Source: Acinetobacter sp. ANC 3813
GTDB taxonomy: Bacteria > Pseudomonadota > Gammaproteobacteria > Pseudomonadales > Moraxellaceae
DNA length: 64,000 nucleotides
Direction of reading: 5' to 3'
NCBI RefSeq assembly: GCF_002135435.1
Contig: NZ_NEGK01000001.1
Span: 372,001 to 436,000 of the forward strand
Part shown: piece after piece, positions 1 through 64,000 of the stretch
How positions within the stretch are numbered: position 1 is the first letter of the stretch
Layout of the letters: each line of letters starts with the position of its first letter
The notes under the pieces: model-generated
The model's input: only the letters and a program-made list of their open reading frames with translations
The model's database searches: none
What the model was told of the DNA's origin: nothing
Translations under genes and position numbers: made by a program

Positions 1-154
1 TTACTCTTGCTAAGCGCTCGACATAAACCGCCGCCTGCTCACCTTTTAATACAGACTCATCAATATTTGGACTGTAAATATCGAAGGTATGACCTAACTG
101 TTCCAGCAAGTCTTTGCGGCGCGGCGAGCTGGAAGCTAAAATTATATGCGCCAT
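1..154 (-). CDS. maf: Maf-family nucleotide pyrophosphatase (N-terminal part, cut by window edge)
   Basis: Maf proteins hydrolyse non-canonical or excess nucleoside triphosphates and are linked to septum formation. Only the first 51 codons are present; the gene runs off the left edge. The start of the protein carries the family signature LASSSPRR at residues 6-13, part of the nucleotide-binding loop. The ATG at 154-152 overlaps the 3' end of mreD by 13 bases, so it is probably translated as the last gene of the mre transcript. Downstream catalytic residues cannot be checked here. Confidence 0.85.
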   Translation of the reverse strand, partial: MAHIILASSSPRRKDLLEQLGHTFDIYSPNIDESVLKGEQAAVYVERLARV

Positions 155-633
155 TTTTTTAACATATAATAAAGGACAGGCCAAAGCATCACACTGCTAA
201 ACAGCGGCAGCCAGTGCCTTGTAAATGAAAAATGTACGCCGCTCATGACTTGCGCCACCCAGATAAAAAATAGATGAGCCAGTATTGCAATTGAAGTAAT
301 TATCCACAAATTGCTGAACGTTAAAATACGGCGTTCACGTGTCAGAAAGCGCGCAATAAATGAAATCAATACAAAGCATAATGCATTCATGCCTAAGGGC
401 GCATCGACCAAAAGATCAACAAACAGACCTGTGCCGAAAGCAAACCAGACGCCGCACCACGTTGGCTGGCACAGCACCCAAAACAAGGTGATCATCAGCA
501 TGAACAATGGGCGCCAGCCTGAGAGTTCATAAGATAATGGATAAACCATTAATGCAGATGCAAAAACTACTGAAATAACAATGGCAAATAATGGATCTCG
601 GCTTTCTGGACGGTTCAGTTTAGCGATCGACAT
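142..633 (-). CDS. mreD: Rod shape-determining protein MreD
   Basis: Integral inner-membrane partner of MreB and MreC in the elongasome that directs lateral cell-wall synthesis in rods. The 163-residue product has about five hydrophobic segments, and its length matches the family (about 160 residues). It follows mreC with a short overlap (its start at 633 lies inside the end of mreC) and overlaps maf, giving the usual mreB-mreC-mreD-maf order on one minus-strand transcript. Identification rests on length, hydrophobicity and gene order more than on sharp motifs. Confidence 0.93.
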   Translation of the reverse strand: MSIAKLNRPESRDPLFAIVISVVFASALMVYPLSYELSGWRPLFMLMITLFWVLCQPTWCGVWFAFGTGLFVDLLVDAPLGMNALCFVLISFIARFLTRERRILTFSNLWIITSIAILAHLFFIWVAQVMSGVHFSFTRHWLPLFSSVMLWPVLYYMLKKWRI

Positions 634-1477
634 TTGGCTGCTCCATCGCTAGGGAATCAGAAAACAGCACCACCACATGATGGCCGCCTGCCAATTGCGC
701 TGCCGGAGTAACGTCAATTTGCGCAAACTCGCCTGAATTATGACGCTGCACTTTTGAAACGGTTCCGACTAAATAACCTGCTGGAAAATGCGCTCCAAGC
801 CCTGAGCTATACACTTTTTCCCCTACTTTGATATTGGCGCTGGTCGGAACGTATTCCATTTCCAAGCGTCCCAAATCGCCTGTACCTGTGACAATGGCGC
901 GCATGCCTGTACGCTCTAGGCGAACCGACAATGAATGCTCTTTATCAGACAACAGCATAATGCGGCTGCTGTGCGGATAAACATCCACAATCTGCCCCAT
1001 GATGCCTTTATCATCCAGTACAGTTTGCCCGACTTTCAAATTGCTGCTTGCACCGCGGTTGATCACAATAATGTGGCGCAGCGGATCGGCATCTGTCCCA
1101 ATGACTTCTGCAATTTCCATACGGCCGTCAATAATCAGCGGCGTATCTAATAAACCGCGCAAACGGGTATTTTCTGCAGAAAGTTCAGAGAGTTTTTGCA
1201 AACGGACTTGAGCCTGTAAAAGCTCGGCTTGCATCGCGGTATTTTCACGGCGCAATTGAGCTTCAGACTTGGTTTGTTGATTCAGCCATTCTCGCGATAA
1301 CACTGGATAGCTTGCAGCAGCGTAAATTGGATTATACGCCGCATACAAAACATCTCTTGCCGGTTGAATTACATGCGGCATGCGCCAATCAAAGAAAAGC
1401 ACCACCAAGCATGCAATGACCGCAATGATCAATGAGCGAAAAGATGGCGGCTGTCTTGAAAACAGTTGAGTTTGCAC
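620..1477 (-). CDS. mreC: Rod shape-determining protein MreC
   Basis: Periplasmic scaffold protein of the elongasome linking MreB filaments to peptidoglycan synthases. The 285-residue protein has one N-terminal membrane anchor (about residues 16-34), a predicted coiled coil (about 65-110, rich in Q, E, L and R), and then the beta-rich MreC core with glycine-containing turns such as NRGASSNLKVGQ and SGLGAHFPAGYLVG. It lies 16 bases after mreB and overlaps mreD by 14 bases. Length and layout are normal. Confidence 0.95.
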   Translation of the reverse strand: MQTQLFSRQPPSFRSLIIAVIACLVVLFFDWRMPHVIQPARDVLYAAYNPIYAAASYPVLSREWLNQQTKSEAQLRRENTAMQAELLQAQVRLQKLSELSAENTRLRGLLDTPLIIDGRMEIAEVIGTDADPLRHIIVINRGASSNLKVGQTVLDDKGIMGQIVDVYPHSSRIMLLSDKEHSLSVRLERTGMRAIVTGTGDLGRLEMEYVPTSANIKVGEKVYSSGLGAHFPAGYLVGTVSKVQRHNSGEFAQIDVTPAAQLAGGHHVVVLFSDSLAMEQPNVDR

Positions 1478-1493
1478 CCGCCGAGTCCTTTTC

Positions 1494-2540
1494 TTAGCCT
1501 ACAAACAGCATATCGTGGTTTGGATTGTCGAAGAAATCGAGCACTTTGCCGCCGCCGCGTGTTACGCAAGTCAGCGGATCTTCTGCTACAACAACCGGCA
1601 AGCCAGTTTCTTTCGCCAATAATTTGTCTAGGTTGCGAAGCAATGCGCCGCCGCCCGTCAATACAATACCGCGTTCGGCAATATCTGAAGACAATTCTGG
1701 AGGTGTTTGCTCTAGCGCAGATTTCACTGCAGACACAATGCTTTGCAGCGGATCTGAAATCGCTTGGGTAATTTCATCAGAAGTCACAGTAATGGCGCGA
1801 GGTACACCTTCCGCCAAGTTACGGCCGCGAACTTCAATTTCTAAAGCTTTCGCGCCTTCTTCTGGAAGCGCCATACCCACTTCTTTTTTAATGGTTTCAG
1901 CCGTGGTTTCACCAATCACACAGCCATGCGCTTTACGCACGTAGTTGATGATCTGCTCATCAAATACATCGCCGCCGATACGCAGTGAATCTGCATAGAC
2001 ACAGCCTTGCAATGAAATAATTGCAATTTCTGTCGTGCCGCCGCCCACATCTACAACCATTGAACCGCAAGCCTGCTCTACTGGCATGCCTGCACCAATC
2101 GCCGCAGCCATTGGCTCTTCAATTAAACGCACATCACGCGCGCCTGCATTATAAACCGCTTCACGGATTGCACGGCGTTCGACCAGTGTCGATTTGCATG
2201 GCACACATACCACAACACGCGGCGCTGGCGGGAACAAACGCTTTTCATGCACTTTGCCAATAAATTGGTTCAGCATGGTTTCAGTGACTTCAAAATCTGC
2301 AATCACACCATCCTTCATTGGACGGATTGCAGAGATATTTGCAGGCGTACGGCCGAGCATTTGTTTTGCATCAAGGCCTACCGCCGATACAATTTTTTGT
2401 GAACCGCTGTGACGAATCGCCACAACTGTCGGTTCATTTAATATAATGCCTCGTCCTGGCGCATAAATAAGTGTATTTGCTGTACCTAAATCAATGGCTA
2501 GATCGGGCGAAAACAAGCCAATTAGTCTTTTTAGAATCAC
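1494..2540 (-). CDS. mreB: Rod shape-determining protein MreB (actin homologue)
   Basis: Bacterial actin that forms membrane-bound filaments guiding cell-wall elongation. The 348-residue protein shows the actin-fold ATPase motifs: the phosphate-1 loop [10 protein letters not shown] near residue 17, the phosphate-2 motif [12 protein letters not shown] near 164, and the adenosine motif [12 protein letters not shown] near 294. It is the first gene of mreBCD and is divergent from gatC across a 133-base intergenic region that must hold both promoters. Confidence 0.98.
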
Positions 2541-2673
2541 GGAGACGTTCTCGATTAAACTTTATGTGGACGCAAGGTGGCAACTTTAACTAAATGTGAT
2601 GATTTGAACAAGTCAATCGCTTATTATAACGCACGATAATTTGAAATTTTTTAATACTGAATTAGGTAATGTT

Positions 2674-2988
2674 ATGTCTACATCGGATGCACAGCATTCA
2701 GCAGATCTCAATGCAGAAACAGTTTCAGCGATTGCTCATTTGGCAAGATTATCGCTGAATGAGACTCAATCGGCTGAATATGCTCAGAGTTTAAATAAAA
2801 TCTTAGGCATGATGGACACTTTAAAAGGTATCAATACTGACGGTGTTGAACCGCTGAAAAGCCCATTCGACAATCCGCAGCCATTACGTGAAGATACGGT
2901 TAGTGAAGTGAATCATCGCGAGGAATATCAAGCTGTTGCACCTGCAACACAAGACGGCTTATACCTTGTACCTCGCGTTATTGAGTGA
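2674..2988 (+). CDS. gatC: Asp/Glu-tRNA amidotransferase subunit C
   Basis: Small subunit of GatCAB, which converts misacylated Glu-tRNA(Gln) or Asp-tRNA(Asn) to the correct amide form. The reading frame is open from 2641, but I place the start at the ATG at 2674, which follows an AGG-containing ribosome site and gives a 104-residue protein beginning MSTSDAQH. The core IAHLARLSLNE is typical of GatC (normally about 95-105 residues). It heads the gatC-gatA-gatB operon. Confidence 0.93.
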   Translation: MSTSDAQHSADLNAETVSAIAHLARLSLNETQSAEYAQSLNKILGMMDTLKGINTDGVEPLKSPFDNPQPLREDTVSEVNHREEYQAVAPATQDGLYLVPRVIE

Positions 2989-3041
2989 TTTTCACTCAGT
3001 TCATCTATTTTTCTTAAATTAAACGTAAAGAATTATTTCTC

Positions 3042-4520
3042 ATGACTGATTTACACCGCTTATCTATTCGCGAACTGACAGAAGGTTTAGCCAGTGCTAA
3101 TTTTTCGTCACGCGAATTGACCGAACACTATTTAAAACGCATTGCAAAAATTGATACGCAAGTAAAATCTTATGTGACTGTGACGGCTGAACAAGCTTTG
3201 GACGAAGCAGATGCGGCAGATGCACTGCGTAAAGCTGGCGGCGCAACTGCACTGACTGGCGTGCCTATTGCGCACAAAGACATTTTTTGTACACACGGCA
3301 TTAAAACCACTGCTGGTTCTAAAATACTGGACAACTTTATCTCTCCTTACGACGCAACCGTTGTAGCGAAAGGTAAAACTGCAGGTTTGGTGACTTTAGG
3401 TAAAGTAAACATGGACGAATTCGCCATGGGCTCTACCTCTGAGTCATCTTACTTTGGCGCAACAGCTAACCCTTGGGCACTTGACCATGTACCTGGCGGT
3501 TCATCTGGCGGTTCTGCAGCAGCGGTAGCGGCTGATTTGGCACCGTTTGCGACTGGTACAGACACAGGCGGTTCTATTCGTCAGCCTGCATCATTCTGCG
3601 GTTTGACAGGTCTTAAACCGACGTATGGCCGTGTATCTCGTTTTGGTATGATTGCGTATGCATCATCTTTAGACCAAGGCGGCCCAATGGCGCGTTCGGC
3701 TGAAGACTGTGCGTACCTCATGAACGTGATGGCGGGTCATGATGCAAAAGATTCAACTTCTGTTGAAAAAGACGTCGACAACTACGTGGCGAACCTAAAC
3801 GGCACTTCTGTAAAAGGTTTACGTATTGGTATTCCTAAGCAGTACTTTAATGTTGCTGGTTTAGATGCTGACGTAAAAGCACGTGTTGAAGAATCACTGA
3901 AAAAATTGGAAGAAATGGGCGCAACGTTGGTTGAGATTGATCTCAACATGACAGACGCTTATGTTCCAACGTACTACCTGATTGCGCCTGCTGAAGCTTC
4001 ATCTAACTTACAACGTTTTGACGGCGTGCGTTATGGCTACCGTTGTGAAAACCCTGTGGACTTGATGGACTTGTACAAACGTTCACGTTCAGAAGGTTTT
4101 GGTAAAGAAGTTCAGCAACGTATCTTGATTGGTACTTATGCGCTGTCTGCGGGTTACTACGATGCTTACTATGTGAAAGCACAAAAAGTACGTCGTTTAA
4201 TTCAACAAGACTTCTTAAAAGCATTTGAATCTGTAGACGTGATTGCGGCCCCTGCTGCACCTACAACTGCTTATAAGATTGGTGCAAACCTGTCTCCTGT
4301 AGAAATGTACTTGGGTGACATCTACACCATCGCGGTGAACTTGGCGGGTCTACCTGCAATTAATGCGCCTGTTGGTTTTGACAAAGACAACTTGCCTGTT
4401 GGCTTACAGCTGATTGGTAACTACTGGTCAGAATCTCAATTGTTGTCTGTGGTGCATCAGTACCAGCAAGCAACGGATTGGCATACAAAACGCGCTGTAA
4501 TTGCTGAGGAGAACGCATAA
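3042..4520 (+). CDS. gatA: Glutamyl-tRNA(Gln) amidotransferase subunit A
   Basis: Amidase subunit of GatCAB; it releases ammonia from glutamine for the tRNA-bound transamidation done by GatB. The 492-residue protein has the amidase-signature catalytic set: Lys in PIAHKDIF near residue 79, the glycine/serine loop GGSSGGS near 152, and the nucleophile region [13 protein letters not shown] near 173. It lies 53 bases after gatC, and its stop codon overlaps the gatB start (TAATG), which indicates translational coupling. Confidence 0.98.
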
Positions 4521-5995
4521 TGTCTAAGAACGCTGCGAAACCAAAATCTAACCTGATTGACGGTTGGGAAGTGGTGATTGGTATTGAGATTCACACTCAG
4601 CTTGCGACCAATACCAAGATTTTCTCAGGCTCATCGACTGTATTTGGAAATGATCCAAACACCCAAGCGAGCCTTGTTGACCTTGCAATGCCGGGTGTAT
4701 TGCCAGTATTGAACAAAGAAGTGGTTGATCTTGCGATTCGCTTTGGTTTGGGTATTGATGCTTACATCGACCAAGCATCTGTGTTTGCCCGTAAAAACTA
4801 TTTTTACCCTGACTCCCCTAAAGGCTATCAAATCAGCCAAATGGACAACCCGATTGTGGGCTTGGGTCATATCGACATTCAACTTGAAGACGGCACTGTA
4901 AAACGAATTGGCGTAACCCGTGCGCACCTTGAGGAAGATGCAGGCAAATCGATCCATGATCAATTCGAAGGCATGTCAGGCATCGATTTAAACCGTGCAG
5001 GTACACCGTTACTTGAGATCGTATCTGAACCTGATATGCGTTCGGTTGAAGAAGCAGTTGCCTACATTAAAGCGATTCACACACTTGTACGCTGGTTAGG
5101 CATTTCTGACGGCAACATGGCGGAAGGTTCATTCCGCTGCGACTGTAACGTGTCGTTGCGCCGTCCGGGCAATGAATTTGGTACGCGTTGTGAGCTTAAA
5201 AACCTCAACTCATTCCGTTTCATTGAGCAAGCAATTAACGTTGAAATTGAACGTCAAATGGAAATCCTAGAATGGGATGGCACGATTGACCAAGAAACGC
5301 GTTTGTTTGACCCTGTGAAGATGGAGACACGTTCGATGCGTTCGAAAGAAGAAGCGAACGATTACCGCTACTTCCCTGACCCTGACTTGTTGCCTGTAAT
5401 CATTGCAGATGCGCAAATTGAAGCGGCGCGTGCTGCTTTGCCTGAGTTGCCTGCTGCACGTCGTACCCGCTTTGTAGCTGACTTTGGCGTGACTGAGTAC
5501 GATGCTCACGTGCTTACGCTAACTCGTGAAATGTCAGAGTTTTATGAAGACGTGGTAAAAGCTGCTGGCGGTGCTGCGCAAGGTAAAGTGGCTGCTAACT
5601 GGGTGATGGGTGAATTCTCAGGCGCTTTAAACAAAGCGAGCCTAGAACTTGCTGACTCTCCTGTAACAGCAGAAAAATTGGGCGGCATGATTGCACGTAT
5701 TGTGGATAACACGATTAACGGTAAGATTGCGAAGCAAGTGTTCGGCTTTATGTGGGAAGAAGGCAAAACAGCGGACGAAGTAATTGCGGAAAAAGGCTTG
5801 AAACAGGAAACTGATACAGGCGCGATTGAAGCGATTATTAAAGACGTACTTGCTGCTAACGAGAAGATGGTTGAAGAGTATAAGTCTGGTAAAGAGAAAG
5901 CTTTCAATGGTCTTGTTGGTCAAGTGATGAAAGCAGCGAAAGGTAAAGCTAACCCTGCACAAGTAAATGAATTGATGAAGAAATTGATTGGTTGA
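4520..5995 (+). CDS. gatB: Asp/Glu-tRNA amidotransferase subunit B
   Basis: Kinase/transamidase subunit of GatCAB that phosphorylates and amidates tRNA-bound Glu or Asp. The 491-residue protein starts with the PET112-like core ([11 protein letters not shown] near residue 18, [18 protein letters not shown] near 88) and ends with a YqeY-like helical tail rich in [16 protein letters not shown]. It overlaps gatA by one base and is followed by a rho-independent terminator, closing the operon. Confidence 0.98.
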
Positions 5996-6026
5996 TTAAT
6001 TGACTAATTAGTTGTTTTCATGAGAT

Positions 6027-6055
6027 AAAAACCTCACATTATGTGGGGTTTTTTT
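6027..6055 (+). terminator. Terminator of gatCAB
   Basis: A stem of ACCTCACA paired with TGTGGGGT around a three-base loop is followed by a run of seven T. It lies 32 bases after gatB. The apparent ATG inside its right arm (6041) is in frame with the next gene but is better read as part of the terminator. Confidence 0.8.
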
Positions 6056-6067
6056 ATGGGAGAAAGT

Positions 6068-6502
6068 ATGGAAATTAAAATTTACTTTAATGAAACTAGT
6101 GCACCCCCGCTATTAGAAAACTTTTCAGGTTATCTCATTTTACTCTCTCCCTCTAATTGGGATGATTTTGGATACAAAACAACGTTTAATATCCATATTT
6201 GTGACTATTCTAAGAACCCTTGTATAAAGAAAAGTTTTGGTATAATTAAAATTGGTCAACTTGCACAATCACCAACAAATAATATTTTTGAAACAGAATA
6301 TTTTAAATACTATTTTGATTTACCTATCCCGCAACGCTTTCTAAACACACTACCAAATAATTTATTTTCTTTACCAGAATATGAACACTTTTATTTCGAT
6401 CTAGAAAATTATTTCTCGGAGGACTTAACTTTACTTTACTTAGTTGCTTTTACGAAAAAATTAGAGATATTGTTAAAAATAACTTACAGCATCAGATTCT
6501 AA
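6068..6502 (+). CDS. Unknown protein, probable N-terminal half of a frame-split HEPN protein
   Basis: The ATG at 6068 is preceded by GGGAGA at good spacing and gives 144 residues; longer starts fall inside the gatB terminator. I do not recognise a family. The protein is rich in F, Y, N and I and is clearly more AT-rich than the neighbouring gat genes, which suggests acquired DNA. After the run of six A at 6455-6460 the -1 frame continues open without a stop and runs straight into the next open frame (HEPN protein, 6538-7116). Either this is a free-standing partner gene, or it is the front part of a roughly 350-residue single protein interrupted by a frame change. Confidence 0.6.
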   Translation: MEIKIYFNETSAPPLLENFSGYLILLSPSNWDDFGYKTTFNIHICDYSKNPCIKKSFGIIKIGQLAQSPTNNIFETEYFKYYFDLPIPQRFLNTLPNNLFSLPEYEHFYFDLENYFSEDLTLLYLVAFTKKLEILLKITYSIRF

Positions 6503-6537
6503 CTGAAAACTTTTTTATTAAATCCTTTAAAAGGACG

Positions 6538-7116
6538 ATGTGTTTTACTACTCAACAAGAGTTTCAATGGTTATATGAAAAAACCAAATCTATAGATATT
6601 TTTGAAAAAAATATATTGAAAGCCAAGCAAATTCTTAACCATAATTATCCTGCCGATTTAGAAGAAGATATTAATATAATGCTACATGGTTTTCTTATTG
6701 CTACATTAGAAAATTATCTTGAAACAACATTCATTACAACTGTACTTTCATCAGATAGCTTTATCCTCAAGCAAGCTTTAAACGATGGCTCAACCAAAGA
6801 TTTAACATTTAAAATTCAAGAATTAAATAATTGGAAAGATACTCTTAGAAAAAAAGTAGAAGACTCTCTTAAAACAAAATCATTCCATAATGTTCAAACT
6901 GTTATTCCTATGTTTAAGACAACATTAAACTGTGATATTCCCAAAACTACTTGGCTAGTGCCAGCTGTTGAGAAAAGACATGATTGTGCTCATAGAGCTG
7001 GATATACTAAAGAACAGAAGAAAATACGAATCTCAAAAGAAGATATCGATACCCTTATTACAAATATCAGTGAGTTCGTTAGCAAAATACAACTTCAAAT
7101 TCTAAAAATAGATTGA
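6538..7116 (+). CDS. HEPN-domain protein (RiboL-PSP-HEPN-like), probable RNase
   Basis: The 192-residue helical protein contains RHDCAH at residues 147-152, which fits the HEPN Rx4-6H catalytic motif (Arg147, His152), followed by RAG as in RiboL-PSP/MAE_28990-type HEPN proteins. A hydrophobic helix (about 46-65, LHGFLIATLENYLETTF) precedes it as in that group. HEPN proteins of this kind are usually ribonucleases in toxin-antitoxin or abortive-infection systems; that role here is inference. The ATG at 6538 has a modest AAAGG site, but the frame is open upstream to about 6430 and overlaps the preceding gene in the -1 frame, so the true protein may be longer. Confidence 0.65.
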   Translation: MCFTTQQEFQWLYEKTKSIDIFEKNILKAKQILNHNYPADLEEDINIMLHGFLIATLENYLETTFITTVLSSDSFILKQALNDGSTKDLTFKIQELNNWKDTLRKKVEDSLKTKSFHNVQTVIPMFKTTLNCDIPKTTWLVPAVEKRHDCAHRAGYTKEQKKIRISKEDIDTLITNISEFVSKIQLQILKID

Positions 7117-7119
7117 ATG

Positions 7120-7150
7120 TTCTCTCTCCTTTTAAGAGAGAATTATTAAT
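7120..7150 (+). terminator. Terminator after the HEPN gene
   Basis: TTCTCTC pairs with GAGAGAA (7120-7142), followed by TTATTAATTTA. The stem is AT-containing and the T tract is interrupted, so efficiency is uncertain. Confidence 0.5.
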
Positions 7151-7206
7151 TTATTTTCATAACTTTATTTAAAGAATCGATCCAAACACTTCATATCCAA
7201 AACAAC

Positions 7207-7296
7207 ATGACCATCAAAAAAGTATCCTCCATCGCCAAACTTGAAGACTTAAAACGCATCCAACTTTCGAAGTCTTTTTTTATGCGTGACTTCTAA
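7207..7296 (+). pseudogene. 29-codon ORF, possible gene remnant
   Basis: An ATG at 7207 opens a 29-codon frame beginning MTIKKVSSIAKLEDLK and stopping at 7294-7296, directly before the intergenic repeat. It reads like the beginning of a larger protein cut off by the repeat, but I cannot name the parent. No strong ribosome site is visible. Confidence 0.25.
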
Positions 7297-7297
7297 T

Positions 7298-7430
7298 ACC
7301 CCTCATCTCCCCTTTCGAAGCAGTGCTTCTCATCCCAGCGGGAGAAGGAGCTTCCATTACTAATTTAATACCGTTATGGATTTTGTAATAGAAATTCCCT
7401 CTCCTACTAGGAGAGGGTTAGGGAGAGGTT
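7298..7430. repeat. CTCTCC-type intergenic repeat with inverted arms
   Basis: Two GC-richer arms flank an AT-rich middle. The right arm contains a perfect 10-base inverted repeat CCCTCTCCTA / TAGGAGAGGG (7397-7417) followed by TTAGGGAGAGG; the left arm has CTCATCTCCCC and a second hairpin-like part (AGCAGTGCTTCT). Repeats of this pattern are common between genes in many gammaproteobacteria. Copy number in the genome cannot be seen here. Confidence 0.6.
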
Positions 7431-7548
7431 ATTTTCACTGTTCTATTTTTAGAAAAATCTAATGCAAATTTAGGTCTGTAATCTACACACGCCGCCTGCC
7501 TATAATTCAAACATGATTTAAAAACCAGATATGAATAGGCACAAGAAA

Positions 7549-8451
7549 ATGAAATCAATCATCTTAGCAGCACACCAATACGGCCAACCAGAAGTCCTCG
7601 AATTTGCACAATACGAACTTCCGCCTTTAGCCGCAAGTATGGCACGTATTCACGTTAAAGCCTCTGGTATTAACCCTATTGATGCCCGCCGCATGACAGG
7701 CGAATTTAAACATGCAGCTCTGCCACAAACCTTTGGCACAGAATACGCAGGCATCATTGCAGAAGTTGACGGTACACAAAATGAATGGGCTGTGGGTGAT
7801 GAAGTGCTCGGCTCTGGCGGTGCATTTACCCATGCCACTGTAATTGATGTGCCATTAGCCAATTTAATTCGTAAACCGAAAAATATTGATTGGTCCATTG
7901 CTGGAACAATTGCAGGTGCTGCGCAAACAGCCATGACCATTTTAGATGAAATGGGCCCTGCTCAGTCCTTACTGGTGCACGGCGGTTCAGGCGGTGTCGG
8001 TTCTATTGTGGTACAGCTTGCGGTAGAAAAAGGAATTGACGTTGTAGCGACGGCATCGGCTGCCAATCAAGACTATATCCGTAAATTAGGTGCTATAGCT
8101 GTCATTTACGGTGAAGGCCTAATTGAGCGCCTAAAAGCAGTACATCCAACACCTTTTGATGTTTCGATTGATATGATTGGTTCTAAAGAAGCTACCCAAG
8201 CCTCTCTTGCAACGGTAAAAGCTGGTGGATTTATGGGATCGATTGCAGGCAGAAAATTATCTTCCAATAAAATTCAGCCAATTTGGGTTAAACGCAATCC
8301 TGCAAATTTACAGCATGTGGTCAATGGCGTGGCAGATGGCCGTTTTACTTGGACGGTAAGCCGTGAATATGGATTTAAGGATGCACCGGTAGCCTATGGT
8401 GATATTTTAGAGGGCCATACCAAAGGTAAAAGTGTTTTGGTTTTTGAATAA
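7549..8451 (+). CDS. Zinc-free quinone oxidoreductase / NADP-dependent alcohol dehydrogenase family protein
   Basis: Medium-chain dehydrogenase/reductase of the quinone oxidoreductase branch, which reduces quinones or enones with NADPH. The 300-residue protein has an N-terminal GroES-like domain (about 1-120, with SGINPIDARR and FGTEYAGII) and a Rossmann domain with VHGGSGGVGSIVVQLA near residue 143. No zinc-binding cysteine cluster is present. The frame is open from an ATG at 7531; I prefer the ATG at 7549 because the protein then begins MKSIILAAHQYG, as is usual for the family. It is monocistronic, with a terminator after it. The substrate is unknown. Confidence 0.85.
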   Translation: MKSIILAAHQYGQPEVLEFAQYELPPLAASMARIHVKASGINPIDARRMTGEFKHAALPQTFGTEYAGIIAEVDGTQNEWAVGDEVLGSGGAFTHATVIDVPLANLIRKPKNIDWSIAGTIAGAAQTAMTILDEMGPAQSLLVHGGSGGVGSIVVQLAVEKGIDVVATASAANQDYIRKLGAIAVIYGEGLIERLKAVHPTPFDVSIDMIGSKEATQASLATVKAGGFMGSIAGRKLSSNKIQPIWVKRNPANLQHVVNGVADGRFTWTVSREYGFKDAPVAYGDILEGHTKGKSVLVFE

Positions 8452-8478
8452 GCTGAAAAATAAGCTTTAAATTATGAA

Positions 8479-8516
8479 CGCGGATGTACATTGAAATGAC
8501 ATCCGCGCTTTATTTT
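8479..8516 (+). terminator. Terminator after the oxidoreductase gene
   Basis: CGCGGATGT pairs with ACATCCGCG across an 11-base loop (8479-8507) and is followed by CTTTATTTT. Confidence 0.7.
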
Positions 8517-8593
8517 AAAAAACCTGATGAATCTATTTAGAGCTAATTAAAAATCACGATTTCACACAATCTAAAAAATTAAATAACCGATTT

Positions 8594-9109
8594 CTATCGA
8601 ACTATACCCAGTTTATTCCAAAGCTCTGGCGTCAAGAATGTAGTCACCAATTTATTCAAATCGATATAACGGACTACACCTTTCAGCTGCTCTTTCACTT
8701 CAGGCGTTTTTAAAATTTCTTCACCCGTAATACTTCCAAGCTCCTGAAAACTGTCACCCACTGCCTGCACACCTTCTGCCTGAATCACTGCTTTAGTTTG
8801 CGCAGAACACTGCTCGACCAATATGCGCTGTAAAATCTGCGCTAAGTTTTTATCCAGCTGCGTGCGCTGCTCTTCATTCACATTGCTGAACTTTTTCAAT
8901 TCTGGATGTGCTGATAATGCAACAAAAGTCCATTGCAGTACCGTAGTTTTATCCGCAGCGGTAGTCGATTTGACTAGGCAATCACTCAGCTGATCGACCG
9001 TTGGGCCAGCAGCAGCCATTTGACTTGCGCCAAGCATAGACAGCGCCAACATACTCAAACATCCAAGGCGGGACAATTGCTGGCGTACAGCAGAAACGTT
9101 GAAAGACAT
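8594..9109 (-). CDS. Unknown exported protein
   Basis: A 171-residue protein of unrecognised family. A charged start, a hydrophobic stretch (about residues 15-30) and an alanine-rich AAAG region near residue 32-35 indicate a signal peptide and periplasmic location. The mature part is mostly helical with two cysteines (SDCLVKS and EQCSAQ) that could form a disulfide. It lies alone between convergent and co-directional neighbours. No catalytic motif is visible, so no function is proposed. Confidence 0.7.
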   Translation of the reverse strand: MSFNVSAVRQQLSRLGCLSMLALSMLGASQMAAAGPTVDQLSDCLVKSTTAADKTTVLQWTFVALSAHPELKKFSNVNEEQRTQLDKNLAQILQRILVEQCSAQTKAVIQAEGVQAVGDSFQELGSITGEEILKTPEVKEQLKGVVRYIDLNKLVTTFLTPELWNKLGIVR

Positions 9110-9230
9110 TCACAAACTCCTATCAGCAAACTGTCTCTTTGTACCACAAAGTCTAAGGCGATACCTGTTATGACTCTGTAAAACAGCAGTGAATGAGGAC
9201 TTTTACACAGGACTGAATACAGAACGTATT

Positions 9231-10103
9231 TTATGGCTTTAAAAGCAACTGATGATGTACTGTGCGCTTTTTATTCCAATACCAGTAAAAATAGCCATCT
9301 TCTTGCAGTAAAGTTTCAGTTTCAATAGCGGTTTTCCTCGCCATTCCATGACTCTGCAGCTGATTGTTCACTCCGCCCCAGCATGCCAGCGCCGAATTTC
9401 GATTATTGTGCAGATCTATAAATTTCAACTGATCGATAGGTTTTGGCGGAATGTACAGTGCATCTCCCCGTTTGACCCATAAATCTGCCAAATAGATCTT
9501 GCCGTCTTTAGGGAAATAACGCGCAACAGAAATCACCAGCGGCAACTCTTGATCAGTAGAAGCAAAAATATGCGGAAAATCATGATGCTCTAGATCTGTA
9601 CTGACAAAAGGAAATAAGGTTTTGCCCGCTGTTAAACCTGCTTCCAAATAGGGACACCAATACCCTGCATATTTACCGTATTCATAATCAATATGTGCTA
9701 AATGCGGGCTTTCATTAACGATCCGAATCGCCTGTCCAGGCTGAATTAAAGTGATTCCAAATGCAGCTGCTGTGTCGGCAGTTGCCCACATGGCCTCATA
9801 TTCAAAATACTCCCCTTCAAAATCCAGCTGTGTCTGCATTCCAAATTCAGGGGAATTGCTGCTGCCAAGCTGTTGTCTAACTTTATATTGCTTACCTAGC
9901 CGCGCTTTCATATGAATCGTCGGCTTTTCTATGAGCTGTGCATGTGATGGCACATTCATTAAATAACTGGGTGCGCCTTGGTCATTATAAAAATAAGGGT
10001 TCTCACTCAGAGAAATCTCTTTTTTACGTTTTTCCCGATCAAGCAGCAAAGGTTCGAATGCAGTTTGCTGTAATGCAGTTGTTTTTAAGTCTGTTTGGCT
10101 CAT
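9231..10103 (-). CDS. Unknown cytoplasmic protein
   Basis: A 290-residue protein with no signal peptide and no motif I recognise. It has a repeated aromatic character (YGKYAGYWCPYLE, YFYWYWNKK near the C terminus) and several His/Asp pairs (SPHLAHIDYEY, DLEHHDFPHIF), which could be metal sites, but this is only a guess. The ATG at 10103 gives MSQTDLKTT; the gap to the next upstream gene is 348 bases. Confidence 0.7.
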   Translation of the reverse strand: MSQTDLKTTALQQTAFEPLLLDREKRKKEISLSENPYFYNDQGAPSYLMNVPSHAQLIEKPTIHMKARLGKQYKVRQQLGSSNSPEFGMQTQLDFEGEYFEYEAMWATADTAAAFGITLIQPGQAIRIVNESPHLAHIDYEYGKYAGYWCPYLEAGLTAGKTLFPFVSTDLEHHDFPHIFASTDQELPLVISVARYFPKDGKIYLADLWVKRGDALYIPPKPIDQLKFIDLHNNRNSALACWGGVNNQLQSHGMARKTAIETETLLQEDGYFYWYWNKKRTVHHQLLLKP

Positions 10104-10451
10104 AAATGCCTCATTATTCTAATGATTTTTTGATAAATTTTTCGTATATCCCCTTAAGCCAATCTAATGCAGACGCCAAAAAGCTGCCATCGCTATAATT
10201 GGGTATTTAATTAAAATCAGTGAGATAAAACAGCAAAATGACTTTATCTACTGACAAATTTAAGGACTATTCCAGCCTTGCACCTAAATTTACGCATCGA
10301 GGTTGATCATTTTTAGAGCCAAAATATTTAAACCCAAATTGAAAAAGGCCGCATATGCGGCCTTTTTCATGGGAGAATTGGCATTTTCAAACTTTCATGC
10401 ATTTATAGATGCTGAATTGTTTTCAACAGCAGATGCAATTTAGGTTCAAAA
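10104..10451. other. Intergenic stretch, no gene seen
   Basis: AT-rich spacer between two minus-strand genes. The only clear element is the hairpin at 10342-10367 that ends the lipoprotein gene. The promoter of the downstream gene (start 10103) should lie here, but no convincing -35/-10 pair was picked. Confidence 0.5.
10342..10367 (-). terminator. Symmetric terminator downstream of the lipoprotein gene
   Basis: A 26-base perfect palindrome with AAAAAGGCCGCAT and its complement gives a GC-rich stem flanked by A and T runs on both strands, so it can act in both directions. Confidence 0.8.
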
Positions 10452-11432
10452 TTACTTCATTTGACTGAGCATGCGCTTAGCACCTGCGTGATTATAGTTT
10501 TTAGACAAATTCTGCAAGACCCGCTGCGCTTGGCCTTTGGCATTTGGGAAGCGTGTGCTGTAAGTGGAAATACTGGTTAAACAGCGTGCCACCAGCATGC
10601 CAGACTCCGTATAGACCCGTGTGCCTTCAGTTCCTTGCAATTTGCCATAGTTATACGCCCGCTGCGCATTATTGCAGGCATTATTCAAATTTCTACCGCT
10701 ATTGATGTCTCTGCGTGCATCGACATAAAACTTCATTTGCTGCTGCTGCGGGGTTAAAGAAACCGTGGCAGCTCTGGCTGGCTCTGCTGCTGGAGCTTCT
10801 TTTTTCTCTTCCACCTCTTTCACAGCTGCTTTGGCGGAAGCAGCGCTCTTCGCTGGTACTGGAGCTGATTTTTTAGAACTATTATTTGCAGCGGTATTGC
10901 TATTGTTCCGATAGAATTTTCGCGCTTCTTCCGCACCCATTAAATCAGTTTTTAAAGTAACTTCTCTTGCGCCAGCATATTGAGCAGAAGCAGACTCAGA
11001 CACAGGCTCAATCGATACAATCCAACGTTTTCCATCTTTTTGCACACATTGATACGCACCGATGCCTTGTTTCACATTTGCCTTGGACGCCAGTGTACTT
11101 CTGTCTCTGGCATCTTTAACCAGACTGAAATTACTTTTAAACAGTAAAGAAAAGTTGCCTTTTTGATCGCTGCAATAATTGCTTAAATACTTGCGCGGAT
11201 AGAGCGATTGCGGTTCAGCATTGCCCTGCTTTCGACCCCATGCATATACATAGTCTTTGCCGCGGCCATTTGCTTCATTTAAATTTTTTTTATCAATCAA
11301 TTCTTGAGCAGAATCGTATGAACCCCAAGATTCTGAACCTAATTTTCCGACGGTGGCACAGCCATGCAGCAGCATGCCTAAGCTGCTCATCAACACTATT
11401 GTTTTGAAATTCACACATACATTCTCAATCAT
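10452..11432 (-). CDS. Putative lipoprotein of unknown function
   Basis: A 326-residue protein. The N terminus has a hydrophobic segment ending in the lipobox LLHGC (Cys25), so the mature protein should be lipid-anchored. Residues about 180-225 form a low-complexity alanine/lysine/glutamate/proline linker (KKSAPVPAKSAASAKAAVKE), typical of a stalk crossing the periplasm, followed by a helical C-terminal domain. No enzyme motif was seen. The first ATG at 11432 is used; a later Met (residue 15) would shorten the signal peptide too much. Confidence 0.7.
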   Translation of the reverse strand: MIENVCVNFKTIVLMSSLGMLLHGCATVGKLGSESWGSYDSAQELIDKKNLNEANGRGKDYVYAWGRKQGNAEPQSLYPRKYLSNYCSDQKGNFSLLFKSNFSLVKDARDRSTLASKANVKQGIGAYQCVQKDGKRWIVSIEPVSESASAQYAGAREVTLKTDLMGAEEARKFYRNNSNTAANNSSKKSAPVPAKSAASAKAAVKEVEEKKEAPAAEPARAATVSLTPQQQQMKFYVDARRDINSGRNLNNACNNAQRAYNYGKLQGTEGTRVYTESGMLVARCLTSISTYSTRFPNAKGQAQRVLQNLSKNYNHAGAKRMLSQMK

Positions 11433-11650
11433 GCTGAGAAATTGAACATATACGAAAAGCCTTTAAAGCTCAAATTCAACACTTTGTTTTTTATGCGGTT
11501 TTTTAATGATGCAATCTATGTTTTCAACATAAACTGCTAATTGAATAATTTATTTTTTAAATTACATGACTCAACTTACAGTTTTATTTGACTAAAAAGC
11601 AGCAATTTAAATTTTTGTGAATTTTCATCTTTTAGTTCACGCAATAAAAA

Positions 11651-11669
11651 AGCCCGCATAATGCGGGCA
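11651..11669 (-). terminator. Terminator of the SbmA-type transporter gene
   Basis: AGCCCGCATAATGCGGGCA forms a seven-base-pair stem; on the minus strand it is followed by TTTTTTATT. It begins about 15 bases after the transporter stop codon. Confidence 0.85.
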
Positions 11670-11683
11670 AATGTTCAGCATGT

Positions 11684-12880
11684 TTAATCATCTAAGGTCG
11701 ATTCAAAGGCTTTTAAACGCTTATAAATAGACAATAATTCGATAATCGTCGGCCAAGAAGCAATCAAATATTGAAAAGATTCACGCACTTTGCCAAAGAC
11801 ATTAGAAATCTGCATCATCAGGCCTAAGGTAATTGCACCAGCCGCAATACTCGGAAACAGTACAAAAAGGCCGTATAAATTATCAAGCTGCATATACCAA
11901 ATGCGCACCATATTAAAATAGGCGTAGTGGAAATACAGTCGGAAATAATTAAAGCGCACTTTAGAAAACAGCTGCTGCAAGGTTAGTGGATCTGCACGCT
12001 CTGCATGATCTTCACCATAGACTAGCTCTTTGCGGTAAGCAGCTTCCACTTTCTGGTTATTGAATTCCAAGCCCGGCAGCTTGTAGCCGACCAGCATCAA
12101 AATCACCGTACCTGCAATAGACCAAGTGACTGCCGCCCACATCAGTGCATGCGGTATCTCACCGACAATAGGCAATGCTTTTACATGTGATGACAAACTA
12201 AACAGCACGGGTAAAAATGCCAGCAGCGTCATCAGCGCTTCAACCAAACTCACACCCAGCCCTTCCATGGTTTTGGCAAAGCGCATAGTGTCTTCCTGTA
12301 TACGCTGCGATGCGCCCTCTATATGGCGCAGCTTCTCCCAATTGGCCGTGTAGTAATCGTTCATTGCTGTACGCCAGCGGAATACATAATGACTGACAAA
12401 GAATAAGTTAAAGACCGCAGTAGTTACATAAACCATCGCTATATATAAGAACGTCAGCGTGCCGCTATAGAGCTGTGTGACATCGCCGCCGCCGCCGCTG
12501 AGCATTTTTTGAATGAGATCATAAAATGGGTTGTACCATGCATTGACGACAACGCTGACCTGCACACCAAACCAGATATTAAATAAAATAAAGGCAGAAC
12601 CCCACACTGACCAGCCCTGCCAAGGATTGTCTGATTTTAAACGCCAAAATACGGCGAAAATTACTGTAGAAATGAAGAACCAGCCATAAAACCATAAAAA
12701 AGCAGGTGACCAAAAACGGCTGACACCGATAGGCAATGCTGCATCTGCATAACGCTGCGGCATACCGAGGAATGTGCCCCAACCGCTGCCGCCGCTATAC
12801 CAAAGCGCAATGTTTATAACAAACCATAAAATGAGTGATCCAAAAAACCATTTTGGATTGGGAAAAAAGGATTTAAACAT
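11684..12880 (-). CDS. sbmA: SbmA/BacA-type peptide antibiotic transporter
   Basis: Inner-membrane proton-driven importer of the SbmA/BacA family, which takes up peptide antibiotics (microcins, bleomycin, proline-rich peptides). The 398-residue protein has seven to eight hydrophobic segments and family-typical stretches: [15 protein letters not shown] near 84, [29 protein letters not shown] near 168-198 (read in parts), and [21 protein letters not shown] near 309-330. Length matches E. coli SbmA (406). No ATPase domain is fused, which separates it from the BclA branch. It has its own terminator. Confidence 0.93.
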
Positions 12881-13407
12881 TCTGCTCTAGGTGTCCTTTA
12901 TTTTTGATTTGAATGATATAGGCGAATCATAAAACTTAATCCTTAATTTTTCTTTTAAAATTCGTTATTTCAGCAATTATTCTGATCAGGTGATACAGCT
13001 TAAGATGAACGATATTACACACGAATTCAACTCAACTCAGCTCTATTTTTGGATAAACAGATGACGCACCTGCACAATGCAAATTCGCTGCATACTGGCC
13101 GCCAGAGCTTTGCAATTTAACCGTATAAACCAGCAAAATCATGAATTCTACAGACTCGTCAGGCTATTCATCAAAACAGGTATCGATTTCTGCCCAGCAG
13201 CGAAAATCAATTTTAAAAGTAAATTGTGATTAATCTACCCAAACAAAATGAAGCAACACTTAAAAAACTGACTGATTTTTTATATTAACTGTTATTCACA
13301 AATGGTTTTTTATATGATGCAAACAACAGTATTTACAACAACAGTTAAAAACTCATAGAATGTGTTAATATCATAAAACACTCGATATAAAATCGAAGGG
13401 GATTAAA
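12881..13407. other. Intergenic stretch, no gene seen
   Basis: About 530 AT-rich bases between the divergent sbmA and the 64-residue ORF. Short open frames here have no codon bias or ribosome site. Promoters for both genes are expected; none was assigned with confidence. Confidence 0.5.
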
Positions 13408-13602
13408 ATGGATAACCTGATTGTAGAACTACTTAAGCCAGTCACCCTTGAAAAAGAAAACTGTGAGCCTCTAACCTTTGAAGAAGGCACCGTGCTTAAA
13501 GTTGTCATGCAAACTCCTAAAGGCCTTTTAGTCAGCAATGATGATAACTTTAACTTTATGATTTCCCTCAAAGATCAAGACACCGTTTGGCGTGAAATCT
13601 GA
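13408..13602 (+). CDS. Small protein of unknown function (64 residues)
   Basis: The ATG follows an AAGGGGA ribosome site at good spacing, and the gene has its own strong terminator, so it is likely real. The product is acidic, has no membrane segment and no family I recognise; a beta-rich core (LTFEEGTVLKVVMQTPKGLLVS) suggests a small folded domain. It stands alone between sbmA and vsr. Confidence 0.6.
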   Translation: MDNLIVELLKPVTLEKENCEPLTFEEGTVLKVVMQTPKGLLVSNDDNFNFMISLKDQDTVWREI

Positions 13603-13983
13603 TCATCTCCTGCTTAAAGCAACAATACTGCATCTGTAAAGTTTATCCCCAAAATAGATGCAGTATTTTTATGTCTGCCTGCCTATTTTAGGATGTTATT
13701 TCAGTAAATACCTTTCTAATTCTTATCCCTAATTATAGGGATAGACAAACCGTATTATTTATTTTAATTAATCATCTTATTTTATTAATTGCCTGCTTAT
13801 TACATTTAAATCAGCGGTTTATTTTTTTCTAAATTTTTCCCTGTTTATTTTATCTAAACAATTGAAAATCGATTGAGTTCACGCTTGCTATACTTAAAAC
13901 GGCATCCTTTCAGTTTAAGCTAAACTATTCAGCTGCATGCAAATACAGTTATGGGTTTTGCCATGAATTGGAAGGGAAAAATT
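13603..13983. other. AT-rich intergenic stretch before vsr
   Basis: After the terminator at 13624-13670 the sequence is very AT-rich with many TTTATTT runs and no open frame. It should contain the vsr promoter, but no clear -35/-10 pair with normal spacing was found. Confidence 0.4.
13624..13670 (+). terminator. Terminator after the 64-residue ORF
   Basis: AATACTGCATCT pairs perfectly with AGATGCAGTATT over a 20-base loop, and the right arm runs into TTTTT. Confidence 0.75.
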
Positions 13984-14439
13984 ATGCCCGTCAAATCTAT
14001 AAAAACAGTCAAAAAGCCTCTTACCCGCTCTGAAAATATGGCTGCGATTCACTCTAAAAATACAATCCCTGAAATCAAAATCCGTAAAGCCCTGCATCAT
14101 GCGGGCCTGCGCTTTCGTCTGCACAATAAAGACCTAGCTGGAACGCCTGATATCGTGCTGAAAAAATACCGTACTGTCGTTTTTGTGCATGGCTGCTTTT
14201 GGCATAAACATGACTGCAAGTATTTTCATTGGCCCAAAAGCAATTTGGATTATTGGCAGCCCAAAATTTTAAAGAATGTAGAACGGGATACTGCGCATAC
14301 GCTCACTTTGCTGCAAAATCATTGGAAAGTCTGCATCTGGTGGGAATGCTCTACCCGTCAAACCGATGATCTGGCTTGGTCATTGCAGCGTTTTTTAGCA
14401 TGGCTTTCAGAACCTGATAATCACTATTTAGAATTATAA
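13984..14439 (+). CDS. vsr: Very short patch repair (Vsr) endonuclease
   Basis: Vsr nicks DNA 5' of the T in T:G mismatches that arise by deamination of 5-methylcytosine. The 151-residue protein begins at the ATG at 13984, which has an AAGGGA site; the longer frame from 13951 is less likely. Family motifs are present: TRSENMAAIHSKNT near residue 13, LAGTPDIVLKKYRTVVFVHG near 47-66 with the catalytic Asp51, and FWHKHDCKYFHWPKSN near 68 with zinc-binding His/Cys. No cytosine methyltransferase gene lies next to it, so its partner must be elsewhere or lost. Confidence 0.92.
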   Translation: MPVKSIKTVKKPLTRSENMAAIHSKNTIPEIKIRKALHHAGLRFRLHNKDLAGTPDIVLKKYRTVVFVHGCFWHKHDCKYFHWPKSNLDYWQPKILKNVERDTAHTLTLLQNHWKVCIWWECSTRQTDDLAWSLQRFLAWLSEPDNHYLEL

Positions 14440-14889
14440 ATCTCCTCAAAATCAGCGCTACTTTGCTTCTTATTGCTTAATACCATTTAATTGATCTCAC
14501 CTCTATTTCTTTACTTACAAAACTTAACAATACAAAAATAAAGCCTGCAACTAAATTTAAAAAACTTTTTGTTATTTATTTCATTACTTTATGTTATAAA
14601 AATAACAGTTTCTAAAATTAATTACGCATTTCGTAATTAATTTATGTATTGAATAATTATTTTAGCCATTTATGATGGGATTATAGATTAATTTTATCGA
14701 ATGTGTTTTTGGAATGGCCTCCAAAATATTCAAAAAATTAAGACTTGAGCAAATGGAATTGTTATCAAAATTAATCAGATATCTTTTTATAGAACACTGA
14801 TGCAAGCATCGCGGATATAAAATCTATTTGCTCATGACAACAAGTTGAAAAAAGGCAATTGGATTGCCCAAATAAAATGAGGATGTTTT
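14440..14889. other. Regulatory intergenic stretch upstream of hpd
   Basis: 450 AT-rich bases with no open frame. The notable element is the perfect inverted repeat at 14615-14643, listed separately. The hpd ribosome site (ATGAGGATG, about 14877-14885) is clear. The promoter is presumably between the inverted repeat and the gene. Confidence 0.5.
14615..14643. promoter_or_regulatory. 12-bp perfect inverted repeat, candidate operator for the tyrosine operon
   Basis: AAATTAATTACG and its exact complement CGTAATTAATTT flank the five-base spacer CATTT. It lies about 250 bases upstream of hpd. The symmetry and lack of a T tract favour a dimeric repressor or activator site over a terminator. No regulator gene is adjacent. 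Confidence 0.45.
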
Positions 14890-15951
14890 ATGAATGAGTT
14901 AGCAAACCCTTTACAACTCTGTGGCTTTGAATTTATTGAGTTTGTCTCTCAAGACGGTGAATTGGACGCAATTTTCTCAACAATCGGCTTCACCAAGGTC
15001 GCTAAACATAAATCTAAAAACGTGTATTTATGGCGTCAGGGAAATATCAATATTATTCTGAATTATCAGCCTGAGTCTTCTGCTGCGTATTTTTACCAAG
15101 AACACGGTCCTTCTGCCTGCGCCATGGGATTTAGAACCAAAGATGCAGCCAAAGCATTTCATAAAGCAGTCGAGCTTGGCGCAGAGCCGATTTACAGTAA
15201 AATTGGCCCAATGGAACTCAATATTCCTGCCATCAAAGGCATCGGCGGATCCCCAATTTTCTTGGTGGACCGTGACATCTACAGCAGCGACTTTGTTTTT
15301 ATTGAAGGGCAAGACCCGCGCCCTGTTGGCACTGGCCTGCAAGAAATTGACCATTTAACCCATAACGTCTACAAAGGCCGTATGGATTATTGGGCAAATT
15401 TCTATGAAAAAATCTTTAATTTCCAAGAAATCCGCTACTTCGATATTAAAGGCGAATATACCGGTTTAACCTCAAAAGCCCTCACCGCGCCCGACGGCAA
15501 AATCCGTATTCCGCTGAATGAAGACTCAGACAAAGGAAATGGTCAAATTGCTGAATTCTTAAATGAGTTTAATGGTGAAGGCATTCAGCATATTGCCTTT
15601 ATTACCGATGACCTGCTTGGCACATGGGATAAATTGAAAGCACTGGGCGCGAAGTTTATGACCCCGCCGCCAAATACCTATTACGAAATGCTGCCTGAAC
15701 GCCTGCCAAATCATGGCGAGCCAACCGAAGAGCTGCAAAAGCGCGGCATTCTGCTGGACGGCAATACCAAAGACGGCAGCAACCGCCTGCTGCTGCAGAT
15801 CTTCTCTGAAAATATGCTCGGCCCCGTATTCTTCGAGTTTATTCAGCGTAAAGATGACGACGGTTTTGGCGAAGGCAACTTTAAAGCGTTGTTTGAATCG
15901 ATTGAACGTGACCAAATCAAGCGCGGTGTTTTAGATATTTCCAACGCTTAA
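14890..15951 (+). CDS. hpd: 4-hydroxyphenylpyruvate dioxygenase
   Basis: Fe(II) enzyme that converts 4-hydroxyphenylpyruvate to homogentisate in tyrosine and phenylalanine breakdown. The 353-residue protein has two VOC-type halves; the iron ligands fit His155 (EIDHLTHNV), His234 ([10 protein letters not shown]) and Glu316 ([10 protein letters not shown]), and the length matches bacterial enzymes (about 357). A GAGG ribosome site precedes the ATG. It leads an operon with an aromatic amino acid permease and an aromatic aminotransferase, which supply its substrate. Homogentisate dioxygenase and the later steps are not in this window. Confidence 0.97.
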
Positions 15952-16008
15952 GCGCTCTGCCGATTAGAAAATGTCGGATCTATTTCATTCATAAATGACA
16001 GCCTCAGC

Positions 16009-16040
16009 GCGCAAGTCCGCTTGCGCCTAGGTCCTCTTTT
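16009..16040 (+). terminator. Hairpin after hpd (weak terminator or attenuator)
   Basis: GCGCAAG pairs with CTTGCGC across TCCG, followed after a short gap by CTTTTTG. The T run is not immediate, so partial read-through to the permease gene is likely. Confidence 0.4.
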
Positions 16041-16150
16041 TGCAGATTATTTTCAAAAACTTATGATTCAGTTCAGCCGCACAGCAAAACAATAAATAAA
16101 AACTGACGGGCAATATATGAGCTGAATTTTGACATGGATGATGTTAGAAA

Positions 16151-17539
16151 ATGCAGCAAACACAGCAAGGAAACCTAAAAAAAGGTTTAAGTAATCGCCA
16201 TATTCAATTGATCGCCCTTGGCGGTTCGATCGGTACAGGATTGTTTCTCGGTATTTCACAAACCATTAAATTGGCAGGCCCTTCAGTCATTTTAGGCTAT
16301 GCCATTGCAGGCTTGATCGCATTTTTAATGATGCGCCAACTGGGCGAAATGATTGTGGAAGAACCCGTCAGCGGTTCATTCAGCCATTTTGCCTATAAAT
16401 ACTGGGGAAAATTTGCCGGCTTCATGTCTGGCTGGAACTACTGGGTGCTGAATATTTTGGTTTGTATGGCAGAGCTTAGCGCCATTGGACTCTATATCCA
16501 TTATTGGTGGCCTGATATCCCAACATGGATTTCCGCTTTAGGCTTTTTCATTTTTATTAATGTCATAAACCTATTAAACGTGAAACTGTTTGGCGAAATG
16601 GAATTTTGGCTGGCCATTATTAAAGTCATTGCCATTATCGCCATGATTGCCTTTGGCAGTTACCTGCTGGCCAGCGGCAGTGGCGGCACATCGTCCAGCC
16701 TGAGCAACTTATGGTCACTGGGCGGATTTTTCCCTCATGGCATGATGGGCTTAGTCATGGCAATGGCCATGATCATGTTTGCCTTTGGCGGTATTGAACT
16801 GGTCGGCATTGCAGCAGCCGAAACCGATAATCCCAAAACTACCCTGCCCAAAGCCATTAACCAAATTGTGTACCGCGTTTTACTGTTTTACATTTTAAGT
16901 TTGGTGATTATTCTTTCGCTGTACCCTTGGAACCAAATGGCGCAAGGCGGCAGCCCTTTTGTTATGATTTTTGATTCATTGGGCAGTCAAACGACCGCCA
17001 CTATTTTAAATTTTGTAGTGCTGACTGCAGCCGTTTCAGTCTATAACAGCACCAATTACTGCACCAGCCGCATGTTATTGGGCTTAGCCGAACAAGGCAA
17101 TGCGCCAAAGCTGTTCAGCAAAATTAATGACCGCGGCATCCCCTTTAATGCTGTAATGGCTTCTGCATTTTTTACTTTAATCTGCGTGCTCATCAATTAC
17201 TTATTCCCTGAAAAAGCATTTAGCCTATTAATGATGCTGGTCGTTGCTGCACTCGTGATCAACTGGATCGTCATTTCTTATACGCACCTGAAGTTTAAAA
17301 AGCATATGCTGAATACACAGACTCAAACCTTGTTTCCAAGCATTGCCTATCCATTTACAAATTACTTATGTATTGCGTTTATGTGCGGTATTTTATGGAT
17401 TATGAGTCAGTCAGATATGCGGATTGCGGTATGGATGATCCCATGCTGGGTATCCATTTTACTGGTGGCTTATTTCTTTAAGCAGAAAAAAGCAGCCAAT
17501 CAGACGCTGATTGTCAAAGATGAAATCCGCCTTTCTTGA
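16151..17539 (+). CDS. aroP: Aromatic amino acid permease (AroP/PheP family)
   Basis: Inner-membrane proton symporter of the amino acid-polyamine-organocation family. The 462-residue protein has about 12 membrane segments and the family glycine motif GGSIGTGLFLGIS near residue 29, followed by EMIVEEPVSGSFSHFA near 66. Position between hpd and an aromatic aminotransferase supports uptake of tyrosine or phenylalanine over other amino acids, although the fine specificity of this family is hard to read from sequence. The ATG at 16151 lacks a strong ribosome site. Confidence 0.85.
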   Translation: MQQTQQGNLKKGLSNRHIQLIALGGSIGTGLFLGISQTIKLAGPSVILGYAIAGLIAFLMMRQLGEMIVEEPVSGSFSHFAYKYWGKFAGFMSGWNYWVLNILVCMAELSAIGLYIHYWWPDIPTWISALGFFIFINVINLLNVKLFGEMEFWLAIIKVIAIIAMIAFGSYLLASGSGGTSSSLSNLWSLGGFFPHGMMGLVMAMAMIMFAFGGIELVGIAAAETDNPKTTLPKAINQIVYRVLLFYILSLVIILSLYPWNQMAQGGSPFVMIFDSLGSQTTATILNFVVLTAAVSVYNSTNYCTSRMLLGLAEQGNAPKLFSKINDRGIPFNAVMASAFFTLICVLINYLFPEKAFSLLMMLVVAALVINWIVISYTHLKFKKHMLNTQTQTLFPSIAYPFTNYLCIAFMCGILWIMSQSDMRIAVWMIPCWVSILLVAYFFKQKKAANQTLIVKDEIRLS

Positions 17540-17575
17540 AGGCGGCAGTTAAACACGAATAATGAAGGTTAGACC

Positions 17576-18778
17576 ATGTTCCAACATGTAGATGCCTATG
17601 CAGGCGATCCAATTCTTTCCCTGATGGAAGATTTTGTAAAGGATGAACGGACTCAAAAAGTTAATTTAAGTATTGGACTGTATTACAACGAAGATAATAT
17701 CGTGCCGCAGTTAAATTGCGTACAGGCTGCCTATAAAAATATTGAATCTGGCAATGACAAAGTTAAACTGTACCTGCCGATGGATGGTTTAAAGCCTTAT
17801 AACCAAGCGACTCAAGCTTTGGTTTTAGGTGCATATAGCCCTGCCCGCCGTGATGGCCGTGCAGTGACCATTCAAACTTTAGGCGGTTCTGGCGCGCTTA
17901 AAGTAGGTGCGGACTTTTTAAAAAAATACTTCCCGCAGTCTGATGTTTGGGTCAGCCAGCCGACATGGGAAAACCACATTGCCATTTTTAATGGCGCAGG
18001 CATTGCATCGCATTTTTATCCCTATTTTGACGATAAAACCAATGGTGTAAACGTTCCTGCAATGTTGGAAACCTTAGCTGCACTTCCAGCAAAAAGCATT
18101 GTGCTGCTGCACCCATGCTGCCATAACCCAACAGGTGCAGATTTAACACCTGCAGAATGGGATCAAGTGATTGCTGTATTAAAACAGCAAGACTTAATTC
18201 CATTTTTGGACATCGCATATCAAGGTTTTGGACAAGGCCTTGAAGAAGATGCCTATGCGATCCGTGCATTAGACCGTTCAGGCATGAACTTTATTGTCAG
18301 CAATTCATTTTCAAAAATCTTTTCACTGTATGGCGAACGTGTTGGCGGCTTAACCTTTGTTTGTGATGATTCAGAAACTGCGCAAAAAGTTTTGGGTCAG
18401 CTCAAAGCGACTGTACGCCGCATTTATTCTAGTCCAGCAACAACAGGGGCTTTGCTGGTTGAAAATGTGTTGAATACCCCTGCACTGAATGCCGAGTGGC
18501 AAGCCGAACTGAATGAAATGCGTGTTCGCATCCAGCATATGCGCGAATTGCTCAGTACTAAACTGAATCAAGCTTTGCCAGAACGTAACTTTGATTATCT
18601 GCTGAAACAGCAAGGCATGTTCAGCTATACAGGCCTAACCGCAGCACAGGTTGATCAACTGAAAGATCAATACGGCATTTACCTCGTGCGCAGCGGCCGT
18701 ATGTGTGTAGCTGGCCTGAATTTAAGCAATATTGATTATGTGGCCGATTCTTTTGCCAAAGTTATTCAAGCTGCTTAA
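17576..18778 (+). CDS. tyrB: Aromatic amino acid aminotransferase (TyrB/AspC family)
   Basis: PLP enzyme of class I that removes the amino group from tyrosine or phenylalanine to give the arylpyruvate used by Hpd. The 400-residue protein has the subgroup I-alpha features: [12 protein letters not shown] near residue 30, [12 protein letters not shown] near 180 with the conserved Asn, and the PLP lysine in [16 protein letters not shown] near 245. It lies 36 bases after the permease and ends at a strong terminator. Preference for aromatic over aspartate substrates is inferred from its neighbours. Confidence 0.9.
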
Positions 18779-18801
18779 ACAGCAAGCTCTAAATCACGCT
18801 C

Positions 18802-18843
18802 AAAAATTAAAAATGCCTGCTGATGCAGGCATTTTTAATTTTT
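18802..18843. terminator. Long symmetric terminator between tyrB and the TetR gene
   Basis: AAAATGCCTGC pairs with GCAGGCATTTT around TGAT, and the flanking A and T tracts extend the symmetry, giving a bidirectional terminator between the converging genes. Confidence 0.9.
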
Positions 18844-18931
18844 GAGTTCAGAATCAGAAATGGCATGACTGTTCAAGCTTAAACCGTAAAATCAAACTCG
18901 GTTTTTCGAATATTCGGGCAGCTCTAAACCT

Positions 18932-19546
18932 TTAAATTTCAACAAGAACAGGCAATTCTCGATGAGCGATTTCAAAAGCTTCTTGTGCATCTAATCCCAC
19001 CGCAGTCAGCAAAAGTTCTGCAACTTCGGAACCAATCTCCCGCCAAGTCTTATGCCCTTCTAAAACTAGAAAAATAGAGGATAAAACTGATCCCGTGACA
19101 ATAGCCATAACGGCAGGCAAGAGTTCAGGACGGATATGATAGCGCTGAGTTTCTATGCCTTTATGCAAATCTGAAAGCGGTGAAGCTTCGCCTGTCCACA
19201 GACCGCTTAATGATTGTGAATTAAATGAAAACTTACAGATAAAACGCCCCCAATCCGGCTCTTCATGGGCACGGCGAATATACATGCGAACGCCTGTTGC
19301 AATGCGCCAAGCCGCGTCTTGATCATCGCCAAAGGTTTTGATCACCCGCGCGTTCATTTCATGTGTCAGCTGATGAGCGATGTCTTCAAATAAAGAATCT
19401 GGATTTAAGCCATTATTATAAATCGTGCCGCGGGCGACGCCTGAAACTTCGGCCAATTCACTAACGGTAATTGCCGTTGAACCTTTTTCAGCAAATAAAC
19501 GCAGCGCCGCTCGGTGGATTCTTTTTTGTGATGAAGAAATTGCCAT
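18932..19546 (-). CDS. TetR-family transcriptional regulator
   Basis: One-component repressor. The N-terminal helix-turn-helix covers about residues 5-50 (HRAALRLFAEKGSTAITVSE, then VSGVARGTIYNN), and the helical C-terminal ligand domain fills the rest. I place the start at the ATG at 19546, with AGGAG upstream, giving 204 residues; the longer frame to 19585 would include the putative operator. It is the last gene of the minus-strand aromatic island, 131 bases after the SDR. Two copies of TTTGAACAAA lie just upstream, suggesting autoregulation and control of the island. Confidence 0.9.
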   Translation of the reverse strand: MAISSSQKRIHRAALRLFAEKGSTAITVSELAEVSGVARGTIYNNGLNPDSLFEDIAHQLTHEMNARVIKTFGDDQDAAWRIATGVRMYIRRAHEEPDWGRFICKFSFNSQSLSGLWTGEASPLSDLHKGIETQRYHIRPELLPAVMAIVTGSVLSSIFLVLEGHKTWREIGSEVAELLLTAVGLDAQEAFEIAHRELPVLVEI

Positions 19547-19557
19547 TTGGCTCCTCT

Positions 19558-19586
19558 TTTGAACAAATCCATTTAATTTGAACAAA
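19558..19586. promoter_or_regulatory. Tandem TTTGAACAAA half-sites upstream of the TetR gene
   Basis: Two identical 10-base copies (19558-19567 and 19577-19586), 19 bases apart, lie directly before the TetR ribosome site. The TTGAACA core also occurs as an inverted repeat at 24651-24668, in the divergent promoter of the same island. Confidence 0.5.
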
Positions 19587-19676
19587 CTTTAACATATTTA
19601 ACACCGACGATCCTCAAGGTTTTTGCGCAACAGAAGCCATCTATTAAAGAGATCTGCTCAGTCATCAACTGAAGAT

Positions 19677-20531
19677 TTAGATTGCACTGCGCAGCCATAG
19701 TTCGGTTTTTTCCCAGAGCTGCTGCGCCAAAGCCAAATCTTGCGCTGCAGGTGAAGACTGCACCACTTTACAGTCTTCATAATAAAATCCGCTTTCCCCC
19801 GCCAGCTGCGGCTTGGTCGCGCAGTGCAAAGATGTTAATGCGCCCTGCTGCGGCGTGAGCATAAATTTACCCAGCAGCTTAGACATGGGTTTCGGTAATT
19901 TGCGCCAAATATCGGTTGCAACCACACCTGGGTGAACCGCATATACCGTTACCCCTGTGCTGAATAAACGGCGCGCCAACTCTTTGGCAAATAAAACATT
20001 TGCCAGCTTGGCTGTACTGTATTCCTTAATCGCGCCTATGCTGGATGCGGGCTTTAAAAGCTGATCAAAGTCGATGCCATTGGCATGACGGTGCGCTTTG
20101 CTGGCAACCACCACTACACGTGCAGGCGCTGACTGCTGCAGTTTTTCAGTTAATAATTGAATCAGCAGAAAATGCCCGACATGGCATACCCCAAAAGTCT
20201 GCTCAAAACCTGAATCGGTGAGGCCTTTTGCTCCTGCTACACCTGCATTGGCAATCAGTACATGCAACGGTAAATTGAGGCTGAGAAAGTTTTTAGCGCA
20301 GGCTTTGACGGAATCAATATTGCCCAGTTCCAGTGCTAAATACTCTGCTTTTGCGGTTTGTTCTGAGCATTGATCAATCTCATCCAATACTGGCTTGGCC
20401 TTGGCAAAATCACGGCAAGTGATAAATACATGATAGCCTTGCAAGGCCAGCTGATTAGCCGTTTCACGGCCTATGCCTGAACTTGCGCCAGTAACCAACG
20501 CCACTTTCCCATTCGGCTGTACTTGTGCCAT
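19677..20531 (-). CDS. Short-chain dehydrogenase/reductase (retinol-dehydrogenase-like)
   Basis: NAD(P)-dependent oxidoreductase of 284 residues. The cofactor motif is TGASSGIG near residue 14, the structural NAG is in IANAGVAG near 93, and the catalytic YSTAK is near 170. The length and the C-terminal VHPGVVATDIWRK resemble the retinol dehydrogenase-like branch. It follows the flavin monooxygenase in the same direction with a 297-base gap, so it may have its own promoter. Its role in the aromatic pathway is unclear; it may oxidise an alcohol or dihydrodiol intermediate or side product. Confidence 0.85.
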   Translation of the reverse strand: MAQVQPNGKVALVTGASSGIGRETANQLALQGYHVFITCRDFAKAKPVLDEIDQCSEQTAKAEYLALELGNIDSVKACAKNFLSLNLPLHVLIANAGVAGAKGLTDSGFEQTFGVCHVGHFLLIQLLTEKLQQSAPARVVVVASKAHRHANGIDFDQLLKPASSIGAIKEYSTAKLANVLFAKELARRLFSTGVTVYAVHPGVVATDIWRKLPKPMSKLLGKFMLTPQQGALTSLHCATKPQLAGESGFYYEDCKVVQSSPAAQDLALAQQLWEKTELWLRSAI

Positions 20532-20828
20532 TTTGATTTCCTTTTATTGGTTCGCTTTTATTCATTGGTTTTTTAGTTTTCGTGCCAGTGATGCCAAGGT
20601 CTTTTTAGCGTTGAAACTTTGGCATCATTTTTTATTTATCAGCTTTCATTGATTCGCATGATATTCATTTATAAAGTTGATCTGTAGCCTTAAAGCATGC
20701 CGCAGCCCGGAATGCAGTGCAATTTCCATTCATCTCAAACATCAAAATACACAGCATAATCCGAGTGCTTTGTAACTATTTTTGCAGCATCAGCAATGTA
20801 TCAACCCTGTTTTCAAGTCCAAGCACTT

Positions 20829-22601
20829 TTAAACCAATAAGGCTTCATCTTGCGGCATTTGGCAAGGACTGGCACTGAGATTCAATTGCAGTTTTAACTG
20901 CTGTACAGCCGCATTTAATTGTTCCGGCGCAACCAAAGCAAAGACAAAATGGTCTGGTCTAAGCAGTACAATGCTTTGATCTTTCTGGGTTTTAACACCT
21001 TTAAGCCATTGCTGAAACTCGCCGTGAATATCTTCTACTTCTGCCAAGTTAGGGTTTAAATCCCGAAGGATTCGGCCTTGCGGACGCCCTGCGTAGGCAT
21101 GAATTTGTACGGCTTGTGCATTCAGCCTGCTTAAAATGGCTTTGGACTCTGCAGACAATACCTCACTCGGATCACACTCAAAACCAATCAAAGCATAACT
21201 TTCACCTAATACATCATCCAGCAGAATCCGTCTACCGTTAAAACCGCGCAGTGTCGGCTGCGGTATCAATTTACCTTCCGGTGAACGGCGTTTAGTTCTC
21301 GGCAATCCTAAATATTGATGCGCTTCATACACCGGCGCAGGTTTAAACCCGCCTTCTTCAGACCATTTCTTTAAAAATGGCACAGCCTGTATGGTTTTGA
21401 GCACACCATCGCGTAATTTTGTCGCAATCGGGCTGGTCATTGACACCACATCTTTGAGCAATACCGATGAATCAATCATGGCTTTGGCATGATGAAAGCG
21501 CTCTCTGGCATAACTATCGAGCAGGCTTTCATGCGCACGGCCAGATAAAACATCACTGAGTTTCCAGCCGAGGTTATAGGCATCGCGTACGCCTGAGCTT
21601 GCGCCTTGCCCCATAAACTGCGGGGTCATGTGCGCAGCATCTCCCGCCAGCACCACATGGCGTTCACGCCATTGATTCGCCACCAAAGCATTGAAGGTAT
21701 AAACCAGTTTGCGATTCACTTCAAAATCATCTGGATTGACATATTTTGCCAGCAATTCACGTACGGTTTCTGGACGCTCCATATATTCTGCGGTTTGGCC
21801 TTTTTGCAGCATAAATTCAAAACGGTGATGACCGTCTGGCTGTACACAGCTCACAACCGGCAAATCAGGATCGACCACAAAATTGAAATACGGCATGTGG
21901 CGCAGGCCTTTATTGCGGTCTTTTTGCTTTAAGTCCACCACAAGCCAAGGCTCTGGAAAATTCTTACCCGTCATTTCAATGCCCAGCTTGGCCCGCACTG
22001 TACTGCGCCCGCCATCAGCGCCTACCAAGTAGCGCGCGCGGATTTCCTGTACATCCAGATTTCCATCACCTTCAGTTTTATCTGCGCTGCTGTCATGAAA
22101 TCGGTATTGCTGTGTGGCCTGATGCACAATGGTCACGGTATCGGCATCTTGGCTGAAATTCACCAACTCACGGCCGCGGCGGATGTCCACATTTGAATAT
22201 TTGCTTAATCCATGGGTTAAAGATGTTTCCAGATAGGGCTGATAGAAGAAATTGACCACAGGCCAGCCATTTGGACGTTTTAAAGGCTTGTACTGCGACA
22301 GCACCGTGCCGTCTGGCCGCGCCAGCTGTACAGGCGTATCCAGCAGCATATCTTTTTGCAGCTCTTCCGCCATGCCGATGGACTGGAAAATCCGCATGCA
22401 TTCATCATCGGTATAGACTGCGCGGGCATTGCCGTAAAATACCGGTTCACGCTCTAAGACCACCACGTGATGGCCGCGCTTGCCCAATATATGCGCCAAA
22501 ACCAAACCTGTAGGCCCCAGTCCTGAAATAACGACATCTGCAATCTCAGGACGTTTCGTATTGGCTTTTTTTGTATTGCTTCGTTCCATCGTATTCACCA
22601 T
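20829..22601 (-). CDS. Flavin-dependent phenol monooxygenase (HbpA/MhpA-like)
   Basis: Class A FAD monooxygenase that adds an ortho hydroxyl to a substituted phenol, producing the catechol cleaved by the adjacent extradiol enzyme. The 590-residue length fits 2-hydroxybiphenyl 3-monooxygenase and 3-(3-hydroxyphenyl)propionate hydroxylase. FAD motifs are visible: GLGPTGLVLAHILGKRG near residue 27, the DG motif LVGADGGRSTVR near 193, and GDAAHMTPQFMGQGASSG near 325. A thioredoxin-like C-terminal region follows (about 440-590). Substrate is not determined; neighbours suggest a phenol with a side chain or second ring. Confidence 0.9.
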   Translation of the reverse strand: MVNTMERSNTKKANTKRPEIADVVISGLGPTGLVLAHILGKRGHHVVVLEREPVFYGNARAVYTDDECMRIFQSIGMAEELQKDMLLDTPVQLARPDGTVLSQYKPLKRPNGWPVVNFFYQPYLETSLTHGLSKYSNVDIRRGRELVNFSQDADTVTIVHQATQQYRFHDSSADKTEGDGNLDVQEIRARYLVGADGGRSTVRAKLGIEMTGKNFPEPWLVVDLKQKDRNKGLRHMPYFNFVVDPDLPVVSCVQPDGHHRFEFMLQKGQTAEYMERPETVRELLAKYVNPDDFEVNRKLVYTFNALVANQWRERHVVLAGDAAHMTPQFMGQGASSGVRDAYNLGWKLSDVLSGRAHESLLDSYARERFHHAKAMIDSSVLLKDVVSMTSPIATKLRDGVLKTIQAVPFLKKWSEEGGFKPAPVYEAHQYLGLPRTKRRSPEGKLIPQPTLRGFNGRRILLDDVLGESYALIGFECDPSEVLSAESKAILSRLNAQAVQIHAYAGRPQGRILRDLNPNLAEVEDIHGEFQQWLKGVKTQKDQSIVLLRPDHFVFALVAPEQLNAAVQQLKLQLNLSASPCQMPQDEALLV

Positions 22602-22726
22602 TGTTCTTTCTGTTTTTTCTTGCTTAAACCTAAGCGCGTAATTTTTTTAGGCAAAACGAGGCTAGAGCAAGCGCTCAGCTGCGCCTGCTTTGGGTTTTGC
22701 TTCATTGCCGTTTAAATATGGATGCT

Positions 22727-23713
22727 TTAAATCGGGGAATATTCATCCCGTTTCAGTGATTTCAGCCCGCGGTTTAACTGACCGAATTCGTGCAGCAATT
22801 TATGCGCAGGTGTTGGGTTGCGGGGTTTATGCCCCCACACGCTAATCGACGTATGCTTAACAGGTGTCCAAACCGCTTCATCAATTTTGATTGGGTTCCA
22901 GCCCAGCTCGACTTCAAAATCGGACGGGCTAGCCACATAAAATGACACTTCACGGTCATTGGTATGCAGGCCAACATCCCACACCACATGAAAGCCATAA
23001 TCTTTGCAGCGCTGATAAGATGCCGTGACATCTTCAATATCCAGCACCTGAAAATTGACATGCTGAATGCGGGTGCGGATGGGATCAAGATGCACGCTGC
23101 CGCGGGTACGCGCCACAGCCACGGAATGATGGCGTTCATTCAGGCGTAAAAAGCTGACATCCAAAATGACGCCATTGATCTTCTGTTCAATGGTATCGGT
23201 TAGCCGCGCATCAAAAAATTCCTGCCAAAATCGAATCATTTTTTCGGGTTTGCGTGAGGTCAGCGCCACATGCCCCATACCGCAATCACCAGTATAGAAA
23301 CCGCTGACTTTGGTCTCTAAGTCATCCTGTGTATGCAGCGCGTCAATAAATAGCTCTAACTGAATATCTTTTGGGCCCCGTAAGGTCCAAAATGCTTTGA
23401 CCCTACGCAATACCGCATCTTCTGCTGTGCCTTGCGCATAATCTATGCCGCGCTGATCGAAGCGGCGTAGCACCTCCTGCAGTACAGATTGATCTGCCAA
23501 CTGCACCCCTAAATGCGTTACATCTTCCTGTACGCCTTTTTGAATGATCAAGCGTTTTTGATGATCATCGATACGGAAACTGAGCGCCTGTTCGGTACGT
23601 TCTGACAGCATCAGCCCAAGGCATTTTTGTGCAAAATCAATCCATTCATCGAACTTGCTGGATTCTGCAATCAAATAGCCTATTTTTACTTTGCCAAAGA
23701 TATTCATATCCAC
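22727..23713 (-). CDS. Extradiol ring-cleavage dioxygenase (BphC-like, VOC superfamily)
   Basis: Fe(II) type I extradiol dioxygenase that opens a catechol next to its hydroxyls. The 328-residue protein has two VOC modules; likely metal ligands are His148 (GMGHVALTS), His218 (RIQHVNFQV) and a Glu in SDFEVELGW near 267-269. The C-terminal half also holds the conserved active-site region LNERHHSVAV. It starts 4 bases downstream of the hydrolase stop codon and is followed by the monooxygenase, forming a three-gene meta-cleavage operon. Confidence 0.92.
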   Translation of the reverse strand: MDMNIFGKVKIGYLIAESSKFDEWIDFAQKCLGLMLSERTEQALSFRIDDHQKRLIIQKGVQEDVTHLGVQLADQSVLQEVLRRFDQRGIDYAQGTAEDAVLRRVKAFWTLRGPKDIQLELFIDALHTQDDLETKVSGFYTGDCGMGHVALTSRKPEKMIRFWQEFFDARLTDTIEQKINGVILDVSFLRLNERHHSVAVARTRGSVHLDPIRTRIQHVNFQVLDIEDVTASYQRCKDYGFHVVWDVGLHTNDREVSFYVASPSDFEVELGWNPIKIDEAVWTPVKHTSISVWGHKPRNPTPAHKLLHEFGQLNRGLKSLKRDEYSPI

Positions 23714-23716
23714 CTC

Positions 23717-24613
23717 TTAACCCGATGACGATGTTGAAGCTTGTGCTGCAGGCGTATGCAGACCCATAAAGCTCGCAGTGACTGCATTAAACTGTTCGGC
23801 CCGCTCCCACTGCACCCAGTGTCCCGTTTGCGCAAAATAATATAGATCACAGTTTTTCATGGTCTGGCGCAAGGTTTCGCCGCCGCTCGGACGGTTGACT
23901 TTGTCATCCGAACCCCACAGCACCAGCGTTGGCGTATTGCAGCGCTTCAAACGCGGGTCACGGCTGAAATCCATGCGGAGTGCGCCTTTCAGGCCATTTG
24001 GACGCTGCAATGGCGGTGATGCAATGACGTCCGGGTCAATGCTGGCTTGATAACGCAGCTCAATTAAATCTTCTGACACTTGCGAGCCGTCATACACCAA
24101 ATATTCACGTATAAAGGTGCGCAGCTTTTCCCGCGTTGGCCCTTCACCGCTGTAATAATTTAATAATTGCTGCAGGCCTTTGGTCGGCAAACCGCGCGTC
24201 GTATTGATGCCGCCCGGCCCCATCAGCACTAAGGAAGCAACCCGCTCTGGCGCTTCCAAAGCCATCCGCAGCGCGCAGGCACCGCCCAATGAATTGCCGA
24301 CGATATGAATTTTAGGAATATTCAGCTGATCCAATAGACCCAGCATCACTTCGGCTAAATCGCCAAAAGGGTCTGAACGTTTGACGCCTTTGCTGGACTG
24401 GCCATAGCCCTGCATATCGGGAACAATCACACGGAAGTTTTGCGCCAAAGCTTCAATATTTTTTGAATAATTGGATAGCCCCGTTGCGCCTGCGCCGCCG
24501 CCATGCAGCATCAGCACGGGAAAGCCTTCACCAGCTTCACTGACAAAGACCTTGCGCTGTGCAAATTCAATAAAATAGCTTTTCAGCCCATGTATTTGTA
24601 CTTGCTGATTCAT
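23717..24613 (-). CDS. Meta-cleavage product C-C hydrolase (alpha/beta hydrolase)
   Basis: Serine hydrolase that splits the ring-fission product made by the extradiol enzyme, giving a carboxylic acid and a 2-hydroxydienoate. The 298-residue protein has HGGGAGATG (oxyanion region, near 38), the nucleophile in GNSLGG near 107, an acid in WGSDDKVNRP near 238, and the histidine in TGHWVQWERAEQFN near 267, all typical of BphD/MhpC. It is the first gene of the minus-strand operon, divergent from the FAH gene across a promoter with a TTGAACA inverted repeat. Confidence 0.93.
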   Translation of the reverse strand: MNQQVQIHGLKSYFIEFAQRKVFVSEAGEGFPVLMLHGGGAGATGLSNYSKNIEALAQNFRVIVPDMQGYGQSSKGVKRSDPFGDLAEVMLGLLDQLNIPKIHIVGNSLGGACALRMALEAPERVASLVLMGPGGINTTRGLPTKGLQQLLNYYSGEGPTREKLRTFIREYLVYDGSQVSEDLIELRYQASIDPDVIASPPLQRPNGLKGALRMDFSRDPRLKRCNTPTLVLWGSDDKVNRPSGGETLRQTMKNCDLYYFAQTGHWVQWERAEQFNAVTASFMGLHTPAAQASTSSSG

Positions 24614-24650
24614 ACCGAGACTGCCTCTTTATGTTTATTTTTAAACCATA

Positions 24651-24668
24651 TTGAACAATAGTGTTCAA
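24651..24668. promoter_or_regulatory. Inverted repeat in the divergent aromatic promoter, candidate TetR operator
   Basis: TTGAACA and TGTTCAA flank ATAG, a perfect 7-4-7 inverted repeat. A second half-site, TAGTGTTCAATT, lies at 24737-24748, just before the FAH gene. The spacing relative to both start codons fits repression in both directions. Confidence 0.55.
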
Positions 24669-24768
24669 TTTTTCAATAGATTTATTTATTATTTTTTGAT
24701 CAATTCAATTGAACTTTAAAAAAACATTTTATACATTAGTGTTCAATTAATAAAAATTGAGTATAAAA

Positions 24769-25734
24769 ATGGCCTTAAATCTGCTGCGTTATCACGATCA
24801 AAATCAATTCGCTTGGGGGGTACTGGAACACGGACAGATTTATCCGCTCAAAATTGATGAAAGCACAACTGACACAACAGCTGCAGTGATTCGGCTGGGC
24901 ATTCAAGGAATACAGCAGCTGGTCAATCGGGAGATTGCGCTGCCCTTAGATGCGGTTGAACTGCTCAGCCCAATTACATCGGAACAGAAAATCATTTGTC
25001 AGGGCGCCAATTACCGCCAGCACATGATTGATTCGGGCATGAATCCCGACGAGAAAAATTTCAATATGTTCTTTACCAAATCCAGCGCGTCTATTCATGC
25101 GCCTGTTGGCGCCATTGCCAAGCCTAAGCATGTGCAGCTGCTGGATTATGAAATTGAGCTGTGCCTGATTTTAAAACAGGACATCGATCACCAAGTCAGC
25201 GTCAACGGCAGCAACCTGCATGAATATGTGGCCGGCATCTGCATCGGCAATGATGTTTCTGCACGGGATGTGCAAATTCCGCAAACGCAATTTTATAAAG
25301 GCAAAAGCTATCGCAGTTTCTGTCCGCTTGGCCCCATCCTATGCCTGCTGGAAGCGCATGAAATGCATTATCTGCAGCAAATGAATTTGAGCTTAAAGGT
25401 TAATGGCGCGGCGCGTCAGCAGGACTCCAGCGCCAATATGGTGTTTAAGCCTGCCGAAACCCTGAGTGAAATGTCGCAAGTTTTTAACTTCCGCGCGGGG
25501 GATGTGGTTATGACAGGAACACCGTCTGGCTGCGCGCTGTCGATTCCCTCTCCGCTTTTGGTAAAAATTTCTGGCCTGCTGCCCGAACATAAAAAATGGG
25601 AAATCTTTATTAAAAAACAAAAAGCTACAGGTCATTATTTAAATATCGGCGATGTGCTGGAACTGCAGATTCAAAGCGCTGATGGAAAAATAGATTTGGG
25701 CACACAGCGCCACACAGTTGAATTTTTAAAATAA
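24769..25734 (+). CDS. Fumarylacetoacetate hydrolase-family protein
   Basis: Metal-dependent C-C bond hydrolase, decarboxylase or hydratase of the FAH superfamily. The 321-residue protein (from ATG 24769; the in-frame TTG at 24757 is less likely) contains the metal-binding set DYEIELCLIL near residue 123, IGNDVSARDVQ near 160, and GKSYRSFCPLGP near 178. In the meta pathway a member of this superfamily (MhpD type) hydrates 2-hydroxypentadienoate, but this protein is longer and may instead cleave an acylpyruvate. First gene of the plus-strand half of the aromatic island. Confidence 0.85.
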   Translation: MALNLLRYHDQNQFAWGVLEHGQIYPLKIDESTTDTTAAVIRLGIQGIQQLVNREIALPLDAVELLSPITSEQKIICQGANYRQHMIDSGMNPDEKNFNMFFTKSSASIHAPVGAIAKPKHVQLLDYEIELCLILKQDIDHQVSVNGSNLHEYVAGICIGNDVSARDVQIPQTQFYKGKSYRSFCPLGPILCLLEAHEMHYLQQMNLSLKVNGAARQQDSSANMVFKPAETLSEMSQVFNFRAGDVVMTGTPSGCALSIPSPLLVKISGLLPEHKKWEIFIKKQKATGHYLNIGDVLELQIQSADGKIDLGTQRHTVEFLK

Positions 25735-25784
25735 TGAACTTCAGTCAGGTTTAAACATTGCGATTCATCTTTTAAGGAAAAAAT

Positions 25785-26852
25785 ATGAATAATTACAGTA
25801 TTGATGTACATCATCATTTAATTCCGCCTGCATTTATCCACACCATGGACAAATACGGCATCGATAAAGTCGCAGGAGCGCCGCTGCCGCCATGGAATGC
25901 ACAGCGCTCGATTGAAGCCATGGATTTGATTGGCACGCAAACAGCAATCACCTCGCTCTCTGCACCGGGTGTGTACTTTGGCAATTTGCCTGAAGCCTGT
26001 GACTTGGCCCGCGCATGCAATGAGTTTTCTGCAGAAATAAAACAGCAGCACCCTGGACGCTTTGGTTCTTTTGCAGTATTGCCCATGCCTTTTACCGCAG
26101 AATCCTGCCGTGAAGCCGAATATGCGCTGGATGTGCTGCAAGCCGACGGCATTGTGCTGCTGGGCAGTACCGAAGGTGTCTTTTTAGGCGATCCGAGCTT
26201 GGAAGAACTGATGCACTGCTTGAATGTGCGCCAAGCCACGGTTTTTATTCACCCGAATATTCATGAATCCAGTAATCAGGTTCAGCTGAATATTCCCGGA
26301 TTTATCTTAGAATTTTTATGCGACACCACCCGCGCCTCAGTGAATTTAGTTGCTTCGGGCGTGCTGGAACGATACCCGAAGATTAATTGGATTTTGGCGC
26401 ATGCCGGCGGCTTTTTACCCTATGTGGCATGGCGTGTGTCCTTATGCAACATGATGCCTGAGCTTGCCGAAAAAACACCGCAGGGCTTTTTGCATTATAT
26501 CCGCCGTTTTTATTTTGATACCGCACTATCGCCGTCACCCTATGCCATGGCTGCGCTGAGTGAATTGGCCGACCCGAGCCATATTTTATTTGGCAGCGAT
26601 TTTCCGTTTGCGCCTAAACAGCTGTCGATTTTGCAAAGGCAGAATTTTGATGAACTGACAGTCTTCAGCGCTGAGCAGAAATCACAAATTTTACGTGAAA
26701 ACGCTTTGGCGCTGTTTCCGCAATTTAAAGTCGAAGCAGATCACAGCATTCCAGAATTGCAGCGCTATTCAACAGCGCCTTTTGGCACCCGCCTGCGCCA
26801 TTCACTGATGAAACCCATGTTAAAGCTTGGAGAAAATATGCGTAAGCGATAA
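25785..26852 (+). CDS. Amidohydrolase of the ACMSD / aromatic decarboxylase type
   Basis: Metal-dependent TIM-barrel enzyme of the amidohydrolase-2 family, which includes aminocarboxymuconate semialdehyde decarboxylase, gamma-resorcylate decarboxylase and 6-methylsalicylate decarboxylase. The 355-residue protein has the N-terminal DVHHHLIPP (residues 5-13), FIHPN near 160, LAHAGGFLPY near 204, and the acidic FGSDFPFAP near 269. An AAGGA site precedes the ATG. It follows the FAH gene by 50 bases. A decarboxylase for a carboxylated phenol or ring-fission product would fit the pathway, but the exact step is open. Confidence 0.85.
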   Translation: MNNYSIDVHHHLIPPAFIHTMDKYGIDKVAGAPLPPWNAQRSIEAMDLIGTQTAITSLSAPGVYFGNLPEACDLARACNEFSAEIKQQHPGRFGSFAVLPMPFTAESCREAEYALDVLQADGIVLLGSTEGVFLGDPSLEELMHCLNVRQATVFIHPNIHESSNQVQLNIPGFILEFLCDTTRASVNLVASGVLERYPKINWILAHAGGFLPYVAWRVSLCNMMPELAEKTPQGFLHYIRRFYFDTALSPSPYAMAALSELADPSHILFGSDFPFAPKQLSILQRQNFDELTVFSAEQKSQILRENALALFPQFKVEADHSIPELQRYSTAPFGTRLRHSLMKPMLKLGENMRKR

Positions 26853-27044
26853 GCGTATAAACAGAAGATTTGCTGGAGAAAACCTTTTTGAAAATCTTCA
26901 TCGGCTGCTGCTTAAAGGATAAAGGAGGAATCGGCAAAAACAAGAAAGCTACATACACAAGAAAAGTATATGCACACGAAACCTGTGAACTAGAAAAACC
27001 TGTGAAGAAAAAAAGCGCTAAATCACTCAAGGAATGACATAACA

Positions 27045-28289
27045 ATGAAAGACATCGTAAAGGGTTCAAAATTATTTAAATCAGCATTATCTATGGGAAT
27101 TTTGACCGTCATGTGCGCGCAGAGTCATGCCGCTGCCTTAGACCGGTCAGGACAGCCGATTACCGCATTTTTGCAGGATGGCAATTATGCAGAAGCCTCA
27201 ATTTCAGTGCTTGATGCGGATGTATCCGGTACGGCGCGGCCAAATTACGTGGCAGCGAATACCGACCCTGCAACGGGCAATATGGCCAATAACTATCAAT
27301 TTTATAATGCAGCGCTCAAACTACAGCTCACACGGCAATTTTCTTTTGGCCTGATTTATGATCAGCCCTTTGGCGCAGATGTCACCTATGACCGTCTTGC
27401 CAACTCAACCTATTCTTCTACCGCAGGCGCAACAACAGCAGAGGTCAGCACGCAAAATTTATCCTTTCTTTTTGGCTATCAGCCAACTGAAAACTGGAAT
27501 ATTTATGCGGGGCCTGTGTATCAAACCATTAAAGGTGACCTTGCCATTAACGGTTTAGGTTTTAGTGAAGCCAGCGGCTATGGCTATGATGTTAAGGAAG
27601 ACAGCGCGGTCGGCTGGCTCGCTGGCGTCGCCTATCAAATCCCGGAAATTGCGCTGAAAGCCGCGCTGACTTACCGTGCGGAAATCAAGCACGAATTTAA
27701 TGCAGTAGAAAGCTTTTCCTTGCCGCTGAGCGCATTAGTTCCGCTTGCAGGCACTGGGCAAACGGAGCTGACCACACCGCAATCGGTCAATTTTGATTTT
27801 CAGACTGGTTTAAACCCAAGCACACTGGCTTTTTTCAATGCGCGCTGGGTCAATTGGAAAGACTTCTATATTAAGCCTTATCAATTTGGTAAAGTGACTG
27901 AAATTTTAACCACGATGAAGCTGAATACCCCGATTTCATTAAATCTTGTGGATTATGATAAAGATCAAATTTCCATCAATGCAGGATTGGCTAAGAAACT
28001 GAATGAGCAATGGAGCGTGATGGCCCTGGCTGGCTGGGACAGCGGCGCTGGCAATCCAACCTCGACTTTAGGCCCGATTGACGGATATTGGACTGCTGGT
28101 TTAGGGGCACAGTTTAATCCTGCACCCAATTATTTTATTCAAGGCGCATTTAAATATTTATGGTTTGGCGATGCCACGGGACATGCAGCGACCTATGCGA
28201 TTCCAGGCAATGCCGAAGCAGCAAAAGTCGCAGATTATTCAGATAATACCGCTTGGGGCTATATGCTGAAATTCGGCTATAAATTTTAG
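27045..28289 (+). CDS. OmpP1/FadL-family outer-membrane transporter
   Basis: Outer-membrane beta-barrel for hydrophobic compounds. The 414-residue precursor has a signal peptide (about residues 1-29, ending QSHAAA) and a mature start ALDRSGQPITAFLQ that is typical of the FadL group, followed by alternating strands and a C-terminal MLKFGYKF ending in aromatic Phe. In aromatic islands such proteins admit hydrocarbons or phenols, which fits this context. It lies 192 bases after the amidohydrolase, and its 3' end faces the porin gene across a shared terminator. Confidence 0.9.
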   Translation: MKDIVKGSKLFKSALSMGILTVMCAQSHAAALDRSGQPITAFLQDGNYAEASISVLDADVSGTARPNYVAANTDPATGNMANNYQFYNAALKLQLTRQFSFGLIYDQPFGADVTYDRLANSTYSSTAGATTAEVSTQNLSFLFGYQPTENWNIYAGPVYQTIKGDLAINGLGFSEASGYGYDVKEDSAVGWLAGVAYQIPEIALKAALTYRAEIKHEFNAVESFSLPLSALVPLAGTGQTELTTPQSVNFDFQTGLNPSTLAFFNARWVNWKDFYIKPYQFGKVTEILTTMKLNTPISLNLVDYDKDQISINAGLAKKLNEQWSVMALAGWDSGAGNPTSTLGPIDGYWTAGLGAQFNPAPNYFIQGAFKYLWFGDATGHAATYAIPGNAEAAKVADYSDNTAWGYMLKFGYKF

Positions 28290-28326
28290 AATTATTTCAA
28301 ACTATTACTGCCATATCTCAAAAAAT

Positions 28327-28362
28327 AAGCCCGCAAAATCCAAGGATCTTGAGGGCTTTTCA
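28327..28362. terminator. Bidirectional terminator between FadL-type and porin genes
   Basis: AAGCCC pairs with GGGCTT, with an inner near-complement (AAAATCC / GGATCTT), and A and T runs flank both sides. It separates the two aromatic islands, whose last genes converge here. Confidence 0.75.
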
Positions 28363-28413
28363 ATATATAATCAGCTTTAAATCCAAATGATATCTATAAG
28401 TATTCTGATAAAA

Positions 28414-29613
28414 TCAGAAACTGAATCCAATATTCAAGTTGACACGGTACATCCATTTTTCACTGTTTTCAGACGTCGCTGAGGTAAAGCCAGTGCCGTT
28501 GGTTGCGCCGCCGATAATATTGGCGTTTTTGCCCCATGTATAATCAGCCCAAACCATAAATGGCGAAGCAATAAACATCGCACCTGTGGTGTTCATTTGC
28601 GAGGCTGCCCAATCACTGCGCTCTTTGTCTAAATAGCTATAATCATTATAAAAACGGATCGCTTTCAATTTCCCCATATTCTGCACAGGCAAGGTATAAG
28701 CTAGGTTTAAACTCGCAACCGTTCCCTCAGAAGCAATGAAATACGATGGCGTTAAACCGTTCGCGCCCATCAGCGTCATATCGTTATTTACACCGTCTGG
28801 GTTTTCCACATCATATTGATAATGAATCACTGAAGACTGCAGATTCCAGCGCTGATAGTTGCTGTTGCTATGCAATCCAGCCGCATAGTAGCTGCCGTCT
28901 TTTTGCGTGGTTTTGTTGTGCAGCTGAGCCACAGAACCCGATAAGCCAATTTCATGCTTACCGATTTGATCATCGCCAAATTTACGCACAATGCGGGTAT
29001 TCAGCTGATTCTGCTTTTCATTTTGATAGGCCGCTTGGAAAGGCAAATGATTTTCTGAAAGATCATCATAGGTGGCAGCTTCTGGAGAATAACGCAAATT
29101 GGTTTCCAGCATGCGCGGATAATAACCGACTTTAATATCCCACTCAGGATTATTGTAATTCCAGTTCACCCCAGGCGCGGCATTGTTGCCATAACCTAAA
29201 AAGAATGGAATGTGGTACGTCCAGCCATTTTGCGGATAAGGATAAAGCGCAAAAGGCTTATAGACAAAACCTGCTTCGATGCTGTTGTTCTTGTTCAGGT
29301 TGTAGCCTACATAAGCCTTTTCAATGGAGGTTTTTTCCTGATCTTGCACAAGATAGCTGGCATTCAGATAGGCATCATCCGATTTGCCTTTTAAATCTAA
29401 ACGGAAAATATCAAAATCCAGCTTGCCAAAACCGCGGTTTGGACTGGCATCCCATTGTTCATAGCGGTGATTGAAACGCAGCACCCCACCGACTTTTAAT
29501 GAATGCGCCCCATCTTCACTTTTCCATTCCAATGGATCATCTTTGGCTTGAACACTAGCGGCAGCTGCGCCCAATGACATGAAAACCGCAGCTGTTAAAA
29601 TCGTTTTATTCAT
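28414..29613 (-). CDS. Outer-membrane porin of the IclR-associated island
   Basis: The 399-residue precursor has a clear signal peptide (about 1-23, ending VQAKD), a mature protein with many amphipathic strands rich in Tyr, Trp and Asn, and a C-terminal NLNIGFSF ending in Phe, as needed for barrel insertion. It resembles small-solute porins but I cannot assign it to a named subfamily. The candidate IclR operator (29634-29651) lies 20 bases before its start codon, so its expression is likely tied to the catabolic genes upstream; it probably admits their aromatic acid substrate. Confidence 0.85.
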   Translation of the reverse strand: MNKTILTAAVFMSLGAAAASVQAKDDPLEWKSEDGAHSLKVGGVLRFNHRYEQWDASPNRGFGKLDFDIFRLDLKGKSDDAYLNASYLVQDQEKTSIEKAYVGYNLNKNNSIEAGFVYKPFALYPYPQNGWTYHIPFFLGYGNNAAPGVNWNYNNPEWDIKVGYYPRMLETNLRYSPEAATYDDLSENHLPFQAAYQNEKQNQLNTRIVRKFGDDQIGKHEIGLSGSVAQLHNKTTQKDGSYYAAGLHSNSNYQRWNLQSSVIHYQYDVENPDGVNNDMTLMGANGLTPSYFIASEGTVASLNLAYTLPVQNMGKLKAIRFYNDYSYLDKERSDWAASQMNTTGAMFIASPFMVWADYTWGKNANIIGGATNGTGFTSATSENSEKWMYRVNLNIGFSF

Positions 29614-29921
29614 CTCTTTTCCCTAAAATCCCATGTTTTATATACAAAACATTGTTTGTTTCTCATTTTGGCTAAAAAAATTTAGCGCTGCGTCGCTGGC
29701 TGTTTTAAAAAACAGGCTGGCTGAACTTAAACGCCCTACATTCCTTGTAAGGATTTAAGTTTTGAGTCTTTTGGCATTTCCGCTTGGGCTGATTTAAACG
29801 CTGCACCAATGGCAACAATAATTGAATCAGCTCTAACGGCCCCCCATGCCTGAGGCAATCTCCCTGTTGGGAAATTGCCTTCTGGAATTGCTTCAAATAT
29901 GGTTCATCCTCTAAGGATGAA
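29614..29921. other. Intergenic stretch with operator and several hairpins
   Basis: Contains the candidate operator at 29634-29651 and several inverted repeats: AGGCAAT-TCCC with its partner (29855-29882, one mismatch), and TTCATCC / GGATGAA (29902-29919), directly after the ThDP gene stop region. An 82-codon open frame here lacks a plausible ribosome site and protein-like composition, so I do not call a gene. Confidence 0.5.
29634..29651. promoter_or_regulatory. Candidate IclR operator, porin copy
   Basis: TGTTTTATATACAAAACA is a near-perfect inverted repeat (TGTTTT / AAAACA). It matches the site at 42127-42144 in 16 of 18 positions, at the other end of the same island. Confidence 0.65.
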
Positions 29922-31562
29922 TTAGTACAATTTTTTCTGCGGTGGACCAGCAAATTTCAATGGGCCAATGGCGTTCATATCCAGTTCAATCACTGCTGGG
30001 CCATTCAAATCAATCGCTTCTTGAATTGCTGTTTTAAATTCGTCTGCACTGCCGACTTTCCAGCTCTTCACGCCCATCGACTCGCCCAATAAACAGTAGT
30101 CTGGCGTATGCAGTTCGTTAAAGTATTGACGGCCGCCAAAGTAATTATTTTGAATACCGCGCATGACGCCATAACCACCGTCGTTCATGACCATCAGCAC
30201 CATGTCGGTATTTTCTTGCGCCATGGTGGCAATCTCACCGATACCCAGCATCAAACCGCCATCACCCACTAGCCCAACGACTTTTTTGTCTGGGTTAGCA
30301 ATAGATGAACCAATCGCGTGTGCAAGACCAAGGCCAATTGCACCTGCCAATGAGTGAATGTTTTTATTTGGGGTTTGCACTGGGAACAAACGGCTGCCCC
30401 ATGTACTGCCTGACATAGTGATGTCGCGTACAAAAATACCGTCTTCTGGCAAAGCTGCACGCAAGTGATCACAAATCAATGCGTATTGATCCATTTGCGT
30501 ACGCAGTGCGTCTACTGCATGTTCACGTGCGGCTTTAATGTCTGCATCATAAGCGGCATCAATTTTGCTCACGCCATTTAAAGCGCTGAGTACACGTGCA
30601 AAAGTATCTTTGGTATCTGCACAGACAAATTGTGAAACCTTATAGTTACGCTGCTGCGCCACTGGGTTGGCATCAATTTGGATAATATTTTCAGGGAATT
30701 CTACTGAGTAAGTCTTGGTTTCATTACTGCGTAGACGTGAGCCTGCAACAATAAATAAATCCGCTTCTTTCATCAGTTTTTCAACGGCTGCAGAGTTATG
30801 GAATGCACGTAAGTTGCGCGGATGGTCATCAGCCAATACACCGCGTGCATGTGTAGAAGACACCACAGGAATACCCAAATCTGCAAGCGCTTTCACTTCT
30901 GCAACTGCATTTAACGTACCGCCACCAATCCAAAGTAGTGGACGCTTCGCCTTTTTCAATGCATCTGCAATCATGTCAATTTCAGCAACTTCCGCCTGCG
31001 GCAATTGCATGGCTTTTACTGGACCAAGATTGGCGGGCAAATCAATCTCAGCCGCTTGCACATCAATTGGAATTTCTACACTTACTGGACCCATAGGAAC
31101 AGTCGTCGCAACGCGGATTGCTTCACGAATTACACCGACAGCATTGTCTGGGCTGGTAATACGAAAAGCTGCTTTGCTCGATGCTTTTAAGAAAGTCAGC
31201 TGGTCTTTAGTTTCATGAATGAAGCTGGCATCGCGGTCTAAATATTCACGTTCCACTTGACCTGTTAAATGCAGCACTGGACTGCCAGCATTCATTGCTT
31301 CAATCAATGAACCTACGGCATTGCCTGCACCTGCGCCCGTACTGGTCAAGGCCACACCTAAGCCTTTAAAACGTGCATGTGCATCCGCCATGGTGACAGA
31401 ACCTGCTTCACCGCGCGCTGCAACAAAACGCATTTTTTCACGCCGGCCTACAGCATCAGCAATTGGCAAGTTGTGAATAGAAATCACGCCATACATGCTG
31501 TCTACATTGTGCTGTTCTAATACTCGAGCGATTGCTTCGCCTACATTTACACGTTCAGTCAT
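29922..31562 (-). CDS. Thiamine diphosphate-dependent enzyme (acetolactate synthase / benzoylformate decarboxylase family)
   Basis: Enzyme acting on 2-oxo acids, by decarboxylation or carboligation. The 546-residue protein has the three-domain layout: PYR domain with the activating Glu52 (AARGEAGSVTMAD), a central domain, and the PP domain with the metal motif GDGGLMLGIGEIAT near 436 and the distal Asn in MNDGGYG near 464. No small regulatory subunit lies nearby, which argues against biosynthetic acetolactate synthase. It follows the aldehyde dehydrogenase gene by 48 bases, so a 2-oxo acid to aldehyde to acid sequence is a reasonable guess. Confidence 0.85.
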   Translation of the reverse strand: MTERVNVGEAIARVLEQHNVDSMYGVISIHNLPIADAVGRREKMRFVAARGEAGSVTMADAHARFKGLGVALTSTGAGAGNAVGSLIEAMNAGSPVLHLTGQVEREYLDRDASFIHETKDQLTFLKASSKAAFRITSPDNAVGVIREAIRVATTVPMGPVSVEIPIDVQAAEIDLPANLGPVKAMQLPQAEVAEIDMIADALKKAKRPLLWIGGGTLNAVAEVKALADLGIPVVSSTHARGVLADDHPRNLRAFHNSAAVEKLMKEADLFIVAGSRLRSNETKTYSVEFPENIIQIDANPVAQQRNYKVSQFVCADTKDTFARVLSALNGVSKIDAAYDADIKAAREHAVDALRTQMDQYALICDHLRAALPEDGIFVRDITMSGSTWGSRLFPVQTPNKNIHSLAGAIGLGLAHAIGSSIANPDKKVVGLVGDGGLMLGIGEIATMAQENTDMVLMVMNDGGYGVMRGIQNNYFGGRQYFNELHTPDYCLLGESMGVKSWKVGSADEFKTAIQEAIDLNGPAVIELDMNAIGPLKFAGPPQKKLY

Positions 31563-31610
31563 TGTTCTTTCCTTAATTTTTTCAATTCGTTGTTTATGGG
31601 TGTTTAGCTG

Positions 31611-33086
31611 CTAGTCCGACCATGGATTGGCTTGCTCGTTTAAACCCAGATAAATACTTTTTTGCTGCATATACGACAGGATACCGAGGCGCCCTTTTTC
31701 ACGGCCAATACCGCTGTCTTTAAAGCCGCCAAATGGTGCGCTGATAGAGAATTTTTTATAGGTGTTGATCCACACTGTGCCCACTTCCAGCAAACGGGCA
31801 ATTTTCCATGCTTTACGGTAGCTTTCTGTCCAAATGCCTGCGGCTAAACCAAAACAGCTGTCATTGGCTTGTTCAAATAAGTCTTTTTCGTTGTCATATG
31901 GCATAACCACCAATACAGGGCCAAAAATTTCTTCTTGGCAGGTTTGCGCGCTATTGCTTAAACCCGTAATGATCGTGGGCTTGTAGAAACTGCCTTTGGC
32001 AAACTCGCCTTCTGTAATCGCCTCACCGCCAGTGACTACCGTACCGCCTTCAGCTTTGGCTAATTCCACATAACGGTGCACAGATTCCAAATGTTTTTGG
32101 TTAATCAATGAGCCCATATGCACATTTGGCTGTTCAGGATGCCCCACACGTAAACCTTCAGTGATCTCCACCAAACGTTTTAAGAAGCTGTCATAAATTG
32201 ACGTATGGATGAACAGACGCGAACCTGCAATACACGCCTGACCTGCCGAGCTGAAAATACCGTAAGCAATGCCTTTGGTTGCAATTTCAATATCTGCATC
32301 TGGCAGTACAATCGTTGGAGATTTACCACCTAACTCTAAAGATGTGGTAATCAGCTTTTCAGCGGCAATATGCGCCAAGTGGCGGCCAGTAGATGTACCG
32401 CCCGTAAACGAAATTTTGCGAACCAAAGGATGCTGTGCAATAGCATCGCCAATGACAGAACCACGTCCAACCAGTACACTCAAAATGCCTTTCGGCAAGC
32501 CTGCTTCTTCAAAGATTTTAGCCAGTTCTAAGGCAATTAATGACGTCGCTTCGGCAGGTTTTAAAATCACCGCGTTGCCTGCTGCAATGGCTGGCGCCAA
32601 TTTTTGCACTTCGCTGGCAATTGGAGAATTCCAAGGAGTAATGGCTGCTACCACACCCACTGGTTCATGCACGCTCATGGTCAAAAAATCTTGTGCACGT
32701 TGCGTAGTCAATTCTTCATTAAAAGTTTCGCATGCTGCTGCATTAAAGCGCGCAGTTGCTGCCGCGCTCATCACCAAAGCACGTGTTTCAGCTAAAGGCT
32801 TGCCGTTGTCACGCGTTTGTAATTTAGACAATTCATCTGCGCGGGCTTCAATAATGTCGGCTACGCGGTACAAAATTTTTGCGCGCTCATGCGGCAAAGA
32901 ATTGCGCCACTCTGGCTTACGCCAAGCTTGATCGGCCTTTGTAATCGCTTCTTCAACATCTTCCAAAGTTGCGGTTGAGATTTCCGCATTGACTGAATTG
33001 TCTGCTGGAAAAACGCTTTGAATCACGTTGCCGCGGCCTAAACGCCATTCACCTGCAATATAAATTTCTTTTACCATGACACTCAC
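31611..33086 (-). CDS. NAD(P)-dependent aldehyde dehydrogenase
   Basis: Oxidises an aldehyde to the acid. The 491-residue protein carries the family residues: Asn in ITPWNSPIAS near 154, the general base Glu in LELGGKSPTIV near 252, and the nucleophile Cys in FSSAGQACIAGSR near 287. It is a standard class, non-acylating enzyme by motif. The frame allows Met1 (33086) or Met4 (33077). It lies 9 bases after the aspartate dehydrogenase-like gene and 48 bases before the ThDP enzyme, as one operon. Confidence 0.9.
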   Translation of the reverse strand: MSVMVKEIYIAGEWRLGRGNVIQSVFPADNSVNAEISTATLEDVEEAITKADQAWRKPEWRNSLPHERAKILYRVADIIEARADELSKLQTRDNGKPLAETRALVMSAAATARFNAAACETFNEELTTQRAQDFLTMSVHEPVGVVAAITPWNSPIASEVQKLAPAIAAGNAVILKPAEATSLIALELAKIFEEAGLPKGILSVLVGRGSVIGDAIAQHPLVRKISFTGGTSTGRHLAHIAAEKLITTSLELGGKSPTIVLPDADIEIATKGIAYGIFSSAGQACIAGSRLFIHTSIYDSFLKRLVEITEGLRVGHPEQPNVHMGSLINQKHLESVHRYVELAKAEGGTVVTGGEAITEGEFAKGSFYKPTIITGLSNSAQTCQEEIFGPVLVVMPYDNEKDLFEQANDSCFGLAAGIWTESYRKAWKIARLLEVGTVWINTYKKFSISAPFGGFKDSGIGREKGRLGILSYMQQKSIYLGLNEQANPWSD

Positions 33087-33095
33087 CCAATCCCT

Positions 33096-33887
33096 TTAAA
33101 TCTGAATCGCATCTACGCTATTTCTGCACGCACGGATCACGCTCAATGCGGCCAATGTTGAAGTCTTTGGATTACTCTCCAAAGGCACTCCAATCATTTC
33201 AATACTCATTTGACCAAACCGCCCTTGGGCAATAATGGTATGTTTGTTTTGGCTGATGTTCGGATCAACCGTCAGTTCAACCATGGTTTCATCCATACCA
33301 ATGCCTGCCAGCGCAATGGTGGCCGCCACATTGGCATTGGCTGGAAAATTCAACGCAGCTTCACGTGCAGTTCCGGTATAAAAAACGGTTGCTTCAGTCA
33401 CTTGATCTAAATCAATCAGCTTTTCCGCATAACTGCCGCGCCAGCTATTTGGGCTTTTGCAGCCTTTATAAGTGACTTTTTCCAAACCGCCTTCTTTGGC
33501 AGCCGAAATACCGTCAATTCCTGCAATTGCGCCTGCCAGCAAATGAATATGCGCACCAGACTGCTCTGCTGTATTTTGCAGCTGTTCAAAGAAAGCGCTG
33601 TCAGCCAATGTGCCTACAGAGATCAAGCCAATGTTCCAGCCTTTTTCCAGCACTTTTGCAGCATGTTCTTTGACTGCTGCCTGACCTGCCACTTCAATCA
33701 CGTAGTCTGGTGTGCCGTCACAGTCATCAATATTGGCAATGACTTGAACATCGGCTGCCACTTCTTGCTGTACGTTTTGAATACTGCGCTCAGGCACCAC
33801 CACCCATTTCAGCTCAAGGTCTTTAGGCAAATGGCTACGGACTTCATTTGCCATTGCGCCAAAACCAATCATCATTAACTGTTTCAT
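33096..33887 (-). CDS. Aspartate dehydrogenase homologue (NadX/DUF108 type)
   Basis: The 263-residue protein has an N-terminal dinucleotide fold with IGFGAMANEV near residue 7, EVAGQAAVKEHA near 65, and a C-terminal dimerisation domain containing FPANANVAATIALAG near 183, all typical of L-aspartate dehydrogenases that make iminoaspartate or oxaloacetate. Homologues in catabolic operons may act on other amino or imino acids. No nadA or nadC is next to it, so NAD synthesis is unlikely. It sits 9 bases after the atypical SDR in the Rieske operon. Confidence 0.8.
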   Translation of the reverse strand: MKQLMMIGFGAMANEVRSHLPKDLELKWVVVPERSIQNVQQEVAADVQVIANIDDCDGTPDYVIEVAGQAAVKEHAAKVLEKGWNIGLISVGTLADSAFFEQLQNTAEQSGAHIHLLAGAIAGIDGISAAKEGGLEKVTYKGCKSPNSWRGSYAEKLIDLDQVTEATVFYTGTAREAALNFPANANVAATIALAGIGMDETMVELTVDPNISQNKHTIIAQGRFGQMSIEMIGVPLESNPKTSTLAALSVIRACRNSVDAIQI

Positions 33888-33896
33888 ACGCTCACC

Positions 33897-34691
33897 TTAT
33901 AAATGCTTGTTAAAGCCGCCAGACACATCAACCGCAGAGCCTGTGGTGTATGACGCCATTGGCGATGCCAAGAACACCAAAGCGCGCGCCGGCTCTTCAG
34001 GCTTGCCCAAACGTGCCATTGGAATACCGCGTTTTTTGGCAATATTGCCAATCCACTCTTCCCAGCTTTGGTTATGATCAGAACGGGCTGCAAAGCGGCG
34101 TTTCCACTGTGCAGATTCCACCATGCCCAATAAAATCGAGTTCACGCGGATGTTGTACTGAGAAAATTCATGCGCCAACGAATGGGTTAGATTCAGCAAT
34201 GCTGCCCGTGCAGATGAGGTCGCAATCATATGCGGCTCTGGCTGCAGCGCCAGCAAAGAATTGACATTGGTGATCGATGCACAAGCCGACTGCTGCAGCG
34301 CAGGCAAAAATGCGCGGATTGGATGCAGCACACTGAAATACTTCAGTTCAACTTCTTTAATCCAATCTTCATCCACTGTATTTTCAAAATTAGAAACACG
34401 GCCTTGGCCTGCGTTGTTAATTAAAATATCGACACCGCCAAATTCGCTATTCACTTGTTTAGCAAAGCGTTTAACATCCGCTTTGTCTAAAACATTACAA
34501 GTCGCAGTAAAAATTTTGGCATTTGGATAGCGCGATAAAATCAGCGCTTTAGATTCATTTAAACGCTGCTCATCACGGCCGCACCATGCCACAAGCGCGC
34601 CTTCCGCAACTAAGAGTTCTACCGTTGCCAGCCCAATGCCAGACGAGCCGCCGGTGACTACTGCTTTTTTTCCTTCTAATTGGAAGCTCAT
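33897..34691 (-). CDS. Atypical short-chain dehydrogenase lacking the YxxxK motif
   Basis: SDR fold of 264 residues: cofactor motif TGGSSGIG near residue 13, INNAGQG near 91, and a C-terminal family ending (YTTGSAVDVSGGF). The catalytic Ser is present (Ser145), but 13 residues later, where Tyr-x-x-x-Lys is expected, the sequence reads Thr158-Ser-Ser-Ala-Arg162. The protein therefore lacks the normal proton donor and lysine. It may bind cofactor without classical oxidoreduction, or use another residue. It lies between the alpha/beta hydrolase and the aspartate dehydrogenase homologue. Confidence 0.85.
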   Translation of the reverse strand: MSFQLEGKKAVVTGGSSGIGLATVELLVAEGALVAWCGRDEQRLNESKALILSRYPNAKIFTATCNVLDKADVKRFAKQVNSEFGGVDILINNAGQGRVSNFENTVDEDWIKEVELKYFSVLHPIRAFLPALQQSACASITNVNSLLALQPEPHMIATSSARAALLNLTHSLAHEFSQYNIRVNSILLGMVESAQWKRRFAARSDHNQSWEEWIGNIAKKRGIPMARLGKPEEPARALVFLASPMASYTTGSAVDVSGGFNKHL

Positions 34692-34712
34692 TTCCCTATC
34701 TCACATCAGTGC

Positions 34713-35546
34713 TTAATTAAGCGACAATAAAATTTGGTTGAATTGCTCTGCTTGGTCCAAATAACTTAAGTGGCCCGCAGCGGCAATGTCGTAACACGGC
34801 TTCAGCTGAAACTGATCTGCCAATGCTTGAATATCTTGTGGAGGCGTAATGCCGTCCGCCATGCCTTTAATCACATGAATATTGTGCTGTTCTGGATTTA
34901 AATAGCTTTGGATTGCGTCATAAGCCAACAGGTACGATGCATCACTAAAACCATCTAAATGAATGTTGTGCATCACCGCTTCAATCAGCGCTAGCGCCTC
35001 AGCTGAAGCATTGGCCACCAAATGCGGCCCGCGTGATTGCGCCATGCCAGATGCGCCCAGTGTTTGCAGCATTTTGGGACGCTTTTCAAAGACATCCTGC
35101 TGTTTCTGTGCATCACTGCCTTTGTAGCCTTGCGCCACATTAGCAATCACTAAAGCCTCTACAGCATCTGGATACAGCGCATTAAAAGCCGCAGCTTGCA
35201 TTGCACCTAAAGAATGCCCAACTAAAATAATTTGTTCTTGGCCCTGACCCGAACCTAAGTTCAGATCTAAAGCATCTAGCATGCCTTTTAAGCGTTTTGC
35301 ATAATCTGCTGCATTTGGCTTTGTAACTAAACGGTCCGACTGGCCATAGCCCGGCGCATCCCATGCAATGACATGAAAATGATGACTTAAATCTTGCAGC
35401 TGCTTGACCCAAGAACCCGAGCCAGAACTGATGCCATGCAGCAACACCAGAACTTTTCCTGTACCCGCTTCGCGGTAAGATTGCTGCACGCCGTCAAACT
35501 GAATCATTTTCAATTCAAACTGCGCCAATTGCTCGATTAAAGTCAT
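34713..35546 (-). CDS. Alpha/beta hydrolase
   Basis: Serine hydrolase of 277 residues with LLHGISSGSGSW (oxyanion loop near residue 35), the nucleophile GHSLGAMQ near 118, an acid in GMADGITPP near 235 and the histidine in AAGHLSYLDQ near 258. In an operon with an extradiol dioxygenase, the simplest role is hydrolysis of a ring-fission product, although the GHSLG elbow differs from the GNSxGG elbow of typical meta-cleavage hydrolases such as the one at 23717-24613. An ester or enol-lactone substrate is also possible. Confidence 0.85.
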   Translation of the reverse strand: MTLIEQLAQFELKMIQFDGVQQSYREAGTGKVLVLLHGISSGSGSWVKQLQDLSHHFHVIAWDAPGYGQSDRLVTKPNAADYAKRLKGMLDALDLNLGSGQGQEQIILVGHSLGAMQAAAFNALYPDAVEALVIANVAQGYKGSDAQKQQDVFEKRPKMLQTLGASGMAQSRGPHLVANASAEALALIEAVMHNIHLDGFSDASYLLAYDAIQSYLNPEQHNIHVIKGMADGITPPQDIQALADQFQLKPCYDIAAAGHLSYLDQAEQFNQILLSLN

Positions 35547-35563
35547 CTCTTTACTTCCTAAAA

Positions 35564-36085
35564 TTAACGCTTGATTTGAGACAGCGGATGCTCAGGTGGA
35601 TAGTTCGGAATGGTCGGCTTACCCGTACCGAGCATTACGCACATCAAGGCATCTTCAGTACCAGGGTTAAATAGGCCGCGGTAAATGCCCGGCGGAATTG
35701 AAATCAAATCACGCTCTTTTAAACGGGTTGAATATTCTTGGCCGTCGTGTTCAATGAACAGGTCAATTTCACCGCGCAGCATAAAGAACACTTCTTCTAC
35801 ATCGTGATGAATATGCAGCGGGCCTTCACATTGCGGCGGCAGCACCATCGTAGAAAAGGTAAAGTTTTCTGCAGGAACGGTATTGCCATCATTTGCTACA
35901 CCCGTTGCGCCTGTACCCATATAACGCATCTGTGCGCGGCGGTATTTCGGGTCGTAATCCGCTTGGAATTTAAGTGCATCAAAATCATATTGACGCGTTT
36001 CAAAGCGCGCGATGCGTCCACCAATCCAGTCTTCCAATGATTGGCCTTCAGGCTGTGTCCAAGATTCAAATTGTTGTACAGACAT
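35564..36085 (-). CDS. Cupin-domain protein
   Basis: A 173-residue single cupin. Motif 1 is in GPLHIHHDVEEVFFMLRGEID near 90-110 (His, His, Glu pattern) and motif 2 in PPGIYRGLFNPG near 130, though the motif 2 histidine is missing. It could be a small metal enzyme (dioxygenase or isomerase) or a ligand-binding protein. It follows the MFS gene by 116 bases and precedes the hydrolase by 17 bases. Exact function not identified. Confidence 0.75.
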   Translation of the reverse strand: MSVQQFESWTQPEGQSLEDWIGGRIARFETRQYDFDALKFQADYDPKYRRAQMRYMGTGATGVANDGNTVPAENFTFSTMVLPPQCEGPLHIHHDVEEVFFMLRGEIDLFIEHDGQEYSTRLKERDLISIPPGIYRGLFNPGTEDALMCVMLGTGKPTIPNYPPEHPLSQIKR

Positions 36086-36201
36086 GACTATCTCCTTTTC
36101 AGCTCCAAAGCTTTTTAGTATTGGAGCAATTTCATTCAGGGTGTTCTTTACGCGCTCAGCTGTTTTCCTGAGCGCGTGTGTTAATTTTTAATACAGCTCA
36201 A

Positions 36202-37425
36202 TCAGTAGCGTTTCAGCAATGGCGCCAAGAAGAAGGAACCAATCACGGCCACCGCAGCCAAGAAAGTAATGCCGATATTAAAACTGCCGGTTTGCATCAC
36301 AATTGCGCCGATAATCACAGGCGCTGCTGCGCTGGCAAAGTTGCCCAAGCCATTGAAAATGCCGCCTGCGGTTGCGCCGACATCTGCTGTGGTAATACGC
36401 GCCAGCAAAGCAAACACCGCTGCGACACCAAAACCCCAAGCCATTGCGCTGAGCGACATCGCCAAAATCACCAGCATTGGATTGGTCGCAATGACCATCA
36501 CGTACATGAAAATACCTGCGACCAATAAACCGCCGCTGACTTGAATCGCACGCTTGCCTATCTTGTCGGAAAGGAATGCGCCAGCCACTTCACCAATCAG
36601 CATGGCTATGAACGGCAAGCTTGAGTAAATACCGAACTCTTTCAAGTTGAAACCTTTGTCCTGAATCAGGTACGAAGGCACCCAGCTATTCAAGCCCCAC
36701 AGGTAAGTCATCAACGCGATATTGAACACACACAGCAACCAAAATGCGCTGTTGCTGAACAATGCTTTGGTATTGCTCAAATGCGTACTGAAATTCACGC
36801 GCTTGCCCACACCTTCTAAATCCACAGTACGTTTCAGCTGTAAATTGCGTAGGCCAAAGACAATTAAACCCAGTACGACAAACGTCATTGCACCCATCAC
36901 AAAGAAGGTGGTGTGCCAGTCATAGTGCGCTAGGACGAATGCGGTAATAGGAAAACCTAAGAATGCGCCAATCGGTGTGCCCAATAAAAACATGGTTGAT
37001 GCACGCGCTTGCTGACGGTCTGTGTAAGTTTGTTTCACAATGGTATAGGCCAAGGCGAATAAAGGACCTTCTGCCAAACCAAGCAGTACACGGAGTGTTA
37101 ACATCGCTGAATAATCTGTGGTGAAGCCCATCAGAATCATCAGCATTCCCCAAGAGCTCACACTCCAGAACAGCATCTTTTTAGGACAAAAAATGTCGCC
37201 TAAAAAGCTTAAAAACATTGATGAAAAGCCATAAGCCAACAGGAAACTGGTCATCAGCCAGCCCAGTTTGGCCTTGTCTTGTCCAATGCCCATCGCATTC
37301 TGAAAAGTCGCGTCAGAAAACAATACGGCAATACTGATTTTGTCAAAGAAAGCCAGCACCACGCAGATCATTAAAATGATTGCCGGTGTCCAATGCTTAA
37401 ACCCTGTTTTTGCACCACTATCCAT
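36202..37425 (-). CDS. MFS transporter, anion:cation symporter type
   Basis: Inner-membrane importer of 407 residues with 12 predicted membrane segments. The region RVLLGLAEGPLFALAYTIVK near 110-130 and the loop FLGDIFCPKKMLFW near 73 are typical of the anion:cation symporter family, which takes up organic acids such as aromatic carboxylates, tartrate and galactonate. Its position inside the Rieske operon suggests that it imports the pathway's substrate, which would then be an acid. Confidence 0.88.
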   Translation of the reverse strand: MDSGAKTGFKHWTPAIILMICVVLAFFDKISIAVLFSDATFQNAMGIGQDKAKLGWLMTSFLLAYGFSSMFLSFLGDIFCPKKMLFWSVSSWGMLMILMGFTTDYSAMLTLRVLLGLAEGPLFALAYTIVKQTYTDRQQARASTMFLLGTPIGAFLGFPITAFVLAHYDWHTTFFVMGAMTFVVLGLIVFGLRNLQLKRTVDLEGVGKRVNFSTHLSNTKALFSNSAFWLLCVFNIALMTYLWGLNSWVPSYLIQDKGFNLKEFGIYSSLPFIAMLIGEVAGAFLSDKIGKRAIQVSGGLLVAGIFMYVMVIATNPMLVILAMSLSAMAWGFGVAAVFALLARITTADVGATAGGIFNGLGNFASAAAPVIIGAIVMQTGSFNIGITFLAAVAVIGSFFLAPLLKRY

Positions 37426-37469
37426 GGGTAAATCCTTTATTACATGGTCTAATATTTGGGTTAAAACAA

Positions 37470-38678
37470 TTACTTAAGCTTCATTAGATTAAAGTCAGGA
37501 TCTTGCAATTGAGCTGGATCCAACTCACGGCTGCTGGCCATCCAACGTTTTGCCAGTTTCACCAGTTTTGAGTCATTGACTGCAATCATGTTGAGCAGTT
37601 GATTGTGTTCATCCAAATAAAAAAACGTTATTTGCAAATCTGAAGTTTTACGAATCACCACCTGATGTGTTTTTTCAGGTTGATAAGTGCCTAAAATTTG
37701 AATGTTGCATTGATATTGATCTGACCATAACCAAGGAATATCTTGATAAGCAGTCATGTCCCCAAGCATGGATTTGGCAGCCGCGATCGCCTGATTTTGC
37801 GCATTGGCCCAAGACTGGATGCAATAGCCCAAATTGGGGTGAATCGCTACATCGCCCGCAGCATAAATATCTGCATCGGATGTTTGGCCAAATTCATTTA
37901 CCACAATGCCATCTTTAACTTCGAGTTCAGCTAAAGCAGCCAATTCCTTTGCAATTTCCGCACCTGCACCCACCACCACACAATCAAACTGCTTTAATTT
38001 TATGTCTGCATCAAAAACTTCGACTTTCTGATCAGCTGTTTCGATCAAATGCAGCTTGGTGGCATTGAGATGAATGGCCGTGCCTGCATCTTCATGCAAT
38101 TGCTTTAAATAATCTGAGACTTCAGGACTCACACTGCGTGCGCAAAGACGTGAGCCGTATTCAAAAATTTCAACCTGCTTGCCCTGCTTGCGTGCAGTGG
38201 CTGCAATTTCAAGACCAATCCAGCCGCCGCCAATCACTGCAATATGCTCTGCTGACTTAAATTTTTCAGCCAATTTTTGGCAGTCTTTAATGTCACGCAT
38301 GGTGTAAACGTTGTGCATGCTGGACCATGCAGAAACAGGAACGCGTGCTCGGCTGCCCGTGGCAATCAGCAACTTGTCATATGCCAGCACTTTGCCGCTT
38401 TCCAAATGCACGGTTTTATCCGCTTTATCCAATTTGACCGCATGGTCTGGCTTATGCCATGTCACTGAAAAATCATTGACCTGATCTGCAGAAAATAAAT
38501 TTAGGCTTTCAACTGCCGCTTCCTGCGACAATACTTGCTTAGACAATGGCGGACGCTCATAAAAGACTTGATCTTCATTGGATACCACATGAATTTCACC
38601 GCCAAAACCTTGACCGCGCAGCGTATGCACTGCCCAGCCAGCGGCCTGCCCTGCACCCACAATTACAATCCTGTCCAT
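37470..38678 (-). CDS. Ferredoxin reductase of a Rieske oxygenase system
   Basis: FAD- and NAD(P)H-dependent reductase that passes electrons to the Rieske ferredoxin. The 402-residue protein has an FAD motif VGAGQAAGWAVHTL near residue 6, the conserved ERPPLSK near 42, an NAD motif IGGGWIGLEIAATARKQG near 154, and the late FAD motif IYAAGDVA near 275, as in toluene/biphenyl dioxygenase reductases. With the ferredoxin (41807-42112) and oxygenase (40402-41466) it completes a three-component system within one operon. Confidence 0.92.
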   Translation of the reverse strand: MDRIVIVGAGQAAGWAVHTLRGQGFGGEIHVVSNEDQVFYERPPLSKQVLSQEAAVESLNLFSADQVNDFSVTWHKPDHAVKLDKADKTVHLESGKVLAYDKLLIATGSRARVPVSAWSSMHNVYTMRDIKDCQKLAEKFKSAEHIAVIGGGWIGLEIAATARKQGKQVEIFEYGSRLCARSVSPEVSDYLKQLHEDAGTAIHLNATKLHLIETADQKVEVFDADIKLKQFDCVVVGAGAEIAKELAALAELEVKDGIVVNEFGQTSDADIYAAGDVAIHPNLGYCIQSWANAQNQAIAAAKSMLGDMTAYQDIPWLWSDQYQCNIQILGTYQPEKTHQVVIRKTSDLQITFFYLDEHNQLLNMIAVNDSKLVKLAKRWMASSRELDPAQLQDPDFNLMKLK

Positions 38679-38704
38679 GCTGATCTCCTTATCCTGATTG
38701 GACT

Positions 38705-39634
38705 TTAAGCGGGTTTGACCTGACGGCGGGTTTCATGATCTAAACCGCCTTCAATTGCCCACTCCGTAAACAGCTCCAAGCTGTGTTCTTCTTCACGCGG
38801 CTGCCATTCTTCTGTCAGGTAATCATCATTGGTGTAGTACTCAAAAGCACCGCCCAATGGCGAGTTGACATACCAGAAATACGCCGATGAAATCGGGTGG
38901 CGGCCCGGACCAATAAAGGTTGACCAGTCTTGACGGTTCATGCTCAAACCGCCGCCAATCACTTCATGAATATCACGCACCACAAAAGCTACATGGTTTA
39001 AGCCAGCAGGCTTATTCGGAATAGACAGCAGGAATAAATCATGGTGGAAACCTTCACCGCGGCAGCGTAAAAATGCACCGCGCTTTCGGTAAGCATCTGA
39101 CAAATGAAAGCCAATTTTTTCAATATAAAACGCTTGCGTGGCTTCCAAATCTGGCGTGAAAAACACCACATGGCCAATATCGACAGGCTCAGCTTTTTCA
39201 TACACTGGGCTGGCTGCGTTCACACGCTGAATATTGCCAAATTGGTTGATGCCTTCGGTTTTTGCTGCAGGAAGCTCATGTGTAATGCTTTTTTCAAACA
39301 CAATGGTCATGCCATTAGGATCGCGGCACTGCACATGTGAAGTCGAGCTGGCAAAACCTGCTTCATTGGCTAAACTTGCTTTTAACTGTTCAAAGTCTTG
39401 TTCATTTTCAACACCCCATGTCACTTCACGCAGTGTTGAACCTGCTTCAATCGCTGGCGGCAAGCGCGCATCTGCAATATCAAACAGGTAAATTTTGCTG
39501 CCATTTTGGGTCTGATATAAATCTGTAGCATCAATATCTGAATCAACAGCTTTTAAGCCAAAATCAGTTAAAAAAGTATTCGCCTCTTGGCGGTTTTCGA
39601 CACCAAATTTAAGGACTTCAATTCCTGTAATCAT
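38705..39634 (-). CDS. Extradiol dioxygenase of the VOC superfamily
   Basis: Two-module VOC protein; I place the start at the ATG at 39634, which has an AAGGAG site, giving 309 residues. Likely Fe(II) ligands are His155 (DIGHVVFF), His214 (GLNHVAFVV) and Glu265 (GGAFEYY). The architecture matches catechol 2,3-dioxygenase-type enzymes, and it probably cleaves the catechol formed by the Rieske oxygenase and SDR encoded just upstream. It is only distantly similar to the extradiol enzyme at 22727-23713, so the two islands handle different substrates. Confidence 0.88.
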   Translation of the reverse strand: MITGIEVLKFGVENRQEANTFLTDFGLKAVDSDIDATDLYQTQNGSKIYLFDIADARLPPAIEAGSTLREVTWGVENEQDFEQLKASLANEAGFASSTSHVQCRDPNGMTIVFEKSITHELPAAKTEGINQFGNIQRVNAASPVYEKAEPVDIGHVVFFTPDLEATQAFYIEKIGFHLSDAYRKRGAFLRCRGEGFHHDLFLLSIPNKPAGLNHVAFVVRDIHEVIGGGLSMNRQDWSTFIGPGRHPISSAYFWYVNSPLGGAFEYYTNDDYLTEEWQPREEEHSLELFTEWAIEGGLDHETRRQVKPA

Positions 39635-39644
39635 GTCGTGCTCC

Positions 39645-40409
39645 TTAATTAAATACAAAACCGCCGTTCACAGGAATATTCTGTCCAGTCACAAAAGAAG
39701 ATAAATCTGAAAGCAGATAAATCGCTGTGCCGTTTACATCCTGTGGAAGCTGCTGACGCTGTATTGCTCTTCCATTGACATACAAATCATGACGCGACTG
39801 AGGTACATATTCTGTGGCTTCAACCAAGGTCAACCCTGGACTGATGGTATTGACACAAATATTGTCTGGACCTAATTCAGTTGCCATGGAACGGGTCATC
39901 GAGATAATTGCACCTTTGCTGGCCACATAAGCCATCAACTTCGGTGCGCCCCATAAAGCAGTGTCTGATGCAATATTGATAATTTTGCCCTGACCTGAAG
40001 CTTTTAAATGCGGCACGCAAGCTTGAGAAACCAGCCATGTACCTTTGACATTGACCGTCATTACTCGGTCCCAAAGCGCTTCGTCATAGCCCATCATGTC
40101 CACACCGCCTACGCCTGTAGCTAAGGCAGCACAGTTAATTAGACCGTCTAAACCACCAAGGGCTTCAACAGCAGTTTGCACCGCATGTTGAATAGACTGT
40201 TTTTGACTTAAATCGATACTGACGGCAGATACCTGAAAACCTGCATGCGCTAACTTTTCAGCTTCTGACTGCACCAAATCCGTCAAAATATCTGCCATGA
40301 CCACCGCAGCGCCAGCTTCTGCAGCCGCTTGAGCAAAATCGCGCCCAAGGCCTCGCGCTGCACCAGTCACTAAAATGCGCTTGCCCGCTAAAATCTGTAG
40401 GCTAGCCAT
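39645..40409 (-). CDS. Short-chain dehydrogenase, candidate dihydrodiol dehydrogenase
   Basis: NAD-dependent SDR of 254 residues with TGAARGLG near residue 15, the catalytic Ser in INIASDTALWG near 140, and an intact YVASK near 155. It overlaps the Rieske oxygenase gene by 8 bases, so it is translationally coupled to it; in such operons this enzyme usually restores aromaticity by oxidising a cis-dihydrodiol. A role as an alcohol dehydrogenase on a side chain cannot be excluded. Confidence 0.88.
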   Translation of the reverse strand: MASLQILAGKRILVTGAARGLGRDFAQAAAEAGAAVVMADILTDLVQSEAEKLAHAGFQVSAVSIDLSQKQSIQHAVQTAVEALGGLDGLINCAALATGVGGVDMMGYDEALWDRVMTVNVKGTWLVSQACVPHLKASGQGKIINIASDTALWGAPKLMAYVASKGAIISMTRSMATELGPDNICVNTISPGLTLVEATEYVPQSRHDLYVNGRAIQRQQLPQDVNGTAIYLLSDLSSFVTGQNIPVNGGFVFN

Positions 40410-41466
40410 TGGCAGTTTCCTTCATATCAATACGGTTTGAATCTTGCGCACCGCGTAATGCCGTAATTTTCTTAATCTGCTTTTCCGCTTCTTTTTTCAT
40501 TAAGCGGCGTAAGCGTGAAAGCCCGACATCGTGCTGATAAAGAAATTCATGCTGACGCGCATTTGGCGCCATGTTTTCAAGAATAATGCGGTCTTGCTCC
40601 AACACATCCCAATGTAATTGCTCAAGATGGTTGCGGTACAAGAAGCGCCATACATTACGTTGCCAGCCAGAGACTTTACGGCAGCGCCAGAAAAATACGC
40701 GGGTGTTATTGGCATCAATCGGTGTTGCAAAACCGACAATCCAGAACTCGCCGCCCGGACCAAATGACTTACGGTAAGGAATAGATAAACGCAGCCACGC
40801 AGCACCTGTTTGACCGTATTCAACCCAGTCAAAGTTCACACCCGTCTGGCCTTCTTTTTCAAAAACAAAGCCATCTTTAGTAGCACGATGCTTCATTTCT
40901 GCCGTGCGTTCACCGTCTGCCATAGAGTGCGATGTGCAATGCAGGTATGTGCCGTGCATTGGGTCCATCACGTTATCAATGGCATATTGATGGTTCACTT
41001 TCCAATCTGCCATGCAAAGGAATGAACTCCACTCCTCAGTTGCAAGCTGATCCGGCAAAACCAGTTCTGCAGGCGCTTCTGCATCATCAATACCAAACCA
41101 AATGAAGATCGCATCATTCAGTTCTTTCACTTGATAAGACTTCACACAGTCACTGCCTTTAAGCGGGCAATCATGTACCGCTGGCACATCTTCCACTACG
41201 CCGTCATGACGCACTTCTACACCGTGATACCAGCACGCTACGCGGTTACCCAGATTCCAGCCTAAAGATAAACGTGCACCGCGGTGCGGACAGCGGTCTT
41301 CCAAGGCATGTACAGCGCCTTGCTCATCACGCCATACCACAATATTTTCGCCTAAGCGGGTAATGCCGACTGGATTTGAACCCACTTCCCAGCTGGCCAA
41401 TACTGGATACCATTGATCACGCAGACCAAGATCCAAATATTGTTCTAAATTAATTTCTGTCGTCAT
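40402..41466 (-). CDS. Rieske non-heme iron oxygenase, catalytic subunit
   Basis: Oxygenase that hydroxylates or demethylates an aromatic substrate. The 354-residue protein has the Rieske [2Fe-2S] ligands Cys59, His61 (CPHRGARLS) and Cys78, His81 (CWYHGVEV) and the mononuclear iron motif NVMDPMHGTYLH (His171, His176, with Asp168 nearby). The length and single subunit (no small beta subunit gene) point to the phthalate/vanillate-demethylase branch, not the biphenyl branch. Electrons come from the ferredoxin and reductase encoded in the same operon. Confidence 0.93.
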   Translation of the reverse strand: MTTEINLEQYLDLGLRDQWYPVLASWEVGSNPVGITRLGENIVVWRDEQGAVHALEDRCPHRGARLSLGWNLGNRVACWYHGVEVRHDGVVEDVPAVHDCPLKGSDCVKSYQVKELNDAIFIWFGIDDAEAPAELVLPDQLATEEWSSFLCMADWKVNHQYAIDNVMDPMHGTYLHCTSHSMADGERTAEMKHRATKDGFVFEKEGQTGVNFDWVEYGQTGAAWLRLSIPYRKSFGPGGEFWIVGFATPIDANNTRVFFWRCRKVSGWQRNVWRFLYRNHLEQLHWDVLEQDRIILENMAPNARQHEFLYQHDVGLSRLRRLMKKEAEKQIKKITALRGAQDSNRIDMKETANG

Positions 41467-41481
41467 GATGAAATCCTTTTC

Positions 41482-41781
41482 TTAGTAGCCTAGACGCTGC
41501 ATCTCTTTCGAGAAGCTTTCAGCGGTCCATACATCACCCGCTACCGTTCTAAACCCTTGCTGATTCAGCGCTTCGGTTAATGCATCCAGTTCAGTCACAT
41601 CATTACTGAAGGCTTGAATTAAATGCTGTACAAAGTCCAGTTCGTACTGGCTCGGTGCTCGGCTGCGGTTCTGCCAAACTAGGTGCTCAACATCTCCAGG
41701 GATTTGAATATTGTTGATACCTGCTTCGGTCGAAGGCGTTGCATTGATCCATCTCGCGAGCTTTTCATTAAATTCTTTCAT
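41482..41781 (-). CDS. Small protein with a recombinase-like helix-turn-helix
   Basis: A 99-residue protein between the Rieske ferredoxin and the oxygenase. The C-terminal part (about 65-99, with LTEALNQQGFRTVAGDVW) resembles the helix-turn-helix found after the catalytic domain of large serine recombinases, but there is no recombinase domain. Similar small proteins accompany some Rieske oxygenase genes. It could be an accessory or regulatory protein; the function is unknown. Spacings of 15 and 25 bases to its neighbours support co-transcription. Confidence 0.75.
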   Translation of the reverse strand: MKEFNEKLARWINATPSTEAGINNIQIPGDVEHLVWQNRSRAPSQYELDFVQHLIQAFSNDVTELDALTEALNQQGFRTVAGDVWTAESFSKEMQRLGY

Positions 41782-41806
41782 GTGAATATTTCCTTTGCTT
41801 CACTGC

Positions 41807-42112
41807 TTAGAGCTGAATTTGAACTTCTCCGTTCTCAACTCTGACAGGGTAAGTGCACAAATCTCTGCACCCTGGACCGCTTTCTAAAGCGCCCGTTTCC
41901 AAATTGAAAATTGCTTCGTGCAGCGGGCATTCAACTGTGAGTCCTTCAATGAAGCCTTCAGTCAACAATGCATATGCATGCGGGCAGACATTTTCAACAG
42001 CGAAATAATTTTCCTCGATCACAAAGACACCAATCTTTTTGTCGTCAACCTCAATCGCTTTAGGTTCTTCCTCAGCGACTTCGTTCACCTTGCAAACAGA
42101 TATCCAGTTCAT
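41807..42112 (-). CDS. Rieske-type ferredoxin
   Basis: A 101-residue [2Fe-2S] carrier with ligands Cys43 and His45 (CPHAYALL) and Cys62 and His65 (CPLHEAIF), typical of the ferredoxin component of three-component oxygenases. It is the first gene of the operon and starts 15 bases downstream of the candidate IclR operator at 42127-42144. Confidence 0.93.
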   Translation of the reverse strand: MNWISVCKVNEVAEEEPKAIEVDDKKIGVFVIEENYFAVENVCPHAYALLTEGFIEGLTVECPLHEAIFNLETGALESGPGCRDLCTYPVRVENGEVQIQL

Positions 42113-42126
42113 GTGCTCATCTTCCG

Positions 42127-42144
42127 TGTTTTATATGTAAAACA
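42127..42144. promoter_or_regulatory. Candidate IclR operator, Rieske operon copy
   Basis: TGTTTTATATGTAAAACA is an inverted repeat (TGTTTTA / TAAAACA, 4-base spacer). It is 16/18 identical to the porin-side site at 29634-29651. A weaker version, TTATTTATATACGAAACA, lies at 42273-42290, closer to the divergent regulator gene. Confidence 0.7.
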
Positions 42145-42240
42145 TAATTTGATATTTAAAACATTAATAATAGAATAATACCTGACCAATTTAGTTGTCA
42201 ATTTTTATATAACTTTAAAATTCAATAACTTATTAAAATT

Positions 42241-42258
42241 AAACATTTTGAAATGTTT
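42241..42258. promoter_or_regulatory. Second palindrome in the regulator-Rieske intergenic region
   Basis: AAACATTT and AAATGTTT flank TG, a perfect 8-2-8 inverted repeat located between the strong operator and the weaker copy at 42273-42290. It shares the AAACA core with those sites and may be part of a multi-site operator. Confidence 0.4.
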
Positions 42259-42377
42259 TAAATGCGAAATATTTATTTATATACGAAACATTGTGATATT
42301 AAAAATACCCCGTTAAAATAGGCATAGATCTTCTCAAGCGAGGAGATAAATCAGCATAAATACAGGTTAGCTTGGCA

Positions 42378-43196
42378 ATGAATTCCACAACTACAGATGC
42401 CCTATTGGAGCAGGAAACTGACTCTAATAATGATGAGCGTTATTTAGTACCCGGTTTGGTACGCGGCTTAGCCATATTAAAATTATTTGATCAAAGCAAT
42501 CAGGAAATGACCATTTCTGAAATTGCAGAAAAAATTGACGTGAACCGTTCCAGCGCATTCCGATTGATTCATACATTGGAGCATTGCGGATACTTAAGAA
42601 AAATGTCGCAAAAAACCTTTGCGCTGAACAGCAATGTGATGGAATTGGGCTATAACAGTCTATCTAAATCATCTTTAACGGAACTGGCCGCACCAATCAT
42701 GCGCAATCTGCGCGACCAGATTAAAATTGCGGTGCATCTCTCTATCTTGGAAGGCACAGATATTGTTTTTATCAGCAATGTGCAGTCTATTGGGCCATTC
42801 ACCAGCAATGTACATATCGGCACGCGCTGGCATGCGCATGCAACCGTTATTGGGCAATTAATCCTGTCGCGCCTGCCTGAGGCGGAAGTGATTCAGCGCT
42901 ATGAAAACTTTACAGACTGGAAGGTCTATTCAGAACGCACACCGCGAGACATCAAATCACTGCTGGCGCGTTTAAATGAGGTGCGTAAGCAGCCCTTCAT
43001 GGTGAGCTGGGGGCATTTTAATACCGACATGGCTGCCTGCGCTGCGCCTATTTACAGCCAAGCCAGCGGTGATGTAACGGCTGTGCTGTCCGTCAGCTGT
43101 CCTTTAAGCACTTATACAGAAGACGAGTTTAGAGGCGAAATCGCGCAGAACGTCATTGAATATGCGAACCAAATTTCTAAATTTATTTATATTTGA
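42378..43196 (+). CDS. IclR-family transcriptional regulator of the Rieske island
   Basis: The 272-residue protein (from ATG 42378; a TTG at 42372 is in frame) has the N-terminal winged helix (about residues 22-85: GLAILKLF, MTISEIAEKIDVNRSSAFRL) and the C-terminal IclR ligand domain (about 95-260). It is divergent from the Rieske ferredoxin gene, the usual arrangement for a pathway-specific IclR regulator such as PobR or PcaU. The inverted repeats between the two genes and before the porin are its likely targets. Confidence 0.92.
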   Translation: MNSTTTDALLEQETDSNNDERYLVPGLVRGLAILKLFDQSNQEMTISEIAEKIDVNRSSAFRLIHTLEHCGYLRKMSQKTFALNSNVMELGYNSLSKSSLTELAAPIMRNLRDQIKIAVHLSILEGTDIVFISNVQSIGPFTSNVHIGTRWHAHATVIGQLILSRLPEAEVIQRYENFTDWKVYSERTPRDIKSLLARLNEVRKQPFMVSWGHFNTDMAACAAPIYSQASGDVTAVLSVSCPLSTYTEDEFRGEIAQNVIEYANQISKFIYI

Positions 43197-43234
43197 CGCT
43201 ATTAAGCACAGCTGTGTTTTCATATGCTGAAATC

Positions 43235-43276
43235 GGCAGCGCGCCAATTACATATAGGTGTAATTGGCGCGCTGCC
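43235..43276. repeat. Perfect 18-bp hairpin between the IclR gene and the MarR remnant
   Basis: GGCAGCGCGCCAATTACA and its exact complement flank a six-base loop. The stem is unusually long and perfect and has no T run. It lies 38 bases after the IclR gene and 20 bases before the end of the converging MarR fragment. It may terminate both transcripts or be a small mobile repeat. Confidence 0.75.
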
Positions 43277-43296
43277 TAATCTGCGCGTTAATTTGC

Positions 43297-43611
43297 TTAC
43301 TGTAAATTGGCTTTCAGAATTTTAAGATACTCATTTAATTTTTTAATGTCGTTGGGTTTTAAGCCCGTAAAACTATCCGTTAACAGCAATGAGGCGATTT
43401 CATTAATTTTCTCGACCATGGTCCAGCCCTGCTCTGTCAAACTGACTTGAGTGACTCGATTGTCATTGTCGCAAATTCGGGTATCCAGCAACCCCTCATC
43501 TTTTAAACGGTAAATGATTTTAGTCACCGTCGGCATTTTCATAATTGTATTGATGATCAGCATCAGTTGCATATTTTCCAAAAATTCCAAAAATTCCAAA
43601 AAAAAGCGCAC
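43297..43611 (-). pseudogene. MarR-family regulator, N-terminally truncated
   Basis: The last 75 or so residues match the MarR recognition helix and wing (MPTVTKIIYRLKDEGLLDTR, then DNDNRVTQVSLTEQG) and the C-terminal dimerisation helix. The N-terminal dimerisation helices and first part of the winged helix are missing; the predicted start FFLEFLEFLE is coded by a triplicated TTCCAAAAA tract and does not look like MarR. The fragment is too short (family about 140-150) to be functional, so I call it a remnant. Confidence 0.6.
43576..43605. repeat. Three tandem copies of TTCCAAAAA
   Basis: 9-base units at 43576, 43585 and 43594, ending in a run of eight A. They lie exactly where similarity to MarR proteins stops, so they mark the break point of the truncated gene. 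Confidence 0.7.
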
Positions 43612-44057
43612 CTTAAACGATATATTTGAATCAAATTAAATGCCCCATTGCTACCTTTTTTAATTGCTATATTTTGAAAACTTTTACGGCGCATTGTTCT
43701 GCTCTGAAGCATTACCTCACATCATCTGCTCTCAATAGCCGTTCATTCGCCCAAAAATGCTTAAAAGCGCACATAAGCAATAGATTTTCATGATCAAAAG
43801 CAAAAATTTAAAAACGGGCCAAATCTTTAAATATGCACCAAAACATCACACTTTAAAAATGAAAAATTGTTCAACTCTTACTTTATTATTTATCGTACAT
43901 TATTCGACTAAGGCACATTGATTTATCAAAATTTTACACATAAAATCAATCTATTAAGAAGTGAGCACAAATTATCCTTTGGCCGCAAAATATTATGGTA
44001 TTCTCCAAAAAAGCGCCGAGCTTAGCTCATTAATAATTTATGCACGTGAGAATGCTT
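43612..44057. other. AT-rich intergenic stretch, no gene seen
   Basis: About 440 bases between the MarR remnant and the HDO gene. No open frame with coding character; no clear remaining part of the MarR gene. Should contain the promoter of the HDO gene. Confidence 0.4.
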
Positions 44058-44921
44058 ATGCTTAAAAAATTTGAAATATTTGATAATCCTCGGGAATTAG
44101 CCCTTGCTGAAATGTCAAAAAGCATTCCTGATGAACAGTGGGAAAAGAATCTACAATTCCTGAATAACCTGCGGAAAATAATCGCTGCGCATCCAGTTTC
44201 CACACACCCTGCCATTCAAGTATTAAACAGCGGCCAGCTTTGTATAGAGCAGCTCAAAAAAATTCATCTTGAATACCGGCATGCCATTGTTCAAATATTT
44301 ACTGATGCCTTATTAATGGCGCAATTTCAAAGCAAACAGCTGGAACTCAAATTACATGCAGGCGCTAAACTCGCACCGCGTGTGCTGCTGAGCCTGAACA
44401 TTTTGGATGAATTCGGCTTCCGCCCTGGCTTTGATAAAAATAATTATTATCAAGGCAATCCAGCTTATGCGCATTACCCGCTCTTTGAAGACTTACTGGC
44501 ACAATATGGCATTAGCGAAACTGAACGCAATGCATATCAACCATCCCAAATTGCTGATGATGTCCGCAGCTATTTAGAAGCATCCTACAGCAGCTATATG
44601 AAAGTTTTAGCGCTTTTAGCCGTAGCAGAAGAAGAAGTGATTTTATTCAGCCCGCCTCTGCGCCAAGCGACCAAAGCTGCAGGCATTACTGTTGATGGCG
44701 GCGGTTATTATTATGTGCACGGCATCTCCAGTGATGAAACCGCTGAAGCGGCAGATGATGATCATCAAAATGACCTCTGGTATGCCTTAGCGCAGGCCAT
44801 CACAGCAGATGATTATGATGGTTTACACCAGCTTTGCATTGAATACTGCGCACTATGGAATAGCTTTTGGGATTTGCAAATTGAAGACATAAACGAATTC
44901 GCAGCATTGCAAGCGGTATAA
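44058..44921 (+). CDS. Iron-containing redox enzyme, haem-oxygenase-like diiron fold (HDO) candidate
   Basis: The 287-residue helical protein fits the iron-containing redox enzyme family with a TENA/PqqC-like fold. Candidate metal ligands are spread as in HDO enzymes: EYRHA near residue 76, AEEEVI near 195, YYYVHGIS near 223 and DDDHQNDLW near 235. HDO members desaturate, decarboxylate or N-oxygenate small molecules (UndA, SznF, BesC). The frame is open from 44040; I prefer ATG 44058, which has GTGAGA upstream. It stands alone, with no obvious partner, next to a MarR remnant. Substrate unknown. Confidence 0.7.
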   Translation: MLKKFEIFDNPRELALAEMSKSIPDEQWEKNLQFLNNLRKIIAAHPVSTHPAIQVLNSGQLCIEQLKKIHLEYRHAIVQIFTDALLMAQFQSKQLELKLHAGAKLAPRVLLSLNILDEFGFRPGFDKNNYYQGNPAYAHYPLFEDLLAQYGISETERNAYQPSQIADDVRSYLEASYSSYMKVLALLAVAEEEVILFSPPLRQATKAAGITVDGGGYYYVHGISSDETAEAADDDHQNDLWYALAQAITADDYDGLHQLCIEYCALWNSFWDLQIEDINEFAALQAV

Positions 44922-45173
44922 ATTGCTGCTGCGGCTGTTCTATCATGCAATCCTTAAATAAAAAGCCTGAATATAAATATGCTTGATCAATAAGGTCGAT
45001 TTGCTTAAATCGATTTGGCTTGACTCACTGAATATTAAAGTGTTGAGCAGCAGCGATTGCTTGATTTAAAATCAGCAGTACATCAATTCGCCCTGCTGAA
45101 TATACACACCCTAGCATCTGCTTTTTATACACATGCTGAATTATAAGTACAGCTAAAAAAGAAATGTCGCTAA

Positions 45174-45200
45174 AAAGCCACGAACAGTTTCATGGCTTTC
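45174..45200 (-). terminator. Hairpin after the PepSY gene
   Basis: AAAGCCA pairs with TGGCTTT over a 12-base loop; on the minus strand the left arm is followed by TTTTTAGC. It lies just after the PepSY gene stop. Confidence 0.55.
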
Positions 45201-45207
45201 TTAAGAG

Positions 45208-46836
45208 CTAATCCTTCTGAACGGACCAAATACTTCCTGTCTCCGCAGCTTGTTGACGATGTTTTGCTTGTTGGTAAAACCTGAAAAATACCCCAGCAAA
45301 AATTACAGCGGTAATATCAATCCACCATAAAGCGCCATGCGAAGCCCATAGGCTTGAATTTGGCAGAATAATTGCAGCCAGTGACGTTAGTGGCAGACAG
45401 CACAGCACCACAGCTATCGCCATAAAAAACTGTGGCAAAGCTTTTGCAGCGCCAGCAGCAAAACAGTAGATGAGACTCAGTGCAAAAACCGCATAATAGC
45501 TATACATGAGCCAGTGATTTAAACTGCTTAATTCCGCATAAAAAACATACCCCCAGCGCCCAGTCAGCATACTGCTGGCAATTGCTAGAATACAGCCGAG
45601 ACAAGCACCTACAGTTAAATTAGCAATCATCCTCACATCTTTACGCTGCTGAACTGGACTCAACTCTGGATTTTTTTGCCGCTTCAAACGCGACTCAATC
45701 CAAAGGATATTTCCTGAATAAAACAGGAATGCGCCGCCGACACCTAAAATAAGATACAGCCAGCGGGTCAAATCACCGCCATAGTTACCAAAATGCAAAC
45801 TGAACATCGAGCGGATCACTTGATCCATCGCGCTCGCAGAGGTATTTAAATTGCTGGTACTTGGCGCTTTATCCAAATAAGGATTAAAGACCATGACATC
45901 AAAACGGTCACCGCGCAGCATTTGATCCGCGCTATACAAATTGGCACGTGCAGAGGCTTTTTCCGGCCGATCCATATGATTAAAACTGATGGAACTGACC
46001 TGATATTCAGGCGCCTGCAGCTTAATTTTTTGCAGCAGCTTTTCAATGTCTAATGGCACTGGTGTTTCTACAACTTTTGCCACCGCCGAACGTTGAGCCT
46101 TGGCTTTATCATTGCCAATTAAATTTCCTATTGCATCGTAAAACACATCATGAAATGCAAAAGCAATCACCGACACGCTGATAATAATATGAAAAGGTAA
46201 ACTGGTAATGCCCACTACATTATGTGCATCCAGCCAAAAACGCTTTTTGTTTTTACCTGCCCGAACCGCAAAATAGTCTTTTACCAGCGTCGGCAATAAG
46301 ATAATCAGGCCTGTCATCAGCGCAAGAAAATACAATACGCAAACCACACCCATGACATACATACCAATTGTATGATGTCCCAAAGTCCCAGGTATGCCCG
46401 CTGTTTCATGCAGCTGTTCAATCAGCCAGCCCATTTTAGATAGATTTTCTTGTTCTACTCGCAGTGTATTTTCGGCATTCAGCGTCGCCAGCATACTATT
46501 TTGATGCGTATCAAAGCCATGATCATCCTGCCCTTTCAGCTCAGGCGGCTGCCATTGCATTGGCGCATAATGAAATTCTTTAGAATCAAAATTAAGTTGG
46601 AAGCTTTTCTGCGTTTCAGGATATTTGGCCTGAACCTGCTCAATCAAAGTATTGTACTGAGAATTTGCAATAGGCTGCAGCTGCTGCTGTGGCGGTGTTG
46701 CCCAGCGGCTTAAGTCATGCTGAAACATGCTTAAGCCACCTGCAAAAAAGCAGATGAATAAGACAATGCCTGAGGTAATGCCAACCCAAGTATGCAGTGT
46801 TTTGGCATGCCTGATGATATCGGTACGTACTTTCAT
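45208..46836 (-). CDS. PepSY-associated membrane protein of the iron-uptake type
   Basis: Large inner-membrane protein (542 residues) with an N-terminal membrane helix, periplasmic PepSY segments and further helices (about 145-170, 208-235, 355-380, 395-420, 440-520). Conserved HTWVGITSG near residue 15, HETAG near 142 and HNVVGITSLPFH near 206 are typical of the PiuB-like group; the histidines may bind haem or help reduce ferric siderophore in the periplasm. It overlaps no neighbour but lies 1 base after the 97-residue protein, in an operon downstream of the TonB receptor. Confidence 0.85.
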   Translation of the reverse strand: MKVRTDIIRHAKTLHTWVGITSGIVLFICFFAGGLSMFQHDLSRWATPPQQQLQPIANSQYNTLIEQVQAKYPETQKSFQLNFDSKEFHYAPMQWQPPELKGQDDHGFDTHQNSMLATLNAENTLRVEQENLSKMGWLIEQLHETAGIPGTLGHHTIGMYVMGVVCVLYFLALMTGLIILLPTLVKDYFAVRAGKNKKRFWLDAHNVVGITSLPFHIIISVSVIAFAFHDVFYDAIGNLIGNDKAKAQRSAVAKVVETPVPLDIEKLLQKIKLQAPEYQVSSISFNHMDRPEKASARANLYSADQMLRGDRFDVMVFNPYLDKAPSTSNLNTSASAMDQVIRSMFSLHFGNYGGDLTRWLYLILGVGGAFLFYSGNILWIESRLKRQKNPELSPVQQRKDVRMIANLTVGACLGCILAIASSMLTGRWGYVFYAELSSLNHWLMYSYYAVFALSLIYCFAAGAAKALPQFFMAIAVVLCCLPLTSLAAIILPNSSLWASHGALWWIDITAVIFAGVFFRFYQQAKHRQQAAETGSIWSVQKD

Positions 46837-46837
46837 A

Positions 46838-47131
46838 CTATGTGGCTCTCATCCAGCATAAAGCGCCATATGCCAAAGCATTCAGCAGCAGAAAAATGAA
46901 GATAGACTGCCAGCCCTTAGGAATAAAATAGGCAATAAAACATAAAGGCAACCATATCCAAGGAATAGACCACATACCCAATTGCGGTGCGAGACTCGGG
47001 CTAAAATGTTGCACTGCCCATAAGGTAATTAGCGAAGCGCACAGCAGCGCCAGCATGAATCCCAACACAAAACCCGCAAAAGATTTTGACCACCAATCAG
47101 GCTGGATTTTTTGTTTAAAGAATGAATTCAT
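46838..47131 (-). CDS. Small membrane protein of iron-uptake operon (DUF3649-like)
   Basis: A 97-residue protein with two to three membrane segments (about 18-42, 53-68, 74-92). Small proteins of this kind (DUF3649 and DUF3325) commonly accompany PepSY proteins in iron-regulated operons; assignment to DUF3649 is by size, order and the WWSKSFAGFVLGF start region. Its start overlaps the stop of the 86-residue gene (ATGA type), and its stop is 1 base from the PepSY start. Confidence 0.7.
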   Translation of the reverse strand: MNSFFKQKIQPDWWSKSFAGFVLGFMLALLCASLITLWAVQHFSPSLAPQLGMWSIPWIWLPLCFIAYFIPKGWQSIFIFLLLNALAYGALCWMRAT

Positions 47132-47388
47132 GCGCTATATTTTTTCATCATTAAAGGGATAAATGGTAAAAAAGACCAAACGACCAGCAGTGTTAAAAGC
47201 CACATATATACTGCGGCTAACTTTGGCAAAGATAGAACAAAAAGCAGCAATGCCAAGACTAGGCTACCAACGCCAAGCCAACGATATGAACGGGATAAAA
47301 CGGACTTCATGAGCCCTTGATTGGGATGCGTGCAATACAGAAGAATGCTGCCCAAAAAGACAAAGAAAAATGCAAGAAACTTCATCAC
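47128..47388 (-). CDS. Small membrane protein of iron-uptake operon (DUF3325-like)
   Basis: An 86-residue hydrophobic protein with three membrane segments (about 3-20, 38-55, 58-78). First gene of the three-gene PepSY operon, overlapping the next gene by 4 bases. The DUF3325 label is a guess from its size and position. Biochemical role unknown. Confidence 0.65.
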   Translation of the reverse strand: MMKFLAFFFVFLGSILLYCTHPNQGLMKSVLSRSYRWLGVGSLVLALLLFVLSLPKLAAVYMWLLTLLVVWSFLPFIPLMMKKYSA

Positions 47389-47616
47389 TTACACCTTAAT
47401 TATGGTTATTGAAAGACTATATTGCCAAGCTTAAGCAATGCATTGATAAATAGAGATCGATTTAAAAATTAGAAAATTTGCAGGCAAACGCTGGTATGTT
47501 TATAAAACGTGCATCACACAAAAATTGAAATAAAATAGGAAAGATCTCAAACAATCATTGCAAGAGATCTCCCATTTGCAATCAGCATTATTCCAACGCT
47601 GACTGATTATTCAGAC

Positions 47617-49740
47617 TTAGAAATCAAAGGTTAAGCCAAGTTTATAAGTACGGCCAGAACCTAATGTTGTGAAGCCGCTGTTGAACACACCTGCCCAATA
47701 TTTTTCATCGGTCACGTTATCAATATTTGCGCGGAATGTTGTATCTACACCGCCAATATTGGTTTTGTATTTCGCACCGATATCTAATAATGTGTAATCA
47801 GGCAATTCTAAAGTATTGGTATTATTTAAATACTGTCTATCCACGTAATTAGCACGTGCATTTACACTAAAACCATCAAGCTGCGGCACACTATATTCAA
47901 CCCCCAAACCAGCAGTAAACTCAGGCTGACCTTCTACTGTATTGCCAGTAATATCAACTTTACCACTCATGCCTTTTGTATATTCCACATCAATATAGGC
48001 TAAGTTGCCCCATACGATCAGATTATCAATCAGGTTGCCAGAGAATCCGTATTCAATCCCTTTGGATTTAGTTTCGCCGCCATCAGTGGTAATTTGGCTA
48101 GCACCATTTACAGGAGCTGTATAAAACTCTGTAATGGTACTTGGTTTTTTAATTTGATAGGCCGCTAAAGTGTGCAGCCATGAACCATGCTGGTATTTGG
48201 CACCAACTTCATATTGCTTGGTTTGGAATGGCGCAAAAGTTGTTCCATTGTTCGCATCCAACGGATTATTAACTGTACTGCCCTGCGCAAGGCCTTCGAC
48301 ATAGCTGGTATAGAGTGAAATATCTTCACCCCATGGTTTAACCACAATACCAAGGCTTGGTGACAGCTTATCTTCACTGTATTCAACACCCGTCAATGGG
48401 TTTTTAATGTCCATATCTTGGAAACGAGCGCCTAAAATCAGCTGTACTTTATCATCCAGCATTGAGATTTGGTCAGTTAATGAATAGCTGATGTAATCAT
48501 TATCAGATTGTTTAAACATCTCTGGGGCATTTGATGGCATTGAACCACCATTACTTGGATTATAAATATTCGTCGTAAATGGTACAGCTGGAGAACCTTG
48601 TCCAGTATGCTTTTTGACTTCTTGATGTAAATAATCCGCGCGTAAACCAACGACATGATCAATAGCGCCCGTACTGAATGCGCCTTCTAGCCCTAAGTTA
48701 GCTGTAGAATTGTGCTGCTTCAATTTCACATGATAATACTGAGAATTCGCATCACCTGCCTCATTGGTCACAATCATGCGCGTGCCAAACAGATGTCCTT
48801 GATATTCTTGTTCTGCGGTACCAGCACCTGCAATGACTTTCAGATTATCCAGCAGTTTATATTCACCCGATAAACCTACGTACTGAGCAGACTGCTCCCC
48901 ATGCAGGTTAGGGAAATAATTCTTTTTGCCGTCTGGCGCATCAAGTACTTTACCTAATTGCGCAAAAGACACCATTGCCGGTGATCCACCACTGCGTTTG
49001 TCTTTGGTCGCATAAGCATCAAAATTAAGTTTAGCGCGGTCCGTAGTCCAATCTAAGCCCAGAACAGCCGAAGTACTTTCGTCTTCTAAACCGTCAACTA
49101 CATGTTCACCTTGACCAAAGTTGGCACTAAAACGCGCACCAAACTCTTCATTTTCACCCATACGGCGTGCGACATCAAAGCCTGATTTATAAAAACCATC
49201 GCTTTCAAAGTTAGCATTAACACGAGTCAATTCTTTATCAGCGCGTTTGGTATTGGCAATAATCACACCGCCCACACTGCCGCCAGGCGCCATACCCGCA
49301 ACCAGAGCATTAGGACCTTTTAATACAGTAACCGAGCTTAAAATATCCGTGGTAATCCGCCCTGTTGGCGCCATACCGTACATGCCATTTAAGTTGTAAT
49401 CTTCCCAATTGACACTAAAACCGCGGATATTGAAGTTTTCGTTTAAATGACCGCTGTTTGTGGTAGTACGAATACTTGGATCAATTTTCAACACATCCAT
49501 CATGGTATGCGCATGCGAGTCCTGAATGGCTTGATCACTGTAGTTGCGGATCGTAAATGGTGTATCCAGCACATCTTTTTCGCCCAAAATATTCAGTGTT
49601 GCTTTCTTTTTTAGTTTCCCCGTGACATCGGTTTCTTGCGAGTCCGCTTTGACAACAATCGTTGGCAATACCGTTGTATCTTCAGCAACAGCAAAAAATG
49701 GCGCGGCCATTAAAGAGAGAAATAATAGATTTTTTTTCAA
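47617..49740 (-). CDS. TonB-dependent siderophore receptor
   Basis: Outer-membrane receptor of 707 residues. The signal peptide ends near AVAED (residues 17-21), followed by a TonB-box region (TVLPTIVVKA, 24-33), the plug domain (about 55-160, with NIRGFSVNWEDYNLNG and SVTVLKGPNALVAGMAPGG) and a 22-strand barrel ending in LGLTFDF with terminal Phe. Length and motifs fit the FhuA/FpvA/ferri-catecholate class. Two Fur-like boxes lie upstream (49795-49831). Most likely it imports the catechol siderophore made by the adjacent genes. Confidence 0.93.
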   Translation of the reverse strand: MKKNLLFLSLMAAPFFAVAEDTTVLPTIVVKADSQETDVTGKLKKKATLNILGEKDVLDTPFTIRNYSDQAIQDSHAHTMMDVLKIDPSIRTTTNSGHLNENFNIRGFSVNWEDYNLNGMYGMAPTGRITTDILSSVTVLKGPNALVAGMAPGGSVGGVIIANTKRADKELTRVNANFESDGFYKSGFDVARRMGENEEFGARFSANFGQGEHVVDGLEDESTSAVLGLDWTTDRAKLNFDAYATKDKRSGGSPAMVSFAQLGKVLDAPDGKKNYFPNLHGEQSAQYVGLSGEYKLLDNLKVIAGAGTAEQEYQGHLFGTRMIVTNEAGDANSQYYHVKLKQHNSTANLGLEGAFSTGAIDHVVGLRADYLHQEVKKHTGQGSPAVPFTTNIYNPSNGGSMPSNAPEMFKQSDNDYISYSLTDQISMLDDKVQLILGARFQDMDIKNPLTGVEYSEDKLSPSLGIVVKPWGEDISLYTSYVEGLAQGSTVNNPLDANNGTTFAPFQTKQYEVGAKYQHGSWLHTLAAYQIKKPSTITEFYTAPVNGASQITTDGGETKSKGIEYGFSGNLIDNLIVWGNLAYIDVEYTKGMSGKVDITGNTVEGQPEFTAGLGVEYSVPQLDGFSVNARANYVDRQYLNNTNTLELPDYTLLDIGAKYKTNIGGVDTTFRANIDNVTDEKYWAGVFNSGFTTLGSGRTYKLGLTFDF

Positions 49741-50147
49741 GATGATGTCTCACTCTATAGTGATGTTAAATTTTGTAGACATCATACACAAATTAATGAG
49801 AATGATTCGTATTTGATTAACAATTCTCATTAATATTAACTATACAAATATTTCTTTTAAAAGTTAAAACCGATCATAGTGGCATTATTTATTGAACAAA
49901 CATCAATGAATAGATTGGTATAAAGCAAAGAGCATTCACTTCAACATTCACCTGATTCAAACCAATGAACGAACATTTTTTGAAATGAGTTCGGCTGACT
50001 TAGTCATTATTATTTTTAAAAATTAAGGCAATTCAGTTTTCTTGTTGATTCAGATTCAGCACCAAATGCTGAAGCACGATAAAACAGCCCGCCCATATGC
50101 ATCATTCAATGCCTAAGTCACGGACTGTTTTCGTGTATGCAGAATGT
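49741..50147. other. Intergenic stretch with Fur sites
   Basis: Between the receptor gene and the decarboxylase, both on the minus strand. It contains the Fur-like boxes at 49795-49831. The remaining 300 bases are AT-rich with no open frame; a strong terminator for the decarboxylase operon was not seen. Confidence 0.5.
49795..49831 (-). promoter_or_regulatory. Fur-like boxes upstream of the TonB receptor
   Basis: AATGAGAAT (49795-49803) and its complement ATTCTCATT (49823-49831) each sit within a 19-base window similar to the Fur consensus. This predicts iron repression of the receptor. Confidence 0.65.
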
Positions 50148-51314
50148 TTATTCCAAATAGAAAGTCTTTAAAGGCGGATAACCATTAAACTCAACTGAAG
50201 CATAAGAAGTGGTATAGGCACCAGTACTCAGCCAATACAAACGGTCGCCCATGACCAAATCTTTGGGTAAGGGATAGGCAACTTTTTCATACATGATATC
50301 GGTAGAATCACAGGTTGGGCCTGCCAGCACCACATTGGATTTAGGTGCATTATTCAGCATTTTCGGGGTATAAATCGGGTACTTAATCATTTCCCCCAAG
50401 GTTTCTATTAAGCCATTGAATACACCGACATCAGTATAAATCCAGCGCTTTTCATCCTGTTCAGACTTATTTGCAATGAGCACAATCTCTGAAACAATCA
50501 CCCCTGCATCTCCAACCAGAGAGCGGCCCGGTTCTAAAAACAATGTGACTTTTTGCTTAAAGTGATCATCCAAATAGCATTGAATGCGTTTTGCATAATC
50601 TTGAATGCTGTCAATATCTGCTAAATATTGTGCTGGAAAACCGCCTCCCGCATTAATCAGCTCAAGCTGTATGCCATGTTGCTGCTCAAGCGTGTCAAAG
50701 ACAGTTTTCACCGTTTTTAATGCCGTGCGCCATACCGTTACATCATTTTGCTGACTGCCCACATGGAACGACACACCATAAGGCTGAAGCCCCATTTGTT
50801 TGGCTTTGACCATCAAATCTATTGCCATCTGCGTATCACAGCCAAATTTACGGGATAAAGGCCAGTCCGATGTTGTACCAGACTCGACCAATACACGGAC
50901 AAACACACGTGAATTTGGCGCATGCAGTGCAATCTGTTCTAAATCTGCCTGTGCATCTGTGACAAATAAACGAACGCCTTGCTCATATGCATATTTCACA
51001 TCGACAGCTTTTTTAATGGTGTTGCCAAATGAAATCCGCTCGGGCGAAATGCCGCATTCAATCACCCGATCCAGCTCATATACGGAAGCCACATCAAAAT
51101 ATGAGCCTAATCGATCTAAACGCTGCAGAATTTCACAGCTAGGATTGGCTTTGACCGCATAGAAGATCCGTGCCATGGGAAAACTTTGCTGCAGCTCCTG
51201 ATATTTAAATTCTACACGATCTAAATCCACCACTAAAAATGGGCTGGGTTTATTGGCAGCAAAGTTCTGAATTTTTTGCCACTGTTTTGAAGAGTAATAA
51301 TTTTCTAACTGCAT
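50148..51314 (-). CDS. Ornithine/lysine decarboxylase (alanine-racemase fold)
   Basis: PLP enzyme of the eukaryotic-type ornithine/diaminopimelate decarboxylase group. The 388-residue protein has the PLP lysine Lys55 (FYAVKANPS), HVGSQQND near 198, the glycine loop NAGGGFPAQ near 233, EPGRSLVG near 268 and the catalytic Cys335 in GPTCDSTD. The motif set fits ornithine (or ornithine/lysine) decarboxylase and not diaminopimelate decarboxylase, so the product is probably putrescine or cadaverine. It closes the siderophore operon, 134 bases after the carrier protein gene, and likely supplies the amine backbone. Confidence 0.88.
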   Translation of the reverse strand: MQLENYYSSKQWQKIQNFAANKPSPFLVVDLDRVEFKYQELQQSFPMARIFYAVKANPSCEILQRLDRLGSYFDVASVYELDRVIECGISPERISFGNTIKKAVDVKYAYEQGVRLFVTDAQADLEQIALHAPNSRVFVRVLVESGTTSDWPLSRKFGCDTQMAIDLMVKAKQMGLQPYGVSFHVGSQQNDVTVWRTALKTVKTVFDTLEQQHGIQLELINAGGGFPAQYLADIDSIQDYAKRIQCYLDDHFKQKVTLFLEPGRSLVGDAGVIVSEIVLIANKSEQDEKRWIYTDVGVFNGLIETLGEMIKYPIYTPKMLNNAPKSNVVLAGPTCDSTDIMYEKVAYPLPKDLVMGDRLYWLSTGAYTTSYASVEFNGYPPLKTFYLE

Positions 51315-51389
51315 GGAAATCCACCATTACATACAGATGTGAACGAAAATGGCCTTTGGCTATGATGTTGGCTGGGACCGTTCAATACG

Positions 51390-51414
51390 GCGGTCAATCG
51401 TCTAGATTGACCGC
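51390..51414. promoter_or_regulatory. Perfect 10-bp hairpin between carrier protein and decarboxylase genes
   Basis: GCGGTCAATC and GATTGACCGC flank GTCTA. No T run follows on the minus strand, so it may stabilise or process the transcript between the two genes, or reduce expression of the decarboxylase. Confidence 0.5.
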
Positions 51415-51448
51415 TTTAATTTGGAAGCGATAATTTTGGAAGCAACAA

Positions 51449-51688
51449 TCAAGCTGGACGCAATTTTAAGCGCTGCTGCCAGTCATTTAATGTTGGCTCT
51501 TCGACCAAGTCTTGAAATTCAACACTCAGCCCTTGTTCACGCCATTGGCCGACCAAAGTCATTAAACTGACGGAATCTAGGCCAAGCATAAATAAGTTGT
51601 CATCATTTTGAATTTCACTGGCGTCAATTTCCAATTGCTTGGCCAATGTTTGACGCAGCCCGTCCAATGTCAATGCAGCATGGCTCAT
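51449..51688 (-). CDS. Free-standing aryl carrier protein
   Basis: A 79-residue carrier protein with the phosphopantetheine site Ser39 in LGLDSVSLM. It holds the 2,3-dihydroxybenzoyl group loaded by the AMP ligase. In most catechol siderophore clusters this domain is fused to the isochorismatase (EntB, VibB); here it is a separate gene that overlaps the isochorismatase stop by 4 bases (ATGA), which keeps their expression coupled. No phosphopantetheinyl transferase gene is in the window. Confidence 0.92.
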   Translation of the reverse strand: MSHAALTLDGLRQTLAKQLEIDASEIQNDDNLFMLGLDSVSLMTLVGQWREQGLSVEFQDLVEEPTLNDWQQRLKLRPA

Positions 51689-52335
51689 CGTACAATCTCC
51701 GTTTGAAGCTCACTGAGCACAGCTGCTGTATCTACCACTTTGGCACAGCGCCCAGTTGCATATTTCAATGCCAGTTCATGTTCTTCTAAACTGAAATCTG
51801 CCAGTGCATCACCTACTAAAAATGCCTGCATATCCAGCATAAATGCCTCAGCCGCAGTCAGTAAGCAACCAATATGCGCATACACGCCGCAAATAATCAG
51901 CTGATCACGGCCCGCGTCCTTAATACGCTGTTCAAAATCACTTTTCTTAAATGCGCTATAACGCCATTTGGTTAATACCGTATCTTGTTCGGCAGGTTTT
52001 AAGCTTGGAATAATCTGCACAATTTGCGGATCATTGCCCAAACCTTTCCCCCAAAAATCGGTCAGCAGCTGACGGTGCTCTGTACTTTGATCTCCTGGCT
52101 GAGCGGTGTAATACACGGGTATGCCTAGAGCATGGCATTGATCAATCAATTGACGGCAATGCTGGATCAGCTCTGGAATGGGTGCTTGCGTCTGGTCATA
52201 AAAATCTAAGAAATACTGCTGTAAATCATGCACCAAAAGTACAGCGCGGCTCGGGTTAAGCGTCCAATTTACTTTATTGATGGGAAAATGCTGCGCCTGC
52301 GGCATGGGATAACTTGCAATACGTGGAATAGCCAT
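51685..52335 (-). CDS. Isochorismatase
   Basis: Converts isochorismate to 2,3-dihydro-2,3-dihydroxybenzoate and pyruvate. The 216-residue protein has the catalytic Asp37 (LLVHDLQQYF), Lys123 (LTKWRYSAF) and the GVYAHIGC signature (150-157) that characterises EntB-type enzymes. It lacks the C-terminal carrier domain found in EntB (285 residues), which is encoded by the next gene. It lies 28 bases after the AMP ligase gene. Confidence 0.93.
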   Translation of the reverse strand: MAIPRIASYPMPQAQHFPINKVNWTLNPSRAVLLVHDLQQYFLDFYDQTQAPIPELIQHCRQLIDQCHALGIPVYYTAQPGDQSTEHRQLLTDFWGKGLGNDPQIVQIIPSLKPAEQDTVLTKWRYSAFKKSDFEQRIKDAGRDQLIICGVYAHIGCLLTAAEAFMLDMQAFLVGDALADFSLEEHELALKYATGRCAKVVDTAAVLSELQTEIVR

Positions 52336-52363
52336 GGTTTTACCTATTAATTTATCAATTCTG

Positions 52364-54019
52364 TTATGCAGCCAAGCGCTGTCTTAATGCTTTTTTATCA
52401 ATTTTGCCCAAAGCGGTATAAGGCATGTCTTCCACAAATTCGATGCGGTCTGGAATCTTATATGTCGCCAAGCCATAGCTTTGTACATATTGACGAAGCT
52501 GCATCATTAAACGTGTGGCGCTAGGATCTTGAGCATCTGCGCGCCATTGAATATAAGCGCAGCTTTTTTCTCCCAGCATGGCATCTGGCATAGACACCAA
52601 TGCAGACTGAATCACCTGAGGATGCTGATTCAGCACTTGCTCGACTTCTTCGGTCGCAATTTTTTCACCGCCACGGTTAATCTGATCTTTACTGCGACCT
52701 TCCACAATAATATTGCCCGCCGCATTGATGCGTACCAAATCACCCGTGCGGTAAAAGCCATCTACCGTAAAAGCACTGCGGTTATGTTCAGGCGCGTTGT
52801 AATAGCCGCGAATGGTATAAGGACCACGCGTTAATAAATGCCCTACTTCACCCTGAGGCACTTCTTGGTCTTGATCATCAACCACTTTAATTTCATCATC
52901 TGGGCTAATTTTGCTGCCCTGCGTTGTTATGATCTGCTCGACATCATCGTCATAACGGGTGTAATTAACTAAGCCTTCCGCCATGCCAAAAACCTGCTGC
53001 AAACGGCAGTGATATTGTTCAATCAATTGCCGTGCCAAAGCATCCGCTAAGCGCGCACCGCCAACTTGCAATACCTCTAATTTGGCAAAGATATTTTCAG
53101 CACCCTTTTGTACGGCTTCTGCCCAGCTAGCAGCCAATGCAGGCACCAATGAAATATGAGTAATCTGATGCTGCTGAATGAATTTAAAACATGCATCCGC
53201 AGATGGGTCCTGTGACAAAACCAAAGTCCCGCCTGCATAAAACAGACCTAAAGAACCTGCCGAACTCATGCTGAAATTATGCGCCACAGGCAAAACCATC
53301 AGCATCTTAGTTTGCTGATTCAACTCACAAATCTCGGCACTGGCGCGCACGCTATATAAATAATCATCGTGGGTTCTGGGAATCAGTTTAGGTGTGCCGG
53401 TACTTCCGCCAGACAATTGAAAAAATGCCATATGACGCGCAGTCAGTTTAGGTGGAACAACACGTTTTTTTTGCAGCTGGGCAGTATCTGGCCAAGAGTC
53501 AAACTCTCCAGCATCGCCCACCACAATCACCTGTTTTAAACTCTCACAGCGTTGCTGGCATATTTGCGCCAATGTTCTGTAGTCAAAGCCCATAAATTTA
53601 TCAGCGCAAATATAGAGTTTTGCTTGCGTCTGATTAATAAAATAGCTGAGCTCTGCATGTCTATGCGCAGGCAAGCTCATGACTGGACGCATACCAATGC
53701 GCAGCGATGCAAAATAGGCAATAAAAAATTCTGCAATGTTAGGCAGTTGGATCACCACAGCATCACCCGTTTGATAGCCTTGCTGTGTCAAATACACTGC
53801 AAATTCATCAATACGCTGCTGCAATTCGCAATAGCTATATTCGCGCTCACCGCAAATCAACGCAGTATTTTCAGCATATTTGTCTGCGCATTCTGCAAAA
53901 AACTCGCTGATGGTTTGTCCAATCCAATAGCCTTTTGCTATGTACTTTTCTGCAAACTCAAGCGGATATGGAACAATACCCTCACTCAGTTTTTGCTCTA
54001 ATAATGGTTCTAAATTCAT
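52364..54019 (-). CDS. entE: 2,3-dihydroxybenzoate-AMP ligase
   Basis: Adenylating enzyme that activates 2,3-dihydroxybenzoate and loads it onto the aryl carrier protein. The 551-residue protein has the core motifs LSGGSTGTPKLIPRTHDDY near 193-211, YRTGDLVR near 420 and the catalytic lysine region in ALGKIDKKALRQ near the C terminus, and PVAHNFSM near 232 as in EntE/DhbE. Length fits the family (about 540). It lies 9 bases after the isochorismate synthase gene. Confidence 0.95.
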   Translation of the reverse strand: MNLEPLLEQKLSEGIVPYPLEFAEKYIAKGYWIGQTISEFFAECADKYAENTALICGEREYSYCELQQRIDEFAVYLTQQGYQTGDAVVIQLPNIAEFFIAYFASLRIGMRPVMSLPAHRHAELSYFINQTQAKLYICADKFMGFDYRTLAQICQQRCESLKQVIVVGDAGEFDSWPDTAQLQKKRVVPPKLTARHMAFFQLSGGSTGTPKLIPRTHDDYLYSVRASAEICELNQQTKMLMVLPVAHNFSMSSAGSLGLFYAGGTLVLSQDPSADACFKFIQQHQITHISLVPALAASWAEAVQKGAENIFAKLEVLQVGGARLADALARQLIEQYHCRLQQVFGMAEGLVNYTRYDDDVEQIITTQGSKISPDDEIKVVDDQDQEVPQGEVGHLLTRGPYTIRGYYNAPEHNRSAFTVDGFYRTGDLVRINAAGNIIVEGRSKDQINRGGEKIATEEVEQVLNQHPQVIQSALVSMPDAMLGEKSCAYIQWRADAQDPSATRLMMQLRQYVQSYGLATYKIPDRIEFVEDMPYTALGKIDKKALRQRLAA

Positions 54020-54028
54020 AATACTGCC

Positions 54029-55276
54029 TTACTGATAAGCCAGCTGATCTGCGTCTAAACCCAATGCATTGAGCATGGTTTTAAATTTCGCAATGGTTTC
54101 ATTCAACTCACTGGTAGGCTGAGATGCTTCGACAATTCCTGCACCTGCATACAAACGTGCTGAATGCTCAAAAATACGGCCACAGCGGACATTCACCGCC
54201 CATGCCCCATTGCCGCTTGCATCGCTCCAGCCCATCGTTCCTGCAAATAAATTACGCTGAAATGGTTCTAACTCTGAAATCAGCTGACGCGCTAAAGGCG
54301 CAGGCTGACCGCATACCGCTGGTGTTGGATGTAAAATGGTGGCCAAATCAAAGACATGCATATCAGGATCTTTTAGTGTCCCTTTAATTTGAGTTGCCAA
54401 ATGCCACACCGTTTGTGTTTTGATCAGCGATGGGCTTTTAGGAATCGATAAACTTTGACATAAAGGTGACAGTTGGTCTGCAATTGCTTCAATGACGACC
54501 GCATGTTCATGCTGATCTTTTGCCGATGCAAATAAACGCTCTGCCTGTGCTTGGTCTTCTGCAGGATCTGCACTGCGCGCCAAAGTTCCAGCAACAGGAT
54601 TGCTGAATACATATTGATTTTGCTTGGCTACTAAAAGCTCCGGACTGGCCCCCATAAACCAGCCTAATTTTTTTGGATCTTGCGCCAAGGCAAAGGTATA
54701 ACCCTCTGGATTAGTTTTAAATAATTGATAAAACAGTTCTACAACTGGAATTTTCTGTTTGCACTGCAAGTCGATTGCACGTGCCAGTACTGCTTTTTCC
54801 AGCTCCGTTGTTTTCATTAATTCCACCAGCTTTGCTACCCCATCGACATAGTCGGACTGCGGCGGAATTAAAGTTGCTTGAACTTGTGAGAGTCGTTCAA
54901 TAGGTTCCGGAAAATTGGAACTGCCTGTCACAAAGGTATTTTTCGCTTCTGCAATCGACATCTCAGGTAAGTCCCGATTATCAAAAGGCAAGCTGCCAAC
55001 CAAAATGAGTTCTGCATTTCCTGTGGTTTGAATTTTCTGCTGAAGCTGCTGCTGTGCATGCTTTAACCATGCCTGCTGCTGATCGGCAAATGACAGCTTG
55101 GACTGACGTTCGAATTGAATATTTTCAAGCAATTTTTTACTTGAAATCGTCCCCGTTGGCGTTGCAAAAACAAAGCCGGCTAAATCTGCCTCAATCAAAT
55201 CCTCCTTGGTTATTCCAATCATGTTTTTAAATACTGATGGTTCTATTGGCAACATATTTGCTCTCACATCTTTCAA
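54029..55276 (-). CDS. entC: Isochorismate synthase
   Basis: Converts chorismate to isochorismate, the first step of catechol siderophore synthesis. The 415-residue protein has the chorismate-binding core: LARAIDLQCKQKIPV near 185, FALAQDPKKLGWFMGASPELLV near 210-230 (read in parts), HLATQIKGTL near 305, HPTPAVCGQPA near 325 and GWSDASGNGAWAVNVRCG near 360. First gene of the minus-strand siderophore operon, divergent from the DHB dehydrogenase across Fur-like boxes. Confidence 0.94.
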   Translation of the reverse strand: MKDVRANMLPIEPSVFKNMIGITKEDLIEADLAGFVFATPTGTISSKKLLENIQFERQSKLSFADQQQAWLKHAQQQLQQKIQTTGNAELILVGSLPFDNRDLPEMSIAEAKNTFVTGSSNFPEPIERLSQVQATLIPPQSDYVDGVAKLVELMKTTELEKAVLARAIDLQCKQKIPVVELFYQLFKTNPEGYTFALAQDPKKLGWFMGASPELLVAKQNQYVFSNPVAGTLARSADPAEDQAQAERLFASAKDQHEHAVVIEAIADQLSPLCQSLSIPKSPSLIKTQTVWHLATQIKGTLKDPDMHVFDLATILHPTPAVCGQPAPLARQLISELEPFQRNLFAGTMGWSDASGNGAWAVNVRCGRIFEHSARLYAGAGIVEASQPTSELNETIAKFKTMLNALGLDADQLAYQ

Positions 55277-55338
55277 TTATGTTTTTTTTACTGTTTCAAA
55301 CTGCACTGATTTCATTAGAGCAGTTGAACTCATGTACT

Positions 55339-55380
55339 ATAATGATTATTATTATCAAATAGAAATGATAATCGTTACAT
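55339..55380. promoter_or_regulatory. Fur-like boxes between entC and entA
   Basis: Two adjacent sites, ATAATGATTATTATTATCA (55339-55357) and GAAATGATAATCGTTACAT (55362-55380), closely resemble the 19-base Fur consensus. Position between divergent genes predicts co-repression by iron. Confidence 0.8.
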
Positions 55381-55407
55381 TTTGTTAACATAATAAAGGA
55401 TCGTGGA

Positions 55408-56181
55408 ATGTTCACAGTGTTTGTTGTAACTGGTGCCGCACGAGGCATTGGCGCAGTCGTAGTCAAAAAATTACTGCAGCAAGATCATCGTGTTATTGGT
55501 ATAGATCTCAATCCAGATGTAAAAGCATGGGAGGTCATGCAGCACATACCGCCAGCACAGCAGCAAAATTTTTATGCTATAGCGCATGACATTAGTCAAA
55601 CAAATAGCTTGATCGAATGTATTCAGCAATCCCCATGGGCAGACCAGCCGATTACAGGATTGGTCAATGCTGCGGGCATTTTAGAAATGGGCAGCTTGCT
55701 GGAAACCACAGCAGCACAGTGGCAGCACAATTTAGCAATCAACTTTATGGGGCCTGCCTTGCTGTCCCAATGGGTTGCACAGCAAATGATTCCTCATAAA
55801 ACTGGCGCTATCGTCAGCATCAGCTCAAATGCCGCGCTCATTCCGCGCATGAATATGGGCCTGTACGCTACCACCAAAGCAACGGTAAGCCATTACTTCA
55901 AAAACTTAGCACTTGAACTTGCACCGCATGGCATTCGCTGTAATCTGGTCTTGCCGGGCTCTACCCTCACACAAATGCAAAGACAGTTGTGGGCAGATGA
56001 TCAACCACCGCGTGGAATTATTGAAGGCAATTTAGAACAATACCGTAACGGTATCCCACTGGGCAGCATGGCTGAACCTGAAGATATTGCCAATGCTGTT
56101 TTGTTCTTACTTTCAGATCAAGCCAAGCAAATTACCATGCATGAATTAGTGGTCGATGGCGGCGCTACACTTGGCATCTAG
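55408..56181 (+). CDS. entA: 2,3-dihydro-2,3-dihydroxybenzoate dehydrogenase
   Basis: NAD-dependent SDR that oxidises the isochorismatase product to 2,3-dihydroxybenzoate. The 257-residue protein has VTGAARGIG near residue 7, the catalytic Ser in IVSISSNAALIP near 135 and YATTK near 152. It is transcribed away from the other biosynthetic genes from the shared Fur-controlled promoter and ends against the condensation gene at a shared terminator. An AAAGGA site precedes the ATG. Confidence 0.94.
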   Translation: MFTVFVVTGAARGIGAVVVKKLLQQDHRVIGIDLNPDVKAWEVMQHIPPAQQQNFYAIAHDISQTNSLIECIQQSPWADQPITGLVNAAGILEMGSLLETTAAQWQHNLAINFMGPALLSQWVAQQMIPHKTGAIVSISSNAALIPRMNMGLYATTKATVSHYFKNLALELAPHGIRCNLVLPGSTLTQMQRQLWADDQPPRGIIEGNLEQYRNGIPLGSMAEPEDIANAVLFLLSDQAKQITMHELVVDGGATLGI

Positions 56182-56196
56182 CTCCACCAAAACTAG

Positions 56197-56226
56197 CTGC
56201 CAGATTTAATCTGGCAGTTTTTTTTC
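56197..56226. terminator. Terminator between entA and the condensation gene
   Basis: CTGCCAGATT pairs with AATCTGGCAG around a single base, followed by a run of eight T on the plus strand. Its left arm overlaps the end of the converging condensation gene. Confidence 0.85.
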
Positions 56227-57528
56227 AATACTTAATTCGCTGCATCGCAGTTCAGGCTGCTGCAGCCATAAGCGCAGCATGCGCATGAAATCATGCCAGT
56301 ACTCGCCCAATGCTTGAACATCATACAGTTCTTTATGACCATCTACAGCAAGATATAAGCGCTCTATCCCATCTACAAATTTGTTGGTAATCGCGATGTC
56401 AAAATCTTCAATCGGCCCTGCAGATATAGTGGTTTTGGTTAATCGGCAGCCTTCAAATTGTTCTGGCAATGGATAAGGAATCCAATTCACAATTGGCCCA
56501 AATAAAATATTTTCATAAGGGTCAAAACCGTCCAGCACATGGCGCATCTGCTCAAAATAACTTTGCTGATGCGGGCGAATTTCATTAAAGCGCTGTGCCA
56601 AGAGCTGTACGGTTTCAGGTAAATTTTCTTGACCATTGCCTGCTAAGCGCAGAGGTAGAATGTTCATGACTAGGCATGGAATCCGCATGGACGCTGTGCC
56701 TAAACGCGACATCATAGGCACACCAAAGCATTGCTTTTCATCACCAGACTGTTTAACCAAATAGCTCATCATCACTGCCATGACCACCATGGCGCTGGGT
56801 AATTTCAGCTCAGCAGCCAATTGGTTCATCTGTTGCTGCGTTTCCCAATCAATCACATCTTCATAACGCGGGCCTTGATAAAATGGCTGCTTTAATTTGC
56901 GCTTTAAACGCTTTTTAGGCGCAAGTTCATTGGAAAAATTTTCGCGCCAGAACTGCAAATCCTGCTCAGCTTTAGGCGACTGCAAGTAACGCTGTTCATC
57001 TGCAAGAAACTTATCAAAATGATCAAAAGCCTTATTTTTTAATGGCGCTGTATTTTTTAAAGATTGGTAATAATCTAAAAAGCGGCTAATCATCAAACCA
57101 TAAGCATAGCCATCTAATGCCACATGATGCGCTCTAAAAAATAGCCCGTATTTTTGCTCAGCTAAATGTGCAAAGACATAGTCATACAAATGCCCTTCGC
57201 TTAAATCAAAGGGCGGCTCAACAGCTTGATCAGCCCAATCCAAAATGCCCTGCTCGTCTAAATGCGATAAATCTACACATTGTGCTGGGCGCAAATCGAC
57301 ATCATCCACACGATAAGCCTTGCCGTCCTGTTCTACAGCGCGCCAATGCAATGCCTTGGCTTCCTTCAGCGTCAGCTCTACAGCCTGCTGAAATAATTCT
57401 CGATTTAATGGCCCTTCAATAACCAGCCATTCTGCGGTATGAAATGGGTAACTGCCATGATAATGATGCCCTTTCCACATACTGTGCTGTGCACGGGTTA
57501 AAGGAGCCAAAGAATCGATTGTTTGCAT
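56206..57528 (-). CDS. Free-standing condensation enzyme (VibH-like)
   Basis: Nonribosomal peptide condensation domain not joined to other modules. The 440-residue length matches VibH, the vibriobactin enzyme that joins dihydroxybenzoyl-carrier protein to a free polyamine. The active-site motif HHxxxDG is intact (His134-His135, Asp139-Gly140), and the N-terminal LTRAQHSMW fits core motif C1. It probably acylates the diamine from the adjacent decarboxylase. It is expressed from a Fur-controlled promoter shared with the reductase gene. Confidence 0.9.
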   Translation of the reverse strand: MQTIDSLAPLTRAQHSMWKGHHYHGSYPFHTAEWLVIEGPLNRELFQQAVELTLKEAKALHWRAVEQDGKAYRVDDVDLRPAQCVDLSHLDEQGILDWADQAVEPPFDLSEGHLYDYVFAHLAEQKYGLFFRAHHVALDGYAYGLMISRFLDYYQSLKNTAPLKNKAFDHFDKFLADEQRYLQSPKAEQDLQFWRENFSNELAPKKRLKRKLKQPFYQGPRYEDVIDWETQQQMNQLAAELKLPSAMVVMAVMMSYLVKQSGDEKQCFGVPMMSRLGTASMRIPCLVMNILPLRLAGNGQENLPETVQLLAQRFNEIRPHQQSYFEQMRHVLDGFDPYENILFGPIVNWIPYPLPEQFEGCRLTKTTISAGPIEDFDIAITNKFVDGIERLYLAVDGHKELYDVQALGEYWHDFMRMLRLWLQQPELRCSELSIEKKLPD

Positions 57529-57639
57529 GTGTCATACCGTTATTCAAACAATTTTTATAAGTCAGTATAAAAATCTTATGTGTATTTATTGAGGAAAAAG
57601 CCCTGTCTGCCTGATTGCTGCAGCGCTCAAAATATTAAT

Positions 57640-57675
57640 TATAATAATTATCATTTGCAAATGATTTCTATTTGC
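57640..57675. promoter_or_regulatory. Fur-like boxes between condensation and reductase genes
   Basis: TATAATAATTATCATTTGC (57640-57658) and the overlapping GCAAATGATTTCTATTTGC (57657-57675) resemble Fur sites and lie in the divergent promoter. Confidence 0.75.
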
Positions 57676-57758
57676 ATTAGTGTAACCTCATAAAATCTAC
57701 AGGCAATACAGCTTATCAGTTCGTATATCACGCCCTTGGTAAATGGAGATAAACACTC

Positions 57759-58568
57759 ATGGCCCAAAACCTCATCGCTCAGCCGCGCCATATTTATGTC
57801 CATTCATCAGAACAGCTCTCGGCTCATTTGCAGCGTGTTTATTTTCGCAGTGATGATTTTTCTGATTTTCCTACCAACCAAAATGGCGCACACATTAAGC
57901 TGTTTTTTCCAGATCAGCCTCATCAAAAACCGCTTTTGCCACAGCGCAATGAACTAGGCAAAGTCATCTGGCCTGAAGGGAAAAAACCCATCACCCGCAC
58001 CTACACCATCCGTCATTTTTTAATCCAAGAACAATTATTAGCAATCGATTTTGTACGCCATGCAGATTTTGGCATTGCGGCAGACTGGGCTATTCATGCC
58101 CAAGCTGGCAATATACTGGGACTGGCTGGCCCCGGTGGCCCCGCCCGCTTTAACCCTGATGTGCAGTATTGGGTGTTCATTGCAGATTTATCTGCGCTTC
58201 CAATGCTGGCGGCATCTTTAGAACAGCTTCCCACTCACGCACAGGGCCAAATTTGGATTGAAATTGAAGATGAAGCCGATCAGATTGAATTGTCTTATCC
58301 AGCAGGAATGTCATTAAACTGGCTTGTTGCACATGCCAATCCAGAACAGCAGATTGATGCATCGTTACAGCAGCTGGATTGGGATACTCAGCAAATTTCT
58401 GTCACATTGGCGGGTGAAAGTGCACGAGTGATTAACCTGAGGAAATTACTGCGAACTCAATATCAGCTACCAAAAACCCATTTGTATGCTGTGCCCTATT
58501 GGAAAAAAGGTCAAAGTGAAGAGGCGTATCATCAGGAACGCCATCAGGTGATGGATAATGAAGCGTAG
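57759..58568 (+). CDS. Siderophore-interacting protein (ViuB-type ferric-siderophore reductase)
   Basis: Cytoplasmic FAD protein that reduces imported ferric siderophore to release iron. The 269-residue protein has the FAD-binding motif RTYTIRHF near residue 80, DFVRHADFG near 96, and GLAGPGGPAR near 123, followed by the NAD(P)H-binding half that ends in YWKKGQSEEAYHQERHQ. Length matches the family (about 260-270). As no siderophore esterase gene is present, iron release by reduction is the expected route. Confidence 0.93.
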   Translation: MAQNLIAQPRHIYVHSSEQLSAHLQRVYFRSDDFSDFPTNQNGAHIKLFFPDQPHQKPLLPQRNELGKVIWPEGKKPITRTYTIRHFLIQEQLLAIDFVRHADFGIAADWAIHAQAGNILGLAGPGGPARFNPDVQYWVFIADLSALPMLAASLEQLPTHAQGQIWIEIEDEADQIELSYPAGMSLNWLVAHANPEQQIDASLQQLDWDTQQISVTLAGESARVINLRKLLRTQYQLPKTHLYAVPYWKKGQSEEAYHQERHQVMDNEA

Positions 58569-58594
58569 CCGTTGAACACGAACGATAAGACAGT

Positions 58595-58723
58595 ATGAAT
58601 TTTAAGAATAAAGAAAATATAAGAGTGGTTACAGTGAATTTAAAACATGAAGTTATGGTTATATTGCTCATCAGCGCTTTAGTCACCGTGATCACTACCC
58701 AATATATTCTTGCGCAATCTTAA
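58595..58723 (+). CDS. Possible 42-residue single-pass membrane protein
   Basis: A small open frame just after the reductase gene (26-base gap). It has a charged N-terminal part, one strongly hydrophobic segment (about 19-38, VMVILLISALVTVITTQYIL) and a short tail. The ribosome site is weak. It could be a real small iron-regulated protein co-transcribed with the reductase, or chance. Confidence 0.3.
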   Translation: MNFKNKENIRVVTVNLKHEVMVILLISALVTVITTQYILAQS

Positions 58724-58818
58724 ATTCAGGCGATGTTAAGCATAAATAAACATATACATCAAAATTTAGATGCAGGATTGATTACATTCATTCAATCCTG
58801 CATCACTTTAATAACAAA

Positions 58819-59664
58819 TTAGCCCACTTCATTGCGGATATTATTCACCATATGCAATAAGCGTGGCGCGATTTCATCTTCCAGCTTTTCACGGCCTAAA
58901 ATAAAACTTGGACCGCCGCAGTTAAAGACCAATAAGCCATGCTGCTCATGATAATAAGGCACAGCAACCGAATTCACATCCTTATGCCACTCCCCAACAG
59001 AAAAGCAATAGCCAAAATCCTGATAATCTTTAAAGGACTGGTCTAAATCACGCTTAATTTTAATCCATTCATCTTTATGTTTTGAGCGGATGGCATCGAG
59101 TAAAAATTCACGTTCATCTTCAGGCATTGCCGCCAAACATGCGCGTCCTACAGAACTCAGATGAATGGGCAAATAGGTGCCCACTTGACGGCGCATGGTG
59201 ACATTGCCTTTGCCCTGAACGACGTCCAAATAGATCATATTCAGGCGGTCACGGGTCGCCATGGCAACAGCAGCCTCAGCATAATCCGCCAATTCTTTCA
59301 TGTAATGATGTGCAATCGATCGAATAGACAGATTCGAAAGCATTGAATATCCAAAAGATAAAACACCGACTGATAGCTGATATTTGCTTGAATTTGGAAC
59401 CTGTTTTAAATAACCCAAACGTGACAAAGTATGCGTCAAGCGCGTAATAGTCGGTTTTGGAAGGCCTGTCATCTGCGACAGTTCCAGATTGCCCAAATGC
59501 TGATGCTTAGGCGTAAAACAGCGCAACAATTCTAAGCCGCGGGCAAGTGCAGTAATGTATTGACGATCATTCTCCTCTTGCATGTCCTCAATCGGGTGCA
59601 AAAGTTCATGGCGCAAAGGAGCCAACAATTTTTCTTCTTGCTGCAATTCTGTACCGTCTGTCAT
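58819..59664 (-). CDS. IclR-family transcriptional regulator of the CoA-ester cluster
   Basis: A 281-residue IclR protein: winged helix about residues 35-100 (LARGLELLRCF, LSQMTGLPKPTITRL) and ligand domain about 110-275 (VGRACLAAMPEDE, VAVPYY). The 35-residue N-terminal extension before the helix-turn-helix resembles PobR/PcaU-type regulators of Acinetobacter. It lies after the CoA-transferase gene, separated by a terminator, so it probably has its own promoter and controls the upstream operon. Confidence 0.9.
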   Translation of the reverse strand: MTDGTELQQEEKLLAPLRHELLHPIEDMQEENDRQYITALARGLELLRCFTPKHQHLGNLELSQMTGLPKPTITRLTHTLSRLGYLKQVPNSSKYQLSVGVLSFGYSMLSNLSIRSIAHHYMKELADYAEAAVAMATRDRLNMIYLDVVQGKGNVTMRRQVGTYLPIHLSSVGRACLAAMPEDEREFLLDAIRSKHKDEWIKIKRDLDQSFKDYQDFGYCFSVGEWHKDVNSVAVPYYHEQHGLLVFNCGGPSFILGREKLEDEIAPRLLHMVNNIRNEVG

Positions 59665-59735
59665 TCCAAAATCTCTAAATATTCAATAAGCGTACCGCAT
59701 GGCGAAATTATAATATAGTTAATACCTATATAGCA

Positions 59736-59770
59736 AAACAGCAACTTTGATAAAAAGTTGCTGTTTTTTT
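59736..59770. terminator. Bidirectional terminator between the CoA-transferase and IclR genes
   Basis: AAACAGCAACTTT pairs perfectly with AAAGTTGCTGTTT over a five-base loop, with a T run on the plus strand and TTTTG on the minus strand. It ends the catabolic operon. Confidence 0.85.
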
Positions 59771-59796
59771 TAAACTTAAAGAAATTAAAAATTGCT

Positions 59797-61014
59797 CTAA
59801 GCGATAATTCCTTTTTCTTTTAAGTTTTGCAGCTGTTCAGCACTGACCACACGCGATAATACCTCATCCGTATGTTCACCCAGCATTGGCGGCGCTTTTT
59901 TGTATTGTACGGGTGTACGCGACAATTTAATTGGCGAGCCAATGACTTGCAGCTTATCTTTTAATGGATGGTCCATTTCTACCAGCATATTGCGCGCTTG
60001 CACTTGCGGTTCTTGAAAGGCCTGTTCAAGGTTGTTAATTAAGCCAACAGGCACTTTCACGACATGAATCGCTTCAACCCAATGTTTTGCTGTATTACCC
60101 AAGAAATGTGCGGCCAGTAAATCACCAATTTCTTGACGGTGCTGAATACGTAAAGCATTGGTCATAAAACGCGGATCAAGCGGCAATTCAGGCAAGCCAA
60201 TGGCTTGGCTCAATGCAACGAATTGCTTGTCATTGCCGCAAGCAATAATAAAGTCTTGGTCAGCAGCACGGAACACTTGATAAGGCACAATATTGGCATG
60301 CGCATTACCGTAACGGCCCGGCACTTTACCCGAAGCCAAATAGTTCATGCCTTGGTTGGCCAACAGCGCCACTTGCACATCCAGCAAAGCCATATCCACA
60401 TGCTGGCCTAAGCCTGTGATATGCCGATTGAGCAATGCCGCTTGAATGGCAATGGTTGAATACAGCCCTGTGGTTAAGTCTGCAAAGGCAACGCCAACTT
60501 TTTGCGGACCGCCGCCCGGTAAATCATCTTTTTCACCAGTCACAGACATTAAACCGCCCATGCCTTGGACAATAAAGTCGTAACCCGGTTCAGGCGCACG
60601 AGGACCTGTTTGACCAAAGCCCGTAATTGAGCAATACACCAAACGCGGATTAATCTCTTTTAAGGTTTCATAATCCAAACCATATTTTTTTAGAGAGCCC
60701 GCTTTGTAGTTCTCAATTAAAACATCAGAATTTGCCGCTAAAGCGCGCACCAACTCCTGCCCTTCTGGTGTTGCAATATCAATGGCAATTGACATTTTAT
60801 TGCGGTTGGCGGACTGGTAATAAGCAGCTTCACGCGTATCTTCACCACGATCGTTTTTCATCCATGGTGGGCCCCACATACGGGTATCATCACCTGTTTT
60901 TGGACGTTCCACCTTAATTACTTCAGCGCCTAAATCTGCAAAGATTTGACCACACCAAGGACCTGCAAGTACGCGACTTAAATCCAGTACGCGAATACCG
61001 TCTAATGCACCCAT
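59797..61014 (-). CDS. CaiB/BaiF (class III) CoA-transferase
   Basis: Moves CoA from an acyl-CoA donor to a carboxylic acid. The 405-residue protein has the N-terminal RVLDLSRVLAGPWCGQIFAD near residue 8-27, the nucleophile Asp146 in PEPGYDFIVQGMGG, and the family stretch LIENYKAGSLKKYGLDY near 99. With a 3-oxoadipyl-type thiolase next to it, it may activate a dicarboxylate using succinyl-CoA. It lies 13 bases after the thiolase gene. Confidence 0.92.
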   Translation of the reverse strand: MGALDGIRVLDLSRVLAGPWCGQIFADLGAEVIKVERPKTGDDTRMWGPPWMKNDRGEDTREAAYYQSANRNKMSIAIDIATPEGQELVRALAANSDVLIENYKAGSLKKYGLDYETLKEINPRLVYCSITGFGQTGPRAPEPGYDFIVQGMGGLMSVTGEKDDLPGGGPQKVGVAFADLTTGLYSTIAIQAALLNRHITGLGQHVDMALLDVQVALLANQGMNYLASGKVPGRYGNAHANIVPYQVFRAADQDFIIACGNDKQFVALSQAIGLPELPLDPRFMTNALRIQHRQEIGDLLAAHFLGNTAKHWVEAIHVVKVPVGLINNLEQAFQEPQVQARNMLVEMDHPLKDKLQVIGSPIKLSRTPVQYKKAPPMLGEHTDEVLSRVVSAEQLQNLKEKGIIA

Positions 61015-61027
61015 GTGTTTTTCCTAT

Positions 61028-62230
61028 TTATACGCTTTCAATAACCATTGCGAGACCTTGTCCCACACCAATACATAAACTGATCACGGCATATTTTTGA
61101 CCGCGGCGCTTTAATTCACGTGCTGTACTCAAAGCCAAACGTGCACCCGATGCGCCCAGTGGATGACCGACAGCAATTGCACCGCCATTTGGGTTAACTC
61201 TTGGATCATCCAGAGCCACATCCAAACCTTTTAGGCAGGCTAAAACTTGAGATGCAAAAGCTTCATTGATCTCAATAACATCCATATCTGCTAAAGTCAG
61301 ATTGGCGCGTTTCAAGGCCAGTTTGATGGCATCTACTGGACCTGCGCCCATGATGCGCGGCTCAATACCTGCTGCGCCAGATGACAGAATTTTTGCAATC
61401 GGCTTAAAGCCTAAAGTTTGTTCCGCCTCTGCTGAACCAATAATCAATGCGGCTGCGCCATCGTTGACACCAGATGCATTGCCCGCAGTCACCACGCCGT
61501 CTGCAAACAATGGTTTCAGTTTTTGAAGCGCTTCCATATTAGACGATGGGCGCGGATGCTCATCGACTGCTACTAATTTAGGCGGTAATTTTCGGCCCTG
61601 CGCTACTTCTACCGCTGTAATTTCAGCTTCAAAAAAACCGTCTTGCTTAGCGGCTTCGTATTTGGCTTGAGATGCAGCGGCAAAAGTGTCGGCATCTGCA
61701 CGTGTAATACCGTATTCCACAGCAACGTTATCGCCCGTTTTTGGCATGGTGTCATCACCAAATTGTTTTTCGATGATTGGGTTTGGAAAACGTGCACCAA
61801 TGGCTGAATCAAACACTTTAAAATCGCGGCCAAAGGCTTTTTCAGATTTGGCAAATACAAATGGCGCGCGTGACATAGACTCCACACCGCCAGCAATGAA
61901 AATATCGCCTTCACCGCAGCTGATGGCACGCGCAGCATCAATCACGGATGCTAAGCCAGATGCGCAAAGGCGGTTGACTGTTTGCGCAGGTGTTTTTACA
62001 TCCAAACCCGCAAGCAAAGCAGCATGACGCGCAATATTGCGGCTGTCTTCACCCGCTTGGTTGGTATTGCCTAAAATGACGTCATCATAAATATCGTTGG
62101 GTAAATTGTGCTTTTCAAGAAGCGCTTTAATCACACCAGCAGCTAAGTTGTCTGGGCGAATGGTTGCAAGCTCACCTGCATGACGGCCAAATGGCGTACG
62201 TAAACCATCATAAATAAATGCATTTAACAT
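61028..62230 (-). CDS. Acetyl-CoA acetyltransferase, 3-oxoadipyl-CoA thiolase type
   Basis: Thiolase of 400 residues with the catalytic Cys89 (NRLCASGLAS), His356 (AVGHPLGASG) and Cys386 (SLCIGVGQG). The N-terminal RTPFGRHAGELATIRPDNLAA resembles PcaF/PaaJ, which splits 3-oxoadipyl-CoA into succinyl-CoA and acetyl-CoA. It is the third step of a beta-oxidation-like route encoded in order (hydratase, dehydrogenase, thiolase). It lies 22 bases after the dehydrogenase gene. Confidence 0.92.
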   Translation of the reverse strand: MLNAFIYDGLRTPFGRHAGELATIRPDNLAAGVIKALLEKHNLPNDIYDDVILGNTNQAGEDSRNIARHAALLAGLDVKTPAQTVNRLCASGLASVIDAARAISCGEGDIFIAGGVESMSRAPFVFAKSEKAFGRDFKVFDSAIGARFPNPIIEKQFGDDTMPKTGDNVAVEYGITRADADTFAAASQAKYEAAKQDGFFEAEITAVEVAQGRKLPPKLVAVDEHPRPSSNMEALQKLKPLFADGVVTAGNASGVNDGAAALIIGSAEAEQTLGFKPIAKILSSGAAGIEPRIMGAGPVDAIKLALKRANLTLADMDVIEINEAFASQVLACLKGLDVALDDPRVNPNGGAIAVGHPLGASGARLALSTARELKRRGQKYAVISLCIGVGQGLAMVIESV

Positions 62231-62252
62231 CGAATTTTCCTTTTTGGTCCGA

Positions 62253-63770
62253 TTAAACAGATGCGCTTTGAAGCAAAGATAATTTGAGCTGAGCGCGGCG
62301 TTTTAGCCATGGGCTTGGACGGTAACGCTGATCACCGGTATTGGCTAAAATACGTTCTAAAATCAGTAAAATACGTTGAGCACCTAGAACATCTCCCCAA
62401 GAGATCGGTCCATACGGATAACCCAAACCAAGTTTGACGGCCTTATCAATATCCGATGCTGCTGCAATTTGCTGCTGGCCAATATCACAGGCCAAATTCA
62501 CCACCATTGCCAACACACGCTGCGCGACAAAACCGACACTTTCAGCAATCACAGTTACACCATGATTATTTTTTGCAAATAGTGCATGTGCTTGGTTGAT
62601 ATATAGTTTTTGAGTCACAATTGATGGCATCAGCGTGCGGTGCTTGGTAAAATCTGTCAGCATATCAATGCTCACCGCGCGTGTTGCATCAACACCTAAA
62701 CGTAATGCAGCCGTGGTCGTATCTTCACCATATGTTGCTAAAATAATTAAACTGTCCGCTGCCGGTTTTTCTGCAGCATCAACAATGAAACCGTTTTCGT
62801 TTAAGTAGTCACATAAAATCGCCGCATCTTGCTCACAATCTGTTTTAATCCAGACTGGACTGAATGCCGTGATTGCAGGAACAGTTTGGATCGGCTCTTC
62901 ATTGGTTTTTTGGCCATCTTGATATTTATAGAAGCCTTCTCCGACTTTACGGCCGACCTTTTTACCTGCCAGCATTTGTCGAGTCAGCGCATGCGGACGG
63001 TATCTGTCTTCTTGATAAAATTGATTAAAAATCGATTCCATCACTGGATGAGACACATCTAGCGCAGTTAAATCAAAAAGCTCAAACGGACCCATGCGAA
63101 AGCCTGCACCATCACGTAAAATCCGATCAATATCCGAAACGCTGGCAATGCCCTCGCCTAATGCTTTTAACGCTTCTGTACCATAAGCGCGGCCTGCATG
63201 ATTGACAATAAACCCAGGGGTGTCTTTGGTGCGTACACCCAAATGCCCTATGCGCTGCGCCAGTTCCAGCAAATCAGCAACCACAGACTCATCTGTTGCT
63301 AAGCCTGCAATCACTTCTACAATTTTCATTAGCGGTACAGGGTTAAAAAAATGAAAGCCTGCCAGTCTTCCTTGATGTTCAAGTTCAGACGCAATGGCCG
63401 TCACAGACAGTGACGAGGTATTTGTCGCTAGAATAGTCTCTGGCGATACAATCACTTCCAGCTGTTTAAATAAACTTTGCTTAATGTCTAAGTTTTCAAT
63501 GATGGCCTCAACCACCAGATCCACACCTGCCACTTGCTCAAGCTGCTCGACCACTGTGAAACGCGCTAAAGTTTCATTCAGTACAGCTTCTGTGAATTTA
63601 CCTTTGGCCTGCAACTTTTCCAGCATGGACTTAAGTTTTGCGAGGCCTGCGTCGGCTGCGCCAGCTTTGGCATCATATAAACGCACCTCAAGACCTGCCT
63701 GAGCCGCAATTTGCGCAATCCCCATGCCCATTACACCAGTGCCAATGAGCGCCATCGATTGAATGGTCAT
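62253..63770 (-). CDS. 3-hydroxyacyl-CoA dehydrogenase (PaaH type)
   Basis: NAD-dependent dehydrogenase of 505 residues. The Rossmann motif is IGTGVMGMGIAQIAA near residue 9, the catalytic His140 is in GFHFFNPVPLMKIVE, and KDTPGFIVN near 182 is the domain hinge. A second C-terminal dehydrogenase domain (about 405-495, with LGLGYPYGP) makes the length typical of PaaH and not of the 280-residue short enzymes. The start is 3 bases after the stop of the enoyl-CoA hydratase gene. Confidence 0.93.
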   Translation of the reverse strand: MTIQSMALIGTGVMGMGIAQIAAQAGLEVRLYDAKAGAADAGLAKLKSMLEKLQAKGKFTEAVLNETLARFTVVEQLEQVAGVDLVVEAIIENLDIKQSLFKQLEVIVSPETILATNTSSLSVTAIASELEHQGRLAGFHFFNPVPLMKIVEVIAGLATDESVVADLLELAQRIGHLGVRTKDTPGFIVNHAGRAYGTEALKALGEGIASVSDIDRILRDGAGFRMGPFELFDLTALDVSHPVMESIFNQFYQEDRYRPHALTRQMLAGKKVGRKVGEGFYKYQDGQKTNEEPIQTVPAITAFSPVWIKTDCEQDAAILCDYLNENGFIVDAAEKPAADSLIILATYGEDTTTAALRLGVDATRAVSIDMLTDFTKHRTLMPSIVTQKLYINQAHALFAKNNHGVTVIAESVGFVAQRVLAMVVNLACDIGQQQIAAASDIDKAVKLGLGYPYGPISWGDVLGAQRILLILERILANTGDQRYRPSPWLKRRAQLKLSLLQSASV

Positions 63771-63773
63771 GTC

Positions 63774-64000
63774 TTATTCTCCAGTGTATTGCGCAGGACG
63801 TTTTTCAAAGAAAGCATTGACGCCTTCTTTTTGGTCCTTGGTATCAAATAAAATTTGGAATGCTTTACGCTCAAGCGCCAGCGCGCCTTGCAGCGATTGA
63901 TCCTGCCCGAGGTTCGTGACTTCTTTAATTTGCTGAACAGCAATTGGTGAAAAACTTGCGATGGTTTTAGCCAATTCAATGGCATGGCTAATGGTCTGCT
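63774..64000 (-). CDS. Enoyl-CoA hydratase/isomerase (C-terminal part, cut by window edge)
   Basis: The last 75 residues of a crotonase-family protein, with the start beyond the right edge. The C-terminal helix region AKTIASFSPIAVQQIKE and EGVNAFFEKRPAQYTGE is typical of the family's trimerisation part. It is upstream of and 3 bases from the PaaH-type dehydrogenase, as part of the same operon. Catalytic glutamates are outside the window. Confidence 0.9.
   Translation of the reverse strand, partial: QTISHAIELAKTIASFSPIAVQQIKEVTNLGQDQSLQGALALERKAFQILFDTKDQKEGVNAFFEKRPAQYTGE

Follow-up and report, generated by a model that had tools for sequence, protein, structure and literature searches.

A conserved Acinetobacter operon as a candidate for kynurenic acid catabolism

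Described pathways related to the operon

Bacterial kynurenate breakdown was reportedly described enzymatically in 1961-1963. In the scheme attributed to the Hayaishi group, kynurenate is said to be converted to its 7,8-dihydrodiol and then to 7,8-dihydroxykynurenate, which undergoes extradiol cleavage, decarboxylation of the oxoacid and oxidation of the aldehyde. The first three reactions are reportedly carried out by kynurenate 7,8-hydroxylase (EC 1.14.99.2), a dihydrodiol dehydrogenase (EC 1.3.1.18) and 7,8-dihydroxykynurenate 8,8a-dioxygenase (EC 1.13.11.10). Three of its intermediates are on record by name. This work was enzymatic, and as far as we found its genes are unassigned.

Here we analyze a 64,000-nucleotide stretch of the Acinetobacter sp. 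ANC 3813 genome (the window), which carries an operon whose predicted reactions have the same order and kind as this pathway, from dihydroxylation to aldehyde oxidation. The initial annotation held that the enzyme set fits no textbook pathway. That statement is not supported, as the set fits the Hayaishi-group pathway step by step. Its view of the system as undescribed does hold in the sense that the literature matches listed in the open library include no gene assignment for the kynurenate pathway or for this operon. The aspartate-yielding end of the route proposed here is drawn from the operon and not from the enzymatic work.

Classical meta-cleavage pathways share the upper part of the operon, namely a Rieske oxygenase, a short-chain dehydrogenase (SDR) and an extradiol dioxygenase. 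The difference lies below. The classical hydratase, aldolase and acylating dehydrogenase are replaced by a ThDP decarboxylase, a plain aldehyde dehydrogenase, a cupin, a hydrolase and an aspartate dehydrogenase. In the kynurenate pathway the oxoacid from extradiol cleavage is decarboxylated and oxidized, with no aldolase, and the enzyme classes of the operon match.

A further related system is the Lum cluster of Nocardioides simplex, which acts on lumichrome, an N-heteroaromatic related to vitamin B2. According to the available portion of its description, it likewise has a Rieske dioxygenase, an extradiol dioxygenase and a thiamin-dependent decarboxylase, the last acting on a heterocycle (PMC12746152). 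That portion also lists alpha and beta oxygenase subunits, a P450, an amidase and xanthine-oxidase-type steps, and does not mention an aspartate dehydrogenase (PMC12746152). Oxygenase beta subunit, P450 and amidase domains of the Lum type are absent from the 15 scanned genes of our locus.

Operon layout and the upper pathway

The operon is a compact run of thirteen genes on the minus strand, from 42112 to 29922, with intergenic gaps of -8 to 116 bases. An IclR-family gene (42372..43196, plus strand; PF09339 and PF01614; TTG start as listed) lies divergently beside it, and its product would control the operon. An outer-membrane porin gene (28414..29613, minus strand) follows 308 bases beyond the run. 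It is possibly associated, and the Pfam scan gave no match for it. Together with the MFS importer (36202..37425, minus strand, as are all genes below; PF07690, 159 bits), the porin may bring in the acid.

All genes named in the initial annotation are open frames, and all but the porin have the expected Pfam domains. The annotation had also proposed that the ring is hydroxylated and meta-cleaved, with no conventional lower pathway to follow. Pfam content supports this, since the 15 genes between 28414 and 43196 include no hydratase, aldolase or acylating aldehyde dehydrogenase. Its three-component Rieske oxygenase, intact SDR, extradiol dioxygenase and SDR without catalytic Tyr/Lys are all recovered, with the key residues detailed below. 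It did not mention that a gene for an oxygenase beta subunit is missing, nor the HTH_62 protein and the alpha/beta hydrolase described below.

We predict that the oxygenase alpha component (40402..41466; PF00355 and PF19112) is a kynurenate 7,8-dioxygenase that would form the 7,8-dihydrodiol with its ferredoxin and FAD-dependent reductase (37470..38678; PF07992 and PF14759). Its CxH/CxxH motif is intact, the residues C59, H61, C78 and H81 being kept in 153/153 homologues, and the operon holds no beta-subunit gene. Among solved sequences the nearest are a putative phthalate oxygenase and carbazole oxygenases, and the 22 matches include 2-oxoquinoline 8-monooxygenase. The Rieske-type ferredoxin (41807..42112; PF00355, 75.6 bits) has AndAb as its best NCBIfam match (96.7 bits, under the cut-off of 150) and narrowly exceeds the NirD model (74.9 versus 74.65). 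SDR1 (39645..40409; PF13561), with Y161 and K165 in all 153 homologues, is the predicted cis-dihydrodiol dehydrogenase and would rearomatize the dihydrodiol to 7,8-dihydroxykynurenate.

The type I extradiol dioxygenase of the VOC superfamily (38705..39634; PF00903) is predicted to cut between positions 8 and 8a, so that a dihydroxypicolinate ring remains, bearing a 3-carboxy-3-oxopropenyl side chain. The metal ligands H156, H215 and E266 are kept in 151-152 of 152 homologues, with one gap at the Glu. These numbers refer to a 310-residue frame and are one higher than counting from the ATG at 39634, which from the sequence is the preferred start over the listed TTG. The nearest solved structure is homoprotocatechuate 2,3-dioxygenase. 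At the family level, the operon thus has the enzymes that the kynurenate pathway calls for in its upper part: an oxygenase for ring dihydroxylation together with its electron-transport partners, a cis-dihydrodiol dehydrogenase and an extradiol dioxygenase.

The 99-residue HTH_62 protein (41482..41781; PF20552, 84 bits) is possibly an accessory protein of the oxygenase. It is found in 43/43 Acinetobacter loci, 36/37 other contigs, 38/44 genomes of family f20, 5/7 plasmid loci and just 2/20 Pseudomonas-type loci, although copies of so short a protein may be missed. The C-terminal helical part of its AlphaFold model is confident, and the best PDB match has an E value of 3.0.

Lower-pathway enzymes and the fate of the nitrogen

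After ring cleavage, SDR2 (33897..34691; NF005468, 444 bits, cut-off 266) is, by elimination, a candidate reductase for the side-chain double bond. This atypical SDR does not have the classical YxxxK motif, and carries T158 and R162 at those positions in 151/151 homologues. Its nearest solved structure is the short chain oxidoreductase Q9HYA2 (PDB 3lf1; 260 residues aligned, 320 bits), presumably from Pseudomonas aeruginosa, in which Thr/Arg likewise replace Tyr/Lys. The 2-oxo acid would then be decarboxylated by the ThDP-dependent enzyme (29922..31562; PF02775, PF00205 and PF02776; NF005470, 856 bits, cut-off 495). The resulting formylethyl intermediate would be oxidized by the aldehyde dehydrogenase (31611..33086; PF00171, 566 bits; GTG start as listed) to 5-(2-carboxyethyl)-4,6-dihydroxypicolinate. 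A 2-oxo-acid decarboxylase and an aldehyde dehydrogenase to act after cleavage are therefore present at the family level, with the catalytic Glu (E52, 129/129 homologues) and Cys (C285, 151/151).

The cupin (35564..36085; PF07883) and the alpha/beta hydrolase (34713..35546; PF00561) may together open the pyridine ring and split C4-C5. The expected products are iminosuccinate (aminofumarate) and a C5 diacid whose formula is that of glutarate. Of all the proposed reactions, this ring opening and the SDR2 step are the most tentative. The cupin residues H91, H93, E97, E98 and R136 occur in 150/150 homologues, and its model (pLDDT 69.5) resembles small metal cupins in fold. The hydrolase, a candidate for amide or C-C (retro-Claisen) hydrolysis, keeps S112 and H259 in 152/152 homologues and matches the PcaD, HsaD and BphD models, all under cut-off. 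Glutarate is a doubtful product: a search for succinate-glutarate CoA-transferase left 6 of 18 cluster-bearing genomes without a homologue, and the cut-off of that family was passed by none of 22.

The imine would be trapped as L-aspartate by the aspartate dehydrogenase (iminosuccinate reductase) homologue (33096..33887; PF01958 and PF03447). The presence of this enzyme can be explained by the substrate, since iminosuccinate has the same skeleton as the N1-C2(COOH)-C3-C4 unit of kynurenate. It scores 437 bits against NF009828 (cut-off 177), matches the solved structure 2dc1 and keeps H216, which we take to be the catalytic His, in 151/151 homologues, so that domains, His and curated cut-off all place it in the family. 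The aspartate dehydrogenases of clusters in genomes G299/G371 and in four genomes of genus g71 are 43-45% identical. Published L-aspartate dehydrogenases of the same family, from Klebsiella pneumoniae 34618 and Delftia, are active with oxaloacetate/aspartate, and pyruvate or 2-oxoglutarate gives at most 3.9% relative to oxaloacetate; the Klebsiella enzyme is 42% identical to that of Ralstonia eutropha (PMC5554190). Those enzymes are handled there as stand-alone biocatalysts (PMC5554190).

Recurrence, neighboring genes and the likely substrate

A search for the same set in other genomes, proposed at the outset, shows that it recurs. At least 10 of the 13 genes are present in 124 of the 156 loci examined, 78 of these 124 in the window's order. 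Elsewhere the set is partly reordered, and it persists despite this. The grouping is not due to chance: each of the 13 genes is found in all 43 Acinetobacter loci, although these were retrieved by the oxygenase alone. A. baylyi, represented by a harmless and readily transformed strain, has the set (locus L056, which ends inside its ThDP gene), and IclR genes lie beside or inside many clusters. A related porin occurs in 9/156 loci, comprising 8 of the 20 Pseudomonas-type loci and A. apis; the 21-kb Acinetobacter loci (for example, L021 and L056) stop inside the ThDP gene, and the porin position lies outside them. The oxygenase is found in 21/149 genomes of the window organism's own family, and the extradiol gene in 129/249 genomes of one sampled Burkholderia-type family.

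We consider it probable that the operon serves the uptake of kynurenic acid (4-hydroxyquinoline-2-carboxylate), or of a closely similar compound, and its aerobic catabolism. An acidic, possibly nitrogen-containing aromatic substrate had been suggested initially, and an acidic, nitrogen-containing one is upheld as probable. Some neighboring genes also suggest an N-heterocyclic acid, although these families are not specific for N-heterocycles and none of them proves the substrate. Molybdenum hydroxylase large subunits lie within 20 kb of the cluster in 12/44 f20 genomes, against 3.05 expected. These cases are not independent, because nearly all fall in genus g71 (11/12 there, 1/32 elsewhere in f20). 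On Caballeronia pNK84, one such gene is directly downstream of an oxygenase-ThDP-VOC group; the closest match of its product is 4-hydroxybenzoyl-CoA reductase, and quinoline 2-oxidoreductase ranks just fourth. The second molybdenum subunit type passes no NCBIfam cut-off. A NicC/salicylate-type FAD monooxygenase is near the cluster in 33/156 loci. Among solved proteins it is most like tropone 2-monooxygenase and 6-hydroxynicotinate 3-monooxygenase, and its best NCBIfam model is 3-hydroxybenzoate 6-monooxygenase, under cut-off. Both Marinobacterium loci carry a member of the tryptophan 2,3-dioxygenase family at a distance of about 5 kb from the IclR gene of the cluster; a copy there scores 172 bits against the 391 cut-off of NCBI's own model. 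One of the two loci also has a kynureninase-like PLP gene, under the kynureninase cut-offs. Tryptophan dioxygenase occurs in just 2 of the 37 other contigs within the stretches examined and is absent from the window genome. None of these linked genes, whether for the monooxygenase, the molybdenum hydroxylases, tryptophan dioxygenase or RidA, has a close relative in the window.

The same chemistry could have another main substrate: quinaldate, which the molybdenum hydroxylase would bring into the route, or xanthurenate, which would enter by way of the FAD monooxygenase, both at 7,8-dihydroxykynurenate. Both enzymes adjoin some clusters, and a sulfatase adjoins the monooxygenase in G963. We nevertheless regard this as unlikely. 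The monooxygenase is missing from the window and from the examined stretches of 37/43 Acinetobacter loci and 37/37 other contigs, and no relative of either molybdenum subunit type is found in loci L021-L100. As the Rieske oxygenase and SDR1 are retained where these genes are missing, what enters the route in the window is likely to be the Rieske substrate itself. A broader reading, which we put forward only tentatively, makes the operon a general route for quinoline-2-carboxylates. Quinaldate (molybdenum hydroxylase), kynurenate (Rieske oxygenase and SDR1) and xanthurenate (FAD monooxygenase) would converge on 7,8-dihydroxykynurenate, and an undescribed lower pathway would pass the ring nitrogen directly into L-aspartate via iminosuccinate released by a retro-Claisen reaction.

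RidA, found beside the cluster in 20/156 loci, and the aspartate dehydrogenase point to an imine or enamine intermediate without specifying the compound. Another N-heteroaromatic acid outside the kynurenate group, degraded to an imine taken by the aspartate dehydrogenase, is a rather improbable source, as by reasoning we found no alternative fused one that jointly explains cleavage, decarboxylation, aldehyde oxidation and iminosuccinate. A nitrogen-free aromatic acid degraded by meta cleavage, with the aspartate dehydrogenase merely balancing redox or carbon, would suit the nitrogen-free phthalate, dicamba and steroid enzymes among the oxygenase's solved relatives, the homoprotocatechuate enzyme nearest to the dioxygenase, and the benzoate-type models nearest to the linked monooxygenase and molybdenum enzymes. 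The recurrence of RidA and the near-constancy of the aspartate dehydrogenase (151 of 156 loci, against 153 for the oxygenase) make this quite improbable. Least probable is that the operon detoxifies or silences a quinoline-type signal. Several carriers are host-associated, judging from record titles, and A. baumannii A1S_0956-A1S_0958, which from matching names and order appear to be this cluster, are reported to rise with mucin (values 2.18-2.43). The importer, complete electron transport and full carbon-recovering enzyme run fit nutrition instead.

Kynurenic acid is described as a neuroactive and immune-active tryptophan metabolite that occurs in intestine, urine and honey. If our reading is correct, the cluster would give sequences for the orphan enzymes of the 1960s kynurenate pathway, a marker for kynurenate-degrading bacteria and a role for an aspartate dehydrogenase so far known mainly as a biocatalyst. 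On this gene-based prediction, the conserved set, shared by Acinetobacter and numerous other bacteria, appears to be the genetic basis so far missing for the kynurenate pathway.

An intact operon predicted for aromatic catabolism

The enzymes named in the initial annotation are all present in 28414–43196. Thirteen genes form a compact run on the minus strand, from the Rieske ferredoxin (42112) to the ThDP enzyme (29922), with intergenic gaps of −8 to 116 bases. A porin gene lies 308 bases beyond this run, and an IclR gene is divergent from it. The run includes two genes additional to that annotation, encoding a 99-aa HTH_62 protein adjoining the oxygenase and an alpha/beta hydrolase. The host genome is Acinetobacter-type and 3.86 Mb in size, and the closest named oxygenase relative, among the best 80 of 486, is that of Acinetobacter amyesii (94%). 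Promoter and terminator scans gave results at chance level (20 versus 25.0 and 19 versus 18.0, respectively).

Across 129 to 153 aligned homologues, the Rieske ligands, the Tyr/Lys of the predicted cis-dihydrodiol dehydrogenase (SDR1), the aspartate dehydrogenase His, the hydrolase Ser/His, the ThDP enzyme Glu and the aldehyde dehydrogenase Cys are invariant. The H/H/E triad of the extradiol dioxygenase is also invariant, except for a single gap at the Glu. A second short-chain dehydrogenase (SDR2) has Thr and Arg at the Tyr/Lys positions in 151 of 151 homologues, so this absence of Tyr/Lys is a conserved trait rather than a sign of decay. Its closest solved relative, Q9HYA2 (3lf1), carries the same Thr/Arg substitution. 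The cupin model (mean pLDDT 69.5) resembles many metal cupins and indicates no specific reaction.

The HTH_62 protein (41482–41781) adjoins the beta-less Rieske oxygenase in most groups and is found in 2 of 20 Pseudomonas-type loci. It is possibly an unrecognised accessory protein or small subunit of the oxygenase; the best PDB match to its predicted structure had an E value of only 3.0.

Several other loci lie in the same window. Adjoining the operon, 18932–28289 encodes a TetR-like regulator, an SDR, an FAD monooxygenase, an extradiol-type VOC protein, an alpha/beta hydrolase, an FAA hydrolase, an amidohydrolase and an outer-membrane protein (regulator, SDR and outer-membrane protein named by eye), and looks like a separate meta-cleavage pathway. 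At 14890–18778, 4-hydroxyphenylpyruvate dioxygenase, an amino-acid permease (by eye) and a class I aminotransferase stand in a row; this aminotransferase might conceivably use kynurenine as a substrate. A TonB receptor, a decarboxylase, an isochorismatase-like protein (by eye), an AMP-ligase and free-standing condensation-domain genes at 45208–57528 suggest a catechol-polyamine siderophore locus. Elsewhere in the genome, a second extradiol relative (G000:C15:184811-185692) is 39% identical to the operon enzyme.

Distribution and gene turnover

Of 149 genomes from the window's family, 21 carry the oxygenase at E ≤ 1e-60, the window genome among them. In a species collection, 509 stretches fit a pattern and 486 encode some oxygenase relative, the best 80 of which were analysed. 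These 80 include loci from Acinetobacter, Psychrobacter, Ignatzschineria, Zobellella, Aeromonas, Marinobacterium, Neisseriaceae, Paenalcaligenes, Serratia, Providencia and Paraburkholderia, and nearly all keep the window's gene order; L100 deviates. Family f20, which judging from named plasmids we infer to be Burkholderiaceae, has the extradiol gene in 129 of the 249 genomes searched (E ≤ 1e-60); family f2, apparently Pseudomonadaceae, has SDR2 in 21 of 348 (E ≤ 1e-80). From f20, 44 of the 129 genomes were picked by genus. From f2, 19 of the 21 (without G1241 and G1267) were joined by genome G963 in a set of 20. An even draw across the phylum gave an extradiol relative in 13 of 397 genomes, including the window's own (E ≤ 1e-40). 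Two of the 13 are only 34–37% identical (G170, 37%; G538, 34%) and were left out of locus counts; in the stretch of G170 covered, the oxygenase, ThDP enzyme, aspartate dehydrogenase and cupin have no relatives.

A search for the same gene set in other genomes, as the initial annotation had proposed, found ten or more of the 13 genes at 124 of 156 loci, 78 with the window's order and 46 with another, a few of which may stem from ORF starts. Some of these 156 loci are related or duplicated: by length and position, G639 and plasmid locus L158 are one record, and the oxygenase C-termini of L046 and L048 are identical.

Electron transfer and transport genes were often not detected in f20 (reductase 19/44, ferredoxin 18/44, MFS 0/44) and in the f2 set with G963 (1/20, 1/20 and 0/20). 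At the f20 and f2 loci inspected, their place is taken by an ABC transporter or a reductase of the VanB type. The oxygenase, SDR1, extradiol enzyme, cupin, hydrolase, SDR2, ThDP enzyme, aspartate dehydrogenase and aldehyde dehydrogenase are each found in 42–44 of the 44 f20 genomes and 19–20 of the 20. Retention of this set despite reshuffling is as expected of one pathway. The ThDP gene is visible in only 12 of 37 non-Acinetobacter contigs, probably a limit of stretch length, since several stretches stop straight after the aldehyde dehydrogenase gene (L083, L090). The operon is real, conserved and intact.

Within the first 20 kb of G963 there was an FAD monooxygenase and no Rieske gene, as if one had replaced the other. 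Replacement was ruled out by a 67% identical Rieske gene, which lies 10 kb from the extradiol gene and about 2 kb past the monooxygenase; the latter is an additional gene. A sulfatase gene (L262:13973-15586) lies near it, between TRAP-type transporter genes (by eye) and the cluster, and would fit a sulfated aromatic substrate. Two alphaproteobacterial clusters (L161:24482-25548, L162:24561-25627) encode flavodoxin-domain and pentapeptide-repeat proteins after an FAD reductase.

A predicted route through kynurenate

Together, the Rieske oxygenase, dihydrodiol dehydrogenase and extradiol enzyme would open the ring to yield a 2-oxo acid. Classical meta-cleavage pathways process such a product with a hydratase and an aldolase, whereas this operon has a decarboxylase for 2-oxo acids and an aldehyde dehydrogenase of the ordinary kind. 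Bacterial kynurenate degradation runs from 7,8-dihydroxykynurenate through the 5-(3-carboxy-3-oxopropenyl)-, -oxopropyl- and 5-(2-formylethyl)- intermediates to 5-(2-carboxyethyl)-4,6-dihydroxypicolinate. The operon's enzymes would match these reactions, with a decarboxylase and an aldehyde dehydrogenase to act after cleavage. Metabolomics work names 7,8-dihydroxykynurenate, 5-(3'-carboxy-3'-oxopropyl)-4,6-dihydroxypicolinate and 5-(2'-carboxyethyl)-4,6-dihydroxypicolinate (PMC11364965, PMC10543884, PMC12007202), and two publications of the Hayaishi group are cited in PMC11354673 and PMC5610271.

For the last intermediate, opening of the lactam and splitting of the C4–C5 bond would, by formula, give aminofumarate and glutarate, the pathway end that we infer. 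Aminofumarate is a tautomer of iminosuccinate. An iminosuccinate product would account for an aspartate dehydrogenase that is kept nearly as often as the oxygenase (at 151 and 153 of 156 loci, respectively). Enamines and imines are hydrolysed by the RidA family, and a RidA gene (PF01042) lies inside the cluster at 20 of 156 loci. Aspartate dehydrogenase homologues of Klebsiella and Delftia strongly prefer oxaloacetate, with pyruvate or 2-oxoglutarate at ≤3.9% (PMC5554190).

The C5 product was considered as further support. A CoA transferase and an acyl-CoA dehydrogenase adjoin the Pseudosulfitobacter cluster as a candidate glutarate pair, but both fall under curated cut-offs, and the dehydrogenase is closest to short-chain acyl-CoA dehydrogenases instead. 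Of 18 genomes with the cluster, 6 lack any succinate-glutarate CoA-transferase homologue (A. apis, three Ignatzschineria, an Aeromonas and G371). When four cluster-free genomes are added, for 22 in all, no protein reaches the family cut-off. Given these weak matches and family gaps, the glutarate link was dropped as support.

Neighbouring genes and the substrate

Directly downstream of a ferredoxin–HTH_62–oxygenase–ThDP–VOC group, plasmid pNK84 of Caballeronia NK8 carries a molybdenum hydroxylase of three subunits together with an SRPBCC gene. Molybdenum hydroxylases occur within 20 kb of the cluster in 12 of 44 f20 genomes, with 3.05 expected from whole-genome counts; four are pNK84-like and eight of another type. 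Eleven of the 12 belong to genus g71 (11 of 12 g71 genomes sampled), so the cases are related, and a simulated P of about 4e-5, which treats them as independent, overstates the significance. Such an enzyme could turn quinaldate into kynurenate, although its sequence does not indicate this.

An FAD monooxygenase adjoins the cluster at 33 of 156 loci (f20, 12/44; f2 with G963, 11/20; Acinetobacter, 6/43; family f11, 2/3; plasmids, 2/7; other contigs, 0/37; family f14, 0/2). Its closest solved relatives are tropone 2-monooxygenase and 6-hydroxynicotinate 3-monooxygenase, and it might hydroxylate xanthurenate to the same 7,8-diol.

Both Marinobacterium loci carry a tryptophan 2,3-dioxygenase family gene (PF03301, 332–334 bits) about 5 kb from the IclR gene. 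The L078 copy scores 172 bits against an NCBI model cut-off of 391, and at one locus the gene adjoins a PLP enzyme with a weak, sub-cut-off kynureninase C-terminal match. Among 40 genomes searched, chosen for the cluster or its oxygenase except G170 and G538, 18 have tryptophan dioxygenase and 16 a kynureninase above cut-off; Marinobacterium excepted, these lie on other contigs or at a distance where the cluster's contig number is known. The window genome lacks tryptophan dioxygenase, so kynurenate would be imported, in agreement with the MFS gene. The window holds no close relative of the linked neighbour genes (molybdenum hydroxylases, FAD monooxygenase, RidA, tryptophan dioxygenase).

These neighbours back kynurenate moderately. 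As proof of an N-heterocyclic substrate they were rejected: the closest match of the pNK84 molybdenum subunit is 4-hydroxybenzoyl-CoA reductase, followed by 6-hydroxypseudooxynicotine dehydrogenase, carbon monoxide dehydrogenase and, in fourth place, quinoline 2-oxidoreductase; the other type falls short of every NCBIfam cut-off; and the monooxygenase stays under that of its top model, 3-hydroxybenzoate 6-monooxygenase. Because the families are non-specific, our confidence in kynurenate was lowered slightly, to a modest preference, and a general quinoline-2-carboxylate route, already the less likely reading, became slightly less probable. Kynurenate or a close relative is still the best-supported substrate, since it explains the unusual post-cleavage enzymes and the aspartate dehydrogenase together.

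By titles and abstract openings, the open-literature matches listed included no substrate assignment for this operon and no gene assignment for bacterial kynurenate degradation; an earlier assignment, for instance in subscription literature, is possible. A literature search for PA3504–PA3511, the putative Pseudomonas aeruginosa cluster, found no paper. PMC5757984 lists three A. baumannii genes as raised by mucin (values 2.18–2.43), A1S_0956–A1S_0958, named in sequence as aspartate dehydrogenase, betaine-aldehyde dehydrogenase and acetolactate synthase large subunit; these presumably correspond to this cluster. The initial annotation saw a candidate undescribed catabolic system that fits no textbook pathway. 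We do not regard it as a new category of system; it would supply the genes for a pathway already known from enzyme work. What would be new is its proposed aspartate-yielding end.
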